From Paludibacteraceae bacterium (GTDB lineage: Bacteria > Bacteroidota > Bacteroidia > Bacteroidales > Paludibacteraceae), in NCBI GenBank assembly GCA_017551025.1, contig JAFZNG010000024.1, forward strand, positions 1-42,641: 42,641 nucleotides of DNA, read 5' to 3'. Positions 1 through 42,641 of the stretch are shown piece by piece. The translations under genes and the position numbers were made by a program. The notes under the pieces were generated by a model. It saw only the letters and a program-made list of their open reading frames with translations, ran no database searches and was not told the DNA's origin. The stretch's first letter is position 1. Each line of letters opens with the position of its first letter.

Positions 1-154
1 GGATGCGGCGCTGCTGTTCGGGCGTGGCGTTCTCGGGGATGCGGGGCGTGGGACGCACGTAGAGGCGTTGTTTGCCGCCGCGTTGCGAGAACAGGAGTCC
101 GCCAAAGGTGCCGGAGAGAGGTCCGATACCGGATTTTAATTGGATAGTTGCCAT
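1..154 (-). CDS. Hypothetical protein, N-terminal part only (runs off the window)
   Basis: An open frame starts at ATG (154-152, minus strand) and runs off the left edge, so only about 51 residues are visible. It begins MATIQLKSGIGPLSGTF and continues with a basic, Gly/Arg-rich stretch (FSQRGGKQRLYVRP) and a Pro/Glu/Gln segment. No signal peptide or membrane segment is visible. I do not recognise the family; similar short basic starts occur in uncharacterised phage-like or accessory proteins of Bacteroidales, which is only an impression. It is the last visible gene of a minus-strand cluster starting near position 1425, separated from the 56-residue gene upstream by an AT heptamer array at 159-190. 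Confidence 0.55.
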   Translation of the reverse strand, partial: MATIQLKSGIGPLSGTFGGLLFSQRGGKQRLYVRPTPRIPENATPEQQRRI

Positions 155-158
155 AGGA

Positions 159-190
159 ATTAAAAATTAAAAATTAAGAATTAAAAATTG
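159..190. repeat. Degenerate heptamer array, unit ATTAAAA
   Basis: About four and a half tandem 7-bp units occur, each ATTAAAA or one substitution away from it. The array fills the spacer between two minus-strand genes and contains the TAA stop of the 56-residue protein. Its complement (TTTTTAA) is the unit of the arrays at 30113, 33889 and 38655. Confidence 0.85.
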
Positions 191-351
191 TCTTCGAGGA
201 AGTGGTCGAAGGTATAGTCGTCGGGTGACCAATCGTTGATGGCGCAGAGGTCGAGGTAGGTGGCATAGTCGGCGGCGCGTGCGTCGAGATACTGATCCCA
301 GCGAGCGTCGGAGAGGAGGTCGAGGGCGAAGTTTTCGTCATAGGTGTTCAT
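181..351 (-). CDS. Small acidic hypothetical protein (56 aa)
   Basis: I chose the ATG at 351, giving a 56-residue protein starting MNTYDENFALDLLSD, because everything upstream in this frame overlaps the 107-residue gene and has shadow-like composition. The product is acidic and rich in Asp, Tyr and Trp (for example NDWSPDDYTFDHFLEDNF at the C terminus) with no signal peptide or membrane segment. It overlaps the upstream gene by 14 bp, which suggests translational coupling. The family is not recognised. The compact acidic composition would fit a small partner or regulator of a neighbouring basic protein, but that is a guess. Confidence 0.55.
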   Translation of the reverse strand: MNTYDENFALDLLSDARWDQYLDARAADYATYLDLCAINDWSPDDYTFDHFLEDNF

Positions 352-661
352 AATATACATTGCCTGTTTTGGGAGTGACCATGCGCCAGCCCGGTTGCTC
401 GGTGGTGGTGTCGAAGCGGGTGTAGTACTGGTCGAAAGTGAGTACTTTATCGTAGGACTTCGGTGCGTTTTCCGCGATGGCACGAACGGGATCAAAGTGA
501 ACGAACTTACCGTTTTTCAATTTGCGATTTATGGAGCAATAGATTTTGCGCTGCTCGTCGAGCGTATAGGTTTCCCATAGTCGCGCGCAGTCAGCTTGTT
601 TCCCCGGTACGATGCCGTGGCTTTCGAGTAGTTGCCATATTTTTTCAAAGGAATCAGTCAT
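338..661 (-). CDS. Hypothetical protein (107 aa)
   Basis: The 107-residue cytosolic protein begins MTDSFEKIWQLLESHGIVPG. The first half looks helical and contains two Cys-flanked segments (GKQADCARLW and IYCSINRKLKNG). The second half is mixed, with FDQYYTRF and a C-terminal MVTPKTGNVYYEHL. No known domain is recognised. The helical start followed by a basic RKLKNGKF stretch could be a nucleic-acid or protein-binding fold, but no helix-turn-helix is clear. It lies downstream of the coiled-coil gene and overlaps the following 56-residue gene, so the three probably share one transcript from the promoter near 1425-1455. Confidence 0.6.
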   Translation of the reverse strand: MTDSFEKIWQLLESHGIVPGKQADCARLWETYTLDEQRKIYCSINRKLKNGKFVHFDPVRAIAENAPKSYDKVLTFDQYYTRFDTTTEQPGWRMVTPKTGNVYYEHL

Positions 662-681
662 AAAAATTAAAAGTTGTTGTT

Positions 682-739
682 GGTGTTGTTGTTACTACCA
701 TCTAAGGGGATTATAGGGGATAGTATTAACAACAACACC
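682..739. repeat. Long inverted repeat, 13-bp perfect arms
   Basis: GGTGTTGTTGTTA (682-694) pairs perfectly with TAACAACAACACC (727-739) around a 32-bp interior that contains GGGGATTATAGGGGA. It lies between the coiled-coil gene and the 107-residue gene. The arms are built from GTT/AAC triplets, so they could have grown by slippage. No U-rich tail follows on the minus strand, so it is not an ordinary terminator; it may be a processing or pausing structure in the polycistronic RNA. Confidence 0.6.
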
Positions 740-829
740 TTGAATTTTTTCTTTTACTTTTGGTTCTTTTCTTTTTCTTTGCAGAAACGATCTGCTTCGC
801 CGTATGCTTTTTCTTTTACGCTCTCCGGT

Positions 830-1309
830 TTAGAGGGCGTCGATAGAGATGTCGTCGTGGATACAATCAGACTTGGGCAGAAGTGTTGCCAGTGCCTGAT
901 CAGACGCCTTGACGTTGTTTTTGGCTTTTTTTACATCGCTCTGGGCAATCGCCAGTTGTGCTTCTGCGTTTTGCAATTTAGCGATGGCTATACGACGTTT
1001 CTCGAGTTCTAGTTCTACTTGCAGATCCTGAGCCGTCTTATCCTCTTCGGATTTCTTCGGAGAGCGGTAGTTCTCCCACGAGTACCACTTGTGGTGCTTG
1101 ACGTTGATGGGTGTGCCATGCCAATCAAGGTGCCCCTTGAACGCGGATCTATTCTCCTTGCGCAGGCGCTCCTTGACCAGGTCAGTCGCCTGTTCACGAA
1201 CGGCATCTGCCAGTTCTTGGAGTTGTTTCGAGCCTTTGGTTGCTGCACTCAGTTGCTTTACCTCGTCGCCCGCCTGGCGAACGTAGGTTTCCAGATTAAT
1301 TGTTGCCAT
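830..1309 (-). CDS. Hypothetical coiled-coil protein (159 aa)
   Basis: I place the start at the ATG at 1309 (MATINLETYVRQ); the frame stays open a little upstream, but that part lies in the repeat leader. The first 60 residues are helical and charged. A short aromatic, basic middle (FKGHLDWHGTPINVKHHKWYSW) follows. Residues from about 85 to 145 form a long amphipathic helix rich in Glu, Lys, Ala and Gln (EKRRIAIAKLQNAEAQLAI), typical of a coiled coil. The tail is acidic. There is no signal peptide and no recognised domain. It is the first gene after a good promoter (1425-1455) and heads the small accessory cluster. Its MATI start resembles that of the partial protein at the window edge. Confidence 0.65.
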   Translation of the reverse strand: MATINLETYVRQAGDEVKQLSAATKGSKQLQELADAVREQATDLVKERLRKENRSAFKGHLDWHGTPINVKHHKWYSWENYRSPKKSEEDKTAQDLQVELELEKRRIAIAKLQNAEAQLAIAQSDVKKAKNNVKASDQALATLLPKSDCIHDDISIDAL

Positions 1310-1322
1310 AATTAAATAACGA

Positions 1323-1375
1323 TTTAACGTGCGTAGCACCTGTTTAACAATTTAACAGTTTAACGTGCGTAGCAC
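1323..1375. repeat. Leader repeat: two 17-bp direct copies plus TTTAAC units
   Basis: The 17-bp word TTTAACGTGCGTAGCAC occurs at 1323-1339 and again at 1359-1375, and TTTAAC units recur in the 19 bp between them. The repeat sits in the 5' untranslated leader of the coiled-coil gene, between its promoter and start codon, so copy number could affect leader structure or translation. Confidence 0.75.
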
Positions 1376-1424
1376 TGATTAGTAATTATGGCTACCGGTA
1401 GCCTTGTTAGCTTGAATTCGGGTG

Positions 1425-1455
1425 CAAAGGTATATGGAAAAAACGAGACCCACAA
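1425..1455 (-). promoter_or_regulatory. Bacteroidetes-type promoter for the small accessory cluster
   Basis: On the minus strand TAccTTTG (1432-1425) is preceded, 20 bp upstream, by TTG (1455-1453), which matches the -7/-33 consensus of Bacteroidetes primary sigma factors. The -33 element lies in the loop of the upstream terminator, so the end of one unit and the start of the next overlap. Confidence 0.7.
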
Positions 1456-1466
1456 AAATGGGCCTC
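1438..1466 (-). terminator. Intrinsic terminator after the 141-aa gene
   Basis: On the minus strand GAGGCCCA and TGGGTCTC form an 8-bp stem (1466-1459 with 1452-1445, one G-U pair) around a 6-nt loop, followed closely by six Ts (1443-1438). It lies downstream of the 141-residue gene. Confidence 0.7.
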
Positions 1467-1542
1467 ATTTACGCAGAGAAACGCAGCATTTACGCAGAAA
1501 TGCGGTTAAACATGCGCACAAAAGCGCAGAAAAACGCAGATG

Positions 1543-1968
1543 TTATTTGCTGCGGTTGTCTTGGAATGTTCGGAGTTTGAAGGGCAAGCCAAAGTGTTCG
1601 TCCAGGAGTCGGTAGAGAAAAGCAGAGGAAAGGTTTTGGGTGTTGAGATAGCCCATCGATTCGTTGAAGCGAATGGTTTTGATGAGCTTGGGTGCGGAGG
1701 TGCATGCGCCCCGCAGTTCATCTTCCACGTTTTGCGCTACACCTTTGTCGTAGGCGGCTTGCGTGATACGTGAGAAGAGGGATGGATGGGTTACGGGTAA
1801 CGGGTTACCGGTTACGGGGTACAGCGAGCTGAGTTCCGAAGCAGAGACAACGTTGATGTTGATGATGATGTTGCCTTCAAAGTCCGGCAGACAATCGATG
1901 ATCAATTTTTTTGATTCATACGCTAAAAATTTTAGTTTAACAATTCTTTTATATACACGAACAAGCAT
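1543..1968 (-). CDS. Hypothetical protein (141 aa) with an internal heptamer array
   Basis: The protein starts MLVRVYKRIVKLKFLAYESK with a basic N terminus and a hydrophobic strand-rich segment (GNIIININVV, residues about 32-41). Residues about 50-61 (YPVTGNPLPVTH) are encoded by a GTTACGG-type tandem array at 1789-1822. The C-terminal 70 residues look like a compact helical domain (LIKTIRFNESMGYLNTQ, then FLYRLLDEHFGLPFKLR). I do not recognise the family. It has its own terminator downstream and no clear promoter, so it may be read with the ATPase gene upstream. The C-terminal domain looks conserved in style and the N-terminal part may be variable. Confidence 0.55.
   Translation of the reverse strand: MLVRVYKRIVKLKFLAYESKKLIIDCLPDFEGNIIININVVSASELSSLYPVTGNPLPVTHPSLFSRITQAAYDKGVAQNVEDELRGACTSAPKLIKTIRFNESMGYLNTQNLSSAFLYRLLDEHFGLPFKLRTFQDNRSK
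1789..1822. repeat. Heptamer array inside a coding sequence, unit GTTACGG
   Basis: About four tandem copies of GTTACGG with single substitutions and one extra base lie within the 141-residue gene and encode its residues 50-61. The same heptamer recurs in an unrelated gene, thiL, at 36071-36093. Confidence 0.75.
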
Positions 1969-2029
1969 CCGCGGATGGGATGCCTGTGTCGTGTTTTCTT
2001 ATGGGATGGGTGGGTGACAATGCGATTAG

Positions 2030-2066
2030 GTGTGAAAATGTTTGTGTAATTAATAGATTTTCACAC
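2030..2066. repeat. Palindromic repeat, copy 1, just after the ATPase stop
   Basis: Perfect 10-bp arms GTGTGAAAAT (2030-2039) and ATTTTCACAC (2057-2066) surround a 17-bp AT-rich loop. It abuts the TAA stop of the ATPase gene (2069-2067). A second copy of the same length, with the same loop size and 28 of 37 identical positions, lies just upstream of the ATPase start at 3513-3549. Confidence 0.85.
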
Positions 2067-3497
2067 TTAATAAATCATATCGTGCATGGTAACTACTTTG
2101 TCGAATACATCGCTATAGCGGCCGTTCACCATACCGTACGGTGCAATGAGTGTGTTGAGCATTGCTTGTGTGGTATTGGTGCGTGCGGCAAAGATAGAGC
2201 TACGTAATCGAATGTAGTCGGCATAGTTGGATGAGACATTAAACGGAGCGCTGTAGTACTTCATTTCGCAGATCATTAACACCTTGTCTTTTCGTTCGAT
2301 AAGCAGATCTATTTGTGCTCCTTTGGCTCCTTTGGCTTTCTCTTCTTCCGTAGGGATATACGACCATGAAGAGACGGAAGTAAGCATACCGCTGATACCC
2401 AAGATACGTTTAATATCATCCACATGCCAGAGGCATACACGTTCAAATGCCAGTCCTTGCCAAGATGTCTGGATTTCCTGTCCTAAAGTATGTTCCCAGA
2501 AATGATTGTCCTGGGTTTGGTTGTCGCGGACAAAATGGAAATAGAACAGGGTATAATTATCTAACAGTTGGAACGAGGTCTCTTTATTCTTCTTGCCGAA
2601 CGCATTATAGTGGCGAATGAAACTGCATTCTTCCAGTTCTTTGAGCGCGGTTTTAAAGGTGGTGTTGTTACTCAGTTTGGCGGCGCTCAGCAACTCACTC
2701 CGCTGCATACCAGCCTTGGCAGTGCCTAATATCTCAACGATTTTGATATAGTAGTTTGCATTCTTAAAGAGCGAGGCATAGAGGGCGTCAAACTCGCTTT
2801 TTAGCACCGCTTGTTCGGCAAAGAAGAGGCGATCGATTGCTTCGGTGAGTGGTTCGCCGCGATCAATGAGTGACCAATAATAAGGCACACCTCCAAACGC
2901 CATATATGCCAAAAAGATGTCTTTGTCACCCAATGCCAGATGGCGTTTTTCTGAATACTGACGACACTCGCGAAGCGTGAACGGACGCAGACTAATGGAG
3001 CGAGTGATACGATTATGTAAGCCGCCTCGACTACGTACGATTTTTTTGAGAATCCACGATGTGGCACTGCCGCAAACGATTAAAACGATATCGTCACGGT
3101 TACTTGCCCATCCATTCCAAAAATGCTCAAAGGCGCTTAGGAATTTGGACTTGTGGGTGTCCAACCACGGCAATTCATCAATGAAGACGATTTTCTTGCC
3201 GGATGGTTTCGTTTCCAGCAAGTCGATGAGACGATGGAAGGCATCCTGCCAATCTTTGGGCATCGCAAAATCCTTCAGTCCATACCGGCGTAATGAATCA
3301 GCAAACTCTTTGAGTTGCTCTTTCTTATTGGCTTTTGCCAAGCCAGCATGTTGGAATGCAAATTTATCTTTGAATGTCTGCCTAATGAGGTATGTTTTAC
3401 CGATACGACGTCGACCATAGACAGCTATAAACTGCGATTCATCCGAATCCATTGCTTGCAACAATTGTCGTTGCTCAAGTTCCCTTCCTATTAACAT
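2067..3497 (-). CDS. AAA ATPase (archaeal-type) with DUF234 nuclease-like C terminus
   Basis: This 476-residue protein matches the ATPase_2/DUF234 family. It has Walker A YGRRRIGKTYLI (about residues 27-38) and Walker B KKIVFIDELPWLD (about 100-112), then a sensor-like VCGSATSW. A winged-helix-like middle is followed by a C-terminal domain with AQIDLLIER...MICEMKYY, the D-x(n)-E-x-K pattern of PD-(D/E)XK nuclease folds. Family members are common in archaea and Bacteroidetes and their function is poorly known; proposals include DNA-processing or defence roles. The gene has its own promoter and is flanked on both sides by near-identical palindromes. The full frame appears intact. It is probably an accessory gene, but no transposase or integrase is visible. 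Confidence 0.85.
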   Translation of the reverse strand: MLIGRELEQRQLLQAMDSDESQFIAVYGRRRIGKTYLIRQTFKDKFAFQHAGLAKANKKEQLKEFADSLRRYGLKDFAMPKDWQDAFHRLIDLLETKPSGKKIVFIDELPWLDTHKSKFLSAFEHFWNGWASNRDDIVLIVCGSATSWILKKIVRSRGGLHNRITRSISLRPFTLRECRQYSEKRHLALGDKDIFLAYMAFGGVPYYWSLIDRGEPLTEAIDRLFFAEQAVLKSEFDALYASLFKNANYYIKIVEILGTAKAGMQRSELLSAAKLSNNTTFKTALKELEECSFIRHYNAFGKKNKETSFQLLDNYTLFYFHFVRDNQTQDNHFWEHTLGQEIQTSWQGLAFERVCLWHVDDIKRILGISGMLTSVSSWSYIPTEEEKAKGAKGAQIDLLIERKDKVLMICEMKYYSAPFNVSSNYADYIRLRSSIFAARTNTTQAMLNTLIAPYGMVNGRYSDVFDKVVTMHDMIY

Positions 3498-3512
3498 ATT
3501 TTGCCCTATTTG

Positions 3513-3549
3513 CTGTGAAAATGTTATTAATTAAAATAGATTTTCACAC
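3513..3549. repeat. Palindromic repeat, copy 2, in the ATPase 5' leader
   Basis: 9-bp arms TGTGAAAAT (3514-3522) and ATTTTCACA (3540-3548) surround a 17-bp loop. It lies between the predicted promoter (-7 at 3568-3561) and the start codon (3497), so it is both a possible operator and an RNA hairpin. It matches the copy at 2030-2066 in arm sequence and loop length. Confidence 0.85.
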
Positions 3550-3560
3550 GTAATCGGCTG

Positions 3561-3592
3561 CAAAGGTACTGTATTTTTTTGAATTGTGCAAA
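3561..3592 (-). promoter_or_regulatory. Promoter of the ATPase gene
   Basis: On the minus strand TAccTTTG (3568-3561) lies exactly 20 bp downstream of TTTG (3592-3589). The predicted transcript would start near 3553, immediately before the palindrome at 3513-3549. Confidence 0.75.
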
Positions 3593-3686
3593 TAAAAATA
3601 CAAAAAAATGCATTTTATTCCGCCACGAACGCTTTGTTTTGGTGTTTCGCGGCGCGTTATAATTCAAATTTTTCTTTTTGGCACAC

Positions 3687-3720
3687 AAAAAAAACGCATC
3701 GCTTCGCAGCGACGCGTTTT
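3687..3720 (-). terminator. Strong terminator at the end of the PUL
   Basis: AAAACGC (3691-3697) pairs with GCGTTTT (3714-3720) and TCGCT with AGCGA inside it, with one mismatch and a 4-nt loop. Eight As at 3687-3694 give the U-tract on the minus strand. It lies about 70 bp past the stop of the small anchored protein and probably ends the PUL transcript. The spacer between it and that stop also holds a weaker hairpin (3752-3777). Confidence 0.8.
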
Positions 3721-3788
3721 CCAACACAAATACATAATTATCACGAAAAACACCTACACTGACTTCTGTCAGCAGGTATAGCTATAGC

Positions 3789-4193
3789 TTAGATTTTTGA
3801 TTCTTGATTGTTGATTTTTCTGCGGCGCAGCGCAACATACCCCGCGAAAGCCAGCGCCATCAGCAAGAGCGGCAGAACGGCATCGTCGAGAGAACCGATC
3901 TGGGTATTCTCGAACGTTTCTGTCGTTTCATGTCCTGTTTCAATACCACTAAAATCGCCCCAGGATCTGCGTATCCCTCCAGGGTGATGCACAGCCGGGC
4001 TATAGGATCCCACCTCAGACACAGTCGCACTATAAGCACTACCGGTAGCCATATAGGCACCACTCGTAGAGCGGAAAGTAGAAGAAGGAGCCTGGTCTCC
4101 GAACGCAGGTTGCTGGGGAGTAGTAATCTGCCCCGTCACAAGGGCTGGAAGTAACCAACCCAATGCGAGAATAATAGCGATTCGTTTTTTCAT
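3789..4193 (-). CDS. Small secreted protein with C-terminal membrane anchor and RRRK tail (134 aa)
   Basis: An N-terminal signal peptide (MKKRIAIILALGWLLPALVTGQ) is followed by a low-complexity Ser/Thr/Gly/Tyr-rich middle with FRSTSGAYMATGSAYSATVS, then a short IGSLDDAV motif, a hydrophobic helix (LPLLLMALAFAGYVAL) and RRRK. This motif-helix-basic layout resembles C-terminal sorting signals of the exosortase or archaeosortase type. Similar small proteins with FRST-type middles occur in Prevotella-like genomes, from general knowledge. It lies 17 bp after the InlB-repeat gene, so the two are surely cotranscribed. The last residues (KINNQESKI) are encoded by a TGATTTT-type heptamer array. Function unknown; it may anchor or assist the large protein. 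Confidence 0.75.
   Translation of the reverse strand: MKKRIAIILALGWLLPALVTGQITTPQQPAFGDQAPSSTFRSTSGAYMATGSAYSATVSEVGSYSPAVHHPGGIRRSWGDFSGIETGHETTETFENTQIGSLDDAVLPLLLMALAFAGYVALRRRKINNQESKI
3791..3818. repeat. Heptamer array at the 3' end of the anchored-protein gene
   Basis: Four tandem 7-bp units related to TGATTTT encode the final residues and reach into the stop codon of the 134-residue protein. Confidence 0.75.
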
Positions 4194-4210
4194 ATCTTGT
4201 TCCTCCTTAC

Positions 4211-7200
4211 TTATTTCACCAAGGTTCCTTGAACGGTATACATCTGGCCATCTCTGTAGATATAAAGTTGGCCATCGATAAGGACTTTGGTTGCCTTCTC
4301 TGCAGGATTACTTATAGCGTCCCATCCGGTAGGTGTGTCCACTATAGTCATGCCGGGTCGTATAGCAACATAAAGCGGCGTAGCAGCATCACTGGCACGA
4401 ATATAACACTCGAACGGCGGAATAGTACGTCCCCCTTCTTCCTCTTCCTCTTCTTCCAATCGCAACCAAGCACCTACTCCATAATCATTATCCAGCATAT
4501 AAGCACCGGGCACCTGGCCACTAACCATCGTGGTATTTCCGTAAACATTGACCACTGTATTATCCGTAGGCGCTTCGCCCGGGGTCATCGTACTTGGCCA
4601 AGAAGAAATAGAGGTTCCAAAGAAGGACACGTACCTATTTTCAAAGTACAGATTCGGCCACTGGATGGTGTACGGGGTATTGGCCACAGGAGTAAAAGCA
4701 CTACTAGTCGGATCTACCCATTCACCAAAGCGAGAAATGGCGATACTATCAACTCCATCCGTCTTGAAATCCGGCGTACGAATCACATAGTGGCCATTAT
4801 AGTACTTGTCTCCAGAGCGGTAGTACGGTACAAGGTCGTAATATCGGCCATCCTCACCGTCCCAGACTCTAACAGCCTCCACGTCGAATGGCAGACAGAG
4901 CGTGTACCATTTCCCAATTTCATCTACCTTCATTCGGTACTCGATGGTAACCGGTATAGCACTTCCAGAATAAGACTCCACACTACCACCTGCAGCCGGA
5001 TGGTGCGTATCTCCATCTGTCTTGTCACCGGTGCGATAGATGACTTTCACCCACTTGGCATAGAGCGTAGCATCATCTTTCTTGGTCCATTTGCTATCTG
5101 ATACATAACCGTCATAGTCAATCAGATGTCCGTTGGCTTCCATCAGCTTATTGGTGCATCCCGTTTCCGCATAAACACGCTCTAAGGTATAACCGGACCA
5201 AACAGGTGCAGTTACCGTAGCGTCTGCGCTGTTGTAGGTAACGGTGACGGAGCCGGGGGTTGTTCCTCCATTTTCATTAATCGTATAGGTTCTTGACCAG
5301 TGGGCATAGAGGTTGACCGTTTCACCGGCATCTTTTATCCATTTGCCTTCACTATCGGTGTAGCCGTCCACATTAGCAATAAGCGAACCGTCGGCATTCG
5401 CCACCTTAACTCCAGGACCGTTCCAATAACCAAGCAAATTCCAACCGGAGAATGCGGCGTGGGATGAAACGTCCAACGAAGTTGCGTCATAGGTTGCCGT
5501 AGCTGAACCGTCGGTGAGATCACCGCCATCGTGGTCGTTATTGAGTTTGACGGAATAGGTCTTGGCGGAGAAGTTGGCGGTAAGTGTACCGGCTGTTCCT
5601 GTACCTTTTCCTTTCAGCGTGACTGTATTGTCATCGTCGCCGCTCTTATCATCTAATTGGAAATCCGGATCTGCTGAAAGGCTCCAACTAGTGAAGGTAT
5701 AACCTGTAGCGGCAGTTGCCACCAATGCACGAGTTGTGGTTACACCGCAGGTAGTAGCCTCGTCCCATGTAAAATCACTTCCGCCTACAGTAATCGTTCC
5801 CTTACCGGTTTTGCCAAGGGTGACAGAGGTGGATTTTTCGGTGAACCGCACATAGACATTTTCATCGTGAGTTACATTGTAATCCGTCCATGAGTTGGCT
5901 GGTTGTTCAGGGAACTCACTGGAATACCCATCATTGGTGTACCATTTAGCAGTATAACCGGTAGCAGGAGTAGCAGTATAAGCGATATCCGAACCATAGT
6001 TAAACCAATCGCCGTTAGAAACAGAACTTGCACTAATGGTCGCCGTCAATGTTCCACCGGTATCGCCGCTATTTGTTGCACTCGTATTGTCAATACCCGC
6101 ATATACATGCCCCATATGCAATTGGTGCGGACGAAGAACAGTAAGTGTTGGGTGTCCACTGCCATCAACAGCCGTTATCTTGAAGATATACTCGCCAGCA
6201 CCACCGGTATAGAGGAACACATCGTTATTGCTATTTTCCATTACCAACGAGGCGTTCTCTTCGAGCACACAGACAGGATCGCATCCGCTACGTCCAAGAT
6301 TGGTGGATGTAGCGAGGTCGTGCACTTGCAGTTTGTAGGTCTTATTTGCCTGCAATGTGCAAGTACGCGTCAGGTCAACAGGGGAAGAACTATTGACGGT
6401 AAACGTCTTCGTATAATCTTTCCAACCTGGCATTCCTCCATTGCCGGAATCATCCTGCAAGGATCCCACAAGGCTGTAGCGCTCTTCAAAGACTGCAGTA
6501 AGAGTTCCGTTATGTTGCGCTTTGATATGAATAGTAGCATCGGTAGAACTATAACCATCTGCACACCACACATCGTAAGCTTCATCTGTTTTGGAGAATT
6601 GCCATTCTTTGAATTTATAGCCTGCTGCAGGCGTTGCGGTGATGTCTCCAGACTCGGTAACAAGTTTTCCGGTAGCAGTAGACGCGGGGCTTGTGGTTCC
6701 TGCTCCGGCAGGCGATACAGCCATAGTTATGGTATAGGGTGTCTCCGTCCATTTGGCGTAGAGCGAGATAGCATAATCATGTATCCAGGTAGGATGACCT
6801 GCACCGTCGTTACTGGTATAGCCGGTAACATCCGCAATCCAGTTTCCGTCTTCATCAATTAGTTTGTTATCAAGAGTAGCACCTGTATTCTCACTCGTCC
6901 AATAACCACCAAACTCATAATGTGCCTTGGTCGGCGTTGAAATCGGCGAGGTCATGTTAGTAGAAGCGTTATAAGTCACGGTGACGCTTGTCGTTCCTGC
7001 TTCATCAGCATCCATGTTTGCAAGATTGATGGTATATGTCTTCGGACCGAACTTAGGATATACCTCAGTATCGGCATTCAAACTGGCGAGTTTGAAAGTA
7101 TTATTGCTATCTTCAATCGTCACGCCTCCCGAACCGCTCGAATAAGCAGATGTGCAAGAAGCATCGCTATACCATCCTTTCACCTCATAACCGGGTGCCG

Positions 7201-8773
7201 GAGTTGCAACAATAGTAATAAGGTGCCCGGTAGGAATAGAACTGCCGCTGGTGGTAGCACCACTAAAGTCAGCTACGGAGTAGCAAGTTACCGTACTTGT
7301 GCTGTAATCACCTTTGACAGCATAGGTAAGGGTATATAACTTCGAGAAGAAGGCATAAGTTGTTGTTGCACTTGTAATATTGTACGAATAACTTGCATCT
7401 GTATTGGACGGAGTACTACCCGTTCCCCAACCTTCAAAATGGTAACTACTGCTAAGTGACTCATATGTGTGCGTAATTTCACCGGTTCGAATAGCACCGT
7501 AGGTTTTATTACCATCACCGTCCTCAGAGGTAGTACTAGTAATAGTGCTTCGAGCGGTGTCGGTAGCATTCTTCATGTACGAGCCTCTTAATTTCAGTGT
7601 TGCAGGCCACAAACCTTCTACATCAGAATAGGAAGTTCCTGTATCGCGTTTCTTTGCTGCCTGAGAAGCATTGAATTTTTGAACATCACTATATCCACTA
7701 CCTTGATAAGTAATCGTCATGTCTTTCCCATTACCAGCAGAAGCGGTAGTAATTAAGAAGGTTTTATAACTACTATTGGTACCATTTAAATCATAATTGC
7801 CTGTATAAGCTGCCGTATAACCACCAGTGCCTTTTGTTGAAAGCGAAGAGGAACCCCACTGATAGTCTCCATTAAGAGTTGATGCGTCAGATGAACTACC
7901 TATAACAGCATAGTACGTAACATCATCCCATGTATCACTATTCAAATCAACATGATATAAATTAGTTCCTGTTACTCGTGTAAGTGCATACACTTTGGAA
8001 TAAGCAGTCGGTTTATCGTGACCGATGACCAGATACAAATTTCCTGTAAATCCACTTACAGAGTTATCAAAATACACATGGTTTCCGTTGTTGACCTGAT
8101 TACAGCGAGTGATTTTAAGAGCGCCAGTAGAATATGTTAATTCAAATACACATTTATCATCTGTAGAGGGCGAATTCACTGTAGTTGCTCCGGTTACAGC
8201 CGTAGCACCTCCTGCACCACCATCAGAATTTCTACGACCATAATCATATGTCGTGCCATTATATGGTCCGGTACATGCGTACACACCACCTCCGCAGTCC
8301 GTCAATGCGGAACTCCATGTCCACGCGTGATCACTTCCCCATGGGTATTTGAGATAGTAACCACATTTCGTAACGGTAATATTTACATTCCATCCATCAT
8401 TTGTAGAGACAATACTAACATCGCTAACATCTGACAATGTTATGTACATCGCAGGGCTATTCCCATCCTGTAGACCATAAGCCGATAAAGTAGATCCTGT
8501 AGCAGATGATATACAATTCGAAGCAGACCAGTTACTTCCGTCTTGTCTATCTGTTACTTTAAAATAATGCGTGCCTGCGGCTATTGTATTAAACGAAGCA
8601 GTGGAGCCTGATGTACATTGGTAATAATAATCAGACCAATTTGCGTTTCCAGTCAATCCTGAACTTCCAATAATCCACAATTCCGCCCACACATTACCGG
8701 CACCCACGGTCATCAAGCACAGGGCAACGAGTGCTATGCGATAAATAGATTTTAAGTAAGTTTGTTTTTTCAT
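4211..8773 (-). CDS. Large secreted InlB/Listeria-Bacteroides repeat protein (1520 aa)
   Basis: A signal peptide ends near VGAGNVWA. The N-terminal 450 residues contain several beta-sandwich-like segments resembling glycan-binding modules (ELWIIGSSGLTG; HVYFDNSVSGFTGNLYLVIG). The middle holds repeated InlB_B/Flg_new-type units recognisable by YAKW, LYAHW and AGYKFKEW-type ends. A C-terminal beta domain (YTLCLPFDVE onward) precedes a short tail KVLIDGQLYIYRDGQMY, which resembles tails of surface proteins exported by type IX secretion in Prevotella-like bacteria. A run of seven Glu (around residue 1442) comes from a GAA/GAG microsatellite. Its place after GH97 suggests a surface glucan-binding or adhesion role within the PUL; this is inference. 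No catalytic domain was recognised. Confidence 0.85.
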   Translation of the reverse strand: MKKQTYLKSIYRIALVALCLMTVGAGNVWAELWIIGSSGLTGNANWSDYYYQCTSGSTASFNTIAAGTHYFKVTDRQDGSNWSASNCISSATGSTLSAYGLQDGNSPAMYITLSDVSDVSIVSTNDGWNVNITVTKCGYYLKYPWGSDHAWTWSSALTDCGGGVYACTGPYNGTTYDYGRRNSDGGAGGATAVTGATTVNSPSTDDKCVFELTYSTGALKITRCNQVNNGNHVYFDNSVSGFTGNLYLVIGHDKPTAYSKVYALTRVTGTNLYHVDLNSDTWDDVTYYAVIGSSSDASTLNGDYQWGSSSLSTKGTGGYTAAYTGNYDLNGTNSSYKTFLITTASAGNGKDMTITYQGSGYSDVQKFNASQAAKKRDTGTSYSDVEGLWPATLKLRGSYMKNATDTARSTITSTTSEDGDGNKTYGAIRTGEITHTYESLSSSYHFEGWGTGSTPSNTDASYSYNITSATTTYAFFSKLYTLTYAVKGDYSTSTVTCYSVADFSGATTSGSSIPTGHLITIVATPAPGYEVKGWYSDASCTSAYSSGSGGVTIEDSNNTFKLASLNADTEVYPKFGPKTYTINLANMDADEAGTTSVTVTYNASTNMTSPISTPTKAHYEFGGYWTSENTGATLDNKLIDEDGNWIADVTGYTSNDGAGHPTWIHDYAISLYAKWTETPYTITMAVSPAGAGTTSPASTATGKLVTESGDITATPAAGYKFKEWQFSKTDEAYDVWCADGYSSTDATIHIKAQHNGTLTAVFEERYSLVGSLQDDSGNGGMPGWKDYTKTFTVNSSSPVDLTRTCTLQANKTYKLQVHDLATSTNLGRSGCDPVCVLEENASLVMENSNNDVFLYTGGAGEYIFKITAVDGSGHPTLTVLRPHQLHMGHVYAGIDNTSATNSGDTGGTLTATISASSVSNGDWFNYGSDIAYTATPATGYTAKWYTNDGYSSEFPEQPANSWTDYNVTHDENVYVRFTEKSTSVTLGKTGKGTITVGGSDFTWDEATTCGVTTTRALVATAATGYTFTSWSLSADPDFQLDDKSGDDDNTVTLKGKGTGTAGTLTANFSAKTYSVKLNNDHDGGDLTDGSATATYDATSLDVSSHAAFSGWNLLGYWNGPGVKVANADGSLIANVDGYTDSEGKWIKDAGETVNLYAHWSRTYTINENGGTTPGSVTVTYNSADATVTAPVWSGYTLERVYAETGCTNKLMEANGHLIDYDGYVSDSKWTKKDDATLYAKWVKVIYRTGDKTDGDTHHPAAGGSVESYSGSAIPVTIEYRMKVDEIGKWYTLCLPFDVEAVRVWDGEDGRYYDLVPYYRSGDKYYNGHYVIRTPDFKTDGVDSIAISRFGEWVDPTSSAFTPVANTPYTIQWPNLYFENRYVSFFGTSISSWPSTMTPGEAPTDNTVVNVYGNTTMVSGQVPGAYMLDNDYGVGAWLRLEEEEEEEGGRTIPPFECYIRASDAATPLYVAIRPGMTIVDTPTGWDAISNPAEKATKVLIDGQLYIYRDGQMYTVQGTLVK

Positions 8774-8796
8774 CGTATTTATGTGTTTTTATTTAG

Positions 8797-8834
8797 TAAC
8801 CCTGCGGCGAGCCAACGCCGCAAGGCTGAAGGGG

Positions 8835-8837
<3 letters not shown>
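8797..8837. other. Intra-operon hairpin between GH97 and InlB-repeat genes
   Basis: TGCGGCG (8803-8809) pairs with CGCCGCA (8816-8822) around a 6-nt loop, with a further outer pairing of TAACCC with GGGTTA that reaches the GH97 stop codon. On the transcript strand it is not followed by a U-tract, so it may stabilise the upstream mRNA or reduce downstream expression rather than terminate. Confidence 0.6.
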
Positions 8838-12867
<4,030 letters not shown>

Positions 12868-12871
<4 letters not shown>

Positions 12872-13971
12872 AGTTTCACAAAGCTAATGGTTGTGTCATT
12901 GAAGTTGATTCGTATCTGGTACTGGCCCGGGACAGTGATGCGCCATTTATTGTCCGCACCACCCGTACGGGCTTCGAACGTACCGTTCTCCGTCGGCGCA
13001 CAATCGGGCGTAGGCGCATAGAGCATCTCGCCCGACCAATCGGACTTGAGTTCGGTGGGGAACTTCAGTTCGCCTGCACTGAGCATACCCTGATACGTGA
13101 AGATATTCGCCTCCGGATGCTGCAGCTCGGTGATATTGTCCCAACTCCATCCGCCCGGCGTAGCATCGCCGATCATATACACATGGCTGTAGGCTTCGCC
13201 GCCCAGATAGGTGACGGTCATCGTCAGTGCCTCTACATCCGCTTCGATGCGGTAGTTGCCGGTCTTCGGGATATACCACTTCATATCCGGATACGTCTCC
13301 TCCGTAGGACGATATATCATCTTGTTCTCATCCAGCGTATCGCGTACGTAGCAGGGCAACCAGGTACTGTCGGTCAAGAGAAACTTAAACTCACCCTTAT
13401 GCATCTGGCCTGTCCAAGAGAAGGAAGAGAGCGTAGTCATATCGATGATCATCGGCGTAGCACGTCCCAGGTTCCATCCGTTAGGCGTAGCGTCACCTAC
13501 CAAGTATAGGTCCGTCAACATCGCTGCACGCCAAGCCATACGTACGGTCTGCGGCTCCGAGACCTGCTCCTCGCCACTCATCAGCACCTTGGCACGCACG
13601 CGCCACTCAAAGCTTGTAAACTGTCCCTCCGGTATGTCGGGATAGGTAAGCGCCAGCGTGTCGGCCAGTTGCTTATGACCCAGCACCAAGGTGCGGTTGG
13701 CCGTACGACCGATCTCCCATTTCAGGCCACCGGCGAAGTCAGCACCTACGGTGTCCATCTCGATAGTATAACTGATCGCCGAACCCGTACCGTGGTTGGT
13801 TCCGGCCGTCCAAGCCAGTTCCAGTGCCGGCAGATCCTTATAGATCGGCAGACAGAGTACAGAGTCGGTTGACAAGGTCAATGCCAGGGGTTCTTCCTGA
13901 ACAGGCTGTTCCGGCCTCTCGCAAGAGAAGAAAAGCGCAGTTGCTAATAGAAAAAATAGTATTTTTTTCAT
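12868..13971 (-). CDS. SusE/SusF-like glycan-binding lipoprotein
   Basis: The 367-residue protein starts with a lipoprotein signal (MKKILFFLLATALFFSCERP). An N-terminal SusE-type Ig-like domain (about residues 25-140) is followed by two carbohydrate-binding modules that begin with near-identical strands, LYLVGDATPNGWNL (about 155) and VYMIGDATPGGWSW (about 265), the SusE/SusF CBM signature. These proteins sit on the cell surface and hold glucan for the enzymes and SusCD. The position after susD and before GH66 matches known alpha-glucan PULs. Its spacer to susD contains one CGTAATGACG octamer copy. Confidence 0.9.
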
Positions 13972-13996
13972 AATATTATTCGTAATGACGAAGGTT

Positions 13997-15478
13997 TTAC
14001 CATCCGGGGTTTTGCGTTAATAATTCATTGGCTTCTCTCTCCTGCATCGGAATCGGGAAGAGCAGATGCTTGGTCGTAGCCGAAGTCTTGCCGATCGAGT
14101 GCAGGAAGGTGAGCGCGTAGTTATCAGGATAACGAAGCATATCAAACCAGCGATGTCCCTCGAAAGCGAGCTCGATACGACGTTCGTGGATGATCTTCTC
14201 GCGCATCTGCAGTTGACTCAGTCCTTCTACTTGTGCACGACTGGTCAGACCGGCACGCTTGCGCACCTGGTAGAGCGGTTCTTCCGCCTCGGTCGTACGT
14301 CCCAGTTCATTCAGCGCCTCCGCCTTCATGAGCAGCACATCGGCATAACGCGTAATGATCCAGTTCTGATTCGAGGTGTTATAATCCGGAGACTGCGCCT
14401 TGGTGAGCAGGAACTTACGTACGTTATATCCGGTCGTGGACCATGTGCCGCTATAGGTATAGCCGTCGAAAGTAGGACAACCGGTATAGAAAATAGTCAG
14501 GTCCTTGCGCAAGTCACCGGGTTCGTACTGGCTGACGAACTCCGCCGTAGGCTGGTTCCAACCGTAGCAACCGGCTGCCATACCCGAGTTACGCGGACCT
14601 TGATAGGTGCTGATCCAGGATGCCTGGTTCTCGTTGGACCAGAAGTCCTTGTTGGTCTTACCGTAGTACTGCACCTCGAAGATCGACTCTACCCCGTTCT
14701 GCTTGGCAGGGTTGTAGTTGTCGGCATAGTTGGTAGCCAACTGGTAACCCATCGCACCAATCTCCTCGCAGAGGCGAACCACCTCATTATACTTCGCATT
14801 ATCCGGCTGATAGGTCAGATAGACGCGTGCGAGTTCTGCCATAGCCGCCTCCTTGGTAGCACGACCGATGTCTTTGCTGCCATAAGCGCTACGCTGGGGC
14901 AATAGGGCGATGGCCTGCTGGAGATCCTCCGTAATCAGGGCATAGACCTCATCCACCGACGCACGCGGCATCTTGAGTTCACTATCCGCCGTAAGCGGCT
15001 CCGTAGGCATCGGTACACCGCCAAATAGGCGCACTAATATAAAGTAGTAATGCGCACGCAGGAAACGGGCCTCACCGAGCAGACGAGACTTGATCTCGTT
15101 GTCGATATCCATCTGCGGCACATTGGCCAGCACGAAGTTGCAACGCAGGATTCCGGGCGACGGTCCGCGCCATAGATCCAGTGCGGCAAAGTTATCGGAA
15201 GTAGCAATAAAATTCGCCATCTCCACCGTCTCCAGTCCGTCGGAACCTCCTCCGGCTCCTACCACACTCTCGCCGGCGATGATGTCCAGCGTCCAAATAC
15301 GCATGTTATACAGTTTGGGCCACTGCAGAGGCTGGTAGCACGCATTGACAGCTGCTATGGCATCCGCTTCGGTCTGGAAGCCGTTGGTCGTATCCACCGA
15401 GTCCCAAGGTTCGCGATCTAAAAAGTTGCACGCTGTGACTGCCAGCAAAATTCCTATACAAATCAGTAATCGTTTCAT
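13997..15478 (-). CDS. susD: SusD/RagB-family glycan-binding lipoprotein
   Basis: The 493-residue protein has a lipobox (LLAVTACNFLD), the SusD N-terminal motif (NACYQPLQWPKLYN region), TPR-like helices (RFLRAHYYFILVRLFGGVPMPTEP, a family hallmark) and the conserved C-terminal ERRIELAFEGHRWFDMLRY. SusD caps the SusC channel and presents oligosaccharides for import. It follows susC by 5 bp. The sequence is full length for the family. Substrate cannot be read from SusD alone; the neighbouring GH66 and GH97 genes suggest an alpha-1,6-glucan. Confidence 0.95.
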   Translation of the reverse strand: MKRLLICIGILLAVTACNFLDREPWDSVDTTNGFQTEADAIAAVNACYQPLQWPKLYNMRIWTLDIIAGESVVGAGGGSDGLETVEMANFIATSDNFAALDLWRGPSPGILRCNFVLANVPQMDIDNEIKSRLLGEARFLRAHYYFILVRLFGGVPMPTEPLTADSELKMPRASVDEVYALITEDLQQAIALLPQRSAYGSKDIGRATKEAAMAELARVYLTYQPDNAKYNEVVRLCEEIGAMGYQLATNYADNYNPAKQNGVESIFEVQYYGKTNKDFWSNENQASWISTYQGPRNSGMAAGCYGWNQPTAEFVSQYEPGDLRKDLTIFYTGCPTFDGYTYSGTWSTTGYNVRKFLLTKAQSPDYNTSNQNWIITRYADVLLMKAEALNELGRTTEAEEPLYQVRKRAGLTSRAQVEGLSQLQMREKIIHERRIELAFEGHRWFDMLRYPDNYALTFLHSIGKTSATTKHLLFPIPMQEREANELLTQNPGW

Positions 15479-15483
15479 AGTCG

Positions 15484-18453
15484 TTAGAATGTGATGTTAA
15501 GACCAAATGTGAAATTACGTGTAATCGGATAGACATTGCCGTCTATGCCGCTACCTCCCACCTCGGGATCCAGACCCGTATAGCGCGTGAGCGTATAGAG
15601 GTTCTGTCCGGAAACAGAGAAGCGAACCTCTTCCATCAAGGCCTTGCGGGTATATTTCTTAGGCAGCGTATAACCTACCGTAATACTCTTCAATCGCAGA
15701 TAGTCACCGGGCTCCAGGAAGCGGTCGCTCGTACGGTTGTTCTTGTTCGGGTCGCTGAACACGGTACGCGGCATGGTGGTAGAAGGACATTCCGGACGCC
15801 AACGATCGAGGGTGGTCGTCATCTGGTTGATCGCCACGTTCATCGACTCCAGCGTCGCACGGTTGCCATTGTAGATCTTATTGCCGGCTGCACCCTGCAG
15901 GTAGATTTCTACATCTACGCCGTAGAACTCAAAGCGGTTGTTCATCGAGAAGGTCCAACTGGGTGTCGGCGTACCGAGTATCGTGCGGTCGTCCTCGTTG
16001 ATGACACCGTCGTTGTTGAGGTCCTTGAAACGAATATCACCGGGTTGCGTCGAGGTATATTGGTCGCTACCAATGGTCTGCACGGCATGCTGGTCGATCT
16101 CCTCCTGGGTCTGGAAGATACCGTCCGTCACATAGCCGTAGAAGGCTGCCACGGGATAACCAACGGCATTGATGTTGCAATCAAAATACATCGGCACATC
16201 GCCATTCAGCGATAGAATCGCATTGTGGTTGTATGCAAAGTTGACGGTCGTAGTCCAATTGAAGTTGGGCTTCTTGATATTCATCGAGTTGAGGCTCACC
16301 TCAATACCCCAGTTGCGCATACGACCGGCATTGATACTCGGCACAGCCTCATCGGAATAACCGCTACTGATGGGTACCGACATCGGCACCAGCATATCGT
16401 TGGTATTCTTGATATAACCGTCGATGGTAGCATGCAAGCGCTGATCAAACAGCGCCAAGTCCATACCTACGTTATACTGCTCCACGGTCTCCCAACGTAC
16501 GTTCGGATTAGGCAATACCCACGGTGCCAAGCCCGGCACTTGGGTGCCGCCAAACAGATATTGCACCGTCTGCAATTGCGATGCATAGGCGTAGTTGCCT
16601 ACCGAGGCTTGGTTACCCGTCAGACCGTAACCGGCACGCAACTTAAGGTCGGTAAGCCAGAAACTCTTCTCAAACCAATGCTCCTCGCTCATACGCCATG
16701 CCAGTGCCACCGAGGGGAAATAACCCCAGCGGTTCTTCTTAGCAAAACGGCTCGAACCATCTGCACGGAAAGTGGCAGTCAGCAGATAACGGTTGTCGTA
16801 ACCGTAGGTCACACGTCCCATGAACGAAAGCAGTGCCCAATCCGACTTGTTACCGGAGAGCGTCGGCTCGAGCAGACCGTTGCTGAGCTGGCGTGCCTCG
16901 TCGGAGATAAAGCCCTGTACGGCACCCGCCATATACTCGTACTTATTCGCCTGCATCGACGAACCGATCATCGCCGTAAAGGAGTGCTTCTTATTCCAGG
17001 TCTTGACAAACGAAAGCGTGTTATCCCAAAGCCATGTAATACTCTTGTCGAACGAATGGCTTACCTGCGACTCGGGCTGCGCAATAGGCTTCCAGTCGTA
17101 GGCCGGCGACCAACCCTCGGTATCCCAATACATGACCTGCATACCGAACGTGGTCTTGAAAATCAACCAATCCAGGGGCTTGATCTCGGCGTAGATATTG
17201 CCGAGCAGGTTATAGCCCTTGGTAACACTGTTGTTGGTGAGCATCTTACCGATCGGGTTGGTAATATCGCCTACATACATCGCCAGTCCTTCCGGTCCTG
17301 CCCAGGTGCCATCTTCATTCTTAATCGCCTGCGTAGGCAGTGCGCGCATCGTATTCTGTATATCATACGCGCCCGAGGACTTGACGTCATGGTTAAGGCT
17401 TAGTTTATGTCCGAAACGCAACCAGTCAAAGAGCTGCGTATCATGGTTGAACTGCAAGGTAATACGCTTATAATCGGTGGTCTTGATAATACCCTTCTGA
17501 TCGAAATACGCACCCGATACGTAGAAATTGGATTTCTGCGTACCGCCGGAATAACTGAGACTGTAGTTCTGGGTCGGTGCGAACTGCCATAACTCGGACA
17601 TCCAATCGGTGCCTACACCCAGCGCCGTAGGATCGGCATACGCGGTATACTGCGGTTGGCCTGCGGCGGCCATCATCTCATTATGCAGCGAAGCGAACTG
17701 ATAAGCATTCAGCAGGGGTAAGGTACGCTGGATCTGGTCGAAACCAAAAGAGGCTTTGAGATTGATATGCCCTTTTTCATTCTCACCTTTCTTGGTGGTG
17801 ATGATCACGACACCATACGCACCGCGACTACCGTAGATAGCCGTGGCAGAGGCATCTTTGAGTACATCGATACTGGCTACGTCATCCATGTTGATCATGT
17901 TGAGCGGCACATCCGTCGGCACACCGTCGATAACGATAAGCGGTTGCGAATTGTTGATCGATCCGATACCACGGATATTCAGACTGACGTTACTACCCGG
18001 TGCACCGGAACCCGTCACTTGCAGACCGGCTGCACGACCCTCCAGCGCCACGCCTATCGAAGGTGCCGGCATCTTTTGCAAGTCCTTATCGTTCACCTGG
18101 GCGATAGAACCGGTCAGATCACTCTTCTTCTGCACACCATAACCGACTACCACGACCTCATCGAGTACTTCGGTATTCTCGTGCAGAACGACGCGCATAT
18201 CGGCTTTAGCCGGCAGGCTTTGCGATTCGTACCCCAAATAACTGATCTCCAGCGTCGCACCCTCGGCGATATCCAACGCAAAGATACCGTCGATATCGGT
18301 CACTGTACCCGTCGTCGTACCCTTGACTAGGATACTGGCACCGATGACCGGTTCGCCCGACTCGTCCACAACCATGCCGCGAACTTGCGCAGCAAGCGGC
18401 ATCACGGCCAACTGGAGTAAAATCATCGTAAAAAACAAGAATCGTTTCTTCAT
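15484..18453 (-). CDS. susC: SusC/RagA-family TonB-linked outer membrane transporter
   Basis: I place the start at ATG 18453 (MKKRFLFFTMILLQ), 30 bp after the -7 promoter element; an in-frame upstream extension would contain the promoter and is rejected. The 989-residue protein has a signal peptide, a carboxypeptidase-regulatory-like domain (VRGMVVDESGEPVIGASILV), the DEVVVVGYG segment, a plug domain with NIRGIGSINNSQPLIVIDG and YGSRGAYGVVIITTKKG, and a beta barrel with the usual C-terminal TRNFTFGLNITF. It imports oligosaccharides in complex with SusD using TonB energy. It is the first gene of the PUL operon, which runs to the terminator at 3687-3720. Confidence 0.95.
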   Translation of the reverse strand: MKKRFLFFTMILLQLAVMPLAAQVRGMVVDESGEPVIGASILVKGTTTGTVTDIDGIFALDIAEGATLEISYLGYESQSLPAKADMRVVLHENTEVLDEVVVVGYGVQKKSDLTGSIAQVNDKDLQKMPAPSIGVALEGRAAGLQVTGSGAPGSNVSLNIRGIGSINNSQPLIVIDGVPTDVPLNMINMDDVASIDVLKDASATAIYGSRGAYGVVIITTKKGENEKGHINLKASFGFDQIQRTLPLLNAYQFASLHNEMMAAAGQPQYTAYADPTALGVGTDWMSELWQFAPTQNYSLSYSGGTQKSNFYVSGAYFDQKGIIKTTDYKRITLQFNHDTQLFDWLRFGHKLSLNHDVKSSGAYDIQNTMRALPTQAIKNEDGTWAGPEGLAMYVGDITNPIGKMLTNNSVTKGYNLLGNIYAEIKPLDWLIFKTTFGMQVMYWDTEGWSPAYDWKPIAQPESQVSHSFDKSITWLWDNTLSFVKTWNKKHSFTAMIGSSMQANKYEYMAGAVQGFISDEARQLSNGLLEPTLSGNKSDWALLSFMGRVTYGYDNRYLLTATFRADGSSRFAKKNRWGYFPSVALAWRMSEEHWFEKSFWLTDLKLRAGYGLTGNQASVGNYAYASQLQTVQYLFGGTQVPGLAPWVLPNPNVRWETVEQYNVGMDLALFDQRLHATIDGYIKNTNDMLVPMSVPISSGYSDEAVPSINAGRMRNWGIEVSLNSMNIKKPNFNWTTTVNFAYNHNAILSLNGDVPMYFDCNINAVGYPVAAFYGYVTDGIFQTQEEIDQHAVQTIGSDQYTSTQPGDIRFKDLNNDGVINEDDRTILGTPTPSWTFSMNNRFEFYGVDVEIYLQGAAGNKIYNGNRATLESMNVAINQMTTTLDRWRPECPSTTMPRTVFSDPNKNNRTSDRFLEPGDYLRLKSITVGYTLPKKYTRKALMEEVRFSVSGQNLYTLTRYTGLDPEVGGSGIDGNVYPITRNFTFGLNITF

Positions 18454-18482
18454 GGATAGTATTTTTTGATGTTTTTGCGATG

Positions 18483-18513
18483 CAAAATTACTGCTTTTTT
18501 GACACACATACAA
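18483..18513 (-). promoter_or_regulatory. Promoter of the susC operon
   Basis: TAATTTTG (18490-18483) lies exactly 20 bp downstream of TTG (18513-18511) on the minus strand, matching the TTG-N20-TAnnTTTG pattern. It lies between the regulator's terminator and susC, as expected for a PUL promoter controlled by the adjacent SusR-like protein. Confidence 0.75.
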
Positions 18514-18549
18514 TATACGCGCATAAAAAAGTAGTGCTTTTGACAACAT

Positions 18550-18587
18550 AAAAAAATCCATACTGCTGAAAATGAGCAATATGGATT
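18550..18587 (-). terminator. Terminator after the SusR-like gene
   Basis: On the minus strand AATCCATA-T-TGCT pairs with AGCA-G-TATGGATT around a 7-nt loop, followed by seven Ts (18556-18550). It separates the regulator's transcript from the susC promoter. Confidence 0.85.
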
Positions 18588-18624
18588 CTCATGACAGAGC
18601 GAAAAAAAGTAGTAACATTCCGGC

Positions 18625-20079
18625 CTATAGAGACGCCACTTTCTCCTCGAAATGTTCGCGTTCCCCCTGTGCAAGGTTGCGCATACGGGTACGGCTGTTA
18701 TAGATTGTGGGGAGCGAATAGCGCAGGAAGTCGGCTATCTGCTTGCTGTCCGTAATACCCAAATAGATGAGTGCCAACACGCGCAAATCGGTATTCAGTC
18801 GTTCCTTAGGTTTGATGCGCAATTCCGCCTCGGGCACCAACAGAGCTCGTACCTGCTCTACAAAGTCCGGGAACAATTCCAGGAAGGCATCATCAAAGTC
18901 CTGAAGCGTCGTTATCTTCATAAACCGCTCTACATAGACCGATTTGATGCGGTTGCTTCTACGAAGATCTTCGTTGCTCTGAGCAAGCCGTTCATTCAGT
19001 CTGGCCAGTTGGTGACGCTTGCGATTCACGTAGAAAAGGAACATGAAAACCATTCCCAAAATAACCAACACGCTGGTGAACAGGCTCATCAGCAGCAGAT
19101 GATGCCTTTGCAATTGACGCAGATAAGCCCCTTCCACCACCGGGTAAGCAGTACTCGTTTCGATAGAACGTACGCGGGCACTACCTGCAACTGCGTCTTC
19201 TACAGCACACTGCATATAATTATACGCTCGTTCTATATCCCCCTCTTCATACAGCAGTACAGCCAATTCCCGCAACGCGATATATTCGCGGATAGCATTC
19301 TTTAGGTCGGCAAGAGATGCCAAAATCAGGTAGTGTTTCGCCTCTTCCCGGTTTCCCATCTTCCTATATATTTGCGCACGCGTGAACGCAAAGACAGGCT
19401 CTTCGTATTGACCTTCTACCTGATTAGCCCGTTCGTAGGCTTCCAGTACATGCAGGGCACTGTCGTACAACTGCTTCTCATACAGATAATCCGCCCGTAC
19501 CAGTTCGTGCAGAAACGAACCTGCCGGATGAACCGCCATCATCTCTTCGCGGTACTGCTGGGTAATCGCATAATACGTCTGCCGTTCACGCTCCGTAACG
19601 GCAAAATCTTTCATCAGCCCGAAGAGCGTACGACGCAGATGACTGTAATAGGGTTCCAGAACAGGGTCAAGAGGAACAAGAACTGCGGAGTCCATGTAAA
19701 GAATACTCTCGTGGTACATACCGCTTCGCATGAGCACTTCCGAATAATTGAGAAGCGACACCTGCTCTTCGAATGGCGTCTCGGCCATGTCCAAACGCTG
19801 CTCGGTATAATAGCGTTGCGAATCCAGGTTATACGACCGATAGGTTTCTACCAAGCGGCCATAGATTTCAAAACGGTCGTGATGCGACAACGAATCCGCA
19901 AGCAAAGCTTGAAGCGAATCTACTTGCTCTACACGCCATGCGGCATACTGATCTCGCTCCTCGATACATTGATCCAATTCGTCCAATAAGGCCTGATCCG
20001 CCGTGCCACATTGACCGCAAGCGGTCAACATGAGCACCACGGACAGCAGAAAAATCATATGGACGTATACCTTGCGCAT
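18625..20079 (-). CDS. SusR-like membrane regulator (DUF6377-type)
   Basis: The 484-residue protein has an N-terminal hydrophobic segment (IFLLSVVLMLTACG, with a lipobox-like end), a helical TPR-like sensor region to about residue 320, one membrane helix (LLLMSLFTSVLVILGMVFMFLFY, about 326-348), a coiled-coil segment (RLNERLAQSNEDLRRSN) and a C-terminal helix-turn-helix (VLALIYLGITDSKQIADFLRYSLPTIYNSRTRMR). This is the architecture of B. theta SusR, which senses maltooligosaccharides in the periplasm and activates sus genes. It lies just upstream of susC, as PUL regulators usually do. It follows the TonB receptor by only 3 bp, so it appears to be transcribed with the genes upstream rather than from its own promoter. 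Confidence 0.85.
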   Translation of the reverse strand: MRKVYVHMIFLLSVVLMLTACGQCGTADQALLDELDQCIEERDQYAAWRVEQVDSLQALLADSLSHHDRFEIYGRLVETYRSYNLDSQRYYTEQRLDMAETPFEEQVSLLNYSEVLMRSGMYHESILYMDSAVLVPLDPVLEPYYSHLRRTLFGLMKDFAVTERERQTYYAITQQYREEMMAVHPAGSFLHELVRADYLYEKQLYDSALHVLEAYERANQVEGQYEEPVFAFTRAQIYRKMGNREEAKHYLILASLADLKNAIREYIALRELAVLLYEEGDIERAYNYMQCAVEDAVAGSARVRSIETSTAYPVVEGAYLRQLQRHHLLLMSLFTSVLVILGMVFMFLFYVNRKRHQLARLNERLAQSNEDLRRSNRIKSVYVERFMKITTLQDFDDAFLELFPDFVEQVRALLVPEAELRIKPKERLNTDLRVLALIYLGITDSKQIADFLRYSLPTIYNSRTRMRNLAQGEREHFEEKVASL

Positions 20080-20082
20080 AGA

Positions 20083-22563
20083 TTATTGGCCGCCTTGGAC
20101 GCCGCCACCGCCACCGAGGCGGTTCAGTTCGTCCAAATCACCTACACGGCGCTGCTTATGTTGCTGGTACTGACCGAACATCCAGGTGAGCGAGAACATG
20201 ACACGCTGCTGGCGGATAGTGTTGGTATACCAACTCTCTTGTCCCGACTCCAGTCCCTTATCTTCCGTATGGAAGGACAAAGACCGTGCCAAGTCTTGTA
20301 CGGTTAGGTTGAAGATAAGCCCTTTCTGCATATACATCTTGCGCACACCGAAAGAGGAGAAGAACGAACTGCCTTGCTGCGAATAACCGGTGAGCATCGG
20401 CGAAGCCCAGTTGGCATCGAGCATGAGGGTCCAGTCCTTAGGCAGATAAGCGGAAAGCGTTCCGTTAACATAACCGTAGTGACTGCGATTCTCATACACC
20501 GGCGTCACACCATCTGCCTGCTTCTCGTACGACTTATTAATGAAATGCAGCCAACCGGCATTCACCGTCAGGGCTAACCATGCACCATTCATCACGCGCT
20601 TGCCGTCGTCCAGCGTCAGGTACTTCGGCACGATAGGCAGTTCGGTGAGCGAGATATTACCACCGTGGGTGGTGCAGGTACCGAAGTTCACCCAACGGGT
20701 ATAGCCCATACCGCTGGGCAGCAAGGTCGTCTTAGACGAGAACATGTCCTGGGTATGTGCAAAATTGAAAGTGAGATTCAGATACTGGGTCCAGGAGAAA
20801 TGCAACTCTACATCGTTGTTAAACTCCGGCGTCAGTTCGGTATTACCCTCCTGGTAACTATAGGCATCTATGTACGTACGGAAGGGGTTCATCATCCAAT
20901 AACTCGGTCGCTTGATACGACGCGTATAGCTGGCGCTCACCGCAATCGGTTGTTGCAGTTTACCCAGCGGCGAAGAGGTATAGCCTACATAGGCCGTCGG
21001 GAAGGGATCGAAATAAGACTTGGTGGTCACCGAGTCGACCGTCTTCCAGTTACCGCGACTGAAGGTATATTCACCACGCAGGCCGAGCTTGACCGACCAG
21101 TGTTCGCCAAACTGCTTGCCTACGGAGATATAAGCCGCAGCGACATGCTCGTCGTAGATGAAGTCGGACGGCGTGGAGCTTATCTTCGCGTTGTTGACCG
21201 TCGAGTCGGTGGTCATCGAGTTGTTGGTAGACGAGAGTCCGTACTTGATGCCGCACTCCAGCATACCGGTTTGCCAGAACTTGGTCTGGAAATCCAGTTT
21301 GGCACTGTAGATATCTACCACCTGACGACTATCGATATTCAGACCGAGTTGGGTATTGCCCAGATAGGGTTTGTCGTATTTGGTCTCCTGGAAATTAGCC
21401 GACTTGTTGTTGTAGCGGTTATAATCGATATTGACAGTCAGTTCGCGCTCCAGTGCCTCGGAGAAGGTATGGGTATAGTTGAGGTTGGCGGTATGTTGCG
21501 GAGAGCGCATACGGTTCTGAGACTTGGTCGTACTATTGACCGTGTCCGTCGGCGTATATACGTAGGCGCTGTTACGTTCCGGCATGATCTGCTGCTTGAC
21601 GTCCATATACGGGACTTGCAGGATAAAGCCTAGGGTATTGGCCGAGTCGATATACCAGTCGTTGCCCACCTTCATCATGTAGTACTGGAAGCCCAGGTCA
21701 TAGCCCGAACGGGAATAACTCTCCATCGCGGGCGTCTTGCGATACGACTCAAACTCGATATCGTTCTGCGCATACACCTGGGTCAACTGACCGAAGGTAT
21801 AGGTTTTCTCACCACGGTAGTTGAGGTTGAGCGATACCATATCCATCTGCAACCAACGCTTCACATCGCCGAAATACATTCCTCCGTAGCCGGCAGACAG
21901 CATACCGTTCAGACCCTTCATCATGTTGCGCTTGGTCTTGATATTGATGATTCCACCCTGACCGCTGGCATCGTATTTCGCCGATGGATTCGAGATAATC
22001 TCTATCTTCTCGATGGTGTTACCGTCGGTTCCATCGAGCATGGCTTTCAGTTGCTGGCCGCTCAGATACGAGGGCTTGCCATCGATGTATATCTCTACCG
22101 ACTTACCATTGACTGTAATGTTGCCGTCCTTGTCGATTCGCACACCCGGAGCACGACGCAGGATATCATTACCGTTAGAACCCGCAGCCAGCGGCGACTG
22201 ACTCACGTTGACCACCAGTTTATCCATCTGGCGTTCGATCAACGGACGCTTGGCCTTGACCTCGACTTCGCTCAGTTGCTCGGTCTCTTCGTTGAGCACA
22301 AAGTTAGGTCCGCCGAAGACGGTCTTATAGCCCACAAACGAGGCCTGGATCAGATACGCAGACTGCTCCACCTCTACGCTGTACTCGCCATGTTCGTCGG
22401 TGATGGCACCGGTGAGAAGCGTCGAGTCTTGCGTTAACACAGAGATCGTCACAAACGGCATCGGTTCACCCTTGCCGTTTTCCACATGTCCTTTTACAGT
22501 CTCTGCCGACACCGTCATGGAGACCAATGTCAGCAGAGCCAAAATACATCTTAATTTATTCAT
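20083..22563 (-). CDS. TonB-dependent receptor-like outer membrane protein (OMP_b-brl_3 type)
   Basis: I use the ATG at 22563 (MNKLRCILALLTLVSMTVSA, a clear signal peptide); an upstream Met lies in the heptamer array. The 826-residue protein has a carboxypeptidase-regulatory-like domain (VKGHVENGKGEPMPFVTISV), a plug domain (NDILRRAPGVRIDKDGNITV; IEIISNPSAKYDASGQGGIINI) and an OMP_b-brl_3 beta barrel. The C terminus is a Gly-rich tail (LGGGGGVQGGQ) rather than a typical barrel-closing strand. These receptors differ from SusC and usually lack a SusD partner. Substrate is unknown; cotranscription with the SusR-like gene suggests a link to the PUL, but it may equally be unrelated. Confidence 0.85.
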   Translation of the reverse strand: MNKLRCILALLTLVSMTVSAETVKGHVENGKGEPMPFVTISVLTQDSTLLTGAITDEHGEYSVEVEQSAYLIQASFVGYKTVFGGPNFVLNEETEQLSEVEVKAKRPLIERQMDKLVVNVSQSPLAAGSNGNDILRRAPGVRIDKDGNITVNGKSVEIYIDGKPSYLSGQQLKAMLDGTDGNTIEKIEIISNPSAKYDASGQGGIINIKTKRNMMKGLNGMLSAGYGGMYFGDVKRWLQMDMVSLNLNYRGEKTYTFGQLTQVYAQNDIEFESYRKTPAMESYSRSGYDLGFQYYMMKVGNDWYIDSANTLGFILQVPYMDVKQQIMPERNSAYVYTPTDTVNSTTKSQNRMRSPQHTANLNYTHTFSEALERELTVNIDYNRYNNKSANFQETKYDKPYLGNTQLGLNIDSRQVVDIYSAKLDFQTKFWQTGMLECGIKYGLSSTNNSMTTDSTVNNAKISSTPSDFIYDEHVAAAYISVGKQFGEHWSVKLGLRGEYTFSRGNWKTVDSVTTKSYFDPFPTAYVGYTSSPLGKLQQPIAVSASYTRRIKRPSYWMMNPFRTYIDAYSYQEGNTELTPEFNNDVELHFSWTQYLNLTFNFAHTQDMFSSKTTLLPSGMGYTRWVNFGTCTTHGGNISLTELPIVPKYLTLDDGKRVMNGAWLALTVNAGWLHFINKSYEKQADGVTPVYENRSHYGYVNGTLSAYLPKDWTLMLDANWASPMLTGYSQQGSSFFSSFGVRKMYMQKGLIFNLTVQDLARSLSFHTEDKGLESGQESWYTNTIRQQRVMFSLTWMFGQYQQHKQRRVGDLDELNRLGGGGGVQGGQ

Positions 22564-22568
22564 ACTAA

Positions 22569-22603
22569 TACCTTTAACCAATAACCTTTAGCCTTTCGCC
22601 TTT
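22569..22603. repeat. Heptamer array, unit AAAGGCT (minus strand)
   Basis: Exactly five 7-bp units, on the minus strand variants of AAAGGCT, fill the spacer between hppA and the TonB receptor gene and reach the hppA stop codon. Similar words form an array inside porQ (39659-39693). Confidence 0.85.
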
Positions 22604-24809
22604 ACAGCAGGTGGTATGCCACCGTCAGTCCGGCCATGACGATGCTGACCATCGACATGAGCTTGATAAGGATGTTGAGCGACGGTCCGGAGGTATCCTT
22701 GAACGGATCACCTACGGTATCACCCACGACGGTTGCCTTGTGGCAATCACTTCCCTTACCACCAAAGTGGCCTTCCTCGACGTATTTCTTGGCGTTATCC
22801 CACGCACCACCGGCATTAGCCATGAAGACGGCCAGCACGAAACCCGTAGCCAATCCGCCAATCAAGAGACCCAGCACACCGGCAACGCCCAGCACCAGAC
22901 CCGTCAGGATCGGCACGATGATGGCCAGGATTGACGGCAACAACATCTCGTGCTGTGCACCACGGGTGGAGATCTCCACGCAACGTGCATAATCCGGATC
23001 AGCCTTGCCCTCCAGGATGCCCTTGATCGTCTGGAACTGGCGACGCACCTCCTCAACCATCTTCTGGGCGGCACGTCCTACGGCATTCATCGTCAGGCCG
23101 CAGAATAGGAAGGCCATCATCGAACCGATAAAGATACCTACCAATACGATCGGATTCATCAGGTTGACATTATACGCGTTCATGAAATCGACAAGGGTCG
23201 CTTTAGTGGCCTCTACGCCGTTCGGCAACGCCTCACCCGTACGAATCAACGCGATCTTGATCTCCTCGACATACGAAGCCAACAGAGCCAGTGCGGTCAG
23301 AGCTGCTGAACCGATAGCAAAGCCCTTACCCGTAGCCGCCGTGGTATTACCCAGAGCATCCAGGGCATCCGTGCGCTGACGCACCTCAGCGGGCAGACCC
23401 GACATCTCGGCATTACCGCCGGCATTGTCGGCAATAGGTCCGTAGGCGTCGGTAGCGAGCGTGATACCCAGCGTAGAGAGCATACCTACGGCCGCAATAC
23501 CGATGCCGTAGAGACCCATCGAGAGGTTCTCGGGCGTAAAAGCTACATGGAAACCGTTGGCACACAGATAAGCCAGGATAATAGCTACACCTACCGTCAC
23601 TACGGGGATAGCCGTACTAAGCATACCCAGACCCAGACCGGAGATAATCACGGTAGCCGGACCGGTCTGCGAACTCTCACTCACTTTCTGGGTCGGACGA
23701 TAACTCTGCGAAGTATAGTATTCCGTCGATTGACCGATGATCACGCCCGCCAGCAGACCTACTACCACCGAGAGGCTCACTTGCCACCATTGGCTGGTCT
23801 CCGTGCCGAACAGCCAAGCAAAGATACCAAAGGTCACCAGTGCGATGAGCACAGCAGCCGTATTGGTACCGATAGCCAGTGCACGCAGCAGTTCCTTCAT
23901 GCCGGCTCCTTCTTTGGTCTTCACCAGATAGATACCGATGATCGAAAGCAGCACACCGCAAGCGGCGATGAGCGAAGGAGCCAATACGGCCTTGAGCTGC
24001 ATCTGCGGGCAGAACGCGAAGGCCGAAGCACCCAGCGCCATAGTAGCCAGGATACTACCGGCATACGACTCGTAGAGGTCGGCACCCATACCGGCTACGT
24101 CACCTACGTTATCACCCACGTTATCGGCAATGGTAGCGGGGTTGCGAGGATCGTCCTCAGGGATGTTATACTCGGTCTTACCAACGAGGTCTGCACCCAC
24201 GTCAGCCGCCTTGGTGTAGATACCACCACCCACACGGGCAAACAAAGCCTGGGTAGAAGCACCCATACCGAAGGTAAGCATGGTGGTGGTGATGGTGATC
24301 ATATCGGCCTCCGCACCTACCAGCGCCAGCAGACCTGTGCCCTTCAGCACCAGGAACCAACCGGCTACGTCCAGCAGCGCCAGACCAACCACCGTCAGAC
24401 CCATTACGGCACCCGAGCGGAAAGCCACCTGCAAACCGGCATTCAGACTCTGACGAGCCGCATTGGCCGTACGAGCCGAAGCATACGTAGCGGTTTTCAT
24501 GCCGAAGAAACCGGCCAAACCGGAGAAGAAACCACCCGTCAGGAAAGCAAACCACACAATACCGTTTTGCAGGTTGAAATAAGCCATTACAGCAAACACG
24601 ACAGCCAGCACCGCAAATACGATGCCTACGACTTTATACTGCTGACGCAGGTAAGCCATTGCACCCTTACGCACGTGCGAGGCAATCGTGCGCATGAGTT
24701 CGGTTCCCTCATCCTTGCTCAACATAGAGCGATAGAAATAATAGGCAAAACCAAGTGCCAAAACCGATGCCGCCAAAACGACATACATCAAAACTGTTAA
24801 GTCAGTCAT
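22602..24809 (-). CDS. hppA: Membrane-bound pyrophosphatase, K+-dependent type (ion-pumping)
   Basis: The 735-residue integral membrane protein carries the family signatures: DVGADLVGK (residues 203-211), the acidic EDDPRNPATIADNVGDNVGD (about 218-237) and many membrane helices. It hydrolyses pyrophosphate and pumps Na+ and/or H+ across the inner membrane. The motif GNTTAATGKG has Ala at the position where K+-independent enzymes have Lys, so this should be the K+-dependent class, which includes the Na+ pumps. The final C-terminal helix ends MVSIVMAGLTVAYHLL. It sits between trxB and the TonB receptor with short spacers made of repeat arrays. Confidence 0.96.
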   Translation of the reverse strand: MTDLTVLMYVVLAASVLALGFAYYFYRSMLSKDEGTELMRTIASHVRKGAMAYLRQQYKVVGIVFAVLAVVFAVMAYFNLQNGIVWFAFLTGGFFSGLAGFFGMKTATYASARTANAARQSLNAGLQVAFRSGAVMGLTVVGLALLDVAGWFLVLKGTGLLALVGAEADMITITTTMLTFGMGASTQALFARVGGGIYTKAADVGADLVGKTEYNIPEDDPRNPATIADNVGDNVGDVAGMGADLYESYAGSILATMALGASAFAFCPQMQLKAVLAPSLIAACGVLLSIIGIYLVKTKEGAGMKELLRALAIGTNTAAVLIALVTFGIFAWLFGTETSQWWQVSLSVVVGLLAGVIIGQSTEYYTSQSYRPTQKVSESSQTGPATVIISGLGLGMLSTAIPVVTVGVAIILAYLCANGFHVAFTPENLSMGLYGIGIAAVGMLSTLGITLATDAYGPIADNAGGNAEMSGLPAEVRQRTDALDALGNTTAATGKGFAIGSAALTALALLASYVEEIKIALIRTGEALPNGVEATKATLVDFMNAYNVNLMNPIVLVGIFIGSMMAFLFCGLTMNAVGRAAQKMVEEVRRQFQTIKGILEGKADPDYARCVEISTRGAQHEMLLPSILAIIVPILTGLVLGVAGVLGLLIGGLATGFVLAVFMANAGGAWDNAKKYVEEGHFGGKGSDCHKATVVGDTVGDPFKDTSGPSLNILIKLMSMVSIVMAGLTVAYHLL

Positions 24810-24849
24810 ATGATCTAATGTTTTAATGATAGAATGATCTAATTATAGG
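24810..24849. repeat. Octamer array, unit ATGATCTA
   Basis: Five tandem 8-bp units (ATGATCTA with substitutions) occupy the trxB-hppA spacer and overlap the TAA stop of trxB (24845-24843). Confidence 0.8.
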
Positions 24850-25778
24850 CTCTTTAGGTATTTATCGGCCTCGATTGCTGCCTTGCAACCCGATGCGGCG
24901 GCCACGATGGCCTGACGGTAATGCGGGTCGGCACAATCGCCGGCGGCAAAAACGCCGGGCACGTTGGTGCGCGGACTGTCGCCCTCGGTCAGGATATACC
25001 CTTCGGCGTCACGGGCTACGAAGTCCTTAAACAGGTCGGTATTCGGATGATGACCGATAGCCAGGAAGAAACCGTCGATAGCGATATGACGTACCGCCTC
25101 GTCCGGTTCGCCCTTACGGAATACCAAGTCGGCACCCTGCACCTTACCTTCACCCGTGAGTTGCAGGGTGTTATGCTCGAAGAGCACCTCTATCTTGGGG
25201 TTATTCAGCACACGTTCCTGCATGATTTGCGATGCACGCAGATAGGGTTTACGCACGATCATATAGACCTTTTCGCACAGGCCGGCCAAGTAGTTGGCCT
25301 CCTCGCATGCCGTGTCGCCACCACCTACGACCGCCACCGTCTTCTTGCGATAGAAGAAACCGTCGCACGTAGCACAGGCACTCACGCCGCGGCCACGATA
25401 CGTACGTTCGCTCTCCAGTCCCAGGTACTTGGCGCTGGCACCCGTAGCGATGATGACCGTATCGGCTTCGATGGGATCGGCCGAGTCATCTATCCATACG
25501 CGCTTAGGCGCACAGCCTAAGTCTACCTTCGTGACGATACCGGACACGAACTGCGTACCGAAACGCTCAGCCTGACGGCGCATGTCGTCCATCATCGTAA
25601 AGGGATCTACGCCGTCCGGGTAACCCGGGAAGTTCTCTACTTCGGTGGTCGTGGTCAGTTGGCCGCCTTGTTGCGGACCGTCAATCAGCACCGGATGCAT
25701 GTTAGCACGCGCCGCATAGATAGCAGCGGTATAACCTGCCGGTCCGGAACCGATAATCAAACAAGAAACTTTATTCAT
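24843..25778 (-). CDS. trxB: Thioredoxin-disulfide reductase
   Basis: The 311-residue flavoprotein has an FAD-binding GxGxxG-like start (LIIGSGPAGYTAAIYAARA), the redox-active CATC (C135 and C138), an NADPH-binding site (VAVVGGGDTACEEA) and the C-terminal FAD motif (GVFAAGDCAD). It transfers electrons from NADPH to thioredoxin in the cytoplasm. Length and motifs are canonical. The order ftsK-lolA-trxB is seen in other Bacteroidales. Confidence 0.96.
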   Translation of the reverse strand: MNKVSCLIIGSGPAGYTAAIYAARANMHPVLIDGPQQGGQLTTTTEVENFPGYPDGVDPFTMMDDMRRQAERFGTQFVSGIVTKVDLGCAPKRVWIDDSADPIEADTVIIATGASAKYLGLESERTYRGRGVSACATCDGFFYRKKTVAVVGGGDTACEEANYLAGLCEKVYMIVRKPYLRASQIMQERVLNNPKIEVLFEHNTLQLTGEGKVQGADLVFRKGEPDEAVRHIAIDGFFLAIGHHPNTDLFKDFVARDAEGYILTEGDSPRTNVPGVFAAGDCADPHYRQAIVAAASGCKAAIEADKYLKSL

Positions 25779-25803
25779 TTGTATTTAATAGTATATACTG
25801 GTT

Positions 25804-25835
25804 GACTAGACGACTAGAAGACTAGACGACTAGTT
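25804..25835. repeat. Octamer array, unit GACTAGAC
   Basis: Four exact tandem 8-bp positions (GACTAG followed by AC, AA, AC, TT) lie in the lolA-trxB spacer. Each unit contains TAG on one strand and CTA on the other, so it carries stops in several frames. Confidence 0.85.
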
Positions 25836-25836
25836 T

Positions 25837-26433
25837 TTATCTTAAATCGATGACCGTGGCGCCTTTGCGCTGCATGACAAAGACGGGTTTGTCGTCGGAG
25901 AACTTACCCTCGCGGAAGGTGATGCGGGTATAGGAAGCCCCCTCTTTGACCTCGAGCGATACGGGCATAAGTGTAGCGGTCTTGACGGTCAGTTCGAAGC
26001 GTTGCACACCTTTCGACTGGTCCTTAGGCACCAGCGTGATGATGGTATTACCGGCGTTGGTGGCTTTCTCGCTCACCTTACATACCTTACTTAATTCACG
26101 CGCATACAGGAGCGGGTTCGACTCGAGCAGTTCCTCCTCAGTGGGGGCGGACATGCTGAGTTCCTTGGTCTCGGGCGAATAGACATAGAAGGTCTTGCCG
26201 TCGTAGGAGGCTTCGGTCTGGAACAGGTGGATATAGAACATCCGTCCGCACATCGCCACGCGTCCTGTATGGGTCTGGGGATGCGCCGCGTCCTCGGCGA
26301 TGGTGAGCGTAATCTTGGCGCGGAAGGTAGTCTGGTCCATCTTCTGCAAGAAGCGCTCCAGGGTCGTCTTCTCCTGCGCCACGCCCAGCATAGGCAGCAG
26401 GGCGCACAGTAGTATCAAAAGTCTTGATTTCAT
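25837..26433 (-). CDS. lolA: LolA-like outer membrane lipoprotein carrier
   Basis: The 198-residue protein has a signal peptide (MKSRLLILLCALLPMLGVAQ) and a LolA-like half-barrel: an N-terminal helix (LERFLQKMDQ), strands with TFRAKITLTI and MFYIHLFQTEASYDGKTFYVY, and a C-terminal MPVSLEVKEGASYTRITFREG. LolA shuttles lipoproteins through the periplasm to the outer membrane. It starts 7 bp after the ftsK stop. The sequence is a divergent Bacteroidetes-type LolA, so assignment rests on both fold pattern and gene order. Confidence 0.85.
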   Translation of the reverse strand: MKSRLLILLCALLPMLGVAQEKTTLERFLQKMDQTTFRAKITLTIAEDAAHPQTHTGRVAMCGRMFYIHLFQTEASYDGKTFYVYSPETKELSMSAPTEEELLESNPLLYARELSKVCKVSEKATNAGNTIITLVPKDQSKGVQRFELTVKTATLMPVSLEVKEGASYTRITFREGKFSDDKPVFVMQRKGATVIDLR

Positions 26434-26440
26434 TCTTGGT

Positions 26441-29068
26441 TTATTTCACGTTGAGTTGCTCCAGCAGTTGCTCCAATTGGTCCATATCGACGATCAGTAC
26501 ATCACGCCCCTTGGGTCCTTTATTCGGACCGACGATACCGGCGGCTTCGAGTTGGTCGCTGAGTTTACCGGCACGGTTATAGCCGATCTCGAACGCACGT
26601 TGCAGACGGCTGGTGGAGCCCTCTTGCTTCGCTACCACGTAGCGCGCTACGTCTGCAAACATCGGGTCGAGGCGTTTCATATCTACGCTACCCGGCGCGA
26701 GGGCTTCACCCTCAGCACCCTCCGGCACGTACTCCGGCAGCGGATAGGGTTGCAGGTAGTGTTGCTGCGCCTCGATATGCTTGACGATCTCGTCCACCTC
26801 CGGTGTATCCACAAAGGCACACTGCAGACGCGTAATATTACCGTTGCCCGAATAGAGCATATCGCCGCGACCGATCAACTGGTCTGCGCCCTTGGCATCG
26901 AGCACCGTACGCGAATCGATCACGGATTGCGTACGCAGGGCGATACGCGTCGGGATATTCGCCTTGATCACACCCGTCACGATATTGACGGACGGACGCT
27001 GGGTAGCCAGGATCATGTGCATACCTACGGCACGGGCTTTCTGGGTAATACGTGCGATAGGTGTCTCCACCTGCTTGCCCACCTGCATGATAAAGTCGCC
27101 GTACTCATCGATGACGATGACGATATAGGGCAGGTACTGGTGGTGCAGGCCGTCCGCCACGGGTTTGTCGGGATTGAGGCGGCGGTTGATAAACTTCTCG
27201 TTGTAATCCTCCAGGTTGCGCACGCCGGCATCCATGAGCAGCTTGTAGCGGTTCTCCATCTCGATGACGAGCGAGTTGAGCGTATTGATTACCTCGGCGC
27301 AATCGGTGATGATGATCTTATCCGGATCGGTCTCGGGCATAGCGGCCAGGTAGTGGCGCAAGAGGGGCTTATACGGCGCGAACTCCACCATCTTCGGATC
27401 CACCAGCACCATCTTCAGTTCGGCCGGATGCTTCTTATAGAGCAGCGAGGTCAGGATGGCATTGATAGCGACCGACTTACCTTGTCCCGTAGCACCGGCT
27501 ACGAGCAGGTGAGGCGTCTTAGCCAGGTCGAACATAAAGACCTCATTGGTAATCGTTCGTCCGATGGCCACCGGCAGACGCATCTTCTTTTCCTCCTGGA
27601 AGCGCTTCGACGCCAGCACCGAGTGCATCGATACGGTCTGGGGTTTCTCGTTGGGCACCTCGATACCTACGGTTCCCTTACCCGGCATCGGGGCGATGAT
27701 ACGGATACCCGTAGCGGAGAGCGACATCATGATATCATTCTCCAGGTTCTGGATCTTAGCGATACGTATTCCGGCCTTGGGCACTACTTCATAGAGCGTC
27801 ACGGTAGGTCCTACCGTTGCCTTGATACTATCAATTTCTATGCCATAATTGCGCAGCGTGGTCACTATACGGTTGGCATTCTCCTGTTGCTCCTCTTGGT
27901 TGATGATCGGCGCCGACTCGTTATCATATACTTTCAGCAGGTCAAGTCCCGGGAACTTATATTTCGACAGTTCCTTGCGCGGATCGTACGGACCGAGTTT
28001 CTCGAGCGGATCCACCTGTTCGTCCTCTACTTGCGCTACGTCCTTGACCTTGGCTATCTCGAAGTCCACCTTCGGCGCATTGGGATCGACCTCCGGTTTT
28101 TTCTCCACGATCTCATCTACGATGACCACTGCCGAGTCCGGATCTTCTTCGGTATGGGCGGGGGCTATCTGCACCACCGGCATCTCGCCGTCGGCACCCG
28201 CCGTCACCTGTACGAGGACATCATCCTCATCCTCGAGCGGTAGCGGTTCGACTGTTTCGGCGGGTTCGGCCGTCACGCGCACCAAATCATCCGCCTGCTC
28301 GAAGTTGACTACGGTCGGTTGGTCTGCAGCGGGTGTCGGTTCAGCGGTAGGCGTCAGCTCGTCGTTGGGTATCGGTTCGCCGAAGAGGTCTTCCGTTTTC
28401 GGCTCTTTACGGAACAGGCCTACCAATCGATCCCATAGATGACTCACGTGCTCGATAAAGTTGCGATCGATGACGATGAGGTAGATAACCAGTACGGTTA
28501 GTAAGATAAGCACCATACCCAGGGGATAGACATACGAATTCATCCAGGCTGAGAGCCACTTACCATGACTGCCTCCCAACTGGATAAACCAGTGATTGAG
28601 TCCGAACATCGTCTGGGCAAAACCCAGTACGATAGAGGTCCACAGCAACCAAAAGACGGTATGGAAGAACCATTTCGTACCGCTGGTTTTGGTGACGTTC
28701 AGCAGTTTCAGTCCGAATACCAGCAATAGCATCACCAGCGCGATCGAGGAGATACCGAACGAACCGTTGATCATCTTCTCGGCCGAGAGTGCACCGGGCA
28801 GACCCAGTACGTTCTGGATTTCCTGCCGGTTGCCGCGGGCATCCACACCGGTCAGCACCGAGGTATCGGAACTGCCTGTAAAGAAGAAACTAAAGTACGC
28901 TATAGCCAGGAATACGGCCATAGCTACCATGATACTACCCACTACGTAGTGGGTGCGTTTATCGTGAATAAACTGCGAGACTTTCTGCCAGAAACTCTCC
29001 TGCTCTACGCGGATAGGATCGGCCTCGCGTCGGCTATTTGTTCGTGTCGTAACTGTGCGTCTGGGCAT
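26441..29068 (-). CDS. ftsK: DNA translocase FtsK/SpoIIIE
   Basis: The 875-residue protein has a basic N terminus, four membrane helices (about residues 40-205, including VGSIMVAMAVFLAIAYFSFF and MVLILLTVLVIYLIVI), an acidic Pro/Glu/Val-rich linker (about 215-310), the alpha/beta motor and a C-terminal winged-helix gamma domain (YVVAKQEGSTSRLQRAFEIG). The motor has Walker A GATGQGKS (about residue 520) and Walker B IVIVIDEYGDF. FtsK pumps DNA through the septum and activates XerCD recombination during chromosome dimer resolution. It has a near-perfect promoter at 29088-29119. Confidence 0.96.
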   Translation of the reverse strand: MPRRTVTTRTNSRREADPIRVEQESFWQKVSQFIHDKRTHYVVGSIMVAMAVFLAIAYFSFFFTGSSDTSVLTGVDARGNRQEIQNVLGLPGALSAEKMINGSFGISSIALVMLLLVFGLKLLNVTKTSGTKWFFHTVFWLLWTSIVLGFAQTMFGLNHWFIQLGGSHGKWLSAWMNSYVYPLGMVLILLTVLVIYLIVIDRNFIEHVSHLWDRLVGLFRKEPKTEDLFGEPIPNDELTPTAEPTPAADQPTVVNFEQADDLVRVTAEPAETVEPLPLEDEDDVLVQVTAGADGEMPVVQIAPAHTEEDPDSAVVIVDEIVEKKPEVDPNAPKVDFEIAKVKDVAQVEDEQVDPLEKLGPYDPRKELSKYKFPGLDLLKVYDNESAPIINQEEQQENANRIVTTLRNYGIEIDSIKATVGPTVTLYEVVPKAGIRIAKIQNLENDIMMSLSATGIRIIAPMPGKGTVGIEVPNEKPQTVSMHSVLASKRFQEEKKMRLPVAIGRTITNEVFMFDLAKTPHLLVAGATGQGKSVAINAILTSLLYKKHPAELKMVLVDPKMVEFAPYKPLLRHYLAAMPETDPDKIIITDCAEVINTLNSLVIEMENRYKLLMDAGVRNLEDYNEKFINRRLNPDKPVADGLHHQYLPYIVIVIDEYGDFIMQVGKQVETPIARITQKARAVGMHMILATQRPSVNIVTGVIKANIPTRIALRTQSVIDSRTVLDAKGADQLIGRGDMLYSGNGNITRLQCAFVDTPEVDEIVKHIEAQQHYLQPYPLPEYVPEGAEGEALAPGSVDMKRLDPMFADVARYVVAKQEGSTSRLQRAFEIGYNRAGKLSDQLEAAGIVGPNKGPKGRDVLIVDMDQLEQLLEQLNVK

Positions 29069-29087
29069 AATAATTCAAATTTAACTG

Positions 29088-29119
29088 CAAAAGTACGATT
29101 TTTTTCTCAATCTCACAAA
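29088..29119 (-). promoter_or_regulatory. Promoter of the ftsK-lolA-trxB-hppA unit
   Basis: TACTTTTG (29095-29088) lies 20 bp from TTTG (29119-29116) on the minus strand. It is the only consensus promoter I found for the minus-strand genes from ftsK down to the SusR-like gene. Confidence 0.8.
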
Positions 29120-29196
29120 AAAAAATGCATTTTTTTGAAAAAAAGCACTTTGTAAACTCAATTTTGCAAAAAAATCGAAAAATCTGTAAATTTATA

Positions 29197-29227
29197 TTGC
29201 ACATATAAATTATTTTTTGTACTTTTG
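29197..29227 (+). promoter_or_regulatory. Promoter of the rseC-rnf operon
   Basis: TTG (29197-29199), a 20-bp spacer and TACTTTTG (29220-29227) match the Bacteroidetes consensus, 19 bp before the rseC-like ATG. It is divergent from the ftsK promoter. Confidence 0.8.
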
Positions 29228-29245
29228 CGCTAATTTTGATTAACT

Positions 29246-29659
29246 ATGGCTGAATACGTACATCACGAGGGAATCGTTTTGACCGTGGAGGGTGAGCGCG
29301 CGCGGGTGGAAATTGTGCAGACGAGCGCGTGCCAGGCCTGCAAGGCCAAGCAGATGTGTCTCTCGTCGGAAAGCAAGTCGAAGCTGATCGATGCGGTGAT
29401 GCTGGAGCCGGTACAGCCGGGCGACAAGGTGGATGTGACGGTGCGCGAGACCCTGGCATGGCGTGCGGTAGTGATTGCATATGTCGTGCCGTTCCTGGTG
29501 CTGGTGGGTATGATTGCGGCGGTGAGTATATGGACAGCTTGGGATGATGCGGTGGCGGGCGGAACGGCTATTGCGGCTACGGCGCTGTATTACCTGGTGC
29601 TCAGCCTGTTTCGCAACCGGCTGCAACGGCAGTTCTCGTTTACAGTACGTAAGGTATGA
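29246..29659 (+). CDS. rseC: RseC/RsxC-associated SoxR-reducing system protein family
   Basis: The 137-residue protein has an N-terminal soluble domain with a Cys cluster (SACQACKAKQMC, about residues 28-39), then two membrane helices (VVIAYVVPFLVLVGMIAAVSI and AATALYYLVLSLF). This is the layout of the RseC/MucC family. The family commonly sits next to rnf genes and may help assemble or reduce the complex; its exact role in Bacteroidetes is not established. It is the first gene of the rnf transcript. Confidence 0.88.
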   Translation: MAEYVHHEGIVLTVEGERARVEIVQTSACQACKAKQMCLSSESKSKLIDAVMLEPVQPGDKVDVTVRETLAWRAVVIAYVVPFLVLVGMIAAVSIWTAWDDAVAGGTAIAATALYYLVLSLFRNRLQRQFSFTVRKV

Positions 29660-29702
29660 CGAATCGAACAAAAAAATAACACAATAAAATTTTAAAATCA
29701 CA

Positions 29703-30119
29703 ATGAATCTGATTCTAATTTCAGCAGGCCTTGTGGGAGTCATAGCGCTGATAGCATCCGTGCTATTATTCTATATCTCCAAGGCGTTCCAAGTAGAGGA
29801 AGATCCGCGCATCGACCTGGTGCAAGCGGTCTTACCCGGAGCCAACTGCGGTGGATGCGGTTTTGCAGGTTGTCGTGCGTTTGCCGAAGCCTGCGTGAAA
29901 GCCGAGACACGCAACGGGCTGAGTTGTCCTGTAGGTGGTGAGCCCACGATGGACGAAGTAGAGAAAGTGCTTAAGCCGGCCGACGGCGAGGCAGACACGG
30001 GTACTGCCGCCGAGGGTGGTGAGAAGAAGGGATTTGATCCGGCCATCGCGGCTAAGATCAAAGCGTTACCGACGCCACGCGCCATCTTCCCGCAAGCGCT
30101 ACGTGCTATCAATTCTTAA
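29703..30119 (+). CDS. rnfB: RnfB, short form lacking the C-terminal ferredoxin domain
   Basis: The 138-residue protein has the RnfB N-terminal membrane helix (residues 3-24) and the first Fe-S domain with C49-x2-C52-x4-C57-x17-C75 (PGANCGGCGFAGC). RnfB normally continues with a domain carrying two CxxCxxCxxxCP clusters (E. coli RsxB is 192 residues; other RnfB proteins are longer). Here the sequence instead runs into an acidic Gly-rich linker and PTPRAIFPQALRAINS, then stops in a TTTTTAA heptamer array. Only 20 bp separate it from rnfC, so the missing domain is not nearby in another frame. RnfB normally accepts electrons from ferredoxin, so this subunit should have altered or split function. 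Confidence 0.9.
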   Translation: MNLILISAGLVGVIALIASVLLFYISKAFQVEEDPRIDLVQAVLPGANCGGCGFAGCRAFAEACVKAETRNGLSCPVGGEPTMDEVEKVLKPADGEADTGTAAEGGEKKGFDPAIAAKIKALPTPRAIFPQALRAINS

Positions 30120-30137
30120 TTTTTAATTTTTAATTTC
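30113..30137. repeat. Heptamer array, unit TTTTTAA, at the rnfB 3' end
   Basis: Three and a half tandem 7-bp units contain the rnfB stop codon and fill the spacer to rnfC. Confidence 0.85.
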
Positions 30138-30139
30138 GA

Positions 30140-31483
30140 ATGAAAACATTCCATATAGGTGGAGTTCATCCACAGGACAATAAGCAATTCTCTGCCCACC
30201 AGGCCATCACGGAGTGTCCGCTGCCCCAGCAGGCGATTATCCCGCTGGTACAGCATATCGGTGCACCGGCCCAGGCGGTAGTAGAAGTTGGTAAGAAAGT
30301 GAAGGTAGGCGATCTGCTGGCCAAGGCCGGTGGATTCGTGAGTGCGAATATCGCCTCGCCGGTAAGCGGTACGGTCAGCAAGATTGACGCCGCAACCGAT
30401 GCGTGGGGTGCGCCGATGCAGGTAATCGTGATCGACGTGGAGGGCGACGAGTGGCTCGAGAGTATCGACCGCAGCACGGAGCTGAAGAGCGAGTGCACCT
30501 TAGAGCCCAAGGAGATCGTGGACAAGATTGCCGCAGCCGGTATCGTAGGTCTGGGTGGTGCATGCTTCCCGACCCACGTGAAGTTGCTGCCCCCTCCGGG
30601 CAAGACGGCCGAGGTGCTGATCATCAACGGTGTAGAATGTGAGCCGTATCTGACCTGCGACCATCAGTTGATGCTGGAGCACGGCGAGGAGATCGTAGTA
30701 GGTATTCGTATTTTGATGCGTGCGTTGAATGTCAACCGTGCCATCATCGGTATTGAGAACAACAAGAAAGACGCTATCCTGCACATGTCGGAACTCGTAA
30801 AGGACGTTCCGGGTATCGAGGTGCAACCGCTCAAGCTGAAGTATCCGCAGGGCGGTGAGAAGCAACTCATCGACGCATGTATCCATCGTCAGGTACCGAG
30901 CGGCGCACTGCCTATCGAGGTAGGAGCCGTTGTTGACAATGTAGCGACGGTATATGCCGTATATGAGGCTGTACAGAAGAACAAACCGCTCGTGTCGCGC
31001 GTCATGACCGTAACGGGTAAGGACGTGAAGCACCCGGGCAACTACCTGGTTCGTTTCGGTACGCCGATCGACGAGGTGATTCAGTTGGCAGGTGGTGTAC
31101 CCGAGGGTACGGGTAAGATTATCGGCGGCGGTCCGATGATGGGTCGCGCGATGGATCATACCGAAGGCATGCCGGCCAACAAGCGCCTGTCGGGTCTGCT
31201 CTTCCTGCCCGAAGCAGAGAGCCAGCGCCCGGAGGAGGATCCTTGTATCCGTTGCGCCAAGTGCGTTGACGCATGTCCGATGGGACTAGAGCCGTATCTG
31301 CTCTCCAAACTGTTTGCGTATGAGAAATGGGACGAACTGGAGAAGCACGACGTAATGGACTGCATCGATTGCGGTTGCTGCGTCTTCACCTGTCCGTCGC
31401 ACCGTCGTCTGCTGGATAATATCCGCCCGGCCAAGGCCAAGGTGGGAGGTATCCTGCGTGAGCGTGCCGCCGCTAAAAAATAG
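30140..31483 (+). CDS. rnfC: Rnf complex subunit C
   Basis: The 447-residue protein has the RnfC barrel-sandwich N domain, an NADH/FMN-binding fold with GVVGLGGACFPTH-like sequence (IVGLGGACFPTHVK), a SLBB region and two [4Fe-4S] motifs, CIRCAKCVDACP (from C369) and CIDCGCCVFTCP (from C408). RnfC is the peripheral subunit that exchanges electrons with NAD(H). It is full length, unlike RnfB upstream. A TTGAAAG heptamer array begins right at its stop codon. Confidence 0.96.
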   Translation: MKTFHIGGVHPQDNKQFSAHQAITECPLPQQAIIPLVQHIGAPAQAVVEVGKKVKVGDLLAKAGGFVSANIASPVSGTVSKIDAATDAWGAPMQVIVIDVEGDEWLESIDRSTELKSECTLEPKEIVDKIAAAGIVGLGGACFPTHVKLLPPPGKTAEVLIINGVECEPYLTCDHQLMLEHGEEIVVGIRILMRALNVNRAIIGIENNKKDAILHMSELVKDVPGIEVQPLKLKYPQGGEKQLIDACIHRQVPSGALPIEVGAVVDNVATVYAVYEAVQKNKPLVSRVMTVTGKDVKHPGNYLVRFGTPIDEVIQLAGGVPEGTGKIIGGGPMMGRAMDHTEGMPANKRLSGLLFLPEAESQRPEEDPCIRCAKCVDACPMGLEPYLLSKLFAYEKWDELEKHDVMDCIDCGCCVFTCPSHRRLLDNIRPAKAKVGGILRERAAAKK

Positions 31484-31543
31484 TTGAGAGTTGAAAGTTT
31501 AGAGTTGATAGAAGTTCTAAAGTTTATAGTTGAAAGTTAAAAT
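31484..31543. repeat. Heptamer array, unit TTGAAAG
   Basis: About eight tandem 7-bp units (TTGAAAG, TTGAGAG, TTTAGAG, TTGATAG and relatives, one slightly longer) fill the rnfC-rnfD spacer. TTGAAAG also occurs in the arrays at 36991-37018 and 38127-38158. Confidence 0.85.
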
Positions 31544-31552
31544 TCATTAGAT

Positions 31553-32539
31553 ATGGAAAAATTAATTGTTGCTCCGGCTCCTCACGCGCATAGCGGTGAC
31601 AGTGTTCGCCGGAACATGCTTTTGGTCATCGCGGCCTTGATTCCCGCCTACGCCGTTTCGGTGGTAGAGTTCGGTTGGGGCGCCCTGCTGACGATGGCTA
31701 TCAGCGTTGCCGCTTGTGTAGGTAGTGAGTGGTTGATCACCAAGTACCTGCTCAAGCAAAAGCCGACTATCTGTGATCTCTCGGCTGTGCTCACCGGTAT
31801 GCTTTTAGCATTCAACGTACCGAGCAATCTCGACTGGTGGATACTGGTCATCGGTGCGGTATTCGCAATCGGTGTCGGTAAGATGACCTTCGGCGGTCTG
31901 GGTCAGAACCCGTTCAACCCCGCCCTCGTAGGTCGTGTATTCCTGCTTATTTCGTTCCCTGCCCAGATGACAACCTGGCCGGTGGCTAAAGGTTTTGCTA
32001 CGGCGTATGTAGATGCCGAGACGGGTGCTACGCCGCTGGCTATCCTGAAGTCGGGTCTGAAGGGTTATGATCCGCAGTGGATGGACAAGTTGCCCGATCT
32101 CTGGGACGCCTTTATCGGTCAGATGGGCGGTTCGCTGGGTGAAGTCAGTGCACTGGCCCTATTGCTGGGCGGTCTGTTCCTGATCTGCACACGCGTCATC
32201 ACGTGGCATATCCCGGTTTCGATCCTCTGTACGGTAGCTATCTTCTCGCTCTGCGCAGCACCGGAAGGTATGGCTCCCTGTACGTTTATGGGTTACGAGC
32301 TGTTGACGGGTGGTCTGATGCTGGGTGCCTTCTTCATGGCAACCGACTATGTGACCAGTCCGATGTCGGCTTGGGGTAAAATAATTTTCGGTATCGGTAT
32401 CGGACTCATCATGATGGTGATTCGTACCTGGGGTGCTTATCCCGAGGGTATGTCGTTTGCTATCCTGATGATGAACGCCACCGTACCTTTGTTGAATCGT
32501 ATTCGTCCGCGTCATTTCGGCGAGAAAAAGAAAGCATAA
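31553..32539 (+). CDS. rnfD: Rnf complex subunit D
   Basis: The 328-residue membrane protein has about nine hydrophobic helices, the RnfD/NqrB motif GGLGQNPFNPALVGR and a flavinylation motif DAETGAT with acceptor Thr160, where ApbE-type transferases attach FMN. It forms part of the ion-translocating core. It ends 13 bp before rnfG. Confidence 0.96.
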   Translation: MEKLIVAPAPHAHSGDSVRRNMLLVIAALIPAYAVSVVEFGWGALLTMAISVAACVGSEWLITKYLLKQKPTICDLSAVLTGMLLAFNVPSNLDWWILVIGAVFAIGVGKMTFGGLGQNPFNPALVGRVFLLISFPAQMTTWPVAKGFATAYVDAETGATPLAILKSGLKGYDPQWMDKLPDLWDAFIGQMGGSLGEVSALALLLGGLFLICTRVITWHIPVSILCTVAIFSLCAAPEGMAPCTFMGYELLTGGLMLGAFFMATDYVTSPMSAWGKIIFGIGIGLIMMVIRTWGAYPEGMSFAILMMNATVPLLNRIRPRHFGEKKKA

Positions 32540-32552
32540 GGAGGACTGAATT

Positions 32553-33308
32553 ATGGCAAAATTAGAAAGTAGTTTTCGGAATATGGTGCTGAGTCTGGTA
32601 AGCATCTCCGTCGTAGCCGCAGTGGCATTGGCGGGTGTATTTCTGCTGACCAGTTCGCGCATCGAGAGCGAGAAACAGAAAAAGCAGCAACAGGCCATCA
32701 TGGACGTGCTGCCCCAGAAGGGTGCGGGTGCTGAGATTGCCGCACCGGAGCAAGTAGGCGAAGTCACGATCTACCGTGCCACGAAAGACGGTAAGGAGAT
32801 TGGCGCTGCCGTAGAGGTGAGTGAGATGGGCTTCGGCGGATTGCAGAAGATCATGGTAGGTTTTGACCCCGAGGGCAAGATCATCGACTATGCGATTCTC
32901 GACCAGCAGGAGACACCGGGCCTGGGAGATCATATCGTAGACTGGTTTAAGAATGCCGACAAGCCCGGCCAGAACATCATCGGTCGCAAAGCTGGTGAGT
33001 TCAAGGTATCGAAGGACGGCGGTGACGTAGATGCTATTACGGCCGCTACGATCTCGAGCAAGGCCTTCCTGCGTGCAATCAACAAGGCATACAAGGCCTA
33101 TATGGGTGATGCGGACGCACATAGCGGTGCCAGCAAGCAACAACATGCCGAGCCCGCTGAGGCAGAAGAGCACCACTGCCAGGGCCATCACGGCGAAGGT
33201 CACCAGTGCTCAGGTCATTGCCAGCACGGCGAGGGCCATAAGTGCCAGGGCCATTGCTCGCATCATGCACAAGAGAACCAATCCGGAAAGGAGGCCGACC
33301 ATGAGTAA
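32553..33308 (+). CDS. rnfG: Rnf complex subunit G with an unusual His/Cys-rich tail
   Basis: The 251-residue protein has one N-terminal membrane helix (VSISVVAAVALAGVFLL), the FMN-binding domain and the flavinylation motif DAITAAT with acceptor Thr166. Known RnfG proteins end soon after this domain. Here about 65 further residues follow, containing HHCQGHHGEGHQCSGHC and a second GEGHKCQGHC unit: 11 His and 5 Cys within about 35 residues (206-240). There is no CxxCH, so it is not a c-type heme site. Metal binding or redox buffering is plausible. The stop overlaps the rnfE start by 8 bp. Confidence 0.95.
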   Translation: MAKLESSFRNMVLSLVSISVVAAVALAGVFLLTSSRIESEKQKKQQQAIMDVLPQKGAGAEIAAPEQVGEVTIYRATKDGKEIGAAVEVSEMGFGGLQKIMVGFDPEGKIIDYAILDQQETPGLGDHIVDWFKNADKPGQNIIGRKAGEFKVSKDGGDVDAITAATISSKAFLRAINKAYKAYMGDADAHSGASKQQHAEPAEAEEHHCQGHHGEGHQCSGHCQHGEGHKCQGHCSHHAQENQSGKEADHE

Positions 33309-33888
33309 TAATCTGAAAACACTGACCAACGGTATTCTTCGCGAGAATCCTACCTTTGCCCTCGTGCTGGGTATGTGTCCTACGCTGGCTACGACGACCA
33401 GCGCTATGAACGGTATGTCAATGGGACTGGCTACGTTGTTTGTGCTGGTATGCTCCAATGTAGTGATATCTCTGCTGAAGAACCTGATCCCCGATAAGGT
33501 ACGTATCCCGGCTTTCATCGTAGTGATTGCTACGTTTGTAACGCTGGTGCAACTGCTGCTTCAAGCCTACGTACCGGTAGTATATGACAAACTCGGATTG
33601 TTTATCCCGCTGATTGTAGTGAACTGTATCGTGCTGGGTCGTGCCGAGGCGTTTGCGGCTAAGAACAGCGTAGGTCTGTCGGCACTCGACGGTCTGGGTA
33701 TGGGTCTGGGCTTCACGCTCTCGCTGACCGTGATCGGTATGATTCGCGAACTGCTGGGAACGGGTGCCGTATTCGGACTGCATATCTACAACGATCATTA
33801 TGCATCGCTGATCTTTGTGCTGGCTCCGGGTGCCTTTATCGCACTGGCTTATCTGATGGCAATTATGAACAAGATTGTCAAAAAGTAA
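33301..33888 (+). CDS. rnfE: Rnf complex subunit E
   Basis: The start is ATG 33301 (MSNNLKTLTNGILRENPTF); a longer upstream frame is a shadow of rnfG. The 195-residue membrane protein has six helices and the RnfE/NqrD signature GMCPTLATTTSAMNG, which helps coordinate the membrane Fe-S centre shared with RnfA. The 8-bp overlap with rnfG indicates translational coupling. Confidence 0.96.
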   Translation: MSNNLKTLTNGILRENPTFALVLGMCPTLATTTSAMNGMSMGLATLFVLVCSNVVISLLKNLIPDKVRIPAFIVVIATFVTLVQLLLQAYVPVVYDKLGLFIPLIVVNCIVLGRAEAFAAKNSVGLSALDGLGMGLGFTLSLTVIGMIRELLGTGAVFGLHIYNDHYASLIFVLAPGAFIALAYLMAIMNKIVKK

Positions 33889-33919
33889 TTCGTAATTTTT
33901 AATTTTTAATTTTTAATTG
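33889..33919. repeat. Heptamer array, unit TTTTTAA
   Basis: Four tandem 7-bp units, starting with TTCGTAA one base after the rnfE stop, fill the rnfE-rnfA spacer. Confidence 0.85.
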
Positions 33920-33924
33920 AAATT

Positions 33925-34533
33925 ATGGAATATTTCCTTATATTTATCGCTGCGATATTCGTTAATAATATCGTGCTGAGCCAGTTCCTGGGTATCTGTC
34001 CGTTTTTGGGCGTAAGTAAGAAGATCGATACCGCACTGGGTATGTCGGCCGCTGTGACCTTCGTACTGGTGCTGGCAACGGTAGTGACCTATTTACTCCA
34101 GAAACTGCTTATCCTCTGGCATGTCGAGTTCCTGCAGACTATTTTGTTTATCCTCGTCATCGCCGCCCTGGTGCAGATGATTGAGATTGTGCTCAAGAAG
34201 ATCAGTCCGTCGCTGTATCAAGCACTGGGTGTGTTCCTGCCGCTGATCACGACCAACTGCTGTATCCTGGGTGTAGCTATCATCGTAGCCGACCCCGCAC
34301 AGTTGCTGCAGAAGTTGCCGGGTGATGCGCTCCAGGCTAACCTGCTGACCGGAACGCTCTTCGCCTTTGCTACGGCTATCGGTTTTGCACTGGCATTGGT
34401 GCTCTTTGCGGGTATCCGCGAGCAACTGTCGATGTCGCGCGTGCCGAAAGCTATGGAAGGCACCCCTATCGCACTGCTCACCGCCGGCCTGTTGGCCATG
34501 GCCTTCATGGGCTTTAGCGGCGTTGTAGGATAA
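33925..34533 (+). CDS. rnfA: Rnf complex subunit A
   Basis: The 202-residue membrane protein has six helices and the RnfA/NqrE signature NNIVLSQFLGICPFLGVS with the Cys that ligates the membrane Fe-S centre, plus LITTNCCILGVA in the mirrored half. It is the last gene of the rnf operon (order B-C-D-G-E-A), followed by a GC-rich hairpin. Confidence 0.96.
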   Translation: MEYFLIFIAAIFVNNIVLSQFLGICPFLGVSKKIDTALGMSAAVTFVLVLATVVTYLLQKLLILWHVEFLQTILFILVIAALVQMIEIVLKKISPSLYQALGVFLPLITTNCCILGVAIIVADPAQLLQKLPGDALQANLLTGTLFAFATAIGFALALVLFAGIREQLSMSRVPKAMEGTPIALLTAGLLAMAFMGFSGVVG

Positions 34534-34544
34534 TACATTAGATA

Positions 34545-34578
34545 AAGAATGCGCGCGTACACCTACGCGCGCATTCTT
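34545..34578 (+). terminator. GC-rich hairpin after rnfA
   Basis: A perfect stem of about 14 bp (AAGAATGCGCGCGT with its complement) surrounds the 6-nt loop ACACCT. Only a weak U-tail (TTAT) follows, so it may act as a partial terminator or 3' stabiliser. Confidence 0.75.
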
Positions 34579-34580
34579 AT

Positions 34581-34622
34581 ACACCCTACACCATACACTA
34601 TACACTAAACACTAATACTATG
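34581..34622. repeat. Heptamer array, unit ACACTAT, before patB
   Basis: Six 7-bp units (ACACCCT, ACACCAT, ACACTAT, ACACTAA and relatives) end in TACTATG, which contains the patB start codon. The first three units recur exactly after patB at 35836-35856. Confidence 0.9.
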
Positions 34623-35789
34623 CTAGAATACATCAATCGTCGAGGTTCCGACTGCTATAAGTGGGACTCGGAGTGTGCTGAGGGCTGTCTGCCCCTTTGG
34701 ATTGCCGATATGGATTTTCGTGCGGCCTTGCCGATACGCCGCGCCATGCAGAGTAGACTGGACCATGGCGTGTTCGGTTACTCGATTGTACCGCAACAGA
34801 ACTACGATGCGGTGAGCAATTGGTTCGCCCGTCGTCACGGTTGGCACGGCATTAGTCGTGATAACCTACTCTACGCTACGGCCGTTGTGCCCGCCATCTC
34901 GGCTATCTTCCGTGCGCTGGAGATTCGGAAGAATGAGCGTACCGGTCATACTTGTTCACGCCTGCGTGTCCTGACGTTTACGCCCGGGTACAACTGTTTC
35001 TTCTCGTGCATCGAGAATATGGGCTGCCAACTGGTGGCATCGCCGCTCGTGCTGCGCGACAACCGTTTTGAGATCAACTGGGAGCAACTGGAGACGCTGG
35101 CCGGTGAGGCGGATGTCTTCCTGCTCTGCAACCCTCACAACCCGACGGGTCGCGTTTGGTCACGCGAGGAACTGGAGCGGTTGGCGGACATTATGCGTCG
35201 TCACGGACTCTATGTGATCTCCGACGAGATCCATTGCGAATTTGCCTTCCCGGGACATACCTATACGCCATTTGCCACGATTGCGCGTGACGACACCGAT
35301 TTCTGTGTCTGCACCTCAGCCAGCAAGGCCTTTAATATCGCCGGCCTCTTGTGCGCAAATATCTTCGTACCGAATGCCGAACTGCATCAGCAGATCAACC
35401 ATGCCTTGGAGGTACACGAGGTCAACGGACTGAATCCTTTTGGCCTGGTGGCACAGGTAGCGGCATATAACGAATCGGAGGAGTGGCTTGACGAATTGAA
35501 CGCGTATGTCTATGATAATTTCTGCTACCTACGCGATTATATCGAGTCGCAACTGCCGATGCTGCGTATCCACGTGACCGAAGGTACCTACCTGGGCTGG
35601 GTAGATGTATCAGCACTGGGCATGTCGGCGGAGGAGTTCTGCCGCGACCTGGCAAAGAAGACGCACGTGCTGTTCAATCCTTCGGAGATGTACGAAGCAG
35701 AAGGGTATATCCGCATCAACCTCGCCACCTCGCGCGAGGTACTGGCCGAAGCTCTCGCCCGCATCAAGGATTACATCGCCGCTCGCTAA
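34620..35789 (+). CDS. PatB/MalY-type PLP-dependent aminotransferase or C-S lyase
   Basis: The 389-residue fold-type I PLP enzyme has LPLWIADMDF near the N terminus and FGYSI, both typical of the MalY/PatB family, the NPHNPTGRVW loop, SDEIHCEF with the cofactor-binding Asp, and the Schiff-base Lys236 in TSASKAFNIAGL. Family members cleave cystathionine or cysteine conjugates to give homocysteine, pyruvate and ammonia. The gene is flanked by a hairpin and heptamer array upstream and a terminator and the same array downstream; no consensus promoter was found, so it may depend on read-through from rnf. Confidence 0.9.
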   Translation: MLEYINRRGSDCYKWDSECAEGCLPLWIADMDFRAALPIRRAMQSRLDHGVFGYSIVPQQNYDAVSNWFARRHGWHGISRDNLLYATAVVPAISAIFRALEIRKNERTGHTCSRLRVLTFTPGYNCFFSCIENMGCQLVASPLVLRDNRFEINWEQLETLAGEADVFLLCNPHNPTGRVWSREELERLADIMRRHGLYVISDEIHCEFAFPGHTYTPFATIARDDTDFCVCTSASKAFNIAGLLCANIFVPNAELHQQINHALEVHEVNGLNPFGLVAQVAAYNESEEWLDELNAYVYDNFCYLRDYIESQLPMLRIHVTEGTYLGWVDVSALGMSAEEFCRDLAKKTHVLFNPSEMYEAEGYIRINLATSREVLAEALARIKDYIAAR

Positions 35790-35800
35790 AGACCGGATAC

Positions 35801-35835
35801 AAAAAGTGCCCCACACAACGTGAGGCACTTTTTTT
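35801..35835 (+). terminator. Terminator after patB
   Basis: AAAAAGTGCC (35801-35810) pairs with GGCACTTTTT (35824-35833), with CAC/GTG inside and a 5-nt loop, followed by a run of seven Ts. Confidence 0.85.
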
Positions 35836-35856
35836 ACACCCTACACCATACACTAT
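35836..35856. repeat. Second copy of the ACACTAT heptamer array
   Basis: 21 bp identical to 34581-34601 lie directly after the patB terminator, so patB is bracketed by the same three-unit array in the same orientation. Confidence 0.85.
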
Positions 35857-35878
35857 TTTTATGATTTTTCATAAAAAT
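35855..35878. promoter_or_regulatory. Palindrome just upstream of the thiL promoter
   Basis: ATTTTTATGA (35855-35864) and TCATAAAAAT (35869-35878) are perfect inverted repeats separated by TTTT, ending 1 bp before the -33 TTG. The position suits an activator or repressor site. There is no evidence of a TPP riboswitch. Confidence 0.45.
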
Positions 35879-35879
35879 C

Positions 35880-35910
35880 TTGTGTATGTCGATTTTTTTT
35901 TGTACCTTTG
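35880..35910 (+). promoter_or_regulatory. Promoter of the thiL-ispH gene cluster
   Basis: TTG (35880-35882), a 20-bp spacer and TACCTTTG (35903-35910) match the consensus, 20 bp before the thiL ATG. No further consensus promoter was found before ispH. Confidence 0.8.
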
Positions 35911-35930
35911 CGGCCTAAATTAGGAATAGT

Positions 35931-37001
35931 ATGCAACGAACAGAGATTTCGACAATGGGAGAATTCGGGTTGATACACCACCTGACCAAGGATCTGAAGC
36001 CGCAGCAACCCTCTACCATCCGAGGCGTAGGCGACGACTGCGCCGTGATGGATTTTAGTGAGGGGACACCGGTTACGGGTGACGGGTTACGGGTACTGAT
36101 GACCAGCGACATGTTGCTGGAGGGTATCCATTTCAACCTGGAATACGTACCCCTGAAGCACCTCGGCTACAAGGCTGCGGTGGTGAATTTCTCCGATATA
36201 TACGCTATGAACGGTACACCTACCCAGATCACCGTCTCGCTCGGCGTGAGCAAACGTTTCTCGGTAGAAGACTTGGAAGCACTATACAGCGGCATCCGAC
36301 TGGCCTGCGAGCGCTACGGCGTAGACCTGGTAGGCGGCGACACCTGCTCGAGCATGACCGGACTGACCATCGCCATCACTTGTCTGGGTACCGCCAAAGC
36401 GGAAGATATCGTCTATCGCAACGGGGCAAAACAGAACGATCTGATATGCGTCACCGGCAACCTCGGCACCGCCTATATGGGACTGCAGCTGCTCGAGCGT
36501 GAGCGATTAGCGGTGATGGGTGACGGCTCACGCGTGACGGCACAGCCCGACTTCGAGGGCAAGGAATACCTGCTGGAACGCCAACTCAAGCCCGAGGCAC
36601 GACGCGACATCATCCTCAAGCTCCGCGAAGCAGGCATCCGTCCGACAGCCATGATGGATATCAGCGACGGCCTATCGTCGGAACTGATGCATATATGCCG
36701 CCAATCGGGCGTAGGATGTGCCGTATACGAAGACAAACTGCCTATCGACTACCAGGCCGTCGTGCTCGCCGAGGAGATGAACCTGAATATCGTCACCTGT
36801 GCACTCAACGGCGGAGAAGACTACGAACTGCTCTTCACCTGCTCGCTCGACGACTATGAGAAACTCGTACCGATCGACGACATCTACCTCATCGGACATA
36901 TCACCAAACCCGAATTGGGCACACTGCTCGTCGGACGCAACGGCGAAGAGATTCCACTGAAAGCACAAGGGTTTAATGCCTTCCAAGAAAGTGAAAAATG
37001 A
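35931..37001 (+). CDS. thiL: Thiamine-monophosphate kinase
   Basis: The 356-residue protein has the ThiL/PurM-like motifs GVGDDCAV (about residues 32-39), TSDMLLEGIHF, the Bacteroidetes-typical VNFSDIYAMNGTP, and GGDTCSS for ATP-Mg binding. It phosphorylates thiamine phosphate to thiamine diphosphate. Residues about 47-56 (PVTGDGLRV), between GDDCAVMDF and TSDML, are encoded by a GTTACGG heptamer array and appear as an insertion in a loop that is shorter in other ThiL proteins as I recall them. The stop codon lies in another heptamer array shared with the next gene's start. Confidence 0.94.
   Translation: MQRTEISTMGEFGLIHHLTKDLKPQQPSTIRGVGDDCAVMDFSEGTPVTGDGLRVLMTSDMLLEGIHFNLEYVPLKHLGYKAAVVNFSDIYAMNGTPTQITVSLGVSKRFSVEDLEALYSGIRLACERYGVDLVGGDTCSSMTGLTIAITCLGTAKAEDIVYRNGAKQNDLICVTGNLGTAYMGLQLLERERLAVMGDGSRVTAQPDFEGKEYLLERQLKPEARRDIILKLREAGIRPTAMMDISDGLSSELMHICRQSGVGCAVYEDKLPIDYQAVVLAEEMNLNIVTCALNGGEDYELLFTCSLDDYEKLVPIDDIYLIGHITKPELGTLLVGRNGEEIPLKAQGFNAFQESEK
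36071..36093 (+). repeat. Heptamer array inside thiL, unit GTTACGG
   Basis: Three tandem GTTACGG-type units (the middle one GTGACGG) lie in frame within thiL and are free of stop codons. The same unit forms the array at 1789-1822 in an unrelated gene. Confidence 0.8.
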
Positions 37002-37018
37002 AAATTGAAAGGTGAAAC
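36991..37018. repeat. Heptamer array spanning thiL stop and GT start, unit NTGAAAN
   Basis: Four tandem 7-bp units (GTGAAAA, ATGAAAA, TTGAAAG, GTGAAAC) contain the thiL TGA stop (36999-37001) and the GTG start of the glycosyltransferase (37012). Each unit carries a potential start codon overlapping TGA. Confidence 0.85.
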
Positions 37019-38145
37019 AAAAGATTATCATATTAGGTACGGCGTATCCGTATCGTGGAGGATTGGCAACGTTCAACGAACGCCTGGCCCGGCAGTTCAT
37101 ACAGGAAGGCCACGAGGTGGAGGTATGGACCTTCACGCTCCAGTATCCCGGTTTCCTCTTTCCCGGTAAGACGCAGTACTCCCAAGAACAAGCACCGACA
37201 GATCTCCGGATACGGCGCGTACTGAACTCATGCAACCCGCTGAACTGGTGGCGCGTAGGACGGATGGTGCGCAAGGCTAAACCGGATCTACTCGTCTGCT
37301 GCTATTGGATGGCCTTCTTTGCCCCCGCCTATGCAACGGTTTGCCGTATCGCACGCCGCAATCGTAAGACCCGCTGCGTTGCCCTGGTGCACAACCTCTT
37401 TCCGCACGAGAAAGGCATGCTGGATAAACTGTTCGCTCCGATATTTGTGCGCAGCCAACAAGGTTTTGTGGCACTGAGTGACAGCGTCGTGTCCCAGATA
37501 CAAAGCCTAACCAAGTCGCCTGCCGTCGCATCGCCCCACCCGATCTATGATCATTACGGCGAGCGGATGACGAAAGCAGACGCTTGCCGTGCGTTGGGAC
37601 TGGACCCGATGAAACGCTACATGCTCTTCTTCGGACTGGTGCGCGCCTACAAAGGATTGGACCTACTGCTGGACGCCATGGGCAAGGTAAAAGACCTGTT
37701 GCCCGACGTACAACTGCTCATCGCGGGTGAGTTCTACGAAGACGAAGACAAATACCGCGAACAGATCACGAGAAACGGACTTCAGGACCGCGTCATCATT
37801 CGCAACGAGTTTATACCCGATGGCGACCTACGCAAGTACTTCGGAGCGGCCGACCTTATCGTACAACCCTATAAGAGTGCCACGCAGAGCGGCGTGACGC
37901 AGGTGGCCTTCCATTTCGAAAAACCGATGCTGGTCACCAACGTAGGCGGACTCGGCGAGATCGTACACCATGGCCGGATGGGCTATGCCGTAGCCCCGCA
38001 ACCGGAGGCCATCGCCGAAGCCCTACTGGACTACTTCAAAAACGACCGCCAGGAGGCGTTCACCCAATACCTCATCCGCGAGAAAACAAAATATGGATGG
38101 GACCGACTAACGAATCAATTCGTTGATTTAAAAATTGAAAATTGA
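37012..38145 (+). CDS. Glycosyltransferase family 4 (GT-B fold)
   Basis: The 377-residue protein starts at GTG (37012); a stop in frame just upstream excludes an earlier start. It has the N-terminal Rossmann half (IIILGTAYPYRGGLATFNERLA) and the C-terminal GT-B half with FFGLVRAYKGLDLLLDAM, FIPDGDLRKYFGAADLIVQPY and the donor-binding FEKPMLVTNVGGLGEIV. It most likely adds a sugar to a cell-envelope glycan; donor and acceptor are unknown. Its C terminus (DLKIEN) is encoded by a heptamer array that also supplies the following gene's start. Confidence 0.9.
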   Translation: MKQKIIILGTAYPYRGGLATFNERLARQFIQEGHEVEVWTFTLQYPGFLFPGKTQYSQEQAPTDLRIRRVLNSCNPLNWWRVGRMVRKAKPDLLVCCYWMAFFAPAYATVCRIARRNRKTRCVALVHNLFPHEKGMLDKLFAPIFVRSQQGFVALSDSVVSQIQSLTKSPAVASPHPIYDHYGERMTKADACRALGLDPMKRYMLFFGLVRAYKGLDLLLDAMGKVKDLLPDVQLLIAGEFYEDEDKYREQITRNGLQDRVIIRNEFIPDGDLRKYFGAADLIVQPYKSATQSGVTQVAFHFEKPMLVTNVGGLGEIVHHGRMGYAVAPQPEAIAEALLDYFKNDRQEAFTQYLIREKTKYGWDRLTNQFVDLKIEN

Positions 38146-38158
38146 AAGATGAGATGAA
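38127..38158. repeat. Heptamer array at the GT/KdsC junction, unit ATTGAAA
   Basis: Four to five tandem 7-bp units (TTTAAAA, ATTGAAA twice, then diverged copies) encode the last residues of the glycosyltransferase, contain its TGA stop (38143-38145) and both possible starts of the next gene. Confidence 0.75.
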
Positions 38159-38651
38159 AGATATCAAACTGTTTTTGACGGATGTAGACGGATGTCTGAC
38201 CGATGGCGGACTGTACTACTCGGGCGAGGGGCACGTAATGAAACGTTTCTGCACCTACGACGGTATGGGTATGGTACGCGTACAGGAAGCCGGCATACCA
38301 TGCGGTATCCTGACGAGCGAGACCTGCGACATCGTAAAGGTGCGTGCCGAGATGCTCAACCTACGCTACCTCTACCTAGGTGTAGGCAGTCGCCTCTGCC
38401 CGGATCGCCCCACCAAACTCAAGGCTGCCGAACAGATATGCCGCGAGATGGGCATCACGCTCCAGGAGGTGTGCTTCGTAGGCGATGACGTGAACGATAT
38501 CGACCTGCTGCGCGCCGTAGGTCATCCCTGCTGTCCACCTACGGCCCGTCCGGAAGTACGTGCCATACCGGGCATACGTATCCTAAACACCCCCGGCGGA
38601 CAAGGAGCCATCCGCGAGGTATGCGATGAGATACTGGCGGATAAAAGTTGA
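38154..38651 (+). CDS. kdsC: KdsC-like HAD phosphatase (KDO-8-phosphate phosphatase family)
   Basis: I prefer the ATG at 38154 (MKDIKLFLTDVDGCLTDGG); a TTG at 38142 overlapping the previous stop is possible and would add four residues. HAD motif I is DVDGCLTDGG, motif II lies in GILTSET, and motif IV is GDDVND, with no cap domain, as in the small tetrameric KdsC type. KdsC dephosphorylates KDO-8-phosphate for LPS inner core synthesis. The same fold also includes phosphatases for nonulosonic acids, so substrate is not certain. Envelope-glycan context (GT4 upstream) supports the call. Confidence 0.85.
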   Translation: MKDIKLFLTDVDGCLTDGGLYYSGEGHVMKRFCTYDGMGMVRVQEAGIPCGILTSETCDIVKVRAEMLNLRYLYLGVGSRLCPDRPTKLKAAEQICREMGITLQEVCFVGDDVNDIDLLRAVGHPCCPPTARPEVRAIPGIRILNTPGGQGAIREVCDEILADKS

Positions 38652-38654
38652 TCA

Positions 38655-38686
38655 TTTTTAATTTTTAATTTTGAATTTTTAATTTG
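38655..38686. repeat. Heptamer array, unit TTTTTAA, ending in the ispD start
   Basis: Four tandem 7-bp units (TTTTTAA three times, TTTTGAA once) followed by TTTG, whose TTG (38684-38686) is the best start codon for ispD. Confidence 0.85.
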
Positions 38687-39349
38687 CAATACGTCGCAGT
38701 CATATTAGCCGGAGGGACGGGCAGTCGCATGGGAGGTGACCGTCCGAAGCAGCTGCTTAAGTTGGCGGACGGACGCTACGTGCTGGAGCATGCAGTAGAT
38801 GCCTTTGAGCAGGCGGCATGTATCGATGAGATCTTGATTGTCATGCACCCCGACTGGATGCAGGAAACCGAGCAACTCCGGCGACAAAACAGTTGGCAGA
38901 AAGTGAGCCACGTACTGCCGGGCGGACGGGAACGCTGGGAATCGAGTATACATGCCATAGAGGCGTATCCAGACCAAGAGGACGTAGCGTTGCTGCTGCA
39001 CGATGCCGCCCGTCCGTGGGTAAGTCAGCGTATCATCGCGGATGTATGCCACGCGCTGGAGAACCATCGCGCCGTGACGGTAGCCGTACCGATGACCGAC
39101 ACGCTCTACCGCGTAGCCGATGGTCACGTAGCCGATATACCGCCACGTGCGAATTATATGCGTGCACAAACCCCGCAGGCCTTTCATATCGACCTGATAC
39201 GCGAAGCCTACCGCCGTGCATTAGCCCAACCGACGATAGCCGCCACCGACGACTGCGGCATCGTACGCCGCTATATGCCGGACGAGAAGATCTATATCGT
39301 AGCGGGAGAGGAGCAGAACCGCAAGATAACCTACAGAGACGATCTATAA
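38684..39349 (+). CDS. ispD: IspD-type cytidylyltransferase (MEP pathway)
   Basis: The 221-residue protein appears to start at TTG within the preceding heptamer array (reads MQYVAVILAGGTGSRMGGDRPKQ). It has the nucleotidyltransferase GGTGSRMGxxxPKQ loop, HPDW, the LLHDAARPWV motif of IspD and TPQAFHIDLI. IspD converts MEP and CTP to CDP-methylerythritol. Length matches IspD. Close relatives make CDP-ribitol for glycan synthesis (TarI type), and the neighbouring GT and KdsC-like genes leave that open, but ispH two genes downstream supports the isoprenoid role. Confidence 0.85.
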   Translation: MQYVAVILAGGTGSRMGGDRPKQLLKLADGRYVLEHAVDAFEQAACIDEILIVMHPDWMQETEQLRRQNSWQKVSHVLPGGRERWESSIHAIEAYPDQEDVALLLHDAARPWVSQRIIADVCHALENHRAVTVAVPMTDTLYRVADGHVADIPPRANYMRAQTPQAFHIDLIREAYRRALAQPTIAATDDCGIVRRYMPDEKIYIVAGEEQNRKITYRDDL

Positions 39350-39353
39350 ATAG

Positions 39354-40466
39354 ATGCGCAGAAGACTATACATACTACTCATGATCCTGTTGCCCGTCAC
39401 GTTACAGGCACAGTATAAGGGAGGCGGCACGAGTGTGTTCACCTTCCTGGACCTGCCCGTGTCCTCGCGCATCAACGCCTTGGGCGGGTCGAACGTGAGT
39501 CTGCGCGACGGCGACGTCTCGATGGGTATGTGCAACCCCGCCCTGTTGGGCGAACGCACCGACAAAGTGCTGCAACTCAACTTCTCGTACTACCTGCCCG
39601 GCACGATGTTCGGGTCGGTACTGTACGGACACAACTTTGGTGAGGCCAAAGGCCTCATAAAGGCGAATAGCGAAGGGTTAGAGGCGAATGACAAGCCCCA
39701 GAAACCCAACTACTTCGCCGTAGGTATCCATTACCTGGACTACGGCTATATGCCCTATACCGATGAGACTGGTGCACAGACCGGTGGCCGGTTCGGAGCG
39801 AAAGATATCCTCATCGATGCGATGTATGCCCGTCAACTGGGGCCGTACTTCACGGTGGGCGTCTCGCTGAAGCCGGTCTATTCCATCTACGAGAGTTACC
39901 ACTCCTTCGCCCTGGGTGCGGATGTCGGTGCACACTACCAGACTAAGGACAGCACCTTCCAGATGGGTCTCGTGCTACGCAACATCGGTTGGCAGTTGGT
40001 AGGTTTCTATTCCGAGGAAGGCGGGTCGAATCACGAGATGCTGCCGCTCAACCTGGAACTGGGACTCAACTACCGGTTCAAGCATGCCCCGATACGGCTG
40101 CATATGACGCTGCACGACCTGCAGCAATGGAACCTGGGCTACGAGTGGAACGGACTGGAGAAAGACCCCACAACGGGGGATATCGTAGCGCACGCGGTGA
40201 AGTGGTACGACATGCTGTTCCGCCACACGATCTTCGCCATCGATATCGTGCCCCGGAGCGAACGCTTCTACCTCACGCTCAGTTACAACCACCGTCGCCG
40301 CGCTGAGATGAACCTCACCGACCAGCGTTCGCTGGCAGGTTTCGGTATCGGCGCCGGTGTACGTATCAAGCAGTGCCGGATCGGCTTTGGTATGAGCCAA
40401 CTCACCAAGTCCAATTTCTCGTACCAAGCGGGCATAAGTTTAGACATTAACTCATTGCTGAAATGA
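39354..40466 (+). CDS. porQ: Type IX secretion system protein PorQ
   Basis: The 370-residue protein has a signal peptide (MRRRLYILLMILLPVTLQAQ) and a barrel-like PorP/PorQ-type sequence with FLDLPVSSRINALGGSNVS at the N terminus and a C-terminal KSNFSYQAGISLDINSLLK. PorQ is an outer membrane component needed for type IX secretion and attachment of cargo. The porQ-cmk neighbourhood is conserved in Bacteroidetes. Residues about 102-114 (IKANSEGLEAND) are encoded by an AAAGGCG heptamer array and probably lie in a surface loop. The stop overlaps the cmk start by 4 bp. Confidence 0.9.
   Translation: MRRRLYILLMILLPVTLQAQYKGGGTSVFTFLDLPVSSRINALGGSNVSLRDGDVSMGMCNPALLGERTDKVLQLNFSYYLPGTMFGSVLYGHNFGEAKGLIKANSEGLEANDKPQKPNYFAVGIHYLDYGYMPYTDETGAQTGGRFGAKDILIDAMYARQLGPYFTVGVSLKPVYSIYESYHSFALGADVGAHYQTKDSTFQMGLVLRNIGWQLVGFYSEEGGSNHEMLPLNLELGLNYRFKHAPIRLHMTLHDLQQWNLGYEWNGLEKDPTTGDIVAHAVKWYDMLFRHTIFAIDIVPRSERFYLTLSYNHRRRAEMNLTDQRSLAGFGIGAGVRIKQCRIGFGMSQLTKSNFSYQAGISLDINSLLK
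39659..39693 (+). repeat. Heptamer array inside porQ, unit AAAGGCG
   Basis: Five 7-bp units (AAAGGCG, AATAGCG, AAGGGTT, AGAGGCG, AATGACA) lie in frame without stops. The AAAGGCG word matches the array in the hppA/TonB-receptor spacer (22569-22603). Confidence 0.65.
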
Positions 40467-41125
40467 ACAAGATAATTGTTGCTATCGACGGCTATTCGTC
40501 GTGTGGAAAATCGACCATTGCCAAGGCGCTGGCCAAGTATGCGGGATATACCTACGTAGATACGGGTGCGATGTATCGCGCCATAGGTCTATATACCCTG
40601 CGAGAGGGACTCAAGTCAGAACAAGACATCATTGCCGCACTGCCGCACGTGCAGATAGGTTTTATCCACGTAGACGGCATGCAGCACGTCACGCTCAACG
40701 GTGAGGATGTAGAAAGCCTGATCCGTACGCTGGAGGTGGGCAACCGCGCCTCGGAGGTGTCGCAGATCCGCGAAGTACGTCAGTATCTCGTAGCCCAACA
40801 GCAGAAAATGGGTGAGCAAAAAGGTATCGTCATGGACGGACGGGATATCGGTACGGTGGTCTTCCCCAAGGCCGAATTGAAACTCTTCCTCACCGCCTCG
40901 CCCGAGGTGCGCGCTCAGCGCCGATACGACGAACTAAGGGAGAAAGGCGAGACACCCGACTACGAGGCCGTACTCCGCGACGTCAACGAACGCGACTATC
41001 GCGATACGCATCGCGACGAGAGTCCGCTGCGCCAGGCCGAGGATGCCATCGTCGTAGATAACAGCCATCTGACCCGCGAAGAACAAATGAAAGTCATTTA
41101 TGATTTGTTCGATCGACACAAATAG
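40463..41125 (+). CDS. cmk: Cytidylate kinase
   Basis: The 220-residue protein has the P-loop GYSSCGKST (residues 10-18), YVDTGAMYRAIGLY, GRDIGTVVFPKAELKLFLTAS and ERDYRDTHRDESPL, all diagnostic of CMP/dCMP kinase. It makes CDP for RNA, DNA and lipid precursors. The start overlaps porQ (ATGA) and its 3' end overlaps ispH by 26 bp in another frame, as often seen in this gene cluster. Confidence 0.96.
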   Translation: MNKIIVAIDGYSSCGKSTIAKALAKYAGYTYVDTGAMYRAIGLYTLREGLKSEQDIIAALPHVQIGFIHVDGMQHVTLNGEDVESLIRTLEVGNRASEVSQIREVRQYLVAQQQKMGEQKGIVMDGRDIGTVVFPKAELKLFLTASPEVRAQRRYDELREKGETPDYEAVLRDVNERDYRDTHRDESPLRQAEDAIVVDNSHLTREEQMKVIYDLFDRHK

Positions 41126-42017
41126 CGGATTTTGTTTTGGCGTGACAAGCGCCATCGAGAAGGCGGAACAGGAACTACAGCACGGACCGCTATGCTGTCT
41201 GGGGGATATCGTGCATAACGGTCAGGAATGTGCCCGCCTGGAACAACTGGGTCTGCGCACCATCGACTACGACGACCTACGTACGCTCCATCGAGCCCGT
41301 GTACTGCTGCGTGCGCACGGCGAACCGCCCAGTACCTACTGGATAGCCCGTCAGCGCGGACTGGAAATAATAGATGCCACCTGTCCGGTCGTCAAGAAAC
41401 TCCAGGACCGTATCCGTGTCTGCTACGAGCAACACCGTGCAGACGAAGCGCAACCGCCCCAGATCGTCATCTACGGTCAGCGCGGCCATGCCGAAGTGAT
41501 CGGACTGGAAGGTCAGACCAACAACACAGCCATCGTGATCGAATCAGTTGATGAAATCGACCGACTGGACTTCTCGCGACCGATCTATCTCTTCTCTCAG
41601 ACCACGAAAAGCGTAGAGGGTTTCAAAAGCCTCGTTGAGGCGATTAAGGCGCGCCGGTCGTCATTACGTCATAACGACATGACGTCATTACAAGAAGAAA
41701 ATGGTGCGCCTTTTGAATACCACGATACGATTTGCCGCAACGTAGCCAACCGCGTAGCCCGACTGCAGGACTTCGCGCGGTCGCAGGACCTGGTTATCTT
41801 TGTAGGCGGCAAGAAGAGCAGTAACGCGCGCGTATTATATAATAAGTGTAAGGAAGCTAATCCGAATACGATCTTCATCTCCTCGCCCGACGAACTGGCC
41901 GATCAACTGCCGCAATTAGATATAGAAAAAACAAATCCCGACTATCGAGTCGGGATCTGCGGTGCCACCAGCACACCTACGTGGCTGATGGAAGCTTGTA
42001 AAGCACTTCTTACTTAA
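41100..42017 (+). CDS. ispH: 4-hydroxy-3-methylbut-2-enyl diphosphate reductase
   Basis: The 305-residue protein starts [15 protein letters not shown] and has the three Fe-S ligand cysteines: C12 in GFCFG, one in [10 protein letters not shown] and one in [11 protein letters not shown]. It makes IPP and DMAPP in the last MEP step. Between the second and third Cys a segment [13 protein letters not shown] (about residues 186-198) is encoded by an octamer array and lengthens a loop that is shorter in other IspH proteins. The 3' end contains a terminator for the convergent gap gene, and the two genes overlap by 8 bp at their stops. Confidence 0.95.
41659..41691 (+). repeat. Octamer array inside ispH, unit CGTCATTA
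   Basis: Four tandem 8-bp units (CGTCATTA, CGTCATAA, CGACATGA, CGTCATTA) lie in frame in ispH. The unit is the reverse complement, rotated, of the CGTAATGA octamer at 11034-11067. Confidence 0.8.
41925..41956 (-). terminator. Terminator of gap, located inside ispH
   Basis: On the minus strand ATCCCGACT and AGTCGGGAT form a perfect 9-bp stem (41956-41948 with 41943-41935) with a 4-nt loop, followed after a few bases by six Ts (41931-41926). It lies about 55 bp past the gap stop and within the ispH coding sequence. Confidence 0.85.
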
Positions 42018-42641
42018 GTTCTGCCAAGTACTTAATGGTACGAACCATCTGGCTGGTGTAGCTGTTCTCGTTGTCGTACCAGCTAACAACCTGTACCTGA
42101 TAGGTCTCCTCGTCGATCTTAGCCACCATAGTCTGGGTAGCATCGAAGAGCGAACCGAACTTCATACCGATAACATCGCTCGATACGATCTCGTCCTCAG
42201 TATAACCGAAGCTCTCAGTCTGAGCAGCCTTCATAGCAGCGTTGATACCCTCTTTGGTGATGTCTTTGCCCTTAACTACAGCTACGAGGATCGTGGTCGA
42301 ACCCGTAGGAGTCGGAACGCGTTGTGCACTACCAATGAGCTTACCGTTCAGCTCAGGAATTACCAGACCGATAGCCTTAGCTGCACCCGTGCTGTTCGGA
42401 ACGATGTTCTGAGCACCTGCACGGCTACGACGGAGGTCACCCTTACGTTGCGGACCGTCGAGGATCATCTGGTCGCCGGTGTAGGCGTGAATGGTCGACA
42501 TGATACCGCTCTGGATCGGAGCGTATTTATGCAGCGCAGCTGCCATCGGAGCGAGGCAGTTGGTCGTACAAGAAGCAGCGGAGATAACTTTATCAGCCGG
42601 AGTCAGGGTCTTGTGGTTTACGTTGTAAACGATGGTCGGCA
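42010..42641 (-). CDS. gap: Glyceraldehyde-3-phosphate dehydrogenase, C-terminal part (runs off the window)
   Basis: The frame is open to the right edge; about 210 C-terminal residues are visible and the start lies outside. It has the active-site [14 protein letters not shown], the catalytic His in [10 protein letters not shown], the phosphate-binding [15 protein letters not shown], and the C-terminal [15 protein letters not shown]. This is the standard class I NAD-linked GAPDH of glycolysis. Codon use is strongly biased (many preferred codons), as expected for a highly expressed gene. It converges on ispH with an 8-bp overlap at the stop codons. Confidence 0.96.

Follow-up and report, generated by a model that had tools for sequence, protein, structure and literature searches.

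Short tandemly repeated repetitive (STRR) heptamers are a feature of filamentous cyanobacteria, and they are the closest known kind of element to the arrays reported here. In Nostoc, heptamers of this type lie in the P6b stem of the trnL intron (PMC4476775). In the account given there, the units are degenerate, some positions being fixed and others free (TDNGATT, NNTGAGT), they sit inside a functional gene, and one class wholly replaces another at a site, in all of which they resemble our arrays. The Nostoc repeats, however, belong to a cyanobacterial intron RNA, whereas the Bacteroidales arrays comprise dozens of units, use vocabularies that differ between species, and extend into essential enzymes.

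Direct repeats of TAACTGA have been reported from Beggiatoaceae, cyanobacteria and five Bacteroidetes including Paludibacter (MacGregor 2015, PMC4679880), so that heptamer arrays, of which the initial annotation knew no locus-specific boundary type described in Bacteroidales, are not new in kind. As presented in that report, these are also intergenic arrays near start codons that overlap stop codons and carry stops in all frames, with some copies in coding DNA. TAACTGA is nevertheless one fixed unit, absent from the 12 heptamer clusters of our genome, and its coding copies are mainly at protein ends, whereas the arrays of our study also occur within conserved domains. The GGGAATC and GGGGA(T/C)T repeats described from Xanthomonas and Nostoc are likewise dispersed degenerate heptamers whose length and sequence differ between close species, but they represent one G-rich, quadruplex-forming unit, while our arrays have many units, the commonest AT-rich (Rehm 2015, PMC4692102). 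Rickettsia palindromic elements, as outlined in PMC10969869, are also short, fall into several families and are inserted in frame in unrelated metabolic genes; they are, however, about 150 bp long and palindromic, in contrast to our direct-repeat arrays of 20-40 bp without inverted ends.

Arrays in the window and across the genome

The window, a 42,641-nt stretch of a Paludibacteraceae genome, was searched with Tandem Repeats Finder, and its spacers were separately scored by autocorrelation. Period-7 or period-8 arrays lie at about 13 spacers or gene boundaries, far above chance and in keeping with the dozen or more initially noticed, and they occur on both strands and in operons of unrelated function, as had been stated. 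The arrays, with one gene considered further below, are:

158..189: period-7 array AATTAAA, 4.6 copies (Tandem Repeats Finder)
1343..1364: period-8 array TTTAACAA, inside a long spacer
1788..1822: period-7 array GGGTTAC, within a predicted 141-residue ORF (1543-1968, minus strand)
10987..11005: period-7 array AAAGACA, in the 5'-terminal part of the gene for GH97 (8835-11018, minus strand)
11034..11067: period-8 array CGTAATGA, separating the GH66 and GH97 genes
22575..22604: period-7 array CCTTTAG (read on the gene strand, AAAGGCT), in register with the neighbouring gene's stop codon
24843..25778, minus strand: thioredoxin reductase gene, its loop empty (DGDSPR-TNVPG)
25804..25833: period-8 array GACTAGAC, between the lolA and thioredoxin reductase genes
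30111..30136, plus strand: period-7 array AATTTTT, upstream of rnfC
31482..31542, plus strand: degenerate period-7 array AGTTGAA, between rnfC and rnfD
33885..33918, plus strand: period-7 array TTCGTAATTTTTAATTTTTAATTTTTAATT, in the rnfE-rnfA spacer, with the same sequence in the relatives L034 and L047
34578..34615, plus strand: period-7 array TACACCA/TACACTA, after rnfA
35835..35853, plus strand: period-7 array TACACCA, upstream of thiL
36071..36094, plus strand: period-7 array GGTTACG inside thiL, lying in 8 inserted residues (TPVTGDGL region) when compared with ThiL 1vqv
36988..37017, plus strand: period-7 array AAAGTGA/AAATTGA, spanning the thiL stop and a glycosyltransferase start
38131..38147, plus strand: period-7 array AAAATTG, where the glycosyltransferase gene ends
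38654..38685, plus strand: period-7 array ATTTTTA, upstream of ispD
41659..41691, plus strand: period-8 array CGTCATTA, inside ispH

The 13 spacer or boundary arrays are those listed apart from 1788, 10987, 36071 and 41659; Tandem Repeats Finder delimits three of them as 22585-22604, 33893-33918 and 34578-34614. A further array from the initial annotation, of ATGATCTA at about 24810-24840, is visible by eye yet falls under the threshold of both detectors. The stop codon of the gene before the 30111 array (rnfB, assigned by position) falls within that array. The last array of the initial annotation, at 41659-41691, lies within ispH and not at a gene boundary, and the same holds for 36071-36094 in thiL. 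The ispH array is in frame and part of a 12-residue peptide, whose place in IspH 3dnf is for the most part a gap.

A genome sample of 399 kb was compiled from the window and 20 other stretches, about one fifth of the genome; genes were called as longest ORFs with no trained gene finder, and starts and short genes are approximate. By autocorrelation, the best period was 7 or 8 in 7 of the 19 called spacers of the window (0.0 in dinucleotide shuffles). Among the 152 spacers of the sample it was 7 in 33 and 8 in 7, compared with 0.4 and 0.3 in shuffles, and the arrays thus withstand the shuffled-spacer control proposed for them. Best period 6 was found in none of these spacers and periods 9 and 11 in four each; period 11 is common in sister species (38/604 spacers), and periods 9, 11 and 14 occur besides 7 and 8. 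On this point the initial annotation, which spoke of units of exactly 7 or 8 bp, needs correction.

The expected enrichment in spacers was found, with 38 period-7 arrays in noncoding DNA (18.9 kb) versus 24 in ORFs that reach 250 residues or more (326.6 kb); those 24 nevertheless make gene boundaries a preferred and not an exclusive location. Codirectional spacers carry 39 arrays in 10,147 nt, compared with 7 in the 6,967 nt of spacers whose flanking genes diverge or converge (P = 1.8e-4). AATTNNN repeated four times has 217 matches in the genome, overlapping ones counted, versus 20 for the pattern read backward. As in STRR repeats, degenerate 7-bp units thus stand in tandem in several copies and are dispersed genome-wide (38 noncoding and 24 coding arrays in the 399-kb sample), while G028, one sampled congener, has no period-7 array in 80 kb. 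The arrays listed above are direct repeats; they have no inverted ends and lack the palindrome of MITEs, RPEs and REPs.

A shared vocabulary of units

The 87 heptamer arrays of the 399-kb sample fall into 12 clusters, the largest with 41 arrays, and the window arrays at 30111, 33893, 38654 and (reverse strand) 158 have one unit in common. The view that each locus has its own unit is thus contradicted, and the locally arising units, unrelated between loci, that mark slippage repeats were not found. Pair sharing among the 87 arrays is 0.254, compared with 0.089 for letter-shuffled units. Across five array-bearing genomes of the genus, with the arrays of our genome sampled down to 20 of 100, unit sharing is 0.175 within and 0.055 between genomes, and 0 of 500 label permutations reached as high. 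The vocabulary is small and specific to the genome.

Longer strings also recur. AATTAAAAATTAAGAATTAAAAATT, a 25-nt variant string in the 158..189 array, recurs in the genome sample at two loci unrelated to it. The AAG string occurs at three loci of the genome with unrelated flanks, and the ACG-ended form at four of its loci and, in relatives, at eight places, of which several are orthologous. Among AATTAAA arrays, four-unit variant words are shared in 15 pairs, compared with 9.0 for shuffled order (P = 0.03) and 3.1 for dealt units (P = 0.0015). Three families were tested, and in TACACCA and AGTTGAG arrays shared variant order is not above chance (P > 0.5); this weakness outside the AATTAAA family speaks against block copying.

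Variation is uneven over unit positions in 12 of 13 family tests (chi-square P from 1.4e-2 to 1.3e-24); for GGTGATT in our genome it was not (P = 0.085). AATCCGAGT varies solely at positions 2, 5 and 8, and TACACCA mainly at 6-7. A fixed core with free positions is likewise a property of STRR units. Position-specific variation could also reflect protein binding.

Arrays in coding genes and register with stop codons

Codon shuffling of the ORFs of at least 250 residues left 0 period-7 arrays where 24 had been found. The same ORFs hold none of period 8, 10 or 11, six of period 9 and two of period 14. In-frame arrays are present in dxs, rho, gltX, rlmN and mfd, besides thiL and ispH of the window. 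Of 38 aligned species, 17 have a longer and mostly repeat-filled thioredoxin reductase loop at the place where that of the window genome is empty. The fillers represent at least six repeat types (the palindrome type judged from peptide only). The one tree, built by a quick method and poorly resolved (4/35 inner branches well supported), calls for 12 or more changes.

A similar picture was obtained for DXS, whose alignment took in 29 of 30 loci. Among 28 parsed species, 6 have an array in loop 1 (6 consensus units) and 10 have one in loop 2 (9 consensus units); for loop 3 the figure is 5 of 23 (4 consensus units). Some of these units are close kin of one another. Separate palindromic elements occupy the same loops as the direct-repeat arrays. 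In a DXS model of fair quality (mean pLDDT 70), residues 313-321 and 489-499 are almost wholly coil, and the other two repeat peptides, 132-144 and 531-541, straddle helix end and coil, which weakly suggests that the repeat peptides are placed in loops.

The stop codon is in phase with the following array in 25 of 47 cases in our genome, compared with 4.1 expected. Where the upstream coding DNA is non-periodic, the register persists in 10 of 26 cases (1.9 expected) and in 23 of 100 in relatives (5.3 expected), the genus counts being not all phylogenetically independent. Selection of periods that are not multiples of 3, which give stops in all frames, was considered as a cause and fits the period-7, -8 and -11 spacers, but was set aside because period 7 leads in coding DNA too.

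Comparison among relatives

A strain-level pair was sought in species-level collections and none was found, the nearest pairs being 95-96% identical. Sister-species pairs at about 88-96% identity were compared; 117 of 156 comparisons were placed, and one array can count repeatedly. The same unit was present at the same length in 43 and at another length in 38, a different repeat in 14, and no repeat in 22; presence, absence and replacement thus occur at the same sites. The copy-number change anticipated by the initial annotation was seen in part. As in slippage repeats, copy number differs by whole units in 18 of the 117 comparisons, here between sister species, but array-bearing spacers were no more variable in length (8/13) than array-free ones (15/29; P = 0.74, small sample). 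This lack of a difference bears against a copying model.

In the rnf operon, the rnfE-rnfA spacer is at most 5 nt in 23 of 66 relatives and holds an array in 11. The rnfC-rnfD spacer carries different units in relatives, with the final ~15 nt before the ATG retained in L035 and L036. In the rnfD-rnfG spacer, GGAGG is kept in 63 of 70 relatives and an array is present in 3. The rnfB-rnfC rows, in which the span taken as rnfB joins two adjacent genes, are the least reliable and enter no count. A few arrays in relatives carry inverted halves.

Origin of the arrays

The arrays, with units mostly of 7-11 bp and total lengths mostly of 20-40 bp, may constitute a genome-wide, self-spreading population of tiny tandem repeats moved by microhomology-primed copying, a reading that we hold to be evenly balanced between right and wrong. 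A stalled or restarting replication fork would switch template via a microhomology of about 3-5 nt, often perhaps the TAA, TGA or TAG of a gene end, copy 20-40 nt of an existing distant array, and then switch back; slippage could afterwards alter copy number. Selection would weed out any copy that disrupts a reading frame, promoter or terminator, and survivors would therefore cluster in short intra-operon spacers and tolerant protein segments. No dedicated enzyme would be required. One Y1-transposase match above cut-off in our genome makes a transposase conceivable.

Templated insertion had been named initially as an alternative to slippage followed by drift, and it fits better, with the copying step itself inferred. 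Slippage has been proposed for heptamer repeats (Mrazek 2007, as cited in PMC4679880 and PMC4692102), and a polymerase bias to 7-8-nt loops would give the strict period, the whole-unit changes (18/117) and the missing shared variant order in two of three families; heptamers are also said to be the most abundant longer simple-repeat class in most genomes (PMC4679880). We nonetheless consider local slippage and drift unlikely, and insufficient as a full account, given that units are common within and different between genomes, identical strings stand at unrelated loci, unrelated repeats replace each other at a single site, copies are in frame, and congener G028 lacks period-7 arrays in 80 kb. 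Our genome also has both MutS and RecA and has lost neither. The arrays might instead be written or moved by a short-template reverse transcriptase, an end-joining polymerase or a transposase, as the impression of telomere-like, strand-skewed 7-8-nt units, the peptides written into loops, the vocabulary peculiar to each genome and a Y1_Tnp match (38.6 bits, cut-off 23) would allow. Yet RVT_1, as expected of a diversity-generating or telomerase-like retro-element, had no match in our genome (95% complete) or in 28 of 36 congeners searched, Ku was found in 0 of 61 genomes, Y1_Tnp is missing from many congeners including array-bearing G034 and G014, and the arrays have no inverted ends; such an enzyme is quite unlikely.

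A translational role was suggested for TAACTGA repeats by MacGregor (PMC4679880), and units bound by an S1-, cold-shock- or Csr-like RNA- or DNA-binding protein could act on translation of the downstream gene. Consistent with this, of the 39 arrays in codirectional spacers, 28 overlap the called start (a longest-ORF start) or have their end no more than 10 nt from it, and variation is confined to certain unit positions. Functional sites of this kind are still improbable, since orthologous spacers can be very short or hold different families, vocabularies differ between species, 24 of the 62 counted period-7 arrays lie within long ORFs, and the rnfD-rnfG spacer keeps its GGAGG far more often than an array. 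In codirectional spacers the AATTAAA arrays show a strand distribution of 11 versus 5 (P = 0.21), which also counts against them. An assembly or metagenome artefact might be suspected of a genome in 36 contigs whose named relatives are metagenome assemblies, but independent assemblies share orthologous arrays whose flanks are conserved, the coding copies are in frame, and coding DNA has period 7 and not 8, 10 or 11, all of which leaves it hardly credible.

A bolder reading, which we consider rather unlikely, is that an undescribed cellular process copies arrays of 20-40 nt to new sites, rapidly enough that many sites change between species 4-12% apart, and gives each species its own vocabulary and new in-frame peptides in the loops of essential enzymes, with unrelated words replacing each other at a single loop.

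Significance

Dispersed heptamers have been recorded in cyanobacteria and in a handful of other groups, and their mechanism has never been shown. The present genus combines dozens of sequenced species with genomes that each carry many arrays, orthologous sites both empty and filled, exchange of one family for another inside genes, and a register signal at stop codons, which make the questions of how such repeats move and why they are 7 bp long directly testable. It is also a natural experiment in how proteins tolerate new peptide insertions, and a warning for annotation that KLKIKN, QLSTLNS, TPYTLH and SPITNHQ are repeat-derived peptides and not conserved motifs. The arrays hint at a little-known route by which genomes copy tiny pieces of themselves.

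Enrichment of period-7 arrays

The window corresponds to contig C19 of a 1.94-Mb genome (36 contigs, 95% complete), and the proteins closest to its RnfD come from Paludibacteraceae or Bacteroidales metagenome genomes, for many of which the record title gives ruminant gut. Arrays with 7- or 8-bp units (p7, p8) were found by Tandem Repeats Finder at about 13 spacers or gene boundaries of the window. Their neighbors include a GH97/GH66/Sus locus, the genes for an H+-pyrophosphatase and thioredoxin reductase, lolA, ftsK, rnfC, D, G, E and A (letters presumed from protein family and gene order), thiL, ispD, cmk and ispH. The frame preceding rnfC (29703-30119; rnfB by position) encodes only 138 aa; its last codons and stop are supplied by an AATTTTT array (30111-30136), which may have set its C-terminus.

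The best period of each spacer was scored by autocorrelation (match +1, mismatch -2), with dinucleotide shuffles as the control. It was 7 or 8 in 7 of the 19 called window spacers, compared to 0.0 in shuffles. Among 152 spacers in 399 kb of the same genome, p7 was best in 33 (0.4 shuffled), p8 in 7 (0.3 shuffled), p9 and p11 in 4 each and p6 in none, which bears out the period-7/8 arrays described in the initial annotation. Sister species (604 spacers, 72 loci) gave 65 p7, 32 p8, 38 p11, 21 p14 and 1 p6. Elsewhere in the order, 20 families contributed 129 spacers, of which 2 had p7 and 1 had p8. Because the spacer counts are far above those of shuffles and of other families, the arrays are real and strongly enriched in the genus, period 7 foremost. 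The period-11 arrays of the sister-species loci (L034-L105), as common there as period 8, may be a separate class.

The initial annotation placed the arrays at gene boundaries, but they are not confined there: open reading frames 250 aa or longer in this genome, 326.6 kb in all, contain 24 p7 arrays versus 0 after codon shuffling (p9, 6; p12, p14 and p15, 2 each; p6, 1; p8, p10 and p11, 0). Among the genes with arrays, those that pass curated cut-offs include dxs, which has four arrays, and rho, gltX, rlmN, mfd and a wecE-type aminotransferase; two further genes, a carboxypeptidase and a MurU-like transferase, scanned below their cut-offs. Two arrays of the window lie as follows:
36071-36094, heptamer array, within an insert of eight residues that ThiL 1vqv lacks
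41659-41691, octamer array, where the aligned IspH 3dnf shows mostly gaps

A shared vocabulary of units

According to the initial annotation, each locus tended to have its own unit. Instead, the 87 heptamer arrays of this genome fall into 12 clusters (the largest being AAAAATT, 41; AACTCTC, 12; ACACCAT, 9; AACCCGT, 6), and unit sharing among five array-bearing genomes, with own arrays sampled down to 20, is threefold higher within a genome (0.175) than between genomes of the genus (0.055; label permutations as high, 0/500). The string AATTAAAAATTAAGAATTAAAAATT occurs at window position 165 and at two further loci of the genome, with unrelated flanks. A variant string with ACGAATT is found at four own loci, at the array end in all four, and at eight places in relatives, several of them orthologous, six at the array end. 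The sharing of variant words is statistically significant for the AATTAAA family only.

In most families the unit positions are unevenly variable. Changes in AATTAAA number 0, 1, 1, 14, 31, 11 and 13 by position, those in AATCCGAGT fall at 2, 5 and 8 only and those in TACACCA chiefly at 6-7; GGTGATT in this genome is the exception to this pile-up. Repeats of the Nostoc trnL intron are similarly written with free positions (TDNGATT and NNTGAGT; PMC4476775). Such unevenness could stem from inheritance of a small number of unit alleles or from binding by a protein.

The array load is uneven across the genus: at a stricter threshold, 38 p7 arrays were counted in 18.9 kb of own noncoding DNA and none in 6.7 kb from a congener, G028 (80 kb fetched). 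Seven genomes outside the genus, picked because the AATT pattern is frequent in them and sampled in small amounts, had no more than one noncoding p7 array each, except G306 from another order of the class (3 in 3.7 kb, also a small sample); the 20 other families pooled gave 5 in 29 kb, plus 1 in coding DNA. Arrays are also present between rnfE and rnfA at more distant loci (L107, L108, L113). Matches to AATTNNN x4, overlapping ones included, number 217 in this genome and 0 to 177 in 60 congeners. The AATTNNN unit is not limited to the genus, because some other families of the order reach equally high counts (G052, 286; G095, 275; G046, 191; G096, 104). In a phylum draw of 296 genomes, this one included, it is present in 124, of which those other than this genome have at most 62 matches each. 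ACACNNN x4 (101 genomes searched) reaches 115 in this genome, 109 in G075, 56 in G027 and 42 in G060, of another family, with at most 18 in each remaining genome.

Replacement of repeats at the same site

A full-length thioredoxin reductase gene was compared from 38 species, namely that of the window and 37 relatives. The loop preceding the FAAGDC motif is short in 21 of them, the window included, and longer in 17. The longer loops are encoded by heptamers (GGGTTAC, GATTGGT, CGGTGAG or ATTTGTC), by an octamer giving one to three KCENAQMG copies, by a presumed GC-rich palindromic element, taken so from the peptide, or by other sequence. On a poorly resolved tree of the remaining protein, this loop requires at least 12 changes among eight states. 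Loops of DXS (29 sequences) are likewise near-shortest in some species and array-filled in others: 7 (at most 2 aa over the shortest) and 6 of 28 parsed for loop 1, 12 and 10 of 28 for loop 2, and 9 and 5 of 23 for loop 3, the others holding palindromic elements or unrecognised sequence. The GC-rich palindromic element (CTCCCCGACCCTCCCCTCAAGGGAGGGAG and kin) encodes SPTLPSREG and shares protein loops and sites with heptamer arrays of other species:
L157, L162, L164 and L167 (relatives' loci), element in dxs loops
L035, element where L036 has a GGGTTAC array

Spacers behave similarly. At a low threshold, 53 of 70 rnfC-rnfD spacers hold an array, and the units change from one to another. Of 66 relatives, 23 have an rnfE-rnfA spacer of at most 5 nt and 11 have an array there. 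The rnfD-rnfG spacer keeps GGAGG in 63 of 70 relatives, with an array in 3; this site lies at 32539-32553 in the window, and such sites are reportedly little used in this bacterial group. Between sister species at ~88-96% identity, 117 of 156 comparisons were placed: 43 share unit and length, 18 share the unit with lengths differing by whole periods, 20 share the unit otherwise, 14 have a different repeat at the site and 22 have none. Clear cases are rnfE-rnfA, with an AATTTTT array in L076 versus GCATC in L088 and L092, and L068, where 29 nt with TAAATCG repeats stand against taaTTatg in L071.

Some arrays consist of two inverted halves (e.g., TTGAGAG.. then CTATCAAC..), so their transcripts could form a long hairpin similar to the P6b stem of the Nostoc trnL intron. 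A further sequence recurs between ftsK and lolA, past the upstream gene end. The loci with inverted halves and those with this sequence are:
L108 12209-12283, inverted-half array
L082 and L100, rnfC-rnfD spacer, inverted-half arrays
L043, L045, L049, L057, L058, L067, L070, L080 and L081 (species loci), AAATCAGACT..CGAGACA..ATCGAGAGAG

Heptamers are reportedly the most abundant of the longer simple repeats, as papers citing Mrazek's 2007 work relate. In published work, TAACTGA arrays are described, Paludibacter included (PMC4679880), as are GGGAATC repeats in Xanthomonas (PMC4692102) and the replacement of one heptamer class by another in the Nostoc trnL intron (PMC4476775). Dispersed heptamers were thus known. 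Among the open-access papers listed for heptamer repeats in Bacteroides and the wider Bacteroidetes, including Bacteroidales, none was seen to report that multi-unit arrays replace one another in spacers and enzyme loops, and such swapping appears new for this group.

Origin of the arrays

Stop codons of genes that are followed by an array often lie in array phase: unit content predicts 4.1 such cases among the 47 of this genome, and 25 were observed; in relatives 7.6 were expected among 133, and 37 were observed. This register is trivial in part, because many units contain stops. With non-periodic coding DNA upstream of the stop, it is still found in 10 of 26 own cases (1.9 expected) and 23 of 100 in relatives (5.3 expected), and no draw was as high in 5000 (Monte Carlo). 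In these in-register cases the stop codon is where the array starts, which would suit a role of TAA, TGA or TAG as a 3-nt primer or anchor.

Slippage followed by drift, one of the two processes originally proposed beside templated insertion, stands in part: slippage is surely active in copy number, but alone it explains neither the 12 words common to one genome nor the replacement of words at a site. Movement of the arrays by a transposase is possible, because the genome has one Y1-transposase match; matches to reverse transcriptase and Ku were absent from this genome, and MutS and RecA are present. Template switching at replication forks via short homologies, with subsequent slippage and selection, would account for the small blocks, the unrelated flanks and the lack of inverted ends, and also for stop-codon anchoring and build-up where insertions are harmless. 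Operon-internal spacers (10,147 nt) carry 39 arrays, and the remaining spacers (6,967 nt) carry 7 (P = 1.8e-4). In a DXS model of fair quality, residues 313-321 and 489-499 are almost entirely coil, and residues 132-144 and 531-541 run from a helix end into coil. The harmless places would thus be operon-internal spacers and tolerant protein segments, as modeled for those of DXS.
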